From NCBI GenBank assembly GCA_947034885.2, contig OX344751.2, positions 15,624,001-15,688,000 of the forward strand: a stretch of DNA of 64,000 bases, written 5' to 3'. The first letter of the stretch is position 1. Every line of letters starts with the position of its first letter. Under the pieces are notes generated by a model. The model ran no database searches, was not told the DNA's origin, and was given only the letters and a program-made list of their open reading frames with translations. Shown here in pieces: positions 1-64,000 of this stretch. The DNA comes from Thuidium tamariscinum (lineage: Eukaryota > Streptophyta > Bryopsida > Hypnales > Thuidiaceae). The position numbers and the translations under genes were made by a program.

Positions 1-715
1 GACAATCTTGTTGGGTCTTCATTTACACTAAATTGTGAGCAAAAAAGGTTGTCCACTGTAAACGAAAAAGAGTAAGTCAGCGTCTGCACAAGCAAAGCAA
101 ATCGCGTCCACTTCCACTAACGCCGTGTAAGTGAGTCTCCAGGAGGAAGTGAGAGCAGCACAGCGGATTTGCTGAAGTATATATGTCCTGGTTTCACTTG
201 CCCCCAGCGCATATCTTTTGAGAGTTCCTGTGTTATGTGGCAACTGAATGAAAGCGCAAAACTGCAAGGCCACAGAATGGTACGTGATTTCATGTGAGGA
301 TTGGGAAAGCAAGTGTGGCGCAAGTACACCAACTGCCAAATCAAAATTAGGGTCTTCAGAAACAGAGGATTAGCAACACGAAATATAAGCCTTTACCTTG
401 TGCAGTACTGTAGAATGCGACAATTGGATTCTCCTTTCAATTGCTATCAACAATCAATAAAAATTCGGTCATTGTAATCAGGGAGTTACCTCGGTTGCGC
501 CAGATCACTAGACTGATATGATCCAACGGCCTAACCAATTTCCATCAAAGCACAAACCCACCCCAAACCCACCCAGTCTGTCTGAATGGAAAAAGTCTGG
601 CTGTGTCTGTTCCACGGAAAGTGCACCTAATAAATACTAAAACTCAGTACAAACTGTGTTGGTTATAAAATGTGATGATTCAGGGTTTCAGGGTTTAGGT
701 TCTCGTTCTCCGACC
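1..715. other. Intergenic, downstream of the BAHD gene
   Basis: No gene is supported here. Two overlapping minus-strand open frames near the left edge show no recognisable motif or splice context. Positions 678-705 carry two degenerate GGGTTT-type telomere-like motifs just past the stop codon of the acyltransferase. The stretch probably holds that gene's 3' UTR. Confidence 0.5.
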
Positions 716-2396
716 TTAGTCCCGAAGGTCATGCGCCAGAACGGCGAAGTCGCTCGCAGTAGCCGGCTCCAAGTTTGCCATCGCCACCATGTGCCCTTCG
801 CCACGAGAGCTCGGAACGATGAACACTAGCCCATCCCACGCACCCATGGTGTTCCTCGTTGAGAGACCCGGAAGTCCAAACCCGAAGTCCAGCTCGTAAA
901 ACGGGAACCGCACGAGGTACGAAACCCCGCATTCCGTACCCAGACCCAGCGGCTTCGGCACAAACAAGCTTTCCCCTTCTTTTACCGACGCAAAACAATC
1001 CACCATGCCCTGGAACCACTCTCCTGACACAAAAGCAATCGCATCATGAATCAAGCTCGCGGTGGCGCCAATGGGCTCATTGAGAAGTTCCTTCACAGTT
1101 GTAATGGTGGGCGTCGTGCCCGTGACGTTGCCGAAGTAGCCGTCTGGCAAGGAGCACTTCTTCCGGCCTTCCATTATCACCCACAGCCGCACCCGTGCGT
1201 CGCTGGGAAGCTTTCGAGCTCGGACTATCGTGCGCCACAAATGGGTCGAGAGGCAGTCGGCTCTGGTGAGATTAGGATTAGGGCTTCGAAGGTGCGTAAT
1301 CTCGTCCTTTGTGAACTCTACTACCTGGGTGGTGATTTGCTTTGGCTTCGGTTTGGCGTTAGAATTCAGTTTAGCTTCCGGTGGAGTTGTTGCGGAGGAG
1401 AGGTTTGACTGCTGAGACGCGGCAATGCGAGCACCTGGTGAAAAGGCTACTCCGTCGGCGATGTCGACCGGGACAAGAGGATCTCGTGGCTTCACAAGCT
1501 CTCGTCGGTGATCTGGCAGGAGTGAAACTGGTAGTCCTCGTGCGATCTCGGACCACGATTTCATGAAGTGGAAACCGGACCGTCCATCAGCTACTCCGTG
1601 GGACCAATTGACTGCTAAAGAGATACCCCCACATTTGAAGTGCGTTACCTTCAACAACAACACTCTCGGTTATCATCACGACACTGATGTTGCAAACAAT
1701 GGAAGAGAAATTGCAGAGTAGAAATTAGGGTGTAAGTCTTCAAGCTCCAAGCAATCACAAACGCCTTGCATTTAGTGAAGAAATGCCACATCGTGGCTCC
1801 TGAAGTGTTACCTGGCTAGTGGCAGCTTGCTTGTACTAAAGAAATGTCACATCATGGAGCCCTAAACTCTCATGGGTTACCTGGATAATGAGGGCGGGAA
1901 GGCCAGTGGCGATCTCAGGCAAAACAGGGTAATTCTCAAACCCCGCAGCAGCGAGTCCTGACAGCAACGGCACAGGCTGAAAATCCTCCGTCCCGAGCTC
2001 CTCAATGTTCAAATCCACGCTCGCTTCGGTGAACACAGCTCCGGCGTCGTTGCAGTGAATCCGACGAGGTCCATCAAGGGTCACCACTCTTCCAGCCAGG
2101 GGGTAGAACAGCACCAGCGTCTCCGCCAGGGAGTCTTTCAAGTGCTGTACAACGGCAGAGGCCGTGCCGAGTTTGCGAACCTGGTCCACGGTGAAGGTGC
2201 ACAGCAGGGGAGTGTAGTATGCAATCCACAGGAAGTCCAACTGACAGAAAGGCAGCCATTCTTTCGCAATGGGAGTTGCGCTGGAGGGCTTGATGAAGCT
2301 CGTGTGAAGGATCTCCGGTTTGCGTCCCTTGAGCCTGTCTTCCTTCAAGTAAAGAGTGCTGTCCGAGGTGCTGTCATGCTCTATCTCTTCCCCCAT
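716..2396 (-). CDS. BAHD-family acyltransferase (hydroxycinnamoyl-transferase-like)
   Basis: Two exons: 2396-1881 and 1648-716. The 232-bp intron has GT-AG ends and phase 0, giving about 482 residues, a normal BAHD length (430-480). The intron falls directly after the Gln of IIQ and before VTHFKCGG, which is the conserved BAHD 'Q-intron' site. The catalytic motif HGVADG is intact at about H189-D193. The structural motif reads DFGFG at about 426-430, a conservative change from DFGWG. BAHD enzymes are soluble and move acyl groups from acyl-CoA to alcohols or amines. An HCT-like role in phenolic metabolism is a reasonable guess, but the substrate cannot be read from sequence. The first ATG (2396) opens an acidic leader before the usual N-terminal region. 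No frameshift or missing key residue is seen. Confidence 0.93.
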
Positions 2397-3075
2397 GAGA
2401 GCTACAAACCTCGCAAAGTTAGTGGGTTTCCCACTTCGATCAATGAGTTCGTTGAACTCAAAACTCTACCCCCAGAAGTAGAATTATCAGTTCAGAAGTG
2501 TGAAACCCACTCTCGACCCACTCTCATTCTCACAAAGAGTTGCCCACTACAGGATCACGTACTCTGTAGCAACTGTAGTGGACTGCCGCACTCACAGTGC
2601 GGTAATTGAGAAATGAGAATCGGAAAGCGGAAATGGAGGTGGGCTACTGGGCGCTTGGCTCACAGTTTCTCAGTGAGTATTCAGGATTCATCAATGTTTA
2701 CAAACACCGAGTCGCCGACGGTGTACTAGGCGATTCGGCAGGATTTGTGCGTCAGAGGAATCTTCATTCATTGGCAATCGGAAGTTTGGAACAGTTGGGA
2801 CCAGTGATCTCAAAACTGTTTTTGGAATTTAGTGCAATGTGCTACCTTTCAAGAGAAACAAGCATCAACTTTGGCTATCTTGAGAGTGAGTAGTAGCAGA
2901 ACAAAATAGAAAAGAAAGGATTTTGCAAGTTGTAAAGGATTATTGGGAGTATTGTAAGACAAAATAAACTAAATATATGCTAATTCTACTATAGAAGAAG
3001 TTGCAAATTGGCTATCAAATTTTATTGTTTGTTGTAATTTTGACTGAAATGGCTCCATTAAAGGCCTTTTTTTTA
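2397..3075. other. Upstream region of the BAHD gene
   Basis: This holds the presumed promoter and 5' UTR of the minus-strand acyltransferase. A plus-strand open frame at 2606-2893 has no recognisable domain. I saw no convincing TATA box. Base composition falls from mixed to AT-rich after about 2900. Confidence 0.4.
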
Positions 3076-3354
3076 GTGTAATAGTTGAGTTATTTGTAAA
3101 GTCCCCTCCACTTTGGGCATGACTTCTTTTGAAGTTGAGAAGGCAACTATAGTTGAAGTGTCAAACTTTTTTGCAAGATACTTATATGACACGACTTCAA
3201 AAGTGGGGACCAAACTTTTTTAGGCACCATTTTGATGGAAAAATAAGTTTCATACCCACTTTTATTTTGACTTTTTTAACTCAACTGGCTTTTTCACAAA
3301 ACTCATGGGTTTAAACCCCGGTTTAGGGTACTTTACAAATAACTCAAGTAGTAC
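3076..3354. mobile_element. Small foldback (MITE-like) element
   Basis: The ends form an inverted repeat of about 25 bases. The left arm around 3076-3102 (core TTGAGTTATTTGTAAAGT) is matched on the opposite strand by 3330-3354. The interior carries a second inverted motif (GACTTCTTTTGAAGT region against ACGACTTCAAAAGTGG). There is no coding capacity. No clear target duplication was found. Confidence 0.6.
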
Positions 3355-3611
3355 AAGGATTTTTTTGGTAGAAATTGAGCTAAATGTAGCCAATTTTTAA
3401 AAACGCTGGTTGGAACTTGGAATACCTTTGGCACATTAATTCCTACCAAGTAATTATTAAAAATTGGAAGGACAAATATGGTAGTTCAATATTTATTGAG
3501 GCCCTTAAATGCCGACAAGGACGTTCGTTGTCCAATGGATGACAAAGAATCCTCCTAGTAGGATAGAAGTGCAACTAAGGTAAGTAGAACCACCTATGCT
3601 GGATCACTTAA

Positions 3612-4576
3612 CCCTTCATCGCCTAAGGGGACGAATAGTGGCCTCACATAGTCTTGTAGTCTGATTCAAATTGATGTAACTTTTGCATCCAATGTCCAAA
3701 TTCAATAAAAACTTGTTGATAAAGTTGTGCATTCAAGTCTAGTTTGTGTAGTAAAATTTTCAAGTCAATCCAAGAGGTACAAATATTTTGGGAGCCAATC
3801 AAAGTTCACAGGTTCATTTTGAATTCACTAAACTGCAATTGATGGCTGCAACTTCGGGGGCTTGTATCTCCTTCATCCAATGTTTTTTTCCAATAAAATT
3901 TGTTGGGTTATGAGCCTTTAGAAGTCTAGTTATTGTGGTCAAATTATCATGGCAATCCAAGTTGTTTTGAATGTTAGGGAGCAATTCAAAGTCCAAAAGC
4001 CAGACATTTTTTGATTACAGTGAACTTCGGCGGCCTCATACAATGTTTGTTTCTAATAATTTTTGTTGGGAAAGTTGCGCATTGTAGTCTAGTTTGTGTG
4101 GCTAGAATTTCATATCAATCCAAGAAGTTATAAGTGACTAAGAAGCATTTTAGTAGAAGGAGGTGCAGTCGTAGATGCGTTTTTTGTACCCTTTTTTGTT
4201 ATTTTTTTGACTCCATTTCAAAGTTATTTTGCAAAAAATTCAAAGCATTTGCATAAATTTTTTTTCCACCAATGTGTTTTTATTTTGGTTTTGAAATACT
4301 TTGTAATTTAAAGTTTGTTCATTTGAGTAGGTTTAGGATTTAGATTTCACCTCCAAATGTGTTTTTAGGGAAATTTCAACATCTTTTTCAAGACTTAAAC
4401 ATTATGATCATGCAATCTATGCAGCCAAATGACTCCAAATTTGATCCACATCCTCTACAACATGCACACTACAAGATTATACGGTTGGGATTTTCATATC
4501 TTACTGACATTTAATTTTATAAGGCTTGAAAAGCAAAGATGCTTTTAGACCCATCTGGAGTTTAGGTGATGAAGGG
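3612..4576. mobile_element. TTAA-flanked non-autonomous element, copy 1 of the ~965-bp type
   Basis: Perfect TTAA lies on both sides (3608-3611 and 4577-4580). The termini are inverted: the left starts CCCTTCATCGCCTAA and the right end reversed reads CCCTTCATCACCTAA, one mismatch in 15. The interior is non-coding and matches 38695-39655 in opposite orientation, for example the stretch around a 'TTCATCCAATG' motif and a 'CAATCCAAG' motif. The 4-base TTAA plus CCCT end is the piggyBac-type layout. No transposase is present. Confidence 0.8.
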
Positions 4577-4580
4577 TTAA

Positions 4581-5113
4581 GCAATTCAGGAACAGATGAT
4601 GAGGAGATGAAGCTATGCAAATTTTTCCCATGTAAAAAGATAGGAAATATGGGGATTGCAAATTTTTTGTAATTTTATTTCCAAAATTGAAATTACTATT
4701 ATTTTTGGAAGCCAAAAAGTGCATTGAATGCATAGCCAATGTCTAGAGTCTTCTAATTTGGATAATAGCCAAGCCTACTACTTCCTACTTTGTACTTCCC
4801 ACACACTTTAAGACATTTTGGAACATGTGTCATGACCTTATTAGTCCCAACCTTGAAAATAGAGAAAAGGTACATTCCAAGCTTTAATTGCAATCTCTTC
4901 TAACCTTGGTTACAAATAGACGTGTCCTATAGGTTGGATATGGGTCCTAAATCAGGAATAGGTGGTTCTACCTTACTCATCCTCTAAATTGTGTTGCAAA
5001 AAAAAGGAAGTCTTTTATAGTAGTTTGACTTCCAATTAGTACTCTTGCAATTTTTAAACCAATGATTTGCATAATAATCAAAGGGATGATTTCTATAGTT
5101 ACCAATCTATCTT
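4581..5113. other. AT-rich spacer
   Basis: No gene, RNA or clear repeat boundary is seen here. A short minus-strand open frame (4545-4739) straddles the end of the preceding element and is not convincing. Confidence 0.4.
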
Positions 5114-5117
5114 TTAA

Positions 5118-5762
5118 CCTATAAATGCCCAAGGCACCAAAATATGGTGTTTGCAAAACTTTGAAGATAAATAAAACCTAACCAATTTTCTATTTTAGTA
5201 GTTTATGTTTTTGAAAACTTTTTTTTAACTCTAGTTCAAGCATCAAAAATCTGATCTTGAAAATGATTGATTATGATTTTATTATTCAAAATTTTGTATA
5301 AGGGTGTCCATTGCAATTTTGACTTTTGGGAGTGTTGAAGACTCTTAGAAATGAGCGTCAAATACACTAGATTTTAGAGAAAAAACCTCATTTGAAATTC
5401 ATTTAAAAAAAATGTGGAATAGGTTTTGAGAAGATACAAATTGATTGGAGTTATGCATGTTAGGCACTCTCACCTCAAATTTTTGTGGTGACCAAATTTT
5501 TAGATTTGACATGTGAAAAGAGGATCAAAAGACTTCAAGTCACTTTTGCAATTTTACCCCCTTCATGATCAAACATTATAATTTTTCAATCCATAAAAGG
5601 TGTTGTTGTATTTTCTTTTCTTAAGTGATCTCTAACATGTCTAGTTTGAATTTGTATGGTTACATTTAAAAAAAAATTGATATAGCTTATAAATTTTTCG
5701 GCTTTTTGTTCACTTTAGATTAAATTCCTAGAAGCTCAAAAAAGGCCTTGGGCATTTAGGGA
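5118..5762. mobile_element. TTAA-flanked non-autonomous element
   Basis: TTAA is present at 5114-5117 and 5763-5766. The inner inverted ends are strong: the left runs CCTATAAATGCCCAAGGC and the right end reversed runs TCCCTAAATGCCCAAGGC, sharing AAATGCCCAAGGC. The 645-bp interior is AT-rich and has no coding capacity. It belongs to the same broad TTAA group but differs internally from the 930-bp and 965-bp types. Confidence 0.7.
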
Positions 5763-5984
5763 TTAAGGGTTTATAAAAAACTACTTGGCAATCATTATAT
5801 AATTTTTTTTTAAAAACTTATGGCAAGTCTTCAAATAATCTTAGAAATTGAATGGTTCATTACATAGGACAATGATAGTCGTGATGTTCAATGAATTCAT
5901 TTCTTTTCATAGTGTCCTTGCTTTCTTGTTAATCCATGAAGGCTAGACGTGTATTTGGAGCAGAAATTGTAAAAAAATTACCAC

Positions 5985-6640
5985 GTATGGGAGGAGGTCC
6001 AGAAACCGACCATCTAAGGGCTGGAACAAAATTTTGGGCAGGTCAAACATCTTGAAATATTTTTCAGAGAATTTTCCTTGAAAGACAGCTTGAATAGACA
6101 TCTAACCCAAGTCATTTCATATTTTTTGGAGCTCTCTAGAATTAGTTATCAAATTCTGAAGTTGAAAGGGCATAGGGCTCTAAAATGGTGCCCTAGCTAA
6201 AATGTACACTGTCAGTACACTGCTGAAGGCTATGAAAATGCAACATGTACAAGTACTGTACATTTAAGATAGGGCACCATTTTAGAACCCGCTCCATTCA
6301 AGAGCCTCCTCCTATACATACTCTTCTCATGTTTCTTGAGTTCAATCCTTTGAAGGTCAAATCAATGCACAATGAATGTACATTATTCAGTTCCCAAGGC
6401 TGGCTTGTACAAAAATCAATGCCAGAATGTGCTGCCATAGAGAGTAAGGTAGGAGGTCCATAAAGCCACACTCTAAGCACTGAAGCTGAATTTTGGGGAG
6501 GGAAGACATCTTGAAATATTTTTTAATAAATTTTCTTTAAAAGACAAGAGGAAATGACATCCAACCCAAGTTGTTTCATATTTTCTGGAGCTTTGTGGAA
6601 TTAGTTATGAAATCTTAAAATTGAAATGCCTAGGGCTCTA
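5985..6640. repeat. Duplicated repeat unit with embedded hairpin
   Basis: Two diverged copies of one unit lie in direct orientation (about 5985-6200 and 6447-6640). They share phrases such as ACATCTTGAAATATTTTT, CAACCCAAG and AGGGCTCTAAAA. A hairpin element sits between them at 6179-6286. An inverted copy of unit plus hairpin lies at 42862-43160 and a partial copy at about 41110-41235, so this is a dispersed family. Confidence 0.7.
6179..6286. mobile_element. 108-bp hairpin MITE
   Basis: The termini are inverted: TCTAAAATGGTGCCCT at the left and AGGGCACCATTTTAGA at the right. The complementarity continues inward (GCTAAAATGTAC against GTACATTTAAGAT). The interior includes CAGTACACTGCTGAAGGC. 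The same element, inverted and about as long, lies at 42862-42969. Confidence 0.75.
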
Positions 6641-7796
6641 AAAGCGACCACCTCCTAGAATGTACAAGGCCTAGAATGTACACGGCTGGGACATTTTGGA
6701 ATTGCAGAAAGCGAAATGTACCTCTGAGTCATGTTTGGTTCAAAATGCCCTGTCAGAGTTCGAGCCTCCCACCTTATCTGACTTGTGATGTGCCAAAGTA
6801 TTTTGGTAGGACATTAATACTTTTTCATATAAAGAAGTTAAATACACATATTTTCAACTTTTTAAAATATCGCTCCATCAAGATTCTAGCCCAAGATGTT
6901 CACCTTCTGAAAATCCTGGAGCCAATGTCGGGATACACTAGTTTATTCGTAAGGAGTCCAAAAATAGAAACCAACAGGATTCAACAACTCAAGACAATTT
7001 ATTAGTACGAACAAAACTCGGATGCTTATTCAGACGATTCTAGGAGTAAGTGATCTTAGCTAAGTTACCTTTCAGCTTCAGCTACAAATCCAGCAGTGTG
7101 AAGCTGGCTTGACATAAAAAATGCATGAAAACTGAGGTCATGCAAAAGCTAAGTTACAACTGTTTCACAGAATGTGTTCTAATTACGCTCTATCATACTC
7201 TGCAGGCTCTGTTAACGCAAGCTCATGCAGGTAATGGCTTCCACCTCGAACCCCCATTCGTATCCTTCACTCTTCCCGACGTCTGAGGGAACGGAAGGTG
7301 ACTCAAACTTTAGAATACGGTACTTCTACAATAAACGTTACCAGTTCGGCTGATGTTACCGACCCAGAATCCAGCTTGCTAACACTAAATTCTGTTGCAT
7401 CTCACCCTACATCTATATTACACACTTTGAGCCATTCTTCCTAAATACTAACTCGGATAGACACGAATGGATGTTCCTCTCTTGAGGCCAAAGCTTCTCA
7501 GTCTGGAGATCAAACATTCAACAGCATAATATAGCTTACAGCCATGTCAATTGCCAATGAACGCAAAAAATCACTCCAAATTCCAGGTTGAATTAGGGCA
7601 CACAATAAACCCTAAATCACGAATCAGTTCCTCTCTTGATGGACTAAGCTTTCAAAGACTGGGGACCATCAGGAAGTCACTACCGTCATATAGTCATGTC
7701 GATTGCTTGGGACCGCCATTTGTCACTCCGAATTCCAGGAACGAATCGATTTTCCTAAACCCTAAACCCTAAAAAACATCAAAAACCGCGAAAGGC
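6641..7796. other. Intergenic 3' of the methyltransferase, with local duplication and telomere-like motif
   Basis: No gene is supported. About 7473-7560 and 7626-7750 are diverged direct copies roughly 153 bases apart; both contain CCTCTCTTGA, an AAGCTT-containing segment, a 'CATGTC(A/G)ATTGC' motif and 'CACTCC(A/G)AATTCCAGG'. A run of nearly three CCCTAAA units lies at 7754-7773, just past the methyltransferase stop codon. The plus-strand open frame 7551-7772 covers these repeats and is not accepted as a gene. Confidence 0.55.
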
Positions 7797-8510
7797 TCAT
7801 TTCTTCTTAAGGACATACACCTCATTCTCCGGCCAGCAATATTCGGGATGCAACTCCTCCCTCGGAACCTTCACCACCGCAAAATAATCGGGACACATCC
7901 TCCAAAAGAGTTCATGCGCTTCCAGCTGCCGGATCTGGTACCCAAGAATAATCACCGTCTCCGGCCCGGCAAGCGCACTCATGGTCTCCAGCAACGGTTG
8001 CACAATATTCTCCAAGTAGACCACATCGCCCGCAATCACGTAATCGAACGGAGGTTTCAGCGCTTCCATCTGCTTCGCGTTCCCCCAATACAACTGCGCC
8101 ACTTTCGCCTTCCCGGCTTTCACCCCCGCCTTCCCTGCCGACGCGAGCGACGTGCTCCCCACGTTCTTCTTGAAATTGCGCTTGAGAGCGGGCATGACAG
8201 GGGCAATGTCTGTGAGCGTGCAATTCAAGCCCAGGAGAGCTAACCCTAATCCGGCGACTCCGACACCCGTGCCCAAGTCCACCCCTTTCTTCCCGGCGAA
8301 AGCGAGGGACGGACACACGGAGGGTAAGTTGCGATCCAAGACATGCTCCGCCCATTTCACGAGGACGAGGGAAGAAGGCCACACGGAGGTGCCGACGTAC
8401 ATGGAGCCATTGTCTTGCTCGAAGTGCAAAGTCTCGCCGGCCACTGTCAAATCCACCACGGGATACGCCGAGAATTTCATCGCTGCAAGGCTCGCGGAAG
8501 AATGCTTCAA
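7797..8510 (-). CDS. METTL21-type S-adenosylmethionine-dependent protein methyltransferase
   Basis: A single uninterrupted exon of 237 residues, typical for this family of small seven-beta-strand methyltransferases. SAM-binding motif I reads VDLGTGVGVAG (about 77-87), followed by an acidic residue in LTDIAP (D101). The family-defining D-x-x-Y motif is DVVY at about 162-165, inside 'YVIAGDVVYLENIV'. The N-terminal WPSS motif (about 44-47) also fits METTL21/FAM86-type enzymes, which methylate lysines on chaperones and translation factors; the substrate here is unknown. ATG codons at residues 1 and 11 are both possible starts; the upstream one is annotated. It runs tail-to-tail with nothing close by and has no visible intron. 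Codon use is GC-rich, in sharp contrast to the flanks. Confidence 0.88.
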   Translation of the reverse strand: MKHSSASLAAMKFSAYPVVDLTVAGETLHFEQDNGSMYVGTSVWPSSLVLVKWAEHVLDRNLPSVCPSLAFAGKKGVDLGTGVGVAGLGLALLGLNCTLTDIAPVMPALKRNFKKNVGSTSLASAGKAGVKAGKAKVAQLYWGNAKQMEALKPPFDYVIAGDVVYLENIVQPLLETMSALAGPETVIILGYQIRQLEAHELFWRMCPDYFAVVKVPREELHPEYCWPENEVYVLKKK

Positions 8511-10395
8511 GATCTACACGACGAGGAGAGGAGGGTGCTCTCTTGCGAGAGCTGGTGCACAGTCCATGCTTGCACAATAACTTACAAGCCCTCCGAACTC
8601 TGCTGTACAATATGAACTTCTCTAATATCATCTCTCGGTGTGAAACGGACACCTAGACCTCTTTAATATCACTCACTTTAACCCTGTAAGGACTAAGGAG
8701 TAAGGACGGACCAGTCACCGTGGAAATCATCTTTTTGAAACAGTGTAAATCATCTACTTAAAAAAATTCATAAGTATTTATTGGAGACCAAAGTATTACT
8801 CTGTATTTATTATCTCCCTTCTTTGCACAAAATTTCAAGGATGAACAAGCACTCTTTTGTCTAATATGCAAGATTTCTCTGTTATCTATTGGATCATTCT
8901 AGTCTGCGGCATCCTTACAAAGTTAATATCACATCCTTTGTATTGTCATCAAAGTGTATACAATGGATGTAATGTAATATACAAGGCATGGACCATTGTC
9001 AATCACTATACATATTATATATTTAAACTAATTGGATATAAAAAATGGGTTGTAAAAAAATAGTAATTTAAGAAAATTTTCTTATGTATTTTGGTCAACT
9101 TGTTGTTTATATTTATATATATATATATAACAAAAACATACAATCATTCATTGTGTATCATAGAAAGCTATTATTCTTATCACTTTGTTATTAATGTGGT
9201 TTATGTAAGCCTTTCAATTATATGTATAGCATCCCAATTTTAATCTTATTGACCTAGGGAATTAATGCTAGACAATACTTAAATGTGCTATAAAATATAC
9301 CTTCTATAAGTTATCTTTTACAATTCACCAAAGTATACTATCTAAATCTTTAAAAAAGTGACTTTTTTTTGTAATTGGATATAATTTCATAGTACATTGT
9401 TTGACTCAACAACTAAAGATTTTATCATTATTTTTCTAAAGTAATAAAATTAACACCTCAATACATGTACTTAATGAGTGGATTTCTTGTTGAAAAAGTT
9501 AAGCAATAAAAATTTCTCTTGTATGATATACACATTCAATGGAAATATGGTTTACTATGGATATTAAGAAAATTGATAATAAAAAATTTATCATCCAAAA
9601 CTCAAATGAGTAGCAACCACAAAATGGTTGCACATGTCATTAGAGGGTTTGAAATGTAATAGTTTTCCATCAACTAATAAGTCTAGGAAACTAAAGTGAT
9701 AAGATCCATTTAGCATATATTAGGAAAATTCTAATGGTGTCCAAAGAATATCATACAACATTCAATAAGAAATGTCTCCAGAAGTTCTTTAGAATTATTG
9801 GTGATTTTTAGGATATGACATGTACCAAGTCACCATTCAAACAATTTCTATTCTCCTTCCAACTTAGTCTTTAAAAAACCTACAAAAACCAATTCCTCTA
9901 ATTATTGTAACTTAAGTAAAACTATTTGTTGATTTTTGAGAACATACTATCTCCTTCCTATTGCCTTTCAAAACAATCAACCAAGTAAGATAATGCTCTA
10001 TTGTTGCCCTGAAGAAGAAAATTCTCAATTATGTGCAAAAATCATGAAGGTCAAATTCAACATAAATTAAGTCATTTTTAAAAAAGAGTGCCACATGTCA
10101 TTTTGTGAATGGTGTGACATGACATGAACCCTTGAGAATCTAACATGGAAATTCAATTTTTGGTGCCAAATTAAACTTCACATACGGTACACAAAATAAC
10201 ATGGAATTACATCTTTTTAGTCTCTTGTCACTGTCAGCTCATTTTTGATGCACATTCGAAGTGCCAAAGATGGACAGATCTCACAGTGCCACTTTCAATT
10301 TTCTCATCGCAACTATTGGAAAAAAAAGGCAAATCATGCTACTATTGATCTGGTAGACGGAAATTTTTAAGTGACCATAGTATGCTAACTTAGCA
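8511..10395. other. AT-rich intergenic region
   Basis: No gene is recognised. A short (TA)n tract lies near 9113-9128. The rest is unstructured AT-rich sequence without convincing open frames, tRNA-like folds or element termini that I could define. Confidence 0.45.
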
Positions 10396-12221
10396 TCAAG
10401 CATTGGAAAGATGCCATCCATTTTCAATGCAAGTCTTGAAACACTGCCATGTTCCATGTCTTCAAAGCATCCAACTCCAGTTGAAATTCAGGCTTGGCTT
10501 GAGGAAGATTCACTTACCGCACTTCAGATTCACTGGGCAAGCAGACGTCTTGAGAAAGCAGTTTATATTTGTCACGCTCCTGACATTGGGTATGAAGTAA
10601 CCACTTCTGCGTTAAGTTATTACAAATTCAATTCGGCCACATTTGGGCCAACCCTGCATATGCTAGAGAATCCATGAACCTTTTGATGTATGGGCACGGG
10701 AAGAACTACCACCATTAGCTCTTGGGCAGGTGAGGCTTCACCTATTTGATTTTACAACAACGAGCCATGAGAGGTAATCTCCAAATCTAAAGCTATTCAA
10801 ACATACCCCAGCTGTTTTCAAACAACACCATGCAATGGGGACTTGTAAAAAGTTAGTTCACGTTTCATTGCATCGATGGAAACCCGCACACCTTCGTGAG
10901 ACCAAACCTAATTGTTTCAAAACTTGGAAGAATTGAAGTCACACATTTCATTACTTGTATGTTCCTGGTGTGGTGTGATTTCCATCTCGTGGTGACACAT
11001 CAGGACACCACCGACATGATTGACTACTACCAGTGATTTGAAAGAATTTTTTTAGAAATTCATCAAAATAAGAATCATAACTCTGGTTCGAGGACCATCG
11101 TGAATGATGAACCTGTTGGGGGTAGTTTGACCAACAATGCTATAATATGCCATGGACGCGGATAGCAAGGGTGCCTCCTTAAGGAAATAAGAGGCCTCTC
11201 ATAAAGTCAAGCCTCAGAAAGGCAGTATAACTCATAATGCAGTCCCTCTTTCTACACCTTTAGATTTATGTAAAGTACAGATATGGATGTCTGGGATGAA
11301 CTATTAGACTTGGCATTATGTTCCATATTGCTCTCCAGCCTCCCAACTCTCAAGCATTATCAGTCCATAATACGTAGGGAGGCCTCCAATGACCGCCGTA
11401 ACCATCGGGATACCTCATGAACTATGGATAAGATTTTTCATGATGCCATCTTAAATCCCTGAAAGAGTTAAACTTTACTGAAAAGCTTTGATATTATAAC
11501 TCAACTAGCAAAGATCACAATTGCCCACTGGAAAATCTGGATTATACCTGCTCAAGAGCAAACAAAGAAGCTTGTATAAGGCTCAATTTGGCCACCAAAT
11601 CATCCCGGGAACGCTTCAGAGAAGTGCTCCTACTTTGAGTATCCATCAATTCCGTCAGCACCTTTTGATGCTCCAAGCTAACCTAGCACAGACATGGGAT
11701 TCATGCTCTTCCAGTTTAGCATGCTTGCAAATTCTTAACATCAAGACATTAGAGGAGAAATTTGCTTGAAATGGACCCCAAACAAGACTTTCCCAATCTT
11801 TTTCTCGCTATTCATCTTAGTAATGCCAATATTTCTCTCAACCGTTTTCTTCTCGACAATTCGACTATTCACTCAATAATTCACTTGAACAAGTAGCACC
11901 ACTGTTACATATCACGGAATTTTATATTGTGAAGGATTGGCATATGTACAGCTTGGCACCATTTTGCACATGAATTTCTAACGAGGGAAACTACTCGGGG
12001 TCCGCAATCCCTCAAATTCTCTATACTATCAACGTAAAGGGGATTGCGCAATCACAGCGAGGAGCTCTACTCGTTTAAACAGGAGGAAAAGCTGCATATG
12101 AAAGCTCGTTATAAAGGTGTTACGCAAGTGTTACCTTTCGAATCCTGTCGTTTAATTCCCCTTCCTTGTTTCGAAGCTGAACTAGGACATCTTCAGTTTC
12201 GGCGATCTCTTTGTCCATTAT
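10396..12221 (-). CDS. Probable 3' coiled-coil exons of the RING-finger gene
   Basis: Several minus-strand segments are open, charged and bounded by good splice sites, all in compatible phases. 12221-12135 is 29 codons beginning IMDKEIAETEDVLVQL. 11682-11548 is 45 codons including LEHQKVLTELMDTQS. 10606-10518 is 29 codons plus 2 bases, ends at a GTAAGT donor, and includes CQERDKYKLLSQD. 10459-10396 is a terminal exon whose phase fits the previous one and ends in TGA. A further short exon near 12340-12390 (LYEVVLETCVSKD) would also fit. They look like the coiled-coil tail of the upstream RING gene. The donor joining them to the exon holding the second RING half is uncertain: an in-frame stop at 12502 must be skipped, perhaps by a GC-AG intron after LKE near 12530. 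There may be missing exons between 10606 and 11548. Confidence 0.45.
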
Positions 12222-12501
12222 CTGCATGAGGTAACGGCGATGACTCAGTTGTGAACGAAAAAGAAACACGCAGCATATAAGGCCTGCCAAAAGTGGAATA
12301 TAGCAGCTACAATATTGATTTTTGGCAACCCTCGTCCCTTACGTCCTTAGAGACGCAGGTCTCCAACACGACTTCATAGAGCTGCTGACACTACCACAGC
12401 ACTGAGGAATAAAAATAGCCCGTCTTCAGGATTCCACATTTCGCCAATAGAGGCAAGGTGCACAAAATTTTAAATTAAAGACTGTAAACTGGGCACTGAG
12501 T

Positions 12502-13578
12502 TTACGTCCTGGTGTTGAGCTCGAAGGTAGAAGGAATAGCGTATTTTGCCTCTTTTAATTGTGTGGACTCGTGAAGCTCGCTTTCCAGAATGTGGCAGCG
12601 TGTCTGAGCCTGAAGAAACCCATTACAGAATCCAACTTTGTCTGCATCTGCCTTATCTAGCGTTTGTTGCAACGAGAGAATGTTGGTTATCACATTCTGA
12701 AGTGATAAGTTCAAGGTTTGTGACGATATCTTTTGCCTGCAATAAGGGCACGGTGCCGGTCCAACAGGTCCTCCAAAACGTGCTTTCTTCTCGTGGATTG
12801 ACATATGCCTTGACACACACTGCGCAACTAAGTGATCGCACCAATAAGACAATGCTACGAATGATTACCGATTCCAGTTAGGAGAAGCTAATAAGGAGCA
12901 AAAGAAACTGACTAAACTCAACACAATATTCTGTGACTCAGCAAAATATTCACCCATATCACAACTAACCAGGGATTTGATTGAGCATCAGATTCTGCTA
13001 TAAACATTTTGTAGCATCCCATTCAAGTCCAGTTTGGGGTCAAGTTGAAGCCAAAATGGCATGGTAATGAGCCCCTCAACTTTCCTCAAGGGACTCACCT
13101 CCACCGATTCCATACATCAGATGTATTTGAAAACATGTATTACTATTTCTGATTCATGGTCCATCACAAAAGGAAACATCTACATAGAATAGCGGCTTGC
13201 AATAGTAAATCATAGTCTGATGAACATAGAAGTACCATAGCACAGAATGTATGGCCGCAGGGGGAAAGCAGAATGGGCGAAAAGTCTGGTGACTTCATAA
13301 GCTCAAAACAAATTGGACATGTATTACTCTCAATTTGATCTGCAATAGAGCTGTCAAGCCAAGCATTCGCAACGTCAGACTCACCATTAAGACTGAGATC
13401 ACATAACATAACAAACGATTCTATGGAATTTATCTAAAATTATGCATTCCAATTCAGTAGACTTGATTTCTTCAAGCTTCAAATTGCACAGGACTTTAGC
13501 GAAAAAATCTACGTACCTTGTGATTGAATTTATGGTGGACGCATGAGGCCACATGGACGCAAAGGCATGCCTCTCCAT
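12502..13578 (-). CDS. C3HC4 RING-finger protein (putative E3 ubiquitin ligase), N-terminal exons
   Basis: Three exons: 13578-13517, 13392-13236 and 12819-12502. All have GT-AG borders and matching phases (2, then 0), and they give 178 residues to the first stop. Splicing rebuilds a complete C3HC4 RING: C46-x2-C49, C66-x-H68, x2-C71-x2-C74, C97-x2-C100 (CPIC ... CGHTFC, CAMC ... CPYC). The second half begins exactly at the acceptor, so the RING is split by an intron between C71 and C74. The residues after the RING (SLQNVITNILSLQQTLD) look helical or coiled-coil. RING domains of this type recruit E2 enzymes. The start ATG at 13578 follows an in-frame stop at 13603-13605, which supports it unless a 5' exon exists. 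The protein probably continues into coiled-coil exons at 12221-10396. Confidence 0.75.
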
Positions 13579-14344
13579 GCCTCTCAACTTGTTCCCTCTA
13601 ATTCATCACAATGGGAGGAATACAAGTTTCTGTTTTGTCATCCGCATTGGCAGAATGACATTGGCAAATATCTCACTGCACCCAAATTCCATTGTAGTAT
13701 TAACTTCTTGAGGAAATATTCACAACAAACGAGATCATACCCCACTTCTAATACAAATGGGAACTTCCAGAGACTCATCATCCCACGAGTCTTGTGAACT
13801 CTTTCACATGAATTAGGCGGAGATGAAAACTGGATACACTTAGGGTTAGGAACGTGGATTGACCTTTGGCAAGGATGCAGGCACTCTAACCGTTGCCATG
13901 TCCAGGTCAAGACCAGGACATGAACAGATTCATACTTGTATCTGTCTCTCTCTCCTAAACCCTAAACACCTGTAACCCCTAAATGCCCAAGGACTCACGG
14001 TCTGAAAGTACCGATTTGGGTGATGACATTAAGAAAAACATGATTCAGACCAGCCGAATTTTTCATCATCGAAATCAACGTAGATTATTTCATGTGCTAG
14101 TCGAAAAAGTAAATGAAATTGGACAAAAAAGTTCCCCCATATGACCTACTCAAAACTATTAAAAGAACACGAGACCCAATTCCAATTTAGGCTTCTTGAT
14201 TCTCCAGGGCTGAATATAGACACCTTCGCATACATGCAAGGTACCCATAAACCCTAATTCAAGTCCTAACAGTTCCGAGTACAACATCAATCAAGGGGGG
14301 TCTCATTTGCAGCGACAGTGCAGGTAGCGAACCTAATAGAGATA
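13579..14344. other. Intergenic between the RING gene and the unassigned gene
   Basis: Likely 5' flank of the minus-strand RING gene. It carries a two-unit CCCTAAA motif at 13954-13967, the telo-box type found in promoters of many plant growth genes. Open frames on both strands here (13543-13797, 13638-13910) have no motif and are not accepted. Confidence 0.45.
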
Positions 14345-14819
14345 TTAAACCTTAAACTCAGAAGGGGCATATCTCTTTGATGTTTGAATTGGCAGTGGAC
14401 CGGCAGGTGCGCAGGATATGGTGAGCTCCACTATGCTTCCGGTTGCACCCATTGTACCCCCCCGCACGATCTGAATTATCATTTTCTCTGCAAACAAATG
14501 CTTGAGCTTTGCAAGCCAGGAGTCAATAAAATAACACAGGTAAGGATTCAATCGAGTATAACTTGTGGTTCATTCTTCCTCTAAAACCACGATCAAAGAC
14601 AGTACTAGAGTGAGGAGAACTGAGAATATGGAATTTACCAGCAATCCGAAGAGGAAGACATCTTTCGAATGTTCCATATCTCCTGCAAGTCCGGCTGTGA
14701 TGTACTCAATTTGCTCGAAACCAAATGTTTTCCTGAGAAAAGGTGAGTGCAGTGCATGGTGGCATACCTGCGGTACATAAACTGAGAATCGACACACAGA
14801 CGCTCCCTGAAATCACCCT
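14345..14819 (-). CDS. Unassigned gene, three consistent exons; weakly Mediator-subunit-18-like
   Basis: Three minus-strand exons join in phase: 14819-14768, 14732-14639 and 14506-14345. The first begins after a TTTTCAG acceptor, the first two end at GTATGC and GTAAAT donors, and the last ends in TAA. The product fragment is about 100 residues, including DFRERLCVDSQFMYR, then GFEQIEYITAGLAGDMEHS, then a C-terminus with GSIVELTISCAPAGPL. The 'VELT...APAG' pattern, and its position after a short strand-like segment, recall the C-terminal part of Mediator subunit 18, but the match is weak. A 5' exon must exist. One possible start is near 14895, but its frame does not run through. The acceptor of the last exon is chosen only by phase. 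Confidence 0.4.
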
Positions 14820-15056
14820 CTGAAAAGAAAACCACATTCCTTGATGGGAAATGCAAAAACGAATGCCAATTGAGCAAATGTCGTATAGATCATCCGTTAG
14901 GGCAGATGAGTTCCCCGGAATCACAGGTTACGATGGTTTCCCTCGCTGGTAGGGAATTACCGAAAATAACCCACCTAGAAATTGGCGGTGCTTTGCATCG
15001 TTGGATAGCTTCAATGCCAATGATTATTGCAACGAGCCATTCTACTTTGTGGCTAA

Positions 15057-15593
15057 CCCCTAAAAGCCCAAGGGGTTAGGACAAAACACAAATGTGTTAT
15101 AAAATATAACTTTTATAACTTTTTTGAAGTTAGCATCAAAGAAGATAATGTAAAGCACAAAATGTAGAAAGTATCCATACAGTCAAAATTATAAAATTAT
15201 TTTTAGATCCTCTTCAAATGAATTTTGAAGATATAACTTCAAAAATTCACCAAAAATACAATTTCTATATTTAGTACATGATTTTTGTTTTAATTAGTCA
15301 AAATTGTGGTTTCTATTGATTTGTGAAAAATGTAAAAGATCTAGTAATGAGAGCATCAACACTTTCTCCAAATAGTAAGTTTTTCAACAATAGGCAATTC
15401 TAATCCTTTTGTGCTATATCTCTTATAATTTTTGTTTGACTATACGGATCTTAGTTTTGAATATAAATGTTGAAAGACAATCCAATTTTTTCAAAACTAA
15501 AAAGAAAAAGTTTGAAAAAAGTTTTTTTCTCCTTGAAAATTCTACCCAAAGTTAGAAGAGTGATCAAAAAATGGTCATTTGAGCACTTAGGGG
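15057..15593. mobile_element. TTAA-type non-autonomous element
   Basis: The left flank is CTAA (one mismatch) and the right flank is TTAA at 15594-15597. The left end reads CCCCTAAAAGCCCAAGG and the right end reversed reads CCCCTAAGTGCTCAAATG, sharing CCCCTAA. The 537-bp interior is AT-rich and non-coding. The element begins just upstream of the exons of the unassigned minus-strand gene. Confidence 0.65.
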
Positions 15594-15597
15594 TTAA

Positions 15598-16602
15598 ATC
15601 AATATCCATAATCTACATTCTCTCATGATTTATGAGAGGAAGGTTGTGATTTCGTTATGAAAAGAACAAGAGGCCTAGTGGCACTAACATATTGTAATTT
15701 ACAAGGTATGAATATCTTATAATGCTATTTAATAGCATTGAAATAGAGACTAAGAATATTCAAAGGAAAGAGAATAAGGTTATTCCAATGTAAAAAACTA
15801 GTGTGATTGAAGTATATATTGGGAATGACTCAACTTTCTAAGTCTTGTAGACCTAGATGGCAAATTCCATCTTTGAATCAAAAGAAGTACAATATATCAT
15901 TAGTAGCATAATTAATTGAGAGAAATCATTGAACAAGTGTTGTTATGTAAATCTGTCATTTTGTTGTTTCTTTAGATTCTTTTTAAAAAGATGTGCTTCA
16001 TAAAGGGGTGCAATAAAAACCTAGTTGAAGAGGTTGAAGATGACTTTATATTAGGGGATACTTGGGTATCCAATTTTTAGCACTTGGGCCTAATTTTTTG
16101 GTATCAAGATACAACCACATAAGCAACAATGTGATATAAAAGAAAATTGGTCCACCTTTTAATATAAACTAAACATTTAGGTCTAATTGATTGCTCCAAT
16201 TAACAATGTAGACACTCCTATGTTTGATTTTGATGGATTTGAAACTAGGCCGACCATTGAACCCTAATACAAAGTAACTGTAATAGTAAAAATGAATATA
16301 GAACTTGAAAATAGTAGGCTTATGATTTGTGCTAATTGAACCTCAAATAGGATCAAGTACAACTCTCCCATACACCTAGGTCAGCTTCAACCTTGGTATG
16401 CATCAGTCTAACGGTGGAGATGGTAGTACATACCGGGCCGGTATTCCCCCCAATCCAGATACTCTGAACGCTCGCAACGCACTAAGTTATCCTATCCACA
16501 GCCCTTTCCTCGACAACGACCATGTTTCTCCGCGCCTCTGCTGCATTGTAGCTCCAATTTGAGCTCCAAGGAATCCCCCTCCGTGGCCTCGCGACCTTCA
16601 CC
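15598..16602. other. Intergenic, upstream of the plastid uL3 gene
   Basis: AT-rich and gene-free to about 16380, then mixed composition over the presumed promoter and 5' UTR of the ribosomal protein gene. No TATA box or other element could be placed with confidence. Confidence 0.4.
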
Positions 16603-17958
16603 ATGGCGGCCGCGGCGGCCATTTCCGCTGTCTCTGCGAGTTTCACGACCCTGTCGCTCCAGCACAAGGCCCAGCAAACGAGCTCAACTTCTCTCGTCGC
16701 ATTGCCTTCTTTCCACGGCCTCAAGGCCACCGCACTTTCCGACGCCTCCCTCCACACTCGCGTCGCTTCGCAATGCGTGACTGCGACGTCTTCCTCGTCG
16801 TCTTCCCGAGGGGTTGTGACGATGGGGCCTGTCGAAGCAGGCGTGGGCTTGATGGGCACCAAGATGGGCATGATGACCGTGTTCACTTCGGATGGGAAAG
16901 CAGTGCCCTGCACTGTGGTTGGATTCCACGAGGGAAACATTGTCACGCAGGTAAAGACGGACGCCACTGATAGTTACACTGCCGTGCAAGTCGGGTACCG
17001 AAGGGTGCGCGACCGCAAGCTGACGAAACCCGAGCTCGGGCACCTCAATAAGGTGGGCGCCATCCCTATGCGCCATTTACAAGAGTTTCGGGTGGTGTCG
17101 GCGGAAGGGTATGAGCCGAACCAGAGGCTGGAGCTTGAGGAAATCTTCAAGGAAGGCGACTTGATTGACGTCGTGGGAAACAGCATTGGAAAGGGTTTCC
17201 AGGGTTAGTCAATTGCATCATCTCTCCCTCCCTGTCTCCAATTCTTCATCGAATTCTGCCGTTCAGTGAATGCATTCTCAGTTATCCGGGTTCGCATTCT
17301 TGAGGCAAGGCATGGTTGCCATGGATTTTAGAATTCAAGGCAATGCCGTGACGGTCTTTCTTTCTTCTGGCTTCGATTTGTATCCTCCAATTTTGAAACC
17401 CTAGGGTTGGAAACCTACTCCTAGCTGTTTTGAGTGACTTTTTGAAGGTCACGAGAGGAATTGCATCTACGTGGAAGCATTTTCTTGAGTATGAGAGAAT
17501 CTACGTTTCTTACAAGTCATACGTTGGAATGACTCTGGCATTTTAAATGGATGACTGTGCAACCCCCGTGACAGGGACTTCCTCTCTCAAATGGTATCGC
17601 TCCCTTAAGCCCTTGGCTTGGCAAGTGTGGTTTACATTCGTCGGTAAGATTTGAATTGCAATGTGCAGGTGGTATCAAGAGATGGAACTTCGCGAGAGGG
17701 CAGATGACTCACGGTTCGAAATCAAAGAGGCAACTGGGATCCATTGGAGCTGGAACAACTCCTGGACGTGTGTACCCGGGAAAGAAGATGCCGGGGCAAA
17801 TGGGAGGTGGCAGGACCAAGATTCGGAAGCTGGAGATTGTGAAGGTGGATACGGAGCTTCGTGCTCTTTTGATCAGAGGGGCTGTTCCAGGGAAGCCTGG
17901 CAACTTGCTCAGGATAACACCCGCGAAGATTGTTGGCAAGAACATCCCCAAGAATTAG
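16603..17958 (+). CDS. Plastid-type 50S ribosomal protein L3 (uL3c)
   Basis: Two exons, 16603-17203 and 17669-17958, join in phase 1 across a 465-bp GT-AG intron to give 296 residues. The N-terminus (about residues 1-75) is rich in Ser, Ala and Thr with few acidic residues, as in a chloroplast transit peptide. The mature part starts near [13 protein letters not shown] and carries bacterial-type L3 signatures: GKGFQGG across the splice junction, then [33 protein letters not shown] and RGAVPGKPG. uL3 binds near the peptidyl-transferase centre of the large subunit; the bacterial form plus transit peptide points to plastid rather than cytosolic ribosomes. The length is normal for a precursor. A mitochondrial destination is less likely, but cannot be excluded by eye. 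Confidence 0.93.
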
Positions 17959-18311
17959 GTCTTGTGGAAAGGTAGTCTCTTACTTTTGGTCATTTGTTGT
18001 TTGTGGGAAGACAGATAGCATTAGAATTGCTATAGGCGGTGAAAATGTGCTCTAGTTATCAATCATCTTGTAGGCCTAGATGCATGGGGAAAGATTTGAA
18101 AGTAAATTGTTGTTGTTGGCAACCGCTCCAATGCTGGGTCATTTTGAAGACAAAATTTTCATGTGCATTTGCTCCGCTATCGTATCAGTTTCATGCCCAC
18201 CTGTTTACATTTCTGCAGCGCAAACTCGTGGTAGGCAATGGAATATGTACATACCCCGCGTAAGGTAGAGGATACTATTGGGCATCACTGAAAGCGTGTC
18301 AACATATGTAG
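17959..18311. other. Likely 3' UTR of the uL3 gene
   Basis: Mixed-composition sequence directly after the stop codon. Short overlapping open frames (18039-18268) show no domain and are probably untranslated. Confidence 0.45.
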
Positions 18312-18510
18312 GAACTTGTAGATTTGGGGGGAGATGTATGGAGCCGTGGAGAGATCCTTGAGTACATCTGTTGAGATCAAATCAATTGGGTATGAATTTC
18401 TTGTGCTTGGGTATGAACTTATAGATTTAGGGGGAGATATATGGAGCTGTGGAGAGATCCTTGAGTACATCTGTTGAGACCAAATCAATTGGGTATGAAT
18501 TTCTTGTGCA
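18312..18510. repeat. Two-copy direct tandem repeat, period about 103 bp
   Basis: Copy 1 starts at 18312 and copy 2 at 18415. They share long identical phrases, among them GGAGAGATCCTTGAGTACAT and CAATTGGGTATGAATTTC, with only scattered substitutions, so the duplication is recent. It lies about 350 bp past the uL3 stop codon. Confidence 0.85.
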
Positions 18511-19628
18511 ATTTCAAGGTGGGAGGTTGTAGACCACTAGAAGTGACACTACAGAACTCAATTTCATTCATAGATCAAGTTATGCTTATCCTTGCTAATT
18601 TATTGAACTAGCTGTACGAGAAAGTTAAAGAAGTAATGATGTTTGGTTATTCAAATATCCTAAGTGTATTTTTGATCATTTATATATCAAGCATGTCCCA
18701 TAAAAGACACATTGGATGCTTCTAGCTAGTTTATAGAAAGATTGACACCCTTGAAATATATAGAGTGCCAAAGTACAACATTGCTAAGTCTGCAAAGTGC
18801 TCAAATAGTGTAATCCAATCATTTATCTAATTATTCTAGTTATCACATGATTTTGGGCACATTATGTTCATAAATTTTGAAACTTTTGAAAATAGTGTAC
18901 CCTTATTTGTAGAATACAAGTAGGTGATGAGGGCAAGTTATATGCTTCTTCACACTTGAAAGTTTGGGTATACCTTCTAGGCAAAATTAGTATGTAATAC
19001 AATGATAATACTTGTACTTGTAGTAATTGGAGGCACCTCCTTTCATGGTAAGATGGAAATAAGTCTAATAGAAAGAACAACACTAGAATCCAACACTTGC
19101 TTTGTAGCTTTGATAATGTGCACATGAATATGGCAAGTTTTTACTAGTCCATTGTAGTTATGGCAACTAAAGTAGACAAGTATATTACCACTTTGATTTC
19201 CACTTTGAATGTTTTGGGGCAAATTCAAAGAGGGGCACATATTCTTCAAAGGTGTGATTGTTTCATGAATTAATTTTGGGTGGAATTATAATTTTTCAAT
19301 CAAAATTGTAATTTTTGTGAATTTTTGAAGTATTCAATTTGAAATTACATAAGTGTCCATACACTAGGGTCATGAATGCCCCAATAACAACCCATAACCA
19401 TCTTTTGATATACCTATTAGCATCTAAGTATTTGTCAGTCCCCTATTGACATATTAACTTTAATGACATTTATATATTAATTTTATCAAATTTCTATAAA
19501 GATTTGGATGATTGACTAGAGAAAAACAGGGGCAAATATAAGGTGATAGATACAAGTAGGAAATGGAATTAGGCTAGTCTATTTTACTATTGGAAAAATT
19601 GGGCATAATTATCCCTATCTATTGAAGT
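18511..19628. other. AT-rich intergenic region
   Basis: No gene, RNA or bounded repeat is recognised. Short minus-strand open frames near 18868-19249 have no motif. Confidence 0.4.
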
Positions 19629-20340
19629 CATTAGATGTTTTTCTAAGCCATTAGAAGATTGGTTTGAAGTTGTTCCTAAGCTTTGAATGACTGTATTGCT
19701 GGTCAAATTTTTAAATATTTTTTTAATTAAAAAAAAATAGAATAATTAAATAATTAATTCTAAATAACTTTAAATAAATAATATTTTTAATTAAAATTAA
19801 CTATAAAATATTATCTGACATGACATCACTCAACTACACTATTAAATTTCTAATGTGTCAAAGTTCCCAATCAATTGTAAACAAAGGGTTTTTTCCACCA
19901 TTTTTTTAATAATTTTTTATTGAGTCATAAAACTATCCTTTGTATTTTAAGCCCAACAATTTGCTAAATTATTTTTTAAAGTAAAAATAAATAAAATTGG
20001 TTGTTGTTCCTTATTGTTTAGGAAATTGTAACATTAGGGGAGATTTGAAGCCTTTGGAAGACTGTAAGTTCCCGTAGTTTGAAAACGTAGAAATTGCCAA
20101 GGGAATGCAGAATCGTAGGAATCCTATATGGTCGAGAGAGTGCCACATCATTAATTATTATTCTTTTTGGAATTTTTTTTGGAATTTTTTTTACATTTTG
20201 GGACCCTATATATGTTTAAAAAAATTTGGTAATTATTGGCCTACTAGTAGCCAATAATTGCGGGAATAGTCCCGAAATGGCCCTCTGGAGGCTTCAAATC
20301 CCCCCTAATGTCTTGTTTAAGCTTGAAAAAACATCTAATT
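19629..20340. mobile_element. Outer MITE with a second MITE nested inside
   Basis: The termini are inverted: CATTAGATGTTTTTC at the left and GAAAAAACATCTAAT at the right. A distinct element (20031-20311) interrupts it near its right end. The outer parts contain a GACATGACATCACTCAACTA-like stretch that recurs in the elements at 57376, 60125 and 63121. The interior is non-coding and extremely AT-rich around 19730-19810. Confidence 0.65.
20031..20311. mobile_element. Inner MITE, 281 bp
   Basis: Long inverted termini: ACATTAGGGGAGATTTGAAG at the left, and GCTTCAAATCCCCCCTAATGT at the right on the opposite strand, about 21 bases with one or two mismatches. The interior (GGAAGACTGTAAGTTCCC, GTCGAGAGAGTGCCACATCA) is related to the 57376, 60162 and 63121 elements. 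Confidence 0.75.
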
Positions 20341-21187
20341 GGAAGGACAAGTCATTGTCTACATGTGAATAGTACTATAATTGTCTATTCATTCAAACCC
20401 AAGCAAGGAAATTCTTTATTAGGAATCCTTTTTCTCAAATGGTCAAAAATTGAGGAATTTTTAAAGATTGATGACTTTAGTGCTTTTGAACATTTATAGA
20501 AAAAAATTCTATTGAAGACGAAATTTTTATTTTCAATTTTTGTAGTACATGAAGTGTTTGTTTGCTTGGAAAAAGCGAATGTACAATTGGGCTTCTCTTA
20601 TCAATGCAAATTCCATTCTTGCAAAAGTAAGCTTGTTGTTTCATCTTAGATGATTCCATATCATTAGTAATATTATGTAGGTGGATTTTTTTTTCGAGAC
20701 ATAGTGTCAAAATCTTTCCATCATCTCTTTTCATCTACTAAATGTGTCTCTACTAGGAATCACTTGTCAATTTATCACATTACATGAAACCTATAATTAC
20801 TATGTTCACATGGTCAATCTTTTTTTTTTTCCATTAATAGTGAATCATTACTACCTTGTGAAGCTATAGGCTCTAAAAACAATTGGATTTTCTAAATTAG
20901 GTGTTGTGGGTATATGAAGTTGAAGTAAATAATTATATATATTTATAAAGATATAACCAAAAATATGCAAGAATTCAAGAAAGGATTCCCGTCCTAAGGG
21001 GTTAAACCTCTTCAATACACCACCTCGTGCCAGATCATCAAGACAGCAAGGCCAACTCAGATAATAAAACGCCACGTAAGCGCATTGCATAGCCCGACGT
21101 CGGTGAACGGTGTGAAGCTGCGAGAGCGCCGTTCGACAAAGTAAGTGGAGCTCGAGACTGTAGGTGAATTGCAGAGGTAGAGCGGCG
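20341..21187. other. Intergenic, upstream of the NUP43 gene
   Basis: AT-rich to about 20990, then GC-richer proximal promoter and 5' UTR. A GGGG-TTAA junction at 20998-21005 looks like the right end of a TTAA-type element, but no matching left end was found. Confidence 0.4.
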
Positions 21188-24080
21188 ATGGAGGTGCACA
21201 GGATTCCGCAGGGACAGTATGTCGACGCTCTGCGTTGGCTTCCCATGCCCTCCACGCTTGCGCTCTCACTCTGGGATGCCGACACAGGTCAGGAGCCCTT
21301 CACTCACTCTCTCTACGACGATTTCTTCTTTCATTCAAAATGGTGCAGGGATGATGATGCCCCAGGATCATGCTTCAGGATCATGCTATTTCTACTTCTT
21401 ATTGCAATGCCTGCGTGCACTCCATCTTTCTTCTGGTTTACATATTTACCTCTTCTTTGAATGGTATTAGTTTAGATTCGGTAGGGAATTCATCGGAGAG
21501 ATTTGGGTTTAGGGTTTGGTTCGCATTTTGGCGAGTTTGCTGTATCTTCTCTTTCTGGAAGTTTATTGCGTCGCCATCGCATCGAATTTAGTGTCTCTGG
21601 GAGTTGTACTCATGTGGCATTCTTGAGAATACGGTTTAGGGTTTAGGGTTTAGGGTTACAATGGAAATTTATTCGTTTGTTGCGGGTATTCTTGTTTTAA
21701 ATTTTGGTGCGGAGTTTGGAATGAGGTCGTGAGCATCCACTTATAATCGCTTCTTTTGTTTTTGAGCGTAGTTCTCTTCATTATCTTGCTGGTGAAATGT
21801 TTACTTGTTCTTGTTGGCCAACGAAGGAGGATTTGCACGCATGAATTAGATTCCGCGTGGAAAGTTATGAAGTTCAAAGCTTTATGGGTAGATGCTTTAA
21901 AATTGCTTCATGCACAAGTTGAACAAATGATTAGTGGTGCTTTTGCGAGTTTGTTTGTCCCTTATTTAAGCACATTCTCTTTTACATTTCTAAGCTCTGT
22001 TCACTGATTCCAGGGTAGAATTTTTTAATCTTCAAGTGTGTATGTTTTGTCTTGCCTGAAATACTAGAAGTGACGGTGTCTTTTGATGCAAGCAGGTCTG
22101 TCTACTCTAGAAATTGCTCTCCTTCAGGACCCTGATCAAGAAGGCCAAGCGCCATGGATGGAGACCCAAGCTTCCTGGGATTTGATGGCCCGCACAACGG
22201 CAATGAAAATTTCATCAAATCAGTCCAACATTGCTCTTGCTTTAGCTTCAGAAACCGGCTCTTTGTCGGTCTTTCTTATTGATGCTATGAATCCTTCCAT
22301 GGATTCTCCACCTTTGGTATTAGAGCACCTGCATAAGTTTGTTCCTTCGGCTTTGGATATCCAAAAAGATACTTTACAATGCGTCACTGTGGGCAGCGAC
22401 GGCAAAATCAATTTGGTGCAAGTAAGACTACTGCTCAATTGTTAATTGTATGGTAATTCTTGATATACAATGGCTTTGCAACATGGTGCATACGTTTGAT
22501 GGTGGACATTGTTGTGCAGGCTGGGCAGTCGGGGCTGCAGGGCGATTGCTTACATGACAATCATGGTGTCCTGTCGTACTCAGCGGTGTGCTGGGCTTCA
22601 CCTACTGAATTTGTTCTAGCAGGTCATGGAGCAGGAATCCAATGGTGGGATAATCGCCGGCCAGGCGGAGCTGTTGCTCAGTCCCCTGCAAAATGGTAAG
22701 AACCGCTGCGAGTAGACACGGGACTTTTGGAAATGGGCAATCTATATTGGTTGCAGAAAGTGATTAACTGACGCGTACTGAGTCGTCATTGGGCCTCCTG
22801 AGTTTTAGGAGTGATTGATACTCTGGGGATCTCTTGTTGCTCTTAAGAACTGACAGGAGGCAACAGGGCGGGCGCAGATGGAGTTGGCAGCATCCACGCC
22901 GTTGATGTCCACCCTTCACGCAAACATCTTTCCGTGGTATGATATTGCAACTCTGTATGAATGTAAGGTGGTTGGATTCTATATAAGCATTTAACATATG
23001 CAGGAGTGCGACATTCAGCTAAGCCGTGCTTACATTCCTTTGCAATTGAATGTCTGCCAAGTTTGCAAATAGATGAGCTGTTAGGGATAAGGTCCTAATT
23101 GTTTTAGTATACTCTACCATATTTCATGTCGTCTTACAGCAAGGATTTGTAACCAACTTCATTATTATTAATTTTTCGAAATCCTAGTTAACTACTTGAG
23201 CACTTGTTATGATAGTTCATTGCTGTACACAATTAGACGCTCTAGCTTGTTGGCTAGACCAATTTAACATGAGACTGAATGCAAGGCATCTTTTTGAAGG
23301 TTGGAGCATCAGGGGGAGCCGTTCTGGCTTGGGATCTGAGACGACAAAATGAGCTTCTCACTCTTGCAGGAAGGGGGTTGAAGGGGGCCTCCCCAATTGC
23401 AGAAGGCGAAGTGTGGGACGTGAAGTTGGATCCAGCACTTCAAGGTGGGGGCCAGGGAGAGTCAGCAAAAATCCCTCCGGTCTTGATTTGCTCCGAGGAT
23501 GGCATTCTCGCAATTATCGAGGCTGGTGTGTACTTTCTTGATAATTCTTGAGCTTTTTTGTGACAGGAGGGAGTGTTTAGCTTTAAAACTTGAGCAAATG
23601 ATTGGATCAACATGATTTGAAAGTTGGGCTCTTGATTATCAGGGTCGTTATTTGTAATGCACACTTGAAGGTGTATGAATTTGGAATTCCTTGATACATT
23701 TGATAGTGTGCTTGATTGTATTTATTTGTTCAATTTATCAAAGTGAAATTTTTTATTACAAACGTATTTAACAATTAATAGTTGACGGAATCACATTTGT
23801 ATTTTCAGGAGTGGCTACGGAGCTGGCTGTGGAGGCTTGTGCTATAAATAGCTTTGATGTAGACTTGGAATTTGGCTCTGTGAGTATTCTCGCCTTCCAA
23901 CTTGCAGAGCTTATGGTGTATAATTCAAAATCTAGCCTGGTTCAGAAGTATATCCATCGTATCCTCATTTTTCCAGCTACTTGACTGATGGTTTATGACT
24001 GACTTGGGATGGTGATTTTGCAGGAAATAGTGTGTGCATTGGAGCACGAAAGTGTATTGTACGTCAAACGGCCGTCGTAG
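21188..24080 (+). CDS. NUP43: NUP43-like WD40 nucleoporin (Y-complex)
   Basis: Seven exons join in phase: 21188-21287, 22096-22421, 22520-22695, 22867-22936, 23300-23525, 23809-23879 and 24024-24080. They give 341 residues. Recognition rests on the plant NUP43 order: start MEVHRIPQGQYVDALRWLP, VGSDGKINLVQ, WASPTEFVLAGHG, WWDNRRPGGAV, GSIHAVDVHPSRKH, SGGAVLAWDLR, EGEVWDVKLD, CSEDGILAIIE and a terminal ALEHESVLYVKRPS. NUP43 is a beta-propeller subunit of the Nup107-160 (Y) complex of the nuclear pore scaffold. The exon-4 acceptor was chosen because only CAACAG|GGCGGG restores the frame from the previous exon. Intron 1 (about 0.8 kb) carries a telomere-like array. No break is seen. Confidence 0.92.
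21634..21657 (+). repeat. Interstitial telomere-like motif (TTTAGGG)3
   Basis: Three tandem TTTAGGG units and a partial fourth sit in intron 1 of the NUP43 gene. Close relatives lie at 7754-7773, 13954-13967 and 28617-28634, all in or beside genes, as expected for plant telo-box promoter or intron motifs rather than relic telomeres. Confidence 0.8.
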
Positions 24081-25459
24081 CTTTATGTGAAATATGTTAC
24101 TCACCAGAAGTAAACCCGATCGGAATTCCAATTGTCTCTAGTAATCCACCATCGTAGTACTAATTCAAGCACCATGTTGATGCAATTTTTTCAGCTTCAG
24201 GAATTTTGGTCCTTATTACATGAAGGGAAGTGGGGGATAGTTTTTTGATGAAGGTTCACATAGGAGTAGAGAGCTAGCATATTTCTAGTGTACCTATAGG
24301 GGAGAAAAATGGCATAATGGAAAAAATTGTGTAGAAGCTCATCATTGAAAGAAATTCAGGGCAAGCTTGAATTCAAGACGCCATTGAATTGGTGGCCCTT
24401 AGCAGAAAAAACCCTCAAAAAGCTTGAAACTGTAATGGAATATGTCTTATCTGAATCGTCAAGGGTTTTCTTTGCTCAAAGGTAAGCAACTTTTCGCCTC
24501 CCATGACGTCTCTGGATTTGAATAGACATACGTCACAAAGCTTTTTGCCCAGCCATGGCTCATGACCTGCAACTTAGCATGACCCTCTTTACAAAGTCCT
24601 ACGCGGGCTTTTTTTTGGATGAGGACTTCCTGCAAACAATTGCAGCTATACGGCAAGATTATCGTGGGAGATCATGGAGTTCAATTGTTTTAAAATGGCA
24701 GCAATGAGCTTATTCCCTTGTGCTTCATACTCCAGTGCACCTCGACTTCGTAGTGGGTTCCTTGAACCAGTGGTCAGCTGACAATAACCACTTATTGTTT
24801 GCTCTCCTGTGAACCAATTGCCCACTCAGTGCTGATAATCAATATGCAAATCCTCAGAGGAGTCAAATGGAGGACAATCGGTTGACGAGCTTACTTACAA
24901 GAGTCTAATTGGTGAAAAGAAGACTAAATTCAACAAATTGGTGGAAAGAAGGCAGTTGATTCGAGGATCCCACCTCATTAGCTTAGGTATTTCAAGTTTC
25001 TTAATTGAAGACAGAAACAGATTTACCACATGTAGAGGCAACATCAACAAGACCTCCAATGATCCGAATAAGCAGTGCCTGGAGCCCACTTTCAATGTCC
25101 TCAACACAAATTTAGCTTACATTTTGTCAGCTTGAGAGGATTGTCCGTGTTAGTGCCACCTGGCTGAGGATCAAGTTTTGATACGACACACTGTTGGATT
25201 TATTTCACAAACAACTGGAGTAAGTTAGTTACACTTTCGTTCTTCGATCTGCTTGCTAGGACTCCGGCATTTCTGTAAAAATTCTCCACACAATTTCCTC
25301 CATTCATCTGAGAAAACGGTAGTTTCGAACTAGGGCGGTGCGTTTCTTTGTATGGAAATTATATGCTCACCTGAGGATATTGTAACTTCAACAGAACAAC
25401 AGTATCACAAGAAGTCCTATCAGAATTAAAATCCTGCAGAGTACCCGTGGCTTGGAAAG
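24081..25459. other. Intergenic between NUP43 and the coiled-coil gene
   Basis: No gene is recognised. The sequence is of moderate GC and probably includes the NUP43 3' UTR and the promoter of the next gene. Short open frames on both strands (24459-24656, 24895-25135) lack motifs. Confidence 0.45.
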
Positions 25460-28224
25460 ATGGTGAAGGAAACGAAAAGATCAGCTTCAGCAGATGGAGA
25501 CAGGCCGAGCTCAAGAGAGTTTGGAGGGCCGCGTTCAGCGAAGGGCTCATCAAAGTCGTCAATTCCACCTTCAGCAGAATCGCCCAAGTCATCCAAAGCA
25601 GGTTCCGAGGATGGTCCAAAGAAGCAGCCACTTTTGAGGGTTAAGCCATGGGCCTTCTCAGCAAGTGCGTCGCCGAAGTCCTCCAGAGGTGGTTCTCCTG
25701 CAGGAGATTCGCCAAAAGGATTAAGATCAGGTTGTCCATGTCCAAATGGTTCACCCCACTCAACAAGCTCATCAACACCATCGGCATTCAAGAAATGGGG
25801 CGCACCTTATGCCCAAACGAACAAAAATTCAACAAGGTCATGCTCACCAGATCTCACTATTGTGTCATTACAAGACGATTCTGCATTTTCCCCAAAAAAA
25901 ACACTAAAGAAAAGTCCACGCCCTTCAGCTGAAGCGCAAAGTAAACCTCCATTGCTAATTCTGGTTCACTAATATTAAAGCATGAGAGTCCGACACAGAG
26001 ATTTCCTTTCCTAGAAACCCTCCTGCTCGCTCCGCAAGCTTGAATATTAGTGATAGATATTTTTGGATTTCCAAGGTACCTGCCACCAAGATATAGACTT
26101 ACTTCTATACTTCCTAAATGTCAAAAGCGTTAGTTCTGTTTAATGTATCAACTGAACCATTTGATCTTCTTAGCTGATATTCAGTGGAGTTGATGATATC
26201 CCTTGAAAATTCACGTTATAACATCCAATAAGAGTGCAAGTCAAGATGGCAACCACCCCATTGATGCAAGTTATAAAACATGATGCTCTTTGATTCAGAA
26301 TGTATTGGCGGTTCAAACCCAGCTACAAAACATTTGATGCAAGTTACATTGTGCGCTGCGAATGCAAGAGCACAAGTTCCCGAGGTGAAAGCGCGCCAGC
26401 TTGTGTTTTATAAGACCACAGACAAAGAAAGCTTAATAGCAGAGCTAGAAAGTTTGAAGGCGGCAGTGGCTGACCAAACTTATCACCTCCAGCTTCACAA
26501 AACTTACCTCTTCAGTCTTCGAGAAAAGCATAAGTAATTTCCTTCTGTAAACTTCAGAAACCATAACATAAATCAATTTTGGTGTGAGTGTATGTGTGCA
26601 ATTCACACCAAAATTCATTGTGACAACATGTGAGGCATAGTTGCCTGATTCACCTCCTTATATAATGACATGATTTACTTCATGTGCGTAAATCGATTCG
26701 GAGGCTAACCATCATGTTGAAAGAAACACCCAATCTTGCAGTCAATTGGAGGAAAAGGTAGGAGCAATAGAAAGTATAGATGGATCTAATGCGCCAAGAA
26801 CAGGAGGTGAAGGCCGCTTACTTTCCAAAATTGCAGGTTTGTGCGTTCCGCCTCAACCCCCAATAACTTTAGGCTTTTGGATTGCACAAGATGCAAGGGT
26901 GGATGCTACCGGTAGCCTCCGTTGAAGAACATCACGTTGGTCTTCACAATAGTTTCTATCTACAGGCATGCGGATGAAAATTTCGAATCTGGAAGATGAA
27001 ATCACGAAATACCAGGAGAAAATCCAAAATCTCAAGTACAGATACCAAGTCTCTCTTACACGAGTAAGCCAACATAAGAGTCAGCAACCTTGTCACAATC
27101 TTTTTTTGAGCAAGACCTGGCATATGCTCGAGGGCTGATAGGCCTTGGTCTACACCAAACATTCATTCTAACGTTAAGAAAATGCTGAGCTGGGTCCTGA
27201 CATACACCATCGGTATTTGCAGGAGGCTACTATCCAAAGAAATATGGCTGCGGGCGATGTTTGGAGACTCCAAAAAGAGGTCCGGAATGCTAAGGATGTG
27301 CTCCAAACACTGACAAAACAGAATAGGAAGTTCTTGCATTCAAGGGACAAAATTATACCGGATCTTCAGCAATCACTATCCAAAAACCATAAGAAATTAA
27401 AGGCAGAGTATTCTCACTTCGTGTTTGATAGTGCCTTTCTCCAATTGGGTTTGCTGATTGTGAACTCAATTGTTTCTTGTACAGCGCTTGCACTCCTGAG
27501 TCCTGACCAAGAAAACTAAATACCTTCTGTGGCTGTCAGTTTTGTCCATGATGTAATTCAAACCAGTAACGCCTATATTTGTAAGTGCAGCATGGCATGT
27601 TTCCAGTGGCTAAGAATATTACTCAACCCTGTGACACCTTAAAACATAATAATTTCATCATTAACCCATTAAGGACCAGGTTGATGACTGCAAATGAATA
27701 TTTGGTTGAAAATGACATGTTTTCATTAGTGACTACTAATGACTACTAATGAAAACCTATCATTTTCAACCAGAGTCATCAACTAGTCATCGACCTGGTC
27801 ATTAATGGGTTAAGATTGATAGACAAATACTTACGGCACACAAATATTGACTGATTGCACATGTAGAAACCCTAGACTCACAATATAACATTTGCAGGGA
27901 ATTACTTTAAGCATCAGAGAAATAGAGAATCTATCTAAACAATGCACAGATGAGTCTTACGGGCATAAGAAAGAGGCCGCCAAGGCCAAGAGCCGGGCTG
28001 CCAGCCTCTACGACGAGGGGAAGAAAATGAGAGCTAAGCTGAAACAGGAGAGGGAACGAAAAAGGAAGACGCAGCAGGACGTTTGGATACTAGGATACGA
28101 AACATGCATGCTCGAAAAAGAAAACAGAGTCAATGACAAGCGAAGGAAAATCAAGGAAGCTGCCATGGCTAGAGAAGCAACAAGGGCCGCTGCAAAGGCT
28201 GAAAGAGAAGGAAAAAAATCGTAA
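25460..28224 (+). CDS. Uncharacterised coiled-coil protein with Ser-rich N-terminus
   Basis: Six exons: 25460-25940, 26299-26533, 26742-26836, 26966-27063, 27223-about 27420 and 27898-28224. The first four join in matching phases at GT-AG sites; the donor of the fifth is uncertain, although its reading frame and the last acceptor (phase 0) are clear. Exon 1 encodes about 160 residues dominated by Ser, Pro, Lys and Gly (SPKSSRGGSPAGDSPKG), probably disordered. The rest is strongly helical and charged (ESLIAELESLKAAV; MRMKISNLEDEITKYQEKIQ; DVWRLQKEVRNAKDVLQTL; KKMRAKLKQERERKRKTQQD). It ends in a basic, Ala-rich helix before TAA at 28222. I do not recognise the family; structural, microtubule-related or tethering roles are possible. 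A hairpin MITE lies in the last intron. In-frame coding-like sequence follows the stop. Confidence 0.6.
27661..27814. mobile_element. Hairpin MITE, copy 1 (intronic)
   Basis: The element folds back on itself: TTAACCCATTAAGGACCAGG at the left pairs with CCTGGTCATTAATGGGTTAA at the right, and the arms continue through TTGGTTGAAAATGA / TCATTTTCAACCA. A second copy of the same design is at 58107-58260. This copy lies in the last intron of the coiled-coil gene. Confidence 0.85.
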
Positions 28225-29459
28225 TCAGGTTAAAAATCGTAATCAGGTTACAGCAGAGTCGTTTTGGACTCACCAGAGTTTCTTTGCGACGACGCTGCAA
28301 CTGCGAGCCAGTTGAATTCGGCGCACAAAGACCTTGAAATGGAGGCACCGCGAGATTGAGCGCAATGCCTCTCTTAGCACCGGATTCCAATTTTTGATCA
28401 ATGTTGTACAGTTTCGATTGCATTGATGAGCTTTCTATCAAAACTATATGTTGATGAGATGCGACATTGCTGATCGTGTTGATCAAAATTGAAGAATGGT
28501 GGTTTAGGGTGAAAGAAACAAATCGGAGGAACCCTAATGCGCTCCTGTAACGACGAAACTTCGGAATCCGCATCCATGGTAAAAACGGAGCAGTTTCATT
28601 TGCGAGTAGCTAGGCCTTAAACCCTAAAACCCCTAGTTCACAAGCAGGATATTGTATTGGCTCTGTATCTCGTGAGCTGTCGTTGCTTATGGACATCATA
28701 GATGTGGAACTAATTCATCAGGTTCCTCTGTGCGTGATTTAGTCCCTAGTGACTGGAATTGATCACCAGTTCAAAATTATATTCTGTCATGAGGCCGGCT
28801 AGGGCACTGTGAGGAGCTACCCTGTGTTTAGATCAGCGCTGCAATCCTCACGTGTACCGCAGACAGTGGGAATTACAACCATTAGGGCTGTGACCATCGC
28901 CAAATTTCTGGTCTGCGTTTGGTGCTGTCCTGGTCCCCAACCACACTTAATAAGAAAGTTGGGTTGCAATTGTTGTCTCAACAGGAGCTCCACTCTTCAC
29001 TTGCAATTGCAAATGCTGTCACAGATACTGTAGTGCGCACACAACAAATGTTGACGTTCCATCAGATCACCGGATTACAGCACTCTCAATCGTCTCTAAT
29101 AACACACTTTCTAATTGCAGTTTCTCTGAATGCAACTGTAAGGAACCGTGCAGTGAACACATCTGCAAGGAGATCGATCATTTGTCCCCGAGGCAGCGTA
29201 AGTAGCTAGAGAGGGTTGAATGTTGGCAAATTCCCTGTGAAAGGGGAATATCGTCAACGCAGAATGCATTCTCGCCTAAAAACACTCTCACATAAATCCT
29301 AGAGTTGCTGTTGAGGATGAATTGCAAAGCTCCGCGATGTTTCGTGACTGAAGAGGATATAAGGTGAACCTCATTGCCTGTGGCAGGCAGAATGAGTGAC
29401 TTGTCTTGTTGCTAAAATTCAGATTTTTTTTCTCAAGACAAAGATAAATGTGAGAAATG
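28225..29459. other. Region 3' of the coiled-coil gene, no accepted gene
   Basis: Positions 28225-28359 continue the reading frame of the upstream gene after two more in-frame stops in a short tandem duplication. A telo-box-like CCCTAAA motif is at 28617-28634. Open frames at 28169-28573 (-) and 28809-29209 (+) have no recognisable domain. Moderate GC suggests exonic, UTR or degenerate gene sequence. Confidence 0.4.
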
Positions 29460-29960
29460 AAGGAAGCAATTGAAAATTTATTTTTTTTGACTAAGTATGA
29501 ATTTTTTTAGAATTTTTGAAGTGTATTGCCCAATTGGTTCAAAAGAGTCTCTACACTACCCCAAATCAACAAAAAGTGGTTCATAGGCCAAAGGGTGTCA
29601 CAAGTTGCAAATTCAACTTCAAAATTTTAATTTTTTGTTGAGACAAAATAACTTATATTTTTGCTAAAACCATTGCAAGTCAAGGTAGAGGGCAAATGTA
29701 ACCTAAGGTAAACTAGCCCATAACAAGCACATTTTCTAGTTTGCCATATTGACACTTTTGAAATTTCATTTTTCTAACAAAGTATGAATTTGTTAAGAAT
29801 TTTTGAAGTGTGCCACACAAATGGTTCAAAATAGTCTCTAAACTATCCCAAAAGCATCAAAAAGTATCCTTGATGGTTGTCAAGTCACCTAAAGAAGTTT
29901 CAATATTTCCTAATATGGTTGCAAAATTTTCTAACATAGACATGACATGCCATGGAATAA
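29460..29960. repeat. Diverged two-copy direct repeat
   Basis: Two copies about 285 bases apart (starting near 29497 and 29783) share 'AGAATTTTTGAAGTGT', 'ATTGGTTCAAAA(G/T)AGTCTCTA' variants and 'CATCAAAAAGT'. They are diverged, AT-rich and non-coding. Confidence 0.6.
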
Positions 29961-30314
29961 AAAAATTAGTTCTTATAATGACTTTACACTAGAAAGGTGA
30001 AAGTTATTAAATTAATCTCTATAACTCCATCCCATCATACAAAGCATTGAATTTGGCCATTATAATAACCTACCTAATGAAGTTCTAACCTCATTAACTA
30101 GGAAAAATCTACCATAGATTGATAGAAAACTATAATGGGTCATTTTTTAGATGTCTGCATTAGGTGGTTGGCCTCTCATGGGTTGGTTTACCTTACAACT
30201 TTATACTTAGAAACCAAATTCTCTACTTAAAACAAAACGAATAAGGTTATTTTAGGAAGTACTTAAAACAAAATGAATTTTAAAGGTCAAAAGCTATCAA
30301 ATCTTGATTATTAA

Positions 30315-31847
30315 CCCCTCACAATTGAAAAAGTCTAGAGGCCAAAATTTGTCCCCTCGCAATTGAGAAAGCCTTACAGCCAATAACCTACAACCAACAT
30401 GAATATGAAGTAAAGACCTAAATTGGGTGCTTCATTGAGGTGAATCAAAATGTGTACTTAGATGAGGATTTATACATACTTTAGAACGTGCAATTAGGAT
30501 TTCAGTGTAGAATCTAAAAATTAGACAGGGCAATTGGTGCCTATATCCATTTTTTGACCTATTAGGGCTTATAGAGACCATTACCTTGGATTTTTCCATA
30601 CTAATTTTGTACTATGGCATCACTATGTGTGAGCATGGAGGATGTATTGTGGCAGTTTAGTAGAGGATGTATTGTGGTGGTTTAGAATTTTGTGCGAGGT
30701 GAGGCACACCAAACTAACTATGATATGAGTACTATTTGGGGGATGTTGTGGTAGAGAGATTTGTTTGGTTGATTGGAAGTGTGTCAAGGTTTTGAGTGGA
30801 ATTGACTGCCTGGGATTCATTTACAGGGGGGCTCAAGTATGGCGATGTCAATACAAGCACACTAAGCAGGTTTGGCATCAACAGATCTACATTTCACTTT
30901 TGTAGAGTATTTTCATTTTTATTGGTGTTTTGTAAACTAAGGATTAGAATAGAAATGAAGAAATTTGCAAAAAAATGAATATTGCGCTTGGAAGTGAACC
31001 AATCTATGGTAGTATAGTCATATTTTAGTCAATAGCTATAGGTGTTATTGGCATTTATTGGTTGCCTGAGTTCATGTAGTATGTGTAGGGAGGTGGAAGC
31101 TTGGACTTCATTAAGATTTTGAAATTGTTGTTCATTTTTTAGTATTCTTTGTTTTGGGCAGTAGATTCCAATATAATGCTTTCACACATTCTCAAAATGA
31201 AAAAAACAATGTTTGAAGTCTTGATTCTCATTAAGTCACTATGAAGGTTTGTTGCACTCTAAACGTTCTATTTAGCCTCTCATTTTGATGTACTCTATTG
31301 ATCAATGAAAAGAATTTTGGAGTGAAATATGATGTTGTGGTCTCCGACAAGGAGGCTCAACCTACATTAATTTGATGTTAGAAATTTGACTTAGGGTCAC
31401 CTATGGCCACTATATTTGTCCCCGGTCATCACTGGTCACCAGTTTCCTTGCAATGCCTATAGCCTCCACATCTGGCCATTTTCCTTCTCGAACATGTAGT
31501 GTCAAAATTTTGAAATTAGTATGCACATTTTGGATGTGCGTGCATCTACTTGCTGAAAGTAGGACCAAATTGTGAGATTTGAGGTGTGAATAAATCATTC
31601 AAGAAACCCCCAAAAATGTGAAAAATGATATTTTTTCCAAAAAAGTTGTATCCATCAAACATTATGATCTCAACAATGCAAGCACAATTTTTCAATCAGA
31701 AAATCATTTTGCACCTATATTGAAGTCATCCACAAAAATGAGTGTTGGATTTGCGTACAAATCTCCAAATTTCTAACAACATCAATCATAATGTATACTG
31801 CTCAAAAAACGTTCTAAATTCTTGGTCAAGGCTGGGCCGATAAGGGG
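30315..31847. mobile_element. Possible TTAA-flanked element or two element ends
   Basis: TTAA-CCCCTCACAATTG occurs at 30311 and GGCCGATAAGGGG-TTAA ends at 31851. The ends share only CCCCT, so they may belong to different elements of the same general type. The interior contains an ACATTATGATC motif also seen in the 3612-4576 element. Low confidence as one unit. Confidence 0.3.
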
Positions 31848-31851
31848 TTAA

Positions 31852-34800
31852 TAGACTTACATAAGGATTGAGACCCCATTATGAGATCTTTTCAAAGACC
31901 AATGTATGGTAATTGTACACCATGATATGCCAATTCTCATCATGCTCCATCATATACTTGAAATGTTCAATACACACATGTTTTTATCTTAGATAAGACA
32001 TCTTTGTGCCAAACTTTGCATTAGAAAATCTACTCCATTTTTCCACAACTACTTCATGATCTTTATAAATAATTTACAGAATTTTTGCACTTCATTATTT
32101 ATAAAGTAAAAATTCAAGAATAATAATATATATTAATAAATATGCATTTAAAATTCTTAAAATTTGATTTAAGATATTGTGTATTAAAATTAAATGAAAA
32201 AATAATATAAAAATACAAAATAAAATCCATGTGAAGTAAATATTTTTATTAAAGAGTTCAAAAAAATTCAATTGATATTAATGATATCTCTCAATTTTGT
32301 AAATACAATGCACAATGATAAAGCACTTTTTAGTGTAAATTTCTTCAACTAGTCCATATAGAAATTTTTTTCATTGATTTTGTCAAGGTTATCTTAGATA
32401 GACTTAGTTTGTAAAAGATTTACTTCAACTTTATATTCAATATATATTTAATAGTACAAAATTTCAAAGTTCTTCCACTTTAACAAGAAAAATTATTACA
32501 TCATAGTCATAGTATACAAAACTATGTAAGAAGTTTGAGCAAAAGTGGTATTAGGTAGAGAAGCCTTGCCTTAAGAAAAGATAGGGAATTTAGTTTCAAC
32601 TAGATTTGGCTCAGAAAATGAAGGATCCCGTATTTTATGTACCCTTGTATATATAGATGCTCATAAAACTCCCATACAATGGCATATAGGCCATATTAAA
32701 TATTCTATGGTCATATAATCCCATAATATGCTATTTAAGCCAAGTAAAATAGTATAAGTTTGAACAAAATTGGTTGAAATCCCTTACAAACCTCAAAAAC
32801 TCCTCTTCAAGAAGTACCTATCACTAATAAGAGTGCTACAGGTGTTTTATAACTCCAAATTAAGAGTGATATTTCTTTGAAAATCTAATACAAAATACTA
32901 CAAACAATTTAAATTTCAACTAAAATTAAAATATTGTCCAATTTCTAAAGCAGCTCAAATTCCCCTCACTTCAAATGAAAGGCAACTCTTTACTACTTTA
33001 CTCCTAAGCTCATAATTTTTTGACCCTAATTCTAAATCTAGTGCATGATATTTTTTTTGAAAGTTAACAATTCAATACACAACTTCATTAAATATGAAAA
33101 GAATATACTTCCTCACCACATAGTTATGAGCCCTCAAAAGTTCAACCCCCACTCTCCATGAAAATCTTGTTTTTCTCACTTCCTCAAGCATAACTTTTGC
33201 ATAAAAACTTCATATGGAAATAATGATAAGGTTTTGAAATTACAAGAACAAGATGAACAACCTCTCAAAGTTTCATTGCAAAATTCTCCAAGTACAATGT
33301 GCAATGACTCCTCAAAGTCGAAGTTTCCTCAAGCAAACCAATAGAAGGAGGAAAAAGCCCTCCTACCTCATGTACCACCTCATCTTCCATACCATCCACT
33401 TAAACAAGTGGATTTTGGCCTTTAATATGTCACATAGGCTTCAATTCATCTATTGGCCTTTTTTTCTCCCCCATGACCCTATCCTTATCCCTTACATGGA
33501 CTTCTAATCCTTTAAAAAATCCAAATGAAAGGTAAAATTTTAGTAAATTTTTACTAAAAACTTTACTTGAAAGTCATTACTTAAAAGATCATACTACTAA
33601 GACTATACTTAAAACACCCTTTTCTCTTGTAGTGAAAGTGATAACTTAAGAATGAAAAGATGAGTATTATTGAAGATGAAAATGTTATGACAAGGTTGTT
33701 TTTCTTACCCAATATGAAAAGCTCATTGAGTGTGCAAGTGTATCTCAAAGGTACAAAAAGAAATGATAGAGTTTGTCAAAAGTCATGTATTTGTGTTCTA
33801 AAGAATATTGTAGCAAATAATTTAACCTCTTAAAAATTGATCATTCAAAATTGAACTATGGTTGAATGCAAAAATGTTCTATACACAAATAATTTTCATT
33901 GTTCCACCTATTTCAATGTTTTAAGACTGTCATGCCAATTCTTCAATGTTTGTACTAAATAATGATTAAAGAAACATTCTTTGCAAACATTCTATAATTT
34001 ATAGACTTTGAGTACACTAAAACTCAAAAATTACTTTTCTTAGTTCAAAAATGGCCCTTCATGAGTTAAAACAAAGTGTATCATTTTTTTAATTGTAAAA
34101 TTTGAATTAAAATATTGGCATCATAACTTAATTATTTCTACAAGATACTATATCTAACTGCAAAACAAATGTTCACAAATGTTTCACTATAAAAATCAAC
34201 ATTGAATAAATAAAATATTTCTTTATATATTTATATATAAATATGAGATCAATTGTTACTAATAGATCAAAGTTTAAGAAAAAACTAGATACACTTCTAA
34301 TTTATGCTCTTAGGATAACATGTTTTTTTCGCTTGTGCTTTGAAAACAATTGCCCTAATTGATAGTCCTAGATTGATAAACTTAAATTTTGTAGAATATT
34401 TATGAAAACTTTTGTAGTGTTCAAATACTTGTAAAAAATTTATATCATTTTCTTTGTCTTTTTGAGATGCATCTATTAATCTATCATTAGAAAAATCTAA
34501 TTTTCAGCCATTGATAGTGCAATTACAAAAAAATTAAATAATAATTTTTTAATAATTTTTTTTTTGAAATCACAAATTTGACACAGCTTTAATAGTACTT
34601 CCACCATTTTCCCCCTTAAATTTTTTTTTATTTAAGAAAAAAATTGTGATTGCATTGCTATAGTAGTAGTCATGGTTGTTCTATTAGAAAATGTGACAGA
34701 CAAACATCACGTGACCTCCAGTAGAGCCTTCAAGATGTCTAGTTGACTAAACGTGAAGTTGACTTTAAAAAATCATTGAAAATTTATGATTTTGACAAAT

Positions 34801-36420
34801 TAAAGTTTCATTTAAATAAAGTGTCTCAATTTTAATGAATACATATTACATTCTAAATTTAATTTCATAAATATAGTGAAATTTAAAAAAATTTGAGCTA
34901 TTGACAATGGACTTACATGACAGGTTGCAACAAGATATAGATACATTGTCTAGTACAACACGCAACATCAGATATCCTACACAACACCAAAACCAAAAAA
35001 TATATCTAACAAGACAACCCTAGTAGCAGTCTCATTGCCTTTTACAAGGTTCAAATTTTTCCTAATGTCTTGGATTTTGAATGGCACAATATGAACTTGT
35101 ATTTTTTCCATTCAAAAGATTAATAATTTTTTTTGAATACTAACTTTGAAGTTGCCAATGGCCTTGAGGAAGGTAGAAGCTTTTCAATGATTGCTCATTT
35201 GAACAAATTACATGATGCCTAGGTAAGAAAGATTCTATATTCCAAATTTGGACAACCGTCTTAGAATATCAAATGTCATTTTTAGGATTAAGCAATATTT
35301 GAGGTCAAAGTCAATGAATTTACTGCCCTAGAATTGAAAACAAACAAACCAATAGCTTGTGAGATTAACCAAGCAATTAGAAAATTTTGTTATTTAGGAA
35401 TTCCAAGCCTTTTGTTGTCTTCAATTCACTAGGAGGTTATTTTGGAGAGGCATCAATGTACATGCTCAATTCAATGAAACTTGATGAAATTCTAGTTGAC
35501 ATAAATGACATTAAACATTGACCTACATATGCCATATAACCACATTTTACTACATTTTAACTTCTGAAAGTTCACATTTAATCATTGTCATCAAGAAAAA
35601 TAAATGTTCATTAGGAGATAATATAAAGTATCAAAAAATCAATACAAAACTTCCAAAGATTTGTACAAATCTTCTACTATTACAATTATTCCTTATTTTG
35701 ACCCTATTTAAAATTCAACTTCTCCAAAATTTTGCCTAAAGTGTACTACTTCTATTTGTCAAGAGTCTCTAAATGTTTTTAGATACACATATTATCAATG
35801 CTTTGAAAATTCATAGTTTATTCATAAAGTGTCCAAAAAGTGTATACAAAAAGAATCTATACTACTAATTTGACTTTCAAGAACATTCAATACAAAACTA
35901 GTTAATTTAATAATGGATCAATGCTCAATTCCTTATTTAGACACAAATTAGGTAGAAATATTTTTAATGAAATAAATTTTTTAACAATTTCATCATGCTT
36001 AGAAGGCGTGCATCATAAAGTTGATGGATAAGGTAAGGTAAGGCAAAACTCATGGCAAAACTATTTGATTTCATTCACCCCTTTTTTTTTGTCAGAAAGA
36101 TGTCTCTTCAAGTGTTATCAATATGACCTTAAACCATTAGCTTTGAATGAGTCCTTTACAAATGTTGCACTATATAATTGTAAAGTAAATAAGCTTTTAG
36201 TGAATGGTTTTGGACTTTCTCAAGGTGCTTTAAACATGCATGTATTGAAAACTTTGAGGTTTTTAAAAGTCTAGAATTTGAAAATTCACAAAAAATACAA
36301 AAGTGTTTTAAATTTGTTAATTTATTCTCTAATGTTCTTGATTTTCATGTGTCTATACATCAAAAATAACATCTAATTGGATATTTGTAATTTTGACTCT
36401 ATCTATATACATTGGCTTCA
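31852..36420. other. Long AT-rich gene desert
   Basis: No gene is recognised in about 4.6 kb. Composition is extremely AT-rich at 32050-32250 and 34500-34640. Open frames at 33253-33507 and 35518-35739 are low-complexity and lack domains. I could not define element boundaries here, though old repeat debris is likely. Confidence 0.5.
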
Positions 36421-37549
36421 CCCCCATATGTTTTTGATTATGTTTTCACCAAAAATACTCCAAAATTGCTATTTTTAGTACAAAAAGGTTACTATTATGT
36501 GAGCATTGGAATGTGAGCCCATGAGTCTAAAAGACCATGTACCTATAGTATAAGTGTCTATATTATATAAACCTTCGATGATTATAGTTTATTTATGTTA
36601 AAAATGCCTATATTATAGGTGTTCATGTTATAAACACCTTCAATGGTTGTGGGATATTTACCTACATATATTCTTAAGGCTCACATGTTCACATGCTAGC
36701 ATCGTTGTTGGTATAAGAATCAAATTTTAGAAAACAAACATTTCTAAACACTTGTATCTATAGAATCTTGCAATAAGCTAGTTTGAAAAGATATAGAAAA
36801 AATTTCAAAAATTTCCACCTTGTAAATTGCAAGATATTGGTGTTTGAATTGACATAAATCCTTTTTTTTGTCCCTATAAAAAAACTAGACGGTTGCACTT
36901 TACAAGTTGATAATTGTATGAAAAAATTTCTAGGTTAGTGGTGCTTTTTTGAATTCATTCTTTAAGAAAAGTTGGCTATATACTTGAAAATTTTCAAATC
37001 ATTCAAAACCATACAAAATATACCAAAAAAGAAATGTAGAAAGAAGTAGAAAATGGTTCAAAATACTAAGTTGTTGAGAATTTAGTTATGAAATTGAAAA
37101 ATGCCAATTCCAATGGTTTAATGTAAGTTGTGATAAAAAAAACATTGAAAATTGAATTAAGTAAGGAACTTCAAATTTTAATGTAGAATTAAGAATCAAT
37201 AATTACTCTCAAACTAAATTTTCATAACTTTCACTTCATTAATCAAAATGGAATGATTCAAAGCTTGGTTAGCTTGCTACATAAATATGAATCTTCAAAA
37301 ATCAATTTTTATTTTGTAAGGTAATTTTCTACAAATTATTTTGAGTTGGCCAAATTGCCTTCTTCACAATGAAAATAACATATTTTACAGTAACTTTTTA
37401 TCTATATTGTCAAAAGTTATGAAAATTGTTATGAGTTACTTCTAGACCACATCTTGTGTAAAAATTTCAAAGAAAAAAAAATTCCATTCATAATAATCTA
37501 CCTAAAATTTCTATGTTGCCAAAAAAAATACCATTTGGTCTTTTAGGGG
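36421..37549. mobile_element. TTAA-type element, ~930-bp family, with a nested insertion
   Basis: The right end is GGTCTTTTAGGGG followed by TTAA (37550-37553). The left end is degraded (TTCA-CCCCCATATG). The body matches the copies at 37554, 50036 and 59144 (for example TTTTCACCAAAAAT and TTGCAAGATATT). About 36492-36705 is a foreign hairpin segment related to the 61113-61349 element, which explains the extra length. Confidence 0.65.
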
Positions 37550-37553
37550 TTAA

Positions 37554-38493
37554 CCCCTAAAGGTTTTAGACTATGTTTTCACCAAAAATGCTTTAAAATT
37601 GTCATTTTTTAGACAACTACCAAATTTTTAGAAATTAATATTTTTGGACAAAAATAACCATAGGATCTTTTAGAGCATAGGTTTAAGAAGATGTGGAAAA
37701 AATTTCAGCAATTTCCACTCTGTAGATTGCAAGATATTAGTGCTTGAAGTGACAAAAATCATTTTTTTACCACTGCGGAAATCCGGGCAGCTGCACTTCA
37801 GAAGACCATATTTATATGGAAAAATGTCTAAAATGATTGTAACTCTTTGGATTCATTTTTCAAGTAAAGTTGGCTACATTCTTGAAAATTTTCAGATCAT
37901 TTGGAATTGTACAACATATAGGAAGAAAATAGTAAGTAGAAAGAAGTAGAAAATGAGCCAAAATACTAAATTATTAACAATTTATTTATAGAGTTAAAAG
38001 AAGACAATCCCAATGGTTGTAATTTTGTGTTAAACAATATACACCCTATTTATTTATTTATTTATAATATTAAAAATTAAATTAAATAAAAAATTTCAAA
38101 CTTTTTTTGTAGTGTAGAGATTCTATAACTAGCCAAAACTACCTCAAACTAAAAATCCTCATAACTTTTGACTCATTAATCAAAACAAAATGATTCAAAG
38201 CTTTTTGCTTAGATAAAAATCAAAGAAACAAATTTCAAATTTTAATTTCTTAAAAAAGTGATTTTTGAAGAAGTTTTTTTTCTGCCCATGCTGCCCGTCA
38301 AGTAGAGAAAACTACATATCATACAATAACTTTTGCACTATGTAGTCAAAAGTTATGAAAATTGTTGGACCTTAAAGCTACTCCTTGAATACATGTTTTG
38401 TGAAAATTTCAAAAAATAAAAATAAAAACTCCATTTGTAGTGAGCTGCCCAAAATTGCTATGTTGCCAAAAAACGCAATTTGGTGCTTTAGGG
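37554..38493. mobile_element. TTAA-flanked element, ~930-bp family
   Basis: It is flanked by TTAA at 37550-37553, shared with the previous element, and at 38494-38497. The left end starts CCCCTAAAGG and the right end reversed starts CCCTAAAGC. The 940-bp body shares 'CCACTGCGGAAATCCGGGCA' and 'AGATTGCAAGATATTAGT' with the inverted copy at 50036-50961. No coding capacity. Confidence 0.8.
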
Positions 38494-38694
38494 TTAAATG
38501 AATGCCGTAATAAATGTTTCTAATGTACCTTGACCTTAAAACAATAATGATGACTAATAATGTGTGATGGATGATTTTCTAAGTTATTGTAGAAACAAAA
38601 AATGTTTAACTAATGGTTCAAAAATTTAATCATTTTTTAATAAGCACTAATCATAGAGGCAATGTCCTTTCAACATTCTAAATATGACCCTTAA

Positions 38695-39655
38695 CCCTAG
38701 AAGGCCCACAGCCATTTTGGGTTCAAAAAAATTGTAGCTTTTGAAGTGCTATAAATCTAAATGTGACTAAGTAATACACATCTTAACCGTACAATCTTGT
38801 AGTGAGCATGTTGTAGGTGGCATGGATCAAATTTGAAGTTATTTGACCACATAGATTGCAAGATTAAAATGTTTTAGTGTTGAAAAAGAATGCTGAAATT
38901 TTCCTAAGAACTCATTTAGAGGTGAAATTTGACTTCTAAACCTAAGCAAATGAAAAAACTTTAAACTACAAAGTGATTCAAAATCAGCATACAAACACAT
39001 TGGTGAAAAAAAATATCATTCAATTGACTCAATGCATTTGCAAAATGGCTTGCAAATGTCAAAAAATAGGTAAGAAAAGTTGCAAAAAACACATCTAGGG
39101 TTGAACCTCCTTCTACTAGAATGCACCTCAGTCATTGAGAACTTTTTGGATTGATGTGAAATTTAAGCGACGCAAACTAGACTAATATGTGCAACTTTCA
39201 CAAAAAAAATATTAGAATTAGACACTGTATGAAGAAGATACAAGCCGCCAAAGTTCACTGAAGTTGTAAAATGGCGGGATTTTGAATTTTGAATTGCTTC
39301 CAAACAATCTAAAGAACTTGGATTGACTTGGAAATTTCACCACAATAACTAGACTTCAGGGGGAGTAGAACCCAATAAATTTTATTCAAATCAAACATTG
39401 GATGAAGGAGATACAAGCCCCTGAAGTTGCAGTCATGAAGTGCACTTTGGTGAATCACATTGAACCTCTGTGAACTTCGATTGGCTTCCACACAATCATC
39501 ACCTCTTAGATTGATCTGAAAATTTTACCACACAAACTAGAATAATAGGTGCAAATTTTCTAACAAGTTTCATTGAATTTGGACATTGGATGCAAAAGTC
39601 ATAGCACTTTGAATTCTATGAGAGGCCACTTTTTGGCCCCTTGGACGGTCTAGGG
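38695..39655. mobile_element. TTAA-flanked element, ~965-bp type, copy 2
   Basis: Perfect TTAA at 38691-38694 and 39656-39659. The ends are CCCTAGAAGGCC and, reversed, CCCTAGACCGTCC. The 961-bp body is an inverted homologue of 3612-4576; shared words include 'CAATCTTGTAGTG' and 'ACATTGGATGAAGGAGATAC' in recognisably diverged form. No transposase. Confidence 0.8.
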
Positions 39656-39907
39656 TTAACTTCACTTCTTTGGTGCCCATTAGAGAGCAATCATGGGTTG
39701 TCTATAGGATGTCCATGACTCCACTCCATAAATGCTATTCGAACGTTAGGACAAACTACTTTAGAAATTCACAAAAATTACAAGTTTATTTAGAAAACTA
39801 TAATCCCATTTGAGTTTGATTTGAGAAATAAGCATTTAATAGGCTTCTCTACCTTATCTCATGTAATATTTTCAAGCCGCCTCCAAATTTTTAAGTATTA
39901 AAGTACT

Positions 39908-40988
39908 GGGTCATTGCAAGAAACACCAACCACTTTTATAGCTCTTTGTAAAATTTGTTCTTGTCCAATGCTATAACTTTTGATTGATGAATCCAATGCC
40001 CAAACCAAAAAACTATTCTAGAGTTCTTGATTGCAATCATATTCTATATTTTTCAAAAAATTTAAAAAAAATCATTTTATGTTTAAAAGTTATTTTTGTT
40101 AATTTGTCACACTTTCAAGATTAGGGTTTTTTTATACTATTGATTGGTTTGAATTAATGATTTTTGGTTGAAATTTCTATGGTATGTTTTTACAGTAGGT
40201 AGACATACTCCTACCAAAGGGCATCTAAAAAAACATTATTTTATGACCTCTACATTAGTGTAAACAGGCCTCCCTTGTGCGCACACTTCAAAACATTAGA
40301 AATGGTTTTGAACTCATTTTTTTAGTCAAACCTCATCACCAAGAAGTCTCCTCAAATGGACAATTTTTAGTTTTGTTCAAAAATGTTTTTCCTATTTTTT
40401 ACAAATTAAAACATCAATGTATGTATTTTCTAGGACATCATTTTGGACATTGAATTCTAATAAAGAAAATACATACATTGATGTTTTAATTTGTAAAAAA
40501 TAGGAAAAACATTTTTGAACAAAACTAAAAATTGTCCATTTGAGGAGACTTCTTGGTGATGAGGTTTGACTAAAAAAATGAGTTCAAAACCATTTCTAAT
40601 GTTTTGAAGTGTGCGCACAAGGAAGGCCTGTTTACACTAATGTAGAGGTCATAAAATAATGTTTTTTTAGATGCCCTTTGGTAGGAGCATGTCTACCTAC
40701 TGTAAAAACATACCATAGAAATTTCAACCAAAAATCATTAATTTCAACCAATCAATAGTATAAAAAAACCCTAATCTTGAAAGTGTGACAAATTAACAAA
40801 AATAACTTTTAAATATAAAATGATTTTTTTGAAAATTTGAAAAATATAGAATATGATTGCAATCAAGAACTCCAGAAATAGTTTTTTTTGGTTTGGGCAT
40901 TGGATTCATCAATCAAAAGTTATAGCATTGGACAAGAACAAATTTTACAAAGCGCTACAAAAGTGGTCGGTGTTTCTTGCAATGACCC
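39908..40988. mobile_element. 1.08-kb near-perfect foldback (palindromic) element
   Basis: The left arm is about 39908-40430 and the right arm about 40464-40988. They are inverted copies with very few differences, separated by only about 33 bases. The terminus is GGGTCATTGCAAGAAACACC. Flanking 4-base repeats TACT lie at 39904-39907 and 40989-40992. No open frame of note. Two relatives with the same terminus lie at 45340-46053 and 46296-47053. Confidence 0.85.
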
Positions 40989-41109
40989 TACTATGCTCTA
41001 AAAGCCATTGTTTTCAAAATCAAAATATGACACAAACTGGGCACATTTTGCTTCCTTGAATGGACCAACAATGTTCATTTCAAGAAGTGGTTGTGTTTAG
41101 TGACCCATG

Positions 41110-41235
41110 CATATATTCCAACTCCAAAAATTCGTAACTAATTCTACAAAGGTCCAAAAAATATGAAACAACTTGGGTTGGGCACCAAATGAATTCTATT
41201 TTCCGTCCCACTGAAATTGACTGAAATTTGTTTCA
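41110..41235. repeat. Partial copy of the 6-kb/43-kb dispersed repeat
   Basis: It shares ACTAATTCTACAAA-, AAAAATATGAAAC- and ACTTGGGTTGGG-type phrases with 42990-43060 (same orientation) and, reversed, with 6090-6130 and 6560-6600. Confidence 0.55.
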
Positions 41236-41519
41236 AGACGTTGAACTTCCCCTCAAAAAGGCAGTCAGCTTTTCCATGGTCCCTTCAAGAGCCAAAGGCT
41301 ACCTTATCAGCTGCCTTTTCAGCTGCCCATCTCACAAGTCGCCTAACCTGTGCCACCATGGGGCTTCTTCGTCGGTTCCACTGGCTCGGCGTGCAGCTCG
41401 TCGTGTTGCCTGCGCGCACTGGAGGACTGGACTGGACGTCGTCGTCCTTTCAGTCACCTGACTCTGAACCAGCTTCACTGCTCCAAAGTCCAAAGTCCGA
41501 ACCAGCCGGCTGCTTTCAT

Positions 41520-42345
41520 TGTGGCCAAATCTAAGTTAACAGAGTTCGAGAACTTTGATTCATTCGATGCTCATTACTAGCTACTGTCTCACTCTTTAAA
41601 TTAAAAAGTCCTTCCAAGCCCTACAAATCTAAGTTAGCAGAGTTGGGAGTTCGGGATGTATAGACTTCGAGGTCCGGGCTTCGATTCAATCGATGCTTCT
41701 CTTACTACTGTCTTACTCAGAATTTGAAAAGTCGTCCCAAGCCCTGCAAATCTAAGTTCACAGAGTTGGGAAAGAGTTCAAGGACTTCAATTCATTCAAA
41801 GCTTATCTTACATTCTTACGTACTAAGCTTACTGTCTCACTCTTATAAAGCCCTACAAATCTAAGTTAACAGAGTAAGTTCGGGATAGAGTTCGAGGGCT
41901 TCGACTCATATATTCGATGCTTCTCATACTACTGTCTTACTCATCTCTAAACCCACTCATTTAAAACACGTCAATTCTACAGGAACATCTCATGAGACGC
42001 ACTCAGATTGTAAAGAGTCCTTCCAAGCCCTACAAATCTAAGTTACCAGAGTTCGAGGACTCCGATTCATTCGATGCTTATCTTACTAAACATTATACTG
42101 TCTCAGCTCACTCTTAAAAAAAAACACCAGTCCTTCCAAGCCCTAAGATCTAAGTTACCAGAGTTCGAGGACTTCGATTCATTCGATGCTTATTACTGTA
42201 CAAACTTACTGTCAGTCTCATACTTATAAAAAAAGTCCTTCAATTCCAAGCCCAACAAATCCAAGCTAGTTAACAGAGTTTAAGGACCGACTTCGGCTCA
42301 TTCGATGCTTCCTAACTCACTGTCTCATTCTTTAAAAAAGTCCTT
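41520..42345. repeat. Degenerate minisatellite, about seven copies of a ~100-170 bp unit
   Basis: The phrase CAAATCTAAGTTAACAGAGT or a close variant recurs near 41526, 41624, 41747, 41856, 42033, 42145 and 42256. Each is followed by a 'GGACTTCGATTCATTCGATGCTTAT'-like segment (shortened or altered between copies), then ACTGTCTCACTC and CCTTCCAAGCCC. Spacing varies with small insertions. Base composition is less AT-rich than the surrounding desert. Confidence 0.8.
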
Positions 42346-42861
42346 CCTCCCTGTCGGTCGTCCGGTCCCCCGCCTCGCCAGGCCACTTGTGCCTGGCGAG
42401 CTTGTATTGTTGCCCTTTCAAATTTATCTCGTTTCAGATGTTTCGAGAAATCAAATCAAAAACAGTCCTTGCAAGACCTGGCTACCGTCTAGCTAGATCC
42501 TGTGTTTCACAGCTTGTGCATGCACTGTCAGTCATGTCAGCACTAACTCAGGGCAATTCATCAGGCTTCGGTAAGATACAAGATTCCTTTCGAAGTTTGA
42601 ACTGGGAAACATGCAATGCAACTTGGTTTTCGTGAATGTCAGAAGCTTTAGGAAGTTATCAAGTGGACAGGGCTGATGGTGTGCTTTGATAGCGGCATTG
42701 ACGGACGCTTATCGGCTTCCAGGAATTTCAGGCTTGCAGGCAGCCAATTCAGTTGGGTTGATGTTTTCTGTTTCGAGCGCCCTGGAATGTATGCAAGTAA
42801 CTGAAGGAAATACTGGTGGATAGAGAAATGATAAGGTAGAAGGCTCTTAAATGGAGCAGGT

Positions 42862-43160
42862 TCTAAAATGGTGCCCTATCTTAAATGTGCAGTACTAGTA
42901 CATGTTGCTTTTTCATAGCCTTCAGCAGTGTACTGACATTGAATATTTTAGCTAGGGCACCATTTTGGAGCCCTATGCCCTTTCAACTTCAAAACTTGAT
43001 AATTAATTCCACAAAACTCAGAAAAATATGAAACGACTTGGGTTAGATGTCAATTCTACTTGTCTTTCAAGAAAAGTTTACTGAAAAATATTTCTAGAAG
43101 TTTTACCTCCTTGAAATTTTGTTTCAACCCTTAGATGGTCCATTATAGGACCTCTTACCT
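42862..43160. repeat. Hairpin MITE plus flanking repeat, inverted copy of the 6-kb unit
   Basis: 42862-42969 is the hairpin element (TCTAAAATGGTGCCCT ... AGGGCACCATTTTGGA), an inverted counterpart of 6179-6286. Sequence on to about 43160 reproduces the neighbouring repeat of the 6-kb locus in reverse orientation. Confidence 0.75.
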
Positions 43161-43454
43161 TACCAATAGAATCATCTATAAATGCACGTTCATCAACCCA
43201 TTTCCAACCATTTAAGCAAATGAGCATATCTGGAGTTCGGGTATATTGAGGGGGGGAATTTCTCCATGTACACGAATAGGTTTGAACTTTGGAAAAAATT
43301 CCAAATTTTTCTAGAATTTTATTTCTCAAAATAGAAATATCAAGAATTTTTTAGCTCAAGATCAAATTCATCTCACTCTAGTTACATAGGTCTTCTCATT
43401 TCCAATTGAGGGTTGGATGCAAAATCAACCAACGGCTGGTTGCAATATTGAGAG

Positions 43455-45274
43455 ATAGATAGATAGATAGATAGAAACTCCGATCAACTGAAAGTAGGCC
43501 GGCGTGAATAAAGTGTCTGTTCGTCATGACAATGAGCCAATGTCCACAGGACCAAGGGCCATTGATGCAAGACTACTCTTTCCTTTCGAAAATAGACACT
43601 AAAGTAACAAGTAAACAAATTAAAAAGTACCTAAAATATTTTATTTTATTTTATTAGATTAAACTAGATTAATTTGTCGTCAAGTTATTTATTTATTTAT
43701 TAAAGTTGATTGAAAAGAATGAATTATAGTGTGTATTGTGGGATTTCTTATTCTATTGGGAGTGGCTGATTGTTCTCAATTCTCCTTTTATGTAAAATGA
43801 TTGATCCAGCATATTGTATGGCAATGGTATTGATTGCTTTGAAAGTGTGTGTTAGAGCGGTTTCTGTTAATTTGAGTTTAGTTTCAAGGATTTTCAGTGA
43901 TGGAATGTGTATTGTTCCTCTAGCTCCTGTTGTAATGACAATGAGTGGGTCTACATTCCATCCTTGGGCCGTGATGCTATTTATTAATGGTTGGTATTTT
44001 TGAATTTTGTTATCTATTGTGATTTGTCCAAATCTATCATTGGAGTATGTAAATTCAATGAATTGTATTGTGAGATTCTTATCTGGGACATTTGGTGGAT
44101 TGCTTTGGTATGATAGTCCTTTAATCCAAAGGATATCCGGTTTAAATCTAGCATTGCAGTGACATCGTTGTCGTTGACAGGAGCAAGGTAACAACCATGA
44201 GGGGACTGTATTTTCTTGTGGATTGTTATTGAATGTTCCTGCATTCATGAGGGTATAATATCTACTTTTTTTTGTAGATAGGATTAGTTTTCTTAATTCC
44301 CATACTGCTTTATTATGCCTTTTGACACGGAGGGCGTGAATATGATGTTGCTTACATTTTAAAAGTACATGTAGCCATGTATCCACATCATGAGAGTTGC
44401 AAATGGAGCATGTGATGGATGGGAATCTTTCAATGCCAAAAAATAATTGTTTCCTAGCATTTCCCATGTATTGGCCAGTGCGGAATTTTAATATGCTTGT
44501 TTTTTGTGAGTCTGTTATTTCGGGGTTAGACCAGAATTCATTAGAGAGTTCCTTATCTATATCGGGATTAAGGGTCCATTTACTGATGTTAGGAAATCGT
44601 TGCGCCATTACTTCAAGATTTTTATCACGATCATGTTTGATGATGTATGTTCCAAGACATCTAACTGGTCCTTTGTCAGGACGATGGGCTTGACCTGGCC
44701 ATTCATCTTTTTGGTAATAAAATGGTGTAGTGTGTGCAAATTCGTAATTTTTTGCAAGTTTGTCTGCTTGTTCGTTGCCTGCAATATTAGTGTGGCCTTT
44801 AATTTTGGAAATTGTTGTAGGTTGTATTCGTTTTTGGAGCATTGCTATCATAGATTCTAATATAATCTTGTCTGCATGGTTGTGGTGTAGTGTAGGATGC
44901 TTTAGCTGTGTATTAAGGACATATAGACAATTTAAGCAATCAGTGAATATGTGTGCAGGTTCATGTGGATATTGGGTAGTGATTATACGTAATGTTTTGT
45001 GTATGGCCATGAGCTCTGCTCTAAAGACGGTTTGTAAACCAGGGAGCCGTTTAGAGATTTGAATTTCTTCTTTAAAAGAGTTGTATATGCCATAGCCGGC
45101 TTTTTCACGTATCCAATGGCCATTTGCATGTCTTTGAGGTGGTATAAATGATCCATCTGTATAGTAGTTGTATTGCGGTGGGAATTTTAATTGGGGGATA
45201 GACGTATATGTTGGTAACGGGGGTATATATAAATTTATTGAATTGTAGTTGCTTTTGTAAAGTGAGTTTATTTC
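43455..45274 (-). mobile_element. 5'-truncated LINE (non-LTR retrotransposon)
   Basis: The 12-bp direct repeat CAATATTGAGAG lies at 43443-43454 and 45275-45286, exactly flanking this segment. In the element's own (minus) orientation the 3' end is a short array of the tetranucleotide TATC (43455-43474), a simple-repeat tail used by some LINE clades in place of poly(A). The element is 1.82 kb. It lacks the endonuclease and reverse-transcriptase regions, as expected of 5' truncation during target-primed integration. It retains the downstream part of ORF2 with RNase H. Confidence 0.85.
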
Positions 45275-45295
45275 CAATATTGAGAGACTTCTCAT
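43748..45295 (-). CDS. C-terminal ORF2 fragment of a LINE: RNase H plus CCHC zinc motif plus unassigned C-terminal domain
   Basis: An open frame of about 515 codons from the first ATG (45295). The first few residues come from host DNA and the target duplication, so the frame is chimeric and need not be translated. The RNase HI catalytic set is complete: D47 (YTDGS), E94 (FRAELMAI), D119 (FTDCLN) and D178 (NEQADKLA). A CCHC motif follows at C296, C299, H309 and C314 (CSIC ... WLH ... KC), typical of LINE ORF2 C-termini. The remaining roughly 200 residues, with VIVITTGARGTIHIPSLK-like sequence near 420-470, match no domain I can name. No stop or frameshift over 1.5 kb suggests a recent insertion. 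The start of the native protein lies outside this copy. Confidence 0.85.
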   Translation of the reverse strand: MRSLSILEINSLYKSNYNSINLYIPPLPTYTSIPQLKFPPQYNYYTDGSFIPPQRHANGHWIREKAGYGIYNSFKEEIQISKRLPGLQTVFRAELMAIHKTLRIITTQYPHEPAHIFTDCLNCLYVLNTQLKHPTLHHNHADKIILESMIAMLQKRIQPTTISKIKGHTNIAGNEQADKLAKNYEFAHTTPFYYQKDEWPGQAHRPDKGPVRCLGTYIIKHDRDKNLEVMAQRFPNISKWTLNPDIDKELSNEFWSNPEITDSQKTSILKFRTGQYMGNARKQLFFGIERFPSITCSICNSHDVDTWLHVLLKCKQHHIHALRVKRHNKAVWELRKLILSTKKSRYYTLMNAGTFNNNPQENTVPSWLLPCSCQRQRCHCNARFKPDILWIKGLSYQSNPPNVPDKNLTIQFIEFTYSNDRFGQITIDNKIQKYQPLINSITAQGWNVDPLIVITTGARGTIHIPSLKILETKLKLTETALTHTFKAINTIAIQYAGSIILHKRRIENNQPLPIE

Positions 45296-45339
45296 AATGT
45301 ACCACAACTATGTTGGAAACTACAATGTAATTCATCACT

Positions 45340-46053
45340 GGATCATTGTAAGAAACACCGGTCCTATTTCATGTCACAATGAGAACCACTTTTTTGTTGT
45401 CTACTATAACTTTTGGAGAATAAGTCCAGTGAACATGAAATTTTTATCAAACATACCTAACTTGAAGGTTATTAGATCCCTTATTTTTCAAAAATTAAAA
45501 AAAATCATTTTATATTTAAAAAAACATTTTCGTTGAGCTGTCACAAAATTATGTTTATGGTTATCATTACGTTCGCAATGTCTAAATTGAATGATTTGAA
45601 GACGAAACTTTCATGGTCTATTTGCATAGGTGTAAAAATCTAGAAATATGTTTTTTTATGTCCTCCAAATGAGTACAAATTTTTTCCCGTGGCACGCAAT
45701 TTTTGAACATTGATGAGGGTTCTAAGATTGTTCTTTTGGTCAAATCTCATCAAAATCAACTTTCCTCAAATGGACAATTTTTAGTTTTTCTTAAAATTTA
45801 TTTTCCTATTTTTTACAAATAAAAATGTGGAAGTACTAATTTTCATGAGATTTTGCACTTTTCTGGATTTCCTACTTAGAGATTTTTCCTATGCCTTTCC
45901 TTTCTAGGGTACCTTCTTCTTAAAGGTTTATACATGAAACATATTTTTCACTTTTTTAAAACTTGTTTTTCTAATTTTAAAGTACTCCCAAACAAAAAAA
46001 AGGCTACATTCGAAAACGCTATGCTTTTTGCACGGTGTTTCTTGCAACGACCC
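45340..46053. mobile_element. Foldback-family element, copy 2
   Basis: Its left end GGATCATTGTAAGAAACACC and reversed right end GGGTCGTTGCAAGAAACACC match the terminus of the 1.08-kb palindrome with two and one mismatches. CACT lies on both sides (45336-45339 and 46054-46057). It is 714 bp. The interior shares CCTCAAATGGACAATTTTTAG and CCTATTTTTTACAAAT with the palindrome but is not self-complementary over its full length. Confidence 0.75.
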
Positions 46054-46295
46054 CACTACTTATCTTTATTGTTATTGTATAGAAGGGCAACATTCTATAG
46101 TACTAGAATGGAGGGTGATCTAGAATGGGTCACCTCCCATATGATGAATAGTTATTTAGTTATTGGCCTTTGAGGGTTTGGCAATTCAAATGATTTTTTT
46201 TACAAACATTTTATTTAGTGTTACAAGGAACCGATGATTGTGAATTTCATTGAAATGGAAAAATTCCATTATTTTGACACTTTTTATAGTTCAAG

Positions 46296-47053
46296 GGTGA
46301 TTGCAAGAAACACTTGTCTTTTGACTCCTTTCTTTTGTCCCCTTAACCTCATGTAGGAAGTTTTTTGCTCATAATTTTTGCATCTTTTGTCTTTTTGGCT
46401 TGAAATTTGAAATAAAGGTATATACAAAAGTTTTGGATATTGAATAATTTTTAAATTTAAAAAAAACATTAGTTTACTATTTTTAACTTTCCTCCAATTG
46501 GATGTCTACCTTTTAGGAGATTTTAGTCCTATTTTTGATGCAATAATCTAAATTTGAAGCCACAAATTTGATAAGTTGGAGGCCTATTAACATTACAAGG
46601 ATTAAAAATGAATTTTTTATGAGAATAGCAGTATGTATGTTCCACACATGGGATCAAAGTGACCTTCTTTTCTTTAAAAGCTACAAAGAGGGAGATTTTT
46701 TTGTAAAGGAATTCTTTATTGTAATGTGAGTGCATTCTTACCTTAAAAAATGAAGTTTTTAAAAATAACTTTTGAATTTTTTTGAATTACTAAAGATGAA
46801 AAGGTTCAAATACCCTTTTTTGCTATTTTTTGCTACCAATGGCTACTCTAGTACTTTGTAGCAATTTAGAATACAAGTTATATAGTATAGTATTGAATTG
46901 ATGGTCCACATTTGCAAGCCCCTTAATCGACGTTTTATATTAGTAAGTGTATTGCTAACATGTGGTATTGGTAATATTGCATACTAGTACCAATCCTATG
47001 GCCAAAAATTGCATTTTTGAGCCAAAAATGTAAAGTGTTTCTTGCAACTCACA
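46296..47053. mobile_element. Foldback-family element, copy 3 (diverged)
   Basis: The left end GGGTGATTGCAAGAAACAC and right end GTGTTTCTTGCAACTCAC form inverted termini related to copies 1 and 2. No target duplication is visible and the exact right border is approximate. AT-rich, non-coding. Confidence 0.55.
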
Positions 47054-49025
47054 AACTATGTAGTCTAAAATTTAAATTAGTCATAGATTTTTGAAGTCTA
47101 TAACCATCTAAGTTGTTTCAAACTAAGAAATCTGAAATCTAAATTTGTCATAGGTTTTTTTAAATCTATATGAGTCCTAGATGTCTAAAATCTATACCAC
47201 TCCTAAATGTAGTTTTTAGTTCAAATTGTGCGGTCTAAAAAACAGCATATGGAATACTACCATTTTGACAAAATTTGCGATAATGCCAAAATCAAGTGAG
47301 ATTTTTGCAAAAACTTGCCAAAGGATATTTGGCTATTTTTAATACAATGTGTGATTCTTGGTAAGGGCCTTTATATTACAATCATGACCAAGTAATATGC
47401 CAGGATATAACTTTTGATGAAATGTAATTAGAACAAGAAAAAAGGACTAGGCCAAGTTGACTTTATAAATTATATGGAGTACTCCGTAATAGTCTTCACA
47501 ATTGAAGAGTGACTAAGGCTCAAATTGGTGGAGAAAATTATGTAGAGTTCTACAAGTTGTAAAATGGATATGGTTTCATAGTTATTAAAATTTTGTTGCA
47601 CAAAAATCTTTTCTTGACCTATCAACCTCTTTGCAAGCTGAAATGGATTTTGAGAAATTTGGGCATTAAAAATGAGGCATTCAATTTATTTAGTTTTCTT
47701 CATATTTTTTGAGGGTAGAAAAACAAACAAACTTGTAGGGAATCTATTTTTTTTAAATATCAAAATCCAACACATGAAAAGAAAATTAATTGCTTTGAAG
47801 GCTATTGGGCCCAAAATTGGGTGGTGAAGTGCAACATCATTTTGCTTTAAAAATTTGTATAATTCCTCCTACTATGAAACTCTCCTAAGGACATCACTAG
47901 ACAATACTTTAGAAACAACATGAACCTATTATAAGGTACATTTTAAAGATTGTAGCTAATAATTTAAAAAATATTCAAATTACCATAGCATTACCTTTTG
48001 TCCTTTTTGAGGCAAATTGTATTACAACTACTATACAATACATTGTAGTGATCTATAGTATAGAAAATCTATACAAGGGATAGTCTAAAAAAAGAAAAGA
48101 GACCTACATGAGGAACTTCCATTTTTTCATTTGCAAATATAGGAAATAGTCAACGATGTCTCATTTTGGATTTTTTATTTTTCTAAATTGGAACTTTCAA
48201 TGTAGAATACCTTAAATCATAAACTTTGAAACCAATCTATTTGCCAATACATTTTGTAAGATTTTGGATCCTAAACGACTACATCTATGAATGCATAAGT
48301 TAGATTTAGCAAATATAATACTACTTGTAGGATTCTTAAGTTTTGTCTTTTTTCTCCTATAGTACATGATTATATGATTCACTTATATAATTTGTTTGTG
48401 TGAATCGTTTGATATAGGATGTTTGCATAAGTGCTATGTGTGTGGTTTGTATTCAATAGTAATTTATTAGAGTGTATGTTTTGTACCAATCAACCCTAGA
48501 TTTGCATATATATTTTTGGATAATAACAAGGACATGTTTAAATACCCCAAGTTTCAATTTTAACTACCATATGGGGTGTGAAAATGGAAAAAATAGAAGT
48601 ATAAAAATTAGGGACCGTTTTTGTGAAATAATAGCTAAATCTTTCTAATATAAAAAGTTTCAAGATACATATATATAAATTACACAACGCTAAGTGAAGT
48701 ACCAAGGGAAGCTCTACTTGTGTATAAAAATCCTAAATCATATTTGCAAAGAAAATTTGAATTAGGGGAACCAAAAGCTCTACAAAACCACATTGTCTGA
48801 GTAGTCTTGAAAAAAAACATTTTCCTTTCTTTTGGAGGCTTTGTTCACATACATATATTTTCTTCAAACTCCAGAATTTTACTAGTCAAGAATAAAATCT
48901 TACCACTAAAACTTCTAAAAAATGGATAAAATTTGATCATTGCAATAGCCCTTTTTGAATGAATAAATTTTGGGTAGTCCTATGAATATTTGTCAATTTC
49001 TAGTACATGAATCTTTAGGTGCTAA
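47054..49025. other. AT-rich intergenic region
   Basis: No gene is recognised. The sequence near 47045-47230 repeats 'AGTCTAAAATTTAAATT(A/T)GTCATAG'-like phrases three times in short order, a weak local repeat. Nothing else could be bounded. Confidence 0.45.
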
Positions 49026-49619
49026 TCCCTAATTAAAAACTCTTTTTAATTTGAAATATTTTTTGGGATTTTTGGACATTCAATCAATCAAAGTGTCAAA
49101 TTTTTTTTATTTCTTTCAATTCTTTTTTGAGATTGGAAAATCAAACAATCTTTTAGGGAACTTTAAGTTTTACAAAGATTCAAAAGCTAGACAGAAAATT
49201 TCTTTTAACCTCTATTAGTCGAATTTTGGGTAGGTAGGGTAGAGTATTATTTTTCTTTGAAAATTTGCATACTTCCTACTAATTTGAGGCTTTAATCAAA
49301 TGTGAAGTCTTTAAATCTTTTAGAAAATTAGAATTTGAGTTATAGTGCTTGAAAGCGTAACAAAGCCACATTGTCAAAATCTAGGGCAATTGTGACAAAA
49401 ACATTGTGTTGTTCTTTACTTGGTCATAACTCATACATACATTTCTTTCACACCCCAATTTTTTCAACTAAGACACCTACACTACTCAATATTATGATTT
49501 TATGGTTACAAATTCTAAAAACTTCATAAATTTTGATTTAGAGAATTAGTTTTAGAAAGTGTTGTTTCTTAAATAGTTTCATTAGTATTTTCTAATTTTT
49601 GACTGAAGTAATTTAGGGG
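49026..49619. mobile_element. TTAA-type non-autonomous element
   Basis: The left flank is CTAA and the right flank is TTAA (49620-49623). The ends are TCCCTAATTAAAAAC and, reversed, CCCCTAAATTACTTC, sharing CCCTAA. The interior of about 594 bp is non-coding. Confidence 0.55.
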
Positions 49620-50035
49620 TTAAGATTGTGTCATTGAATTTTTAGGCCAAGTAACCACAAGGTCCCTCCAAGCTAGTTGATCTTTTCTTCCCATCCCCTT
49701 AAATTATTCATCATTGGATACTAACTTGGTTTCAAAATCTCTGTGTTTATCACTATTCAATGTACTATTTTGATGTGCTTCTAGTGATGGTATAATCCTT
49801 TTCTAATTCCATAGCAATGAAGAATTATGTTTATTTTGTATGAACCAACTTCCCTCCCATACCTTTCTATACCTTAAGTTAGGTTGTTTGTTCAATTTGT
49901 TACAAAGAGATCTTTGGAACAGTTCATCCTTTATTCACAATTTTGGTACTGTTGAAAAGCCCTCAATAAGGAAGAGTGCACGGGCTTCATTTTGTAGTGT
50001 TTGGACTGACAATGTGAAATGTTATTGAATTTTAA

Positions 50036-50961
50036 CCCCTAAAGGACCAACATGCCTTTTTTGGCAACATAGCGATTTTGGGCAGGTACGTGTGGCTACA
50101 GATTTTCATATTTTGGAACCAAACTTTAATAGAAGGTGTGGACGAGGAGTATCTTCAAAGCCCAACAATTTTTGTGACTTTTGACTACATGGTTGAAAAG
50201 TTATTGCATAAAATGTTGCTTGTTTCTCAACTCGGGCAGTTTGGGCAGATCAGAAAAAATCACTTTTTTTGGAAATAAAAATTTGAAATTGGTCTTATAG
50301 ATTAATATATAGATGGAAAGCTTTGAATCATTCCATTTGGATTAATGAGTCAAAAGTTATGAAGAATTTTAGTTTGCGCATAGTTATGGATTCTCTTCTC
50401 TAAAATAAACTTTGAAGTCCTTTATTTGATTCAATTTTCAATATTTTTGAAAAAGAATAAAAACATTGGGTGTAGATTGTTTATTACAACATTTGAACCA
50501 TTGGGATTGACATTTTTCAATTCAATAAATAAATTGTTACCATTTTTGTATTTTGAATCATTCTCTACTTCTTCCTACTTACTATTTTTTTTGTACATGT
50601 TGTACAATTCCAAATGATATGAAAATTTTCAAGAATGTAACCAACTTGAATTGAAGAATTAATCCAAAGAGTTGCAACCATTTTGGACATTTTTTCATAC
50701 AAATGTGGCCTTCTAAAGTGCAGCTGCCCGGATTTTCGCAGTGGAAAAAGAATGATTTTTGTAGCTTCAAACACTAATATCTTGCAATCTACATGGCCGA
50801 AACTTCTGAATTTTTTTTACATCTTTCCAAACTAGTGCACTAAAAGATCCTACGGTTACATGTGTCAAAAAATGTTTTTTTTTTCTGAAATTTGGTAGCT
50901 GTCCTAGAAATGACAGTTTTGGAGCAATTTTGGTGGAAACATAGTTGTGGTCCTTTAGGGG
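50036..50961. mobile_element. TTAA-flanked element, ~930-bp family, with paralogous empty site
   Basis: TTAA lies at 50032-50035 and 50962-50965. The inverted ends are identical for 14 bases, CCCCTAAAGGACCA. The 926-bp body is the reverse of 37554-38493. The flanks (49954-50035 and 50962-51050) form one continuous match to 55458-55605, where the element is absent and the sequence reads GAATTTTGAAGTTTC. Confidence 0.9.
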
Positions 50962-50965
50962 TTAA

Positions 50966-52979
50966 AGTGTTATGAATTAAAAAAAATTAGAAAATTAGTT
51001 TTGTTTTTCTTTTTTTTATTGTATTGTGACAAGAGCACATGGCACACTAGTTTGCATAGAAGATGATGCCTTCACGCAATCAAGGCTTGAAGCACGCACG
51101 ACAAAAGTCACCACCACTGCTCAACAGTCGGTGCCAAAATAACTTATAATGTCATGGCCATGTTGCCTGAAACCATAGACAAAACCTCAGTCAGAGCATC
51201 AGTCACGCTTTTCAAGATGCAGCCGGCATTTCGTGTCACCCCAGAAATTTAAAAAATGTATTTTTTCTTCTTCGAAACAAGTGAAACAGAATTCCATTGT
51301 AAATTTAAAAACTTGAGGGCGGAGTTCATCATGAACAGGGATCAAGCAGCAGGTGCGTGACGGAGTGCCGGCACTCCGGCAGGGCACTGAGGGCAGTTTG
51401 TTTGTTTGTTTTCCCACGGACGGCGTCAGTGCCCGCCTCTCGAGATTCACTCGGGCACACCACTCTGACTTTTATAACTTAGATCCAAATAATTGTTTAA
51501 AAAAAAAAATAGATCCCAATAATTCTCTATGCAGCGAGCAGGCTTCCAGTGGCTGCTGCTCGGGAATGACAACAAATCTGCTTTGGAATGAAAACAAAAC
51601 CAGGTGTGGGATGCTCTGATGAAGTTCAGTTGCAAGTGTCCATGTGTTTCAATGAAAAAAAATGAAGACGTTCAGTTGCAAGCACACGGCAGCGCAGTGC
51701 AGTGCAGGAGCAGCCCGGGGCTGCGATGGCGGAGTGGTGTTGGGCTGTTGGCGTAGTCTACGCGGAGGATAAGCCTAGAATGCTATCTAGACCTATCTAG
51801 ACTTTTCTTCTTCTTTTTGGTCAAAACAAAAGGCTAGGCCTAGACCTCATGCAGTTGCTCAGCTCTGCAGCTTTGTCGGCATGCCACCCTTGCTGAAGCC
51901 AACGCCTGAGCGAGCGCCTGACAGCCAGCGAAGTTTTTACTGGAGTGCCAGGGCTGACTGTGGAATAGTCAGCTCCTTGCTGGAGTTCAAAATTACAACG
52001 TTGCCATATTTTCCCACGTTTTGTCTTAAGGTAAGTTAGAACGGATATTGCTATTCGATTCGAGATTGGAGTGGCCCGACCCCCGGCCCGCAGCGGCTGG
52101 TAGAGTGCAGGAGTGCAGGTATGTGGGTGGAAAGGCGTATTTATGGCAACCTGCTTTAGCTGGGAATCCGGGGGAGGCCAGAATAAGGAGGCCGAAACTT
52201 ACGGTTGGGGCCCTCCCGATTTTGGGTGAGAAGTGTGGACAGGAGAGACTAGCCAAACAGGGTGCAAGCACGGGGGAATTGGCCCCGGCGTCGCTGCACG
52301 ACTCCCCACAAATGCAAGATAGCACTCGACAGCTCTAGCGCTCGTAGATACGCTAATACAGGCGCACGACCTTCTACTAGCCAGCCAGCCAGGTTCATCG
52401 AAAGCGGGCAAGGAAGTGAGAATGTTTTTGTGGAGACGAATCCCAAATTCCCAATTGGGGGATTCTTGGAAGGACGTCCGAATGTATCGCCAGTTTAAAG
52501 TCTTGGGGACTGGAAGCGACGTCACTGTAGATATTCCATACTCTTACTCTATGGCGGCAATCATTTGAAATGGGGCCAGGAATTCCAAGAATCCGTATTC
52601 ACGACCGGGGTTGCAAGTGGAGGTAGCAATTAGGTTGTTGTCCTGTGCCCTTGTTCTGACAGAATGGGTTGATTCGGGAGGCAGTTCGGAAGTTATTTTC
52701 TGCGAGCATGTGCGTTCTCGTGAAGATATTCGCTCTCTCGAGATGATTCAATGCAGATGATCCAGCTGGTCCCCGTTTGCAGGTTTGGTCGGGACCCCAA
52801 AAATTTGAACTGGGCTGGTCGTCCAGGTGCGTTTGAGAATCCATGTACCGAAGTAAGTAAGCGAGTGTTGCCTTGAAATCTGGCTTGGTTGCATCACGGA
52901 TTATTCTTACGCGGGGGGTTCGTCGTCGTCGTCAAGGTGAAGGATCACGGAGGCGTTTCGAGAGGGGGTAAGCGATAAT
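50966..52979. other. Upstream region of the ET gene
   Basis: The first ~90 bases are the right half of the split repeat described at 50036. From about 51050 GC content rises. A 14-base palindrome GAGTGCCGGCACTC lies at 51363-51376. Long open frames on both strands at 52026-52525 overlap one another, as happens by chance in GC-rich DNA, and carry no recognised motif. The proximal part presumably holds the ET promoter and 5' UTR. Confidence 0.45.
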
Positions 52980-55900
52980 ATGTCGCTAGCCGGGAGTGGC
53001 AGCGGCAGTGGCCGAGGCGGGGGCGGGGGCGGGGGCGTGGTGTCGGATAAGTCCCAGCCTGTGCCGCTGTCATTTCCAGGGGCTGCCACCGGAGATGCCG
53101 CGGCCGGGCGGGTGAAGAAACCACTGCGCTTGAAGCGTGAGGATCATGCTCATGTGAAGCACGACGACTGCTTCTCTGAATGGAAGGTACGAATCTTCTG
53201 GGTTTCCCGTGCTGTCAGCTTCTTCCAAGCTCATCTTCGCACTTTCTCACTATGATCTGGCAATGGCGATGTGCAAGGGTTGCTTGGTTGCTTCTGCTTA
53301 TGTATTGATTTACGTGCTGCTTGAAAACCTTCTCCAGGTTGAATTGTTAGTTCTGAATTTAGCAATCGCTTCTCCAATCTTTGAAAACCCGAATTGAAAA
53401 TCCAAATTTCCGATTGCAATCTCGTCGTGTTAGTGTGGTAGCTAGAGCCACAATGCCCAGTTCTGAGAAGAGTATGCGAGTGTTAATTTCACCTGAATGA
53501 AGTCGTCTTGTAGATCTTGTATTCAGCGTTGTATCAATCCGCAGATCCAGCTCTTTTGAAATATGTTGGGACTTTAGGGTTACTCCTGGAGCATAATTTT
53601 AAAAGAATTTAATTGTAGAAGCAGGGAGTAAGTGTACGGGTTACAAAGAAAACTTTGATTCCGAAACTAGGAATTTGAACCATTCTACGAACTTCTCTGT
53701 CAACTGAGGTGATGGCTAGAATGTGACTATGCTTCTCTAATGCAAGGTAGGACACTCTATAACTGTCCCTTTTTAAGGGCTGCAGCCTGATATTATGTTG
53801 AGTGATTTTTTGTGGAAGCACTAGATATGGCAGAGGACAACGCACTTTGAATCAAAATAAGGATGCGGCGAGTGCTGCGTAGGGACAACCTCGCCTTGAA
53901 ATGTACATTTCTGATACATGGTCTCAGTAAAACATACATTGAGCCTCTCATAAGCACAAGCACTCATTCCAAAATAGCTGAATGCTTGTACAATTCGTTA
54001 TGAAGTAAATTGAGAGTCGAAATTTCTAAGCGCCTGAACCTAGAATGTGCAATCAAGGTACATTGAGAAATATAACAGTACTAGCAATCCCTGTGTTTGA
54101 TTACACTAGTCTGGGACAAATTTAGATGAAGGTTGTGTTTCCCCATTGGGAGGGTGAGTTTGTGGCCTCTGAATCGCTTTTGACAAGTAAAATTTTGCAG
54201 GGAATGCTTTGCGTGTTCTCCATTGACAGGAATGTGCGACTGAGTCGTGATTTCATTGCATGTTGTTTGCGTTAGGTTCTTGTTGGTCCCTCAGACTGGA
54301 AGGAGCACGCCTCCGGCAAGATTCCGGACCGCTTCCGGATCAGCAACTTGCCCAACAACTACGTGGGCTCGGGGCTGTACGAGCTGGGCGTGACACCCCC
54401 GGTGTGGCTTCCATCGCAACGCGGCCACGATGTCCTCAAACCGCAAGACGTCGTAGTCGTCTACCTCGGCTGCTCCGATAACGTGCACCAACGTTTGTTG
54501 CGCTACGGCCAGACCGGCGCTCATCTGGAAGGCGTCAGGTACTTCAGGTTTCCTCGATCCCTCCGAGTATTCATTTTTTCAGGTCCAGAGTAGCTACGCA
54601 TCAAATCATATGCAAGTTCGTGTGCTTCCAATGTTGGAATGAGAGGACCTTTAAGAGGAGATAAAGTTCTGGGTGCTTTGAAATCTCATTCTCACACTTT
54701 CCAATTAAAAAAGAATTTCCACGAATTTAAACAGGAAGATGAGCATCATGGAGATGAGTTGAAGAATGTGGGTTAGGCACATGGCAGGCGGTTTCCCACC
54801 ATGAGAACCTCCAATGATGGAAGTGGCTACTCTGAAACCCACTATTGACGCGATTGTCTCCTCTCACGAAGAAAGAATATGGCCTGGTCGGCATTGATGG
54901 ATTGAGTGATTGAGAGACCGATTTTAGGTCTGTTAATGTGGATGGATCTCGTGCAGGTCGACAAGATTGTTTGCTGTGAAAAATGACAGAGCCGACGGAT
55001 GGAAGGCAGATTTGCACAACGGAGAACGGTCGACTAGCTTGACGAGGGATCATGAGAGGAACTTGAGCATTGAGAGGGTTCCGAGCACTTCGGGTAGCAG
55101 ACCCACGAGTAATGCAAGCATGGACGCGAACGACGAGGCCGCTGTACCCTCAACTTCCTATCAGTCGAAAACCAGCTTTTCTGTCGATCAAATAGGAAGC
55201 CTTTCACCGCGAGGTCCTCGTCTCTTCTCCGAAGTTTTCGCCCTCGGGTGCTCCATCGCGTTTCGGTGGGCTGCGGTAAGCCATGACTTCGGTTGGGGTT
55301 TAGTTTTCGGTCTGTGATGTGTGGAAGCTTCATTTCCATCGAAAGTATCCCCTATGAAATACGCTGTTTGTTTGTTTGGATGTTTGTTTGTTTGTTACGT
55401 TGAGATCTCCCCGACCGTGAGTCCCCGGGTGCCCCCGGGTGCGTGTTTGGTACCGTCGGAAAGCCCACGGCGAGGAGGGGTGCACGGGCTTCGATTCATG
55501 GTGTTCCAACCTACGGTTTGAAAGTTATTGAATTTTGAAGTTTCTATACATTAAAAAAATTAAAAAAATTAAACCGTGGCAACGGCACGGGCCACCCTAG
55601 TATTAATTAACCCTCGAAGGACACACACGCCCCGTCGTGGGGCTTCATTTCAGTGTAATTGCGAGTCTGTGTCGTTTCAGAGTATAAGGGTTGAAATGCA
55701 CTAGTTACCTCAAATCTATAGCCTGGTTGTGGAAAGTAGTACGAGTTCTCTAGCTTTCAGTTACCTATCGTAGTGTGTACAAAATGAAGACGATGATCGG
55801 ATGTTGGAGTTTGAAAACCGAAGAAACTAAGAGTTGGAATTGAAACCGCATAGAGAAAGTGGTTATGTAGTGCTGACAATGCAGCTCTTTTTGTGGAATG

Positions 55901-57112
55901 CTTGACTGACATCTTTGGGTTAGAAGTCCTCTTCATGGGTTTGAAAGTTTTCGGTAAGATTTATCGAGCCATTTTGTTTATGAATACTTGGATGAAGTGC
56001 AGACGGATAGTAAGGCTGAAGCGGAGCGCTCAGAGGCCGATCTAGTAGAGATTTTCGATTACGCATGGAAACGAGGTGGGAATTTCCGCCAACGATCGCC
56101 GGATATTCTCGCCAAGATCGTCATGGGGGGCGCTTCGGGTTCCAACGACTCCAGTTACGGTTGCTTCGGGGCAAGCTCGACGCGGACGTGGTTCTTCTTC
56201 CATCGCGCCCGCGTGGGCGCCCCCATCACGGCTCGCAAACCCGGAGCAAAAGAAGGTAACCTTCGCTCTAGCAGTAGCCGGACCGACCGCAGCCGCGTCG
56301 GCGACTTCTTTCCCCTTTTTCGCACCAGTCCGCAGTGCAAGGCCTCCAGGAACGAGTTTACCAAGCTCAACATCCCCCTCGACCGTTGCAGCGCGCTTCT
56401 CGACAACGGCTTCCCTTGCAACGCGCTCCCCGTGAAAGGCGGCAAACGATGCCATCTTCATAAGGATCAACGGAAACAATCTCAGGGCAAATCAGGTCGC
56501 GTCGCACACACCAACCAACTCAGCCCCGCACATGACAGAAGCCACCTCCCCCACGGCGCGGAGTCGCCCATTTTGCCCGGACCCGAGCCGCGGTCTTCAA
56601 GCTCCTGCTTCCCGTACCTTCTTTCGCCCGCGCTCCCCGCGCCCAATCGAGCCTCATCCGAGCCGAAGCGCCACAGCAACTTGTCCTTCACCTCGTGGTT
56701 ACGCACCTCCGAGATTCGCATAGCGAGGAGCCGAGAATGGGACGCGCCCACCGCGGCGGTTTTGAGCGGGAGTCCGGAAGGAGCGACGCTCAGGCGCAGC
56801 AGCGCCAGGTACAGCGGCATTCTGGCCACGACGCTGGAGGAAGCACAGCCCGAGTCGCCGTTTGGGACGCCGCCCATGTCGCCGTCGCGACGACAGATCT
56901 GCGGGTTGCGCCTGGACGACGGGACTGTGTGTCCGAACCCGCCGCGGCCGGAGCGCAAGCGTTGCGAGGTGCACAAGGGCCAGCGCAACCAGTCGCCCAG
57001 GTCACCGCGAGCATCCTCGACGGGAACCAATACCAGCTCCACCAGCGGCAGCAACTTGCCCGCTGGTGTTTTTTCCTTAGAGCTAGCAACCTCGAAGTCC
57101 CCTTCATTGTAG
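52980..57112 (+). CDS. EFFECTOR OF TRANSCRIPTION (ET/HRT-type) protein with GIY-YIG-like domain
   Basis: Four exons, 52980-53186, 54276-54538, 54957-55275 and 56003-57112, join in phase (0, 2, 0) and give 632 residues. A Gly/Ser-rich start leads into LKREDHAHVKHDDCFSEWK (to residue 69). Residues 70-157 form the ET-type GIY-YIG-like module (VGPSDWKEH ... GLYELGV at 102-108 ... VVYLGCSDNVHQRLLRYGQ at 130-148). Next come LFSEVFALGCSIAFRWA (about 246-262) and VEIFDYAWKRGG, both ET hallmarks. Two HRT zinc motifs of the form C-x9-C-x10-C-x2-H lie at about 392-415 and 563-587. ET proteins are plant-specific nuclear regulators linked to gibberellin responses, differentiation and DNA methylation. The linker between HRT motifs is long and Ser/Pro-rich. 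Exons are very GC-rich, introns are not. No break is seen. Confidence 0.92.
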
Positions 57113-57375
57113 TGGGTTCCTTACTTAGCTTACAGGCATGCAAAGACAAATAGTTTGGGTCTAAAAGACCACTGTGAACAAAGAGTCTATTTAGGGTAGT
57201 TTTACTAACTATGTCACACGGGCATAGGGAGCGAGTGCTACTATAATGGGAAGACACTCATCAAATTGTTTGTATCATATATAGCAAGATTGACTAGTTT
57301 TTTCTTTCTCTGTTTTGTACACAATTGTATCATGACAAATTTTGTTCGCTTTTGCTTTTTGTAAATGATGATAAT

Positions 57376-57695
57376 CATAAGAGGATTTTCAGTTGGTTTA
57401 CAAGATTGTGAGTTCCCAAACGTTGGGAACGCATTGGGAACTCTAGGAACACAGTGCTGATGTGGTCAAGCGACTGCCATGTCAAAAAATATTAATTAAT
57501 TAATTATTTAATATTTTAAGAATATTTTTTGAATCATTTTCTTTCTTCTTAAAACATTCTGAAGTTTTTTGAATTTTTCTTTTCTTTTCAAAATTCAAAA
57601 ATTCAGACCAGTAAGGGATTGGTTTGCAGCAGTGGGAACAATTTCTGGGAACAGCCCTGAAAACAGTCTTCTTGGGGGCTAGAAATCCTTTTATG
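57376..57695. mobile_element. MITE, CATAAGAGGATTT family
   Basis: The inverted ends are CATAAGAGGATTT and, reversed, CATAAAAGGATTT. The interior has GGGAACGCATTGGGAACTC, GATGTGGTCAAGCGACTGCC and a GACCAGTAAGG segment, each found in the elements at 60162-60484 and 63121-63473. 320 bp, non-coding. Confidence 0.75.
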
Positions 57696-58106
57696 CAAAG
57701 TCTATGTTAAAATTTAAACAACTATAGCACACTCTTGTAGATTTGTTAGAAGAAGGATAATACTCATGATGTTACCACTGAAAGATTGAAAGAAATATGG
57801 AGCACATTGAAAAGCTCTATGAGAGTGTAGACAAAAGAACATGGGTAGGAAAGAGACGCTTTAGGATATTTTCATTATTTTTTTGAATGCAAGATGAAGG
57901 AGATTATTGTCATTCTTACTTTGCCATTCATACTCATATTTTAGATATTGGTATTTAGATGATGGTTGCTCAAAATTTTGTCCTATTTGTACCTACTTTA
58001 TCATATCATTGTTTTATACTTTGTCTTTTATTCATGTGCCTTACTACTTTAGTCAATGATATTGTTGGCATGTGGTATTGTTTGTGCATGAACAAATTGC
58101 ACAAAT
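57696..58106. other. AT-rich spacer
   Basis: No gene or bounded repeat is seen. An open frame at 57959-58231 runs into the hairpin MITE and is rejected. Confidence 0.4.
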
Positions 58107-58260
58107 TTAAGCCATTATGGACCAAGTCGATGACTGCAAATGAATATTTGGTTGAAAATGATATGTTTTCATTAGTAGTTGAAGTGACTACTAATGAAAA
58201 CCTATCATTTTCAACCAAAGTCATCAACTAGTCATCAACCTGGTCCTTAAATGGATTAAG
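58107..58260. mobile_element. Hairpin MITE, copy 2
   Basis: Its ends TTAAGCCATTATGGACCA and TGGTCCTTAAATGGATTAA pair on opposite strands. The core TTTGGTTGAAAATGATATG / CCTATCATTTTCAACCAAAG matches the intronic copy at 27661-27814 along its full length. Confidence 0.8.
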
Positions 58261-58605
58261 ACTAGAAGTTGTTGGTCCATCAACAAGTTTTCTACAACAA
58301 TCCATTGACAAATTTTTTAATTGTATAATTGGATGGAAATGAGGGGGCTAATCAATTGAAATGCTTATTTTAAAAATAACAGAAAATAAATTATTTGCAA
58401 TTCTTTCTTAGTTGCTAAAAGGACCTTGAGTTGTCAAAAATATTTAAAATGTAAAGATGTATTTTAAAGTGCAATTTATACAAAATAAATTTGTGATGAT
58501 CCTCAAATAAAAGTTGTAAATTATATGGTCAGATCTATCATTATTCTCACCAATAAGTATTGAGTAAGTATGAGACAAAAAAATAAAAATTCTTTCCTAA
58601 TTTAG

Positions 58606-59139
58606 CCCCTAAGTGCTTGAGTGCAAAAAGTAGATGATGAATACATTGAAAATTAGATTTCTTTTTCATTATAGCTTGGATGAAAGTCATCTTAATTTTT
58701 AGAGATACTTTATGAAATTGTTGTCCTATTCAAAGGTTGGATTTGGTGTTACTAGAATTCATATTTTTCTAAAATTACAAGTGTATAAGTATGTCAAACA
58801 ATTGACCAAGACAAAATTGCATTGACTTTGGTTCAAACATACCAAAAGATCACCATATGAAGAGAACCTCATTTCAAATCTATACCAACAAAATTTACTC
58901 AAAAAATTACAATATTTTGCTTGTAATTCAATTTAAAAGGAATTTTGAATTTTTCCTTTGAAAATTTATAAAAAAATATTAGTCACAGCATTGGTGAATC
59001 TAACTATATGGATAGAATCTAAAACTAAAACTCTACAACTTTGATTTGCATCTCAATTCCAAAATATTCTTTCAAGTAGTACTTTATGATGATTTTTGTG
59101 AAATTATCAATTTTGGAGGTGAATCTCAATACTTAGGGA
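58606..59139. mobile_element. TTAA-type non-autonomous element
   Basis: The left flank is TTAG and the right flank is TTAA (59140-59143). The ends CCCCTAAGTGCTTGAG and, reversed, TCCCTAAGTATTGAG are inverted repeats. The first ~190 bases match the element that begins at 63812 in the same orientation. 534 bp, non-coding. Confidence 0.65.
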
Positions 59140-59143
59140 TTAA

Positions 59144-60113
59144 TCCTTGACTCTATTTACTCCAAAAATAGTCAAACCTAACTACCATTTTTAGTACCAA
59201 TACCAATTTATTTTTAAGAACATTTTTTGAAATTTAGAACCAAAAGATCTTGTCATAAACTAGTTTGAGAATATGAGCAAAGAGTTTTAGAGTTTTCCAC
59301 ACTATAGATTGAAAGATATTAGCTTTTGAATGCTCAAAAATAATTTTTTTCATGCTAAAAAGAATATGGTAGTGGTACTTTAGAAGGTGACAATCATATT
59401 AAAAATGGTCCAAAATGGTAGTGCTTGTTTGGGTTCATTGTTGAGGCCAAGTAGGGCACTTACTAATGTAGTGGGGTTCCCTATTTGTTTAAAAAAAAAT
59501 TAAAAAAAAGTAGGGCACACGTCTAAAAAATTTCAAATTATTTGGGATTGTACAATATATAAGAAAAAAATAGTAAGTAGAAAGAAATAGCAAATGATTC
59601 AAAATTCAAAATTGTTAAGATTTTATTTATAGAATTGAAAAATGAAAATCATAATGGTTGTAATTTTGTAATAAAAAATCTACATTCTAGTATTTTTTTC
59701 CCATAGAATATTGAAAATCGAATAAAATAAAGGACTTCAAAGTTTATTTTAGAATATAAAATCTATAACTCCTTACAAACAAAAACTTCTCATAACTTTT
59801 GACTCATTGATCAAAGTGGAGTATTTTAAAGTTTACCATGCATACATAAATGAAGAAAACCAATTTCAAATTTTTGTTTTTGAAAAATTAATCTTTTCGA
59901 ATCTACCTAAACTACCCATTTACAGAAAAAAAATAATATATTAGGCCATAACTTTTGAGTCATATTTCCAAATGTCTTGAATTTTAGTGCACATGAAAGA
60001 TATTCCTTGTCCACACCTTTTGTTCAAATTTGGGCCCAAAATATGAAAATCTCCAATGACATGTATTTATCCAAAATTGCTATGTTACCAAATTTGACAA
60101 GTTGGTCCTTTAG
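59144..60113. mobile_element. Degraded copy of the ~930-bp TTAA family
   Basis: It begins directly after the TTAA (59140-59143) that ends the previous element and runs to GTTGGTCCTTTAG near 60113. The body contains TAGATTGAAAGATATTAGC, GGTAGTGCTTGTTTGGGTTC and TGCTATGTTACCAAA, which correspond to motifs of 37554-38493. The right TTAA is lost (GATAATG follows). Confidence 0.6.
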
Positions 60114-60124
60114 AAGATAATGAA

Positions 60125-60726
60125 TCATTAGATGTTTTTTCTACTTATTAGAAGACTCCAACCACAAGAGGATTTCTAGGCCTCTGGAAGACCGTTTTAG
60201 GGTTGTTCCCTCAAATTGTTCCTATCACTGCAGACCAACCCTTGTTAGTTTGAATTTTTGAATTTTGAAAGAATTCAAAAAAAATTCAAAAATTTCAGAA
60301 TGTCTTAAATAGAAAAAAAATTATTATTACAAATATTTTTAAAACATTTAATAATTAATGTAATTAATTAATTAATTAAAATTATGTGATGTGGCAATTG
60401 CTCAACTATGTCAGTATGCTGATGTGGGAACATTAAAGTGTTCTCAACTCATAGTCTTCTAAAATGGCTAGAAATCCTCTTATATTTTGATTGTGGGAAC
60501 ATTGTGGGAGCTCTACCACATATGTGATCTAATGTAGCATAGAGACTACCATGTCAGATAATAATATTTTTTTAAATTAAAAAATTAAATTTTTTCCAAA
60601 AATTAAAAATTATGTATGTATGTATGTATATATATATTTATAATATAATTATTTTTTACTTTGACTGTTCACAACGTTGGAAATAGGCTTGAAATAGTCT
60701 TCTAATTCCTCAAAAAACATCTAATG
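60125..60726. mobile_element. Outer MITE, CATTAGATGTTTTT family, with nested MITE
   Basis: The inverted ends CATTAGATGTTTTTTC and AAAAAACATCTAATG match the outer element at 19629-20340. A CATAAGAGG-family element (60162-60484) is inserted close to the left end. A (TATG)n/(TA)n tract lies at about 60613-60640. Confidence 0.7.
60162..60484. mobile_element. Inner MITE, CATAAGAGGATTT family
   Basis: The left end CACAAGAGGATTTCTAG and right end CTAGAAATCCTCTTATA are inverted repeats. The interior shares GAAGACCGTTT, CAGACCA-CCC, GATGTGGCA and GCTCAACTA-type motifs with 57376-57695 and 63121-63473. Confidence 0.75.
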
Positions 60727-61112
60727 TTGTCAATTGAATATAAGTTCTTTCAACAACATTATTTTTTAATATGATTTAGAATGCAAAAAATTTATCATTA
60801 TGACACTCTAAGATTTTTTAATCATTCATTTATTGAAGTCATATTTGAAGGCTTATTGTTGTGAATTGAGAATGTTATAAATTGAAATGAAGTATAATTG
60901 TACTCTTTGAATTTTAGAATATTTGCGCAAAGGGATTCTAAAATTCCAAATACTCATTAAAAATGAAAGGGAACTAATACAAGTAAATTAGAACAAATGG
61001 ATAAATGGTATTGTACCTTATGTACTTGCAGTGATTAAATAGCCTCAAATAGAATTGCTTGGAGGATTTAGAATTGATTTCTCCTAATACTTGATAACCA
61101 CTTGCTATTACA

Positions 61113-61349
61113 ACCATGGTTGCTAGTATGTGAGTATAGAAGTGTGAGCTTATAAGCCTCAAAGATCATGCACCTGTAGTATAAGTGCTTATATTATAGA
61201 AATCTTCTATGATAAGAGTATATTTATACTATAGGTACCTATATTATAGATATTTTTATTATAAACACCTTTAAAGGTGGTAGTATATCTACTTATATAC
61301 ATATTAGAAGCTCACATGCTTACATATTTATGCTCACATACTAGCATCG
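61113..61349. mobile_element. Hairpin element with an 11-bp target duplication
   Basis: TTGCTATTACA occurs directly on both sides (61102-61112 and 61350-61360). The inner inverted ends contain GCTAGTATGTGAG / CTCACATACTAGC. 237 bp, non-coding, with internal repeats of the type TATAGT(A)TAAGT. The duplication length (9-11 bp) suggests a Mutator-like origin. A relative sits inside the element at 36421-37549. Confidence 0.75.
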
Positions 61350-61360
61350 TTGCTATTACA

Positions 61361-63120
61361 AAATATACTTTATAACCTATGTGTTTGAAATTTCAATTAC
61401 CATTTTTGTATACATAAATGTTAAATTAAGCACATTCAACTAAAGTATTGTAGTACATATACATTATAATATATATGTAAAAATATACCAAATTGTATGA
61501 CATAAGGTCAATTTAAGTAAACAATCTAGTGCAATATTGAAAAATCAAACATCCAAGACATCCATTTTGGAAAAAAAAAATGTAATGTGAAGAAGGAAGT
61601 GGTAGCCTATATATTGTATTGTAAAAATTTCTATGAGACTTTGTTTTTAAAGTGACACTAATTTTACAATGACAATAATAATGTATAACAAGATGACCCA
61701 CTATATGAGGCCCTACAATGAAGCTAAGGATAGAACTTGAGGCTAAAGAATGGGGCCTTTACACAATAGCACCCGGGTGGTAGGCAATCCCATTGCTTTG
61801 ATCCTTAAATGATGTAGCAACCATCCCTAGGCCTTGGTTTTCAGTATTTCACATTCTCATGTTGGTTCCCATATGTATTGGGCAAAACATAAAACTATAA
61901 ACACCTTGGCAAAGTTTTAGAGCATATTATGAGATTATAAAAATAAATAAATAATTAAAAGGATAGAATCTATGCCTAAGTAAAGAACAAATTCTACATA
62001 TTCAAAATGAATACAAGTTCTTTCTTGTAGAAGGGTTTGTGTTAGATGTACAATGCTTCAAAAGTACACTTAAAGCTTTGGCTATTGGCAAAAGTAGTCA
62101 AGAATAGTTACCCTATGTTCTCGATTGTATTGTAAAGGATGTCTAATGGCAAGCATGTTTATTTTGCATTCTTCAATATCTTTCCTTCAATTTTATGACT
62201 AATTTTTTTACAAGGTGATAGAAATTTTAAAAGTACTTTTTGAGGATGTTGTGAACCACCATTTTTCTTCACGTTTCGAGAAATGGGAATCATAAACAAA
62301 GGTGTGAATTTACAAATTCAAAAGTATTAGTTCTAGATCAAACCACAATTGTTAGTTAGAATTTTTTTTGTTAAGATAACGGTATGAACATTAGGAGTTC
62401 ATGGAGAGTAAGTGAAAAGTGCAATTGCAAGAATACAAAGGATAAATTATTGGGAAAAAATAGGGGTTCTAAATAAAAATTACATTAAGGAAGATTTGGT
62501 AAAGTAACCAAATTAGGCAAATGGTAAAATGGTGTTAATTTTCTTTTTAAATACAACAAAGTTGAAAATGAAATTAGAATTAATAGGAATTTGGAAATGA
62601 AAGATAACTCGATTTAACAATTTTTTCACATCAAACTATTTTGAAAAAAATTACTCTACTATGCCTAAATTAGGTCTAAAGTTCTATATTGAATATAATT
62701 CCTTTGTCTTTGCTATGAGTAAGCAAGCTCTCATTTTCTAATCATCCCTTACCTTTTGAAGATTTATGCAAGAGAATGGATTTTGATATTTATAAAAACA
62801 ACCTCTCCACCCTATATCTTACATTTGGATTTCCTTCAATGTTGTGCCGTTTGCATTTTCTCTTTGTATAGAATAGGTAGAAACTTTTGTAGTGTACCTC
62901 TTTTTAGTGCAATCTAGTTAGTAATGGAGTTCGTAAGTGGGGCCAATTTGAATAACATTCTCTAAAAGATAGTGTTTGAAGTTGACATCTGTAAATGGCT
63001 ATTTGTTGCATCTCTTCGACATACAAAAGACTTTCTTAGAGCATAGTCTGAACACCTTGCACTAAAAGAAATTCTATTTGTATAGTCTTTGTGTATAGAG
63101 TAGCTAGCACCCATTTGTAG
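61361..63120. other. AT-rich intergenic region
   Basis: No gene is recognised. A small GC-richer patch at 61764-61840 stands out but fits no RNA gene that I could fold by eye. The rest is unstructured. Confidence 0.4.
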
Positions 63121-63473
63121 CATAAGAGGATTTTTGGGCCCCCAGAAGACCGTTTCAGGGGTGTTCCCCGAAATTGTTCCCACTGTTGCAGACCAGCCCC
63201 CTGCTGGTCTGAATTTTTGAATTTTGAAAAAAAAAAATTAAAATTTTTTTTCCAAAAAACTTCAGAATGTATTAAAGAGAAAAAAAATTGATAATTTAAA
63301 AAAAAAAAAAAAAATTTAAAATATTTGATATGTAATTAAAATTTATTAAAAATTTATTATTTTCTGACGTGGCAGTTGCTCGACCACATCAGCATCGCGT
63401 TCCTAGCATTCCCAATGCGTTCTTAGGGTTTGGGAACTCACAGTCTTGTACAGCAGCTGAAAATCCTCTTATG
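63121..63473. mobile_element. MITE, CATAAGAGGATTT family
   Basis: Its inverted ends CATAAGAGGATTTT and AAAATCCTCTTATG match over 14 bases. The interior has GACCAGCCCCCTGCTGGTC (itself a hairpin), GACGTGGCAGTTGCTCGACC and GGGAACTCACAGTCTTGTA, matching 57376-57695 in reverse orientation. 353 bp, non-coding. Confidence 0.85.
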
Positions 63474-63811
63474 TCACGAATTTCTAGCCACACTTTATTT
63501 TTTTTGAAGTCCCTTTAGATTTCTAAATGGTGATGCTTACTTACAAGCGGTCACTATGTAAAAATCCAACTTCAAAAGACTTGGTTCAAGGTTATGTAAT
63601 AGTGATTGTATATTATTTTCTTCAAAATATGGTGAAATTTGCTCATATATGAAATTTCAAAACATCCTAAAGGGATTAAGCACGTGGATAGCTTGCCTTG
63701 CCTAAAATGATCATATTTTGTACTATAACTAGTGCTTGGCACTATGACATGGACATTATGGTCTATAATTAGATTTTTAAAAATAAATTCCCCTATATCA
63801 TAGTGGTTTAA

Positions 63812-64000
63812 CCTTGAAGTGCTCTAGCATTTGGTTTTTGGACAATGTAAAAATTAGAAATTAGTTTTCTTTCTCATTACAACTTAGATGAAATTCATTC
63901 TAATTTTTAGAGTACTTTATAAAATTGTAGTCCTATCCAAGGGTTCAATTGGGTGTTACTAAAGTATGTATTTTTCCAAAATATTAGGGAAATTTTGAGC
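63812..64000. mobile_element. TTAA-type element cut by the window end
   Basis: TTAA at 63808-63811 is followed by CCTTGAAGTGCTCTAGC and then a body that follows 58606-58790 in order (GAAATTAGTTTTCTTTCTCATTACAACTTAGATGAAA-type region, TTTTTAGAGTACTTTAT, GGTGTTACTA). The right half lies outside the window. Confidence 0.6.

Follow-up and report, generated by a model that had tools for sequence, protein, structure and literature searches.

Introduction

As a transposon tool, piggyBac has found wide use; it is most familiar from insects and has mostly been studied in animals. Its ends begin with CCC, as do those of the elements described here, and animal genomes also contain piggyBac MITEs, non-autonomous elements that retain only the ends and use TTAA, again as observed here. 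The bat element piggyBat differs from the present elements in having an animal host, and we know of no upstream domain in it. Among plant MITEs, Stowaway and Tourist resemble the elements of this study in being short, AT-rich, present in thousands of copies and located near genes, but their targets are TA or TWA and their transposases of the Tc1 or Harbinger type, whereas here we find TTAA and the transposase profile PF13843 (DDE_Tnp_1_7). TTAA is also the target of the Kolobok superfamily.

PiggyBac of Trichoplusia ni (structure entries 6x67, 6x68) is described as a 2.4-kb element with a TTAA target, short terminal inverted repeats and one 1.8-kb ORF (PMC2874221). The elements found here share with it TTAA, short terminal inverted repeats and three aspartate blocks that can be aligned. 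They differ from it in being 4.9-7.9 kb long, in carrying, in a different frame, a conserved upstream domain, and in the long N-terminal extension of their transposase. A 2022 review of land-plant elements counts six TIR superfamilies in plants and does not contain the word piggyBac. In a literature search covering few subscription journals, none of the matches listed described piggyBac MITEs, or young copies of piggyBac, in a land plant.

Elements in the window

About 13% of the window, by which we mean the whole 64,000-nt stretch of DNA analysed, is occupied by elements; these comprise the nine listed in a preliminary description of the sequence and additional ones. We consider it almost certain that they are non-autonomous piggyBac MITEs, presumably moved into TTAA by the piggyBac-type DDD transposase of full-length elements elsewhere in the genome. 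The features are as follows, none being assigned to a strand:

3608..4580, no strand: piggyBac MITE of the 3608 family, 973 bp including both TTAA, matching ends TTAACCCTTCATC
5114..5766, no strand: piggyBac MITE, 653 bp, TTAA on either side
15053..15597, no strand: piggyBac MITE, 545 bp, flanks CTAA/TTAA
27661..27813, no strand: palindromic MITE, 153 bp, TTAA on both sides, CCCATTAAGGACC-type ends
36417..37553, no strand: degraded member of the 50032 family, 68%, right end intact
37550..38497, no strand: copy of the 50032 family, 77%, TTAA on both sides
38691..39659, no strand: inverted MITE of the 3608 family, 77%, TTAA on either side
49022..49623, no strand: MITE of about 602 bp, flanks CTAA/TTAA, only a short terminal match
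50032..50965, no strand: MITE of the 50032 family, 934 bp, TTAA on either side
58107..58259, no strand: second copy of the 153-bp palindromic MITE, 90%, TTAA on both sides
58602..59143, no strand: MITE, 542 bp, flanks TTAG/TTAA
59140..60116, no strand: degraded member of the 50032 family (76% across the better-preserved part), ending at about this position
63808..64000, no strand: MITE truncated at the end of the window, with its left part present, related to that at 58602 (81% across 139 bases)

The nine starts given in the preliminary description (3612, 5118, 15057, 37554, 38695, 49026, 50036, 58606 and 63812) were each exact on re-checking. So were its flank counts: the left flanks read, in order, TTAA, TTAA, CTAA, TTAA, TTAA, CTAA, TTAA, TTAG and TTAA, i.e. 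six of nine are exact, and TTAA closes all eight visible right ends (4580, 5766, 15597, 38497, 39659, 49623, 50965 and 59143), the ninth element leaving the window. It had also called the copies at 36421 and 59144 degraded. This holds for the latter, whose right end has indeed decayed, and for the former as regards its 68% similarity to the 50032 family, while its intact right end at 37553 had been overlooked. This copy shares one TTAA with its neighbour, the right flank of the first being the left flank of the second. Another repeat lies inside it, at about 36487-36694. The two 153-bp MITEs at 27661-27813 and 58107-58259 were absent from the earlier list.

Genome-wide, there are 200 candidate places for the 153-bp palindromic MITE, 3,575 for the 3608 family and 8,807 for the 50032 family (ends CCCCTAAAGGACC), the most abundant among the families searched. 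In their plant host, and in the candidate places of these two large families, the elements differ from animal piggyBac MITEs. Among the copies scored, the 50032 element has 40 others at 93-97%.

TTAA as the insertion target

TTAA begins at 417 of the 64,000 window positions (0.65%). To score ends independently of their flanks, we built a weight matrix from 25 element ends located in other parts of the genome and restricted it to the 14 bases that lie within the element. With a threshold of 9 bits it found 37 sites in the window, 13 of them directly preceded by TTAA, and with one of 12 bits the proportion was 8 of 13. These counts were unchanged (13/37 and 8/13) when one matrix end, taken from L024 and recognised as a MITE end, was removed. 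At 7.5 bits or more, 14 sites preceded by TTAA were present in the window, compared to 0, 1 and 1 in three Markov-shuffled windows.

The terminal motif CCCCTAAANGNCC occurs 10,023 times in the genome, against 88 occurrences of a reversed control, and is immediately preceded by TTAA in 8,349 cases (83%; control, 0). Of the 50032 family we examined the 20 best-scoring copies, which are therefore probably the youngest: 18 have TTAA on both sides and the other two are one base off on one side. In a young autonomous family of 5,096 bp (see below), all 11 copies have TTAA on both sides. Insertion at TTAA with TTAA on both sides, a feature of the piggyBac superfamily, is what these flanks display, and the 4-base target previously proposed in place of TA or TWA is borne out.

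The elements could instead be MITEs of the Tc1/mariner (Stowaway, TA) or Harbinger (TWA) type, with TTAA-like flanks arising by chance or from AT-richness. Stowaway and Tourist are, after all, the usual short MITEs of plants, and at a G+C content of 37% TA-rich flanks are common in the window. Against this stand the full TTAA before 83% of the motif ends and on both sides of 18 of 20 copies, as well as the PF13843 transposase encoded by elements with the same ends, so that we regard such an origin as scarcely credible. Likewise, target duplications of TA or TWA only do not agree with the genome-wide TTAA counts. Both outcomes that the preliminary description had named as refuting it, such duplications or a Tc1/mariner or Harbinger transposase in autonomous relatives, were examined, and each test was decided in its favour.

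The preliminary description had proposed examining both flanks and empty sites across the genome. For four insertion sites we examined six relatives without the insertion, about 77-88% alike, and found no exact TTAA at the slot in any of them: four are one base off (CTAA, CTAA, TTCA and TTCA) and two are two bases off (TTTT and ATCA). Since no empty site was letter-perfect, we infer the 4-base duplication from the flanks.

Autonomous elements and their transposase

A search of the assembly with the DDE_Tnp_1_7 profile, as had been suggested, yielded 658 candidates; 116 were scored and all 116 exceeded the cut-off, giving at least 116 genome matches at E 1.4e-70 or better. In 16 of the 20 loci that we read, PF13843 is flanked, by an automatic criterion, by matching TTAA-CCC ends separated by 4.9-7.9 kb, and two further loci had such ends on inspection. 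The criterion asked for TTAA and 14 matching bases only, CCC not being required, and all retained pairs begin with CCC. We dropped two non-CCC pairs, a weaker one in L012 and an A-rich, equally good one in L017, as well as a MITE-end pair in L013 and an overlapping pair in L019. Across the 25 ends used for the weight matrix, position 7 is A in all and position 10 is G in 24. The reading of the window elements as piggyBac-like and non-autonomous is supported by their ends, their TTAA flanks and the presence of PF13843 between ends of the same kind.

The C-terminal Cys/His cluster, or cysteine-rich domain, is a piggyBac feature, and 14 of the 20 loci contain its pattern. In L016, L023 and L025 the frames break off early; in L017, L027 and L028 the pattern is absent. 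The second and third aspartate motifs each occur in 18 of 20 loci; the pattern of the first matches all 20, but is misplaced in L014 and L015, the true one being visible in L014. Together the three aligned aspartate blocks are presumably catalytic. The L028 transposase matches the T. ni piggyBac structure 6x67 at 1e-27, with all three aspartate blocks aligned, and the structure of piggyBat of bats, 9c0f, at 1.3e-23. Short terminal inverted repeats starting with CCC, a DDD transposase of the DDE_Tnp_1_7 type and a C-terminal cysteine-rich domain, the hallmarks of piggyBac, are all found here.

Contamination was rejected because the contigs that carry the elements are of chromosome size and the neighbouring genes are those of a plant. 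The genome has 49 chlorophyll a/b-binding matches, and BAHD acyltransferase and Methyltransf_16 matches lie within the window.

The transposase has a long N-terminal extension and, in 19 of 20 loci, a conserved domain of ~100 residues lies upstream of it in another frame. Against Pfam this domain gave only four chance-level families, with one member each (best E 0.13), and against the PDB the best E was 0.063. Scoring of donors and acceptors yielded no consistent splice sites between it and the transposase ORF, and it may be either a first exon or a separate protein. It would represent a new conserved protein domain, and it may have a role in these elements.

A near-identical family

The 5,096-bp family comprises 11 copies, each at a different TTAA site, that show no more than about two mismatches; eight share the full score over all 5,096 bp, and similarity drops to 67-71% in the nearest further relatives found. 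The near-identity of these full-length copies points to very recent jumping. Eight full scores over this length are extreme and could suggest assembly artefacts or segmental duplications. We nevertheless consider this explanation very improbable: the copies are spread over five contigs and the bases just outside TTAA differ in all 11 (20 per side, compared by eye). Duplication in place of transposition was rejected on the basis of these differing outer flanks.

The genome of this plant thus combines piggyBac MITE candidates in their thousands with more than 100 transposase matches and one all-but-identical family. If still mobile, the elements could provide a native insertion tool for plants, which the traceless mechanism of piggyBac would make traceless too, and a test case for the response of a plant to a TTAA-specific invader. 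More tentatively, and with rather more doubt than confidence, we suggest that this land plant has a currently mobile piggyBac family, through horizontal transfer or the awakening of a single copy, and that its elements work with a second conserved protein part, the upstream domain of ~100 residues, absent in animal piggyBac, so that plant piggyBac would form a distinct two-part branch.

Possible links between MITEs and autonomous elements

The full-length elements elsewhere in the genome would supply a piggyBac-type DDD transposase, which would bind the MITE ends, excise the MITE and insert it into TTAA, leaving TTAA on both sides. We compared the subterminal bases of 18 window MITE ends with those of 12 autonomous elements, assessing significance by shuffling. 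Four of the 18 match one of three types, L028, L022 or L017, with p 0.004 or less, two of the four belonging to one MITE family. Over 20 subterminal bases, the left end of the 3608 element shares 16 with one L028 end, the right end of the 5114 element 13 with one L017 end, the right end of the 15053 element 15 with one L022 end and the right end of the 38691 element 16 with one L028 end (L027, 15; L023, 14). The other 14 ends showed no clear match to these 12 elements past the terminal motif. The MITEs and the autonomous elements have the terminal motif in common, and particular MITEs may be moved by particular transposases of this kind.

TTAA alone is not specific to piggyBac, and the MITEs might be Kolobok-type elements to which the piggyBac transposases are unrelated. 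In keeping with this, the 50032 family had no autonomous partner among the 12 elements compared. We think this very improbable, given that in the loci read the PF13843 elements themselves carry CCC...GCC ends at TTAA, with a motif identical to that of the MITEs, and that four MITE ends have similar subterminal bases. One autonomous element is nested inside a MITE of the 3608 family, whose relatives are unbroken at the same place.

Elements in the window and their families

All nine element starts claimed in the preliminary description lie where it had placed them, with the flanks it had reported and, in eight of the nine, a TTAA right end. We could delimit 13 elements in total, covering 8,563 bases (13.4% of the window). 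The copies that it had called degraded (its 36421 and 59144; 36417 and 59140 when the TTAA is included) proved to be relatives of the 50032 element, at 68% and, over the better part, 76%, as is 37550 (77%). Identity is 77% between 3608 and 38691, 90% between 27661 and 58107, and 81% across 139 bases between 58602 and 63808.

For the 50032 element the genome offers 8,807 candidate places, and scoring 40 of them gave 43 matches: the element itself, 40 at 93–97% identity near full length and two at 71–73%. The 20 best-scoring copies and the window copy have a mean pairwise identity of 95.1% and each lies 1.5–4.0% off the consensus, values that come from the best 20 of 40 matching the window copy and are uninformative on older members. 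The 3608 family (3,575 candidate places) looks older, since the 40 scored copies, self excluded, are 79–89% identical; in the 153-bp family (27661 and 58107; 200 candidate places) the scored copies, self excluded, reach 88–94%. A tandem pair of 50032-family MITEs, spaced by 81 bases, was seen at G000:C1:7373240-7375166.

Target site and empty sites

Scanning the window at ≥9 bits with a matrix for element ends, trained on element-internal bases alone with the flanks left out, gave 37 sites, 13 of them directly preceded by TTAA (0.65% expected); one training end was a MITE end, and the matrix without it again gave 13 of 37. Genome-wide, the terminal motif CCCCTAAANGNCC has 5,036 + 4,987 occurrences and its reversed control 36 + 52; with TTAA directly before it the motif has 4,195 + 4,154 occurrences, and the control 0 + 0. 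Thus 83% of these ends follow TTAA, supporting the proposed TTAA target. Three of the five motifs in the window follow TTAA, and 18 of the 20 best-scoring 50032 copies have TTAA on both sides, the others being TTAA/TTTA and TTAA/CTAA.

The autonomous element of the transposase locus L023 (1421–7001) is nested within a 3608-family MITE; two other copies of this family, in the window and in L018, are unbroken across the insertion site. The joined flanks of locus L031 match two unoccupied relatives, L049 (87%, one gap; ~41 kb from L031 on a shared contig) and L052 (77%), and those of L039 and L041 have unbroken relatives at 80% and 78%. The six unoccupied relatives show the insertions to be clean, with no additional duplicated bases. 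The slot reads CTAA, CTAA, TTCA, TTCA, TTTT and ATCA and is a letter-perfect TTAA in none of the six relatives examined.

Autonomous elements

A search of the assembly for the transposase domain named in the preliminary description (DDE_Tnp_1_7, PF13843) returned at least 116 matches above the cut-off, this being all of the 116 scored among 658 candidates. We read 20 of them with 9.9 kb around each, including near-copies (L014 and L015; L019, L020 and L021; L025 and L026). In 16 of these 20 loci the transposase gene is enclosed by a matching pair of ends, each at TTAA. The L024 pair was left out of this count, one end belonging to a MITE; for L019 the pair shared with its twins L020 and L021 was taken in place of an overlapping pair of marginally higher score; and non-CCC pairs, one each in L012 and L017, were discarded. 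Inspection further placed both ends in L011 and L018 and one in L016. The autonomous elements measure 4.9–7.9 kb, with the majority terminal sequence CCC[CT]TNA[AG][CG]GCC, and the L028 transposase resembles T. ni piggyBac and piggyBat, to which it has PDB matches.

We compared the bases past the terminal 12 of 18 MITE ends with those of 12 autonomous types, with shuffles as control. For four of the 18, agreement with an autonomous end exceeds that of the shuffles: 3608-left and 38691-right with L028 (16/20 bases each, non-independent as they belong to a single family), 15053-right with L022 (15/20) and 5114-right with L017 (13/20, p 0.004). For 38691-right, L027 and L023 score nearly as well as L028. 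The remaining MITE ends could not be paired clearly with any of the 12 types; they include those of the abundant 50032 family.

A young family of 5,096 bp

The L020 element (3089–8184; 5,096 bp) has at least 11 full-length copies including itself (40 of 119 candidates scored), spread over contigs C1, C2, C5, C8 and C9; eight have full scores, two are 5 bits lower and one 9 bits lower. By direct count, L020 and L021 show 0 differences in 5,096 bases and L019 differs from each by 2. Each of the 11 is bordered by TTAA left and right, and the flanking bases differ from copy to copy. The other 29 places scored are 67–71% alike over partial length. The pattern is that of a burst from a single copy, lacking intermediates among the 40 scored of 119 candidates, and fits either a recent arrival or release from silencing.

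A conserved upstream domain

A domain of ~100 residues lies upstream, in another frame than the transposase ORF, in 19 of the 20 loci searched (all except L017), a count that includes three seeds and some near-copies. Aligning 14 of the 19 revealed invariant L, L and P and motifs around LDEDYLxSLP and ILGW. One member as query found at least 144 places genome-wide (150 of 245 candidates scored). The domain lies on the same strand, 5′ and within 6 kb (median 1.9 kb) of 59 of the 116 transposases, and downstream or on the opposite strand of none of the 116. Among 18 domain pairs above 45% identity, synonymous sites are saturated in 14; three pairs have dN/dS of 0.16, 0.16 and 0.06 at dS 1.75–2.19, near saturation, and one nearly identical pair has 0.53. 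Purifying selection is therefore likely, with an imprecise estimate of its strength. The domain has no significant match in Pfam or PDB; its most likely role, a guess from position and conservation, is to work together with the transposase when ends are bound or complexes assembled. A second segment of ~65 residues, within the N-terminal extension of the transposase itself, is common to nine of the 20 loci, though weak in L009.

PiggyBac in plants

Public protein databases contain moss proteins with piggyBac-derived names, and the presence of piggyBac in plants is, as a statement, not new. Plants are named in the summary of a 2023 paper (PMC10813416), a 2024 review has a passage with PiggyBac among plant superfamilies (PMC10794571), and one table of fern genomes gives PiggyBac as 0.00% (PMC6890710). 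A 2022 review on land-plant elements distinguishes six TIR superfamilies, and the word piggyBac does not occur there (PMC9033089). Among the literature matches listed, we found no description of plant piggyBac MITE abundance, near-identical young copies or the upstream domain.

Host genes and other repeats

The window (G000:C3:15624001-15688000) belongs to an assembly of 363.2 Mb in 19 contigs. The host is a photosynthetic plant, since the chlorophyll a/b-binding family is matched 49 times in the genome and the window has BAHD acyltransferase and Methyltransf_16 matches. Features recognised in the window are:

716–1669 and 1836–2465, BAHD-type acyltransferase, two open frames
7797–8513, Methyltransf_16 gene
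16552–17205, ribosomal L3 match, under the Pfam cut-off

An open frame of 519 codons with an RNase H domain (43748–45307) is probably a piece of a non-LTR retroelement.

A 1.08-kb hairpin (39908–40988) lies ~250 bases away from the 38691 element; its arms of ~524 bases are 84–97% complementary in pieces and 32 bases apart, with GGGTCATTGCAAGAAACACC at each outer end. It might be a foldback element or give rise to small RNAs. A short MITE-like foldback hairpin, TCTAAAATGGTGCCCTA ... TAGGGCACCATTTT, has two copies (6175–6290 and 42859–42972). At 61121–61346 lies an element whose inverted ends (TGCTAGTATGTGAG) are 46 bases long, and a relative (76%) of part of it lies within the 36417 MITE at ~36487–36694. 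The repeat GATGACAAAGAATC...GGATAGAAGTGC, present at 3533–3577 in the window and at loci L031 and L043, hosts MITEs, and a query containing it gave 898 candidate places. Short interstitial runs of telomere-type TTTAGGG occur at 21505–21660 and 7743–7775.
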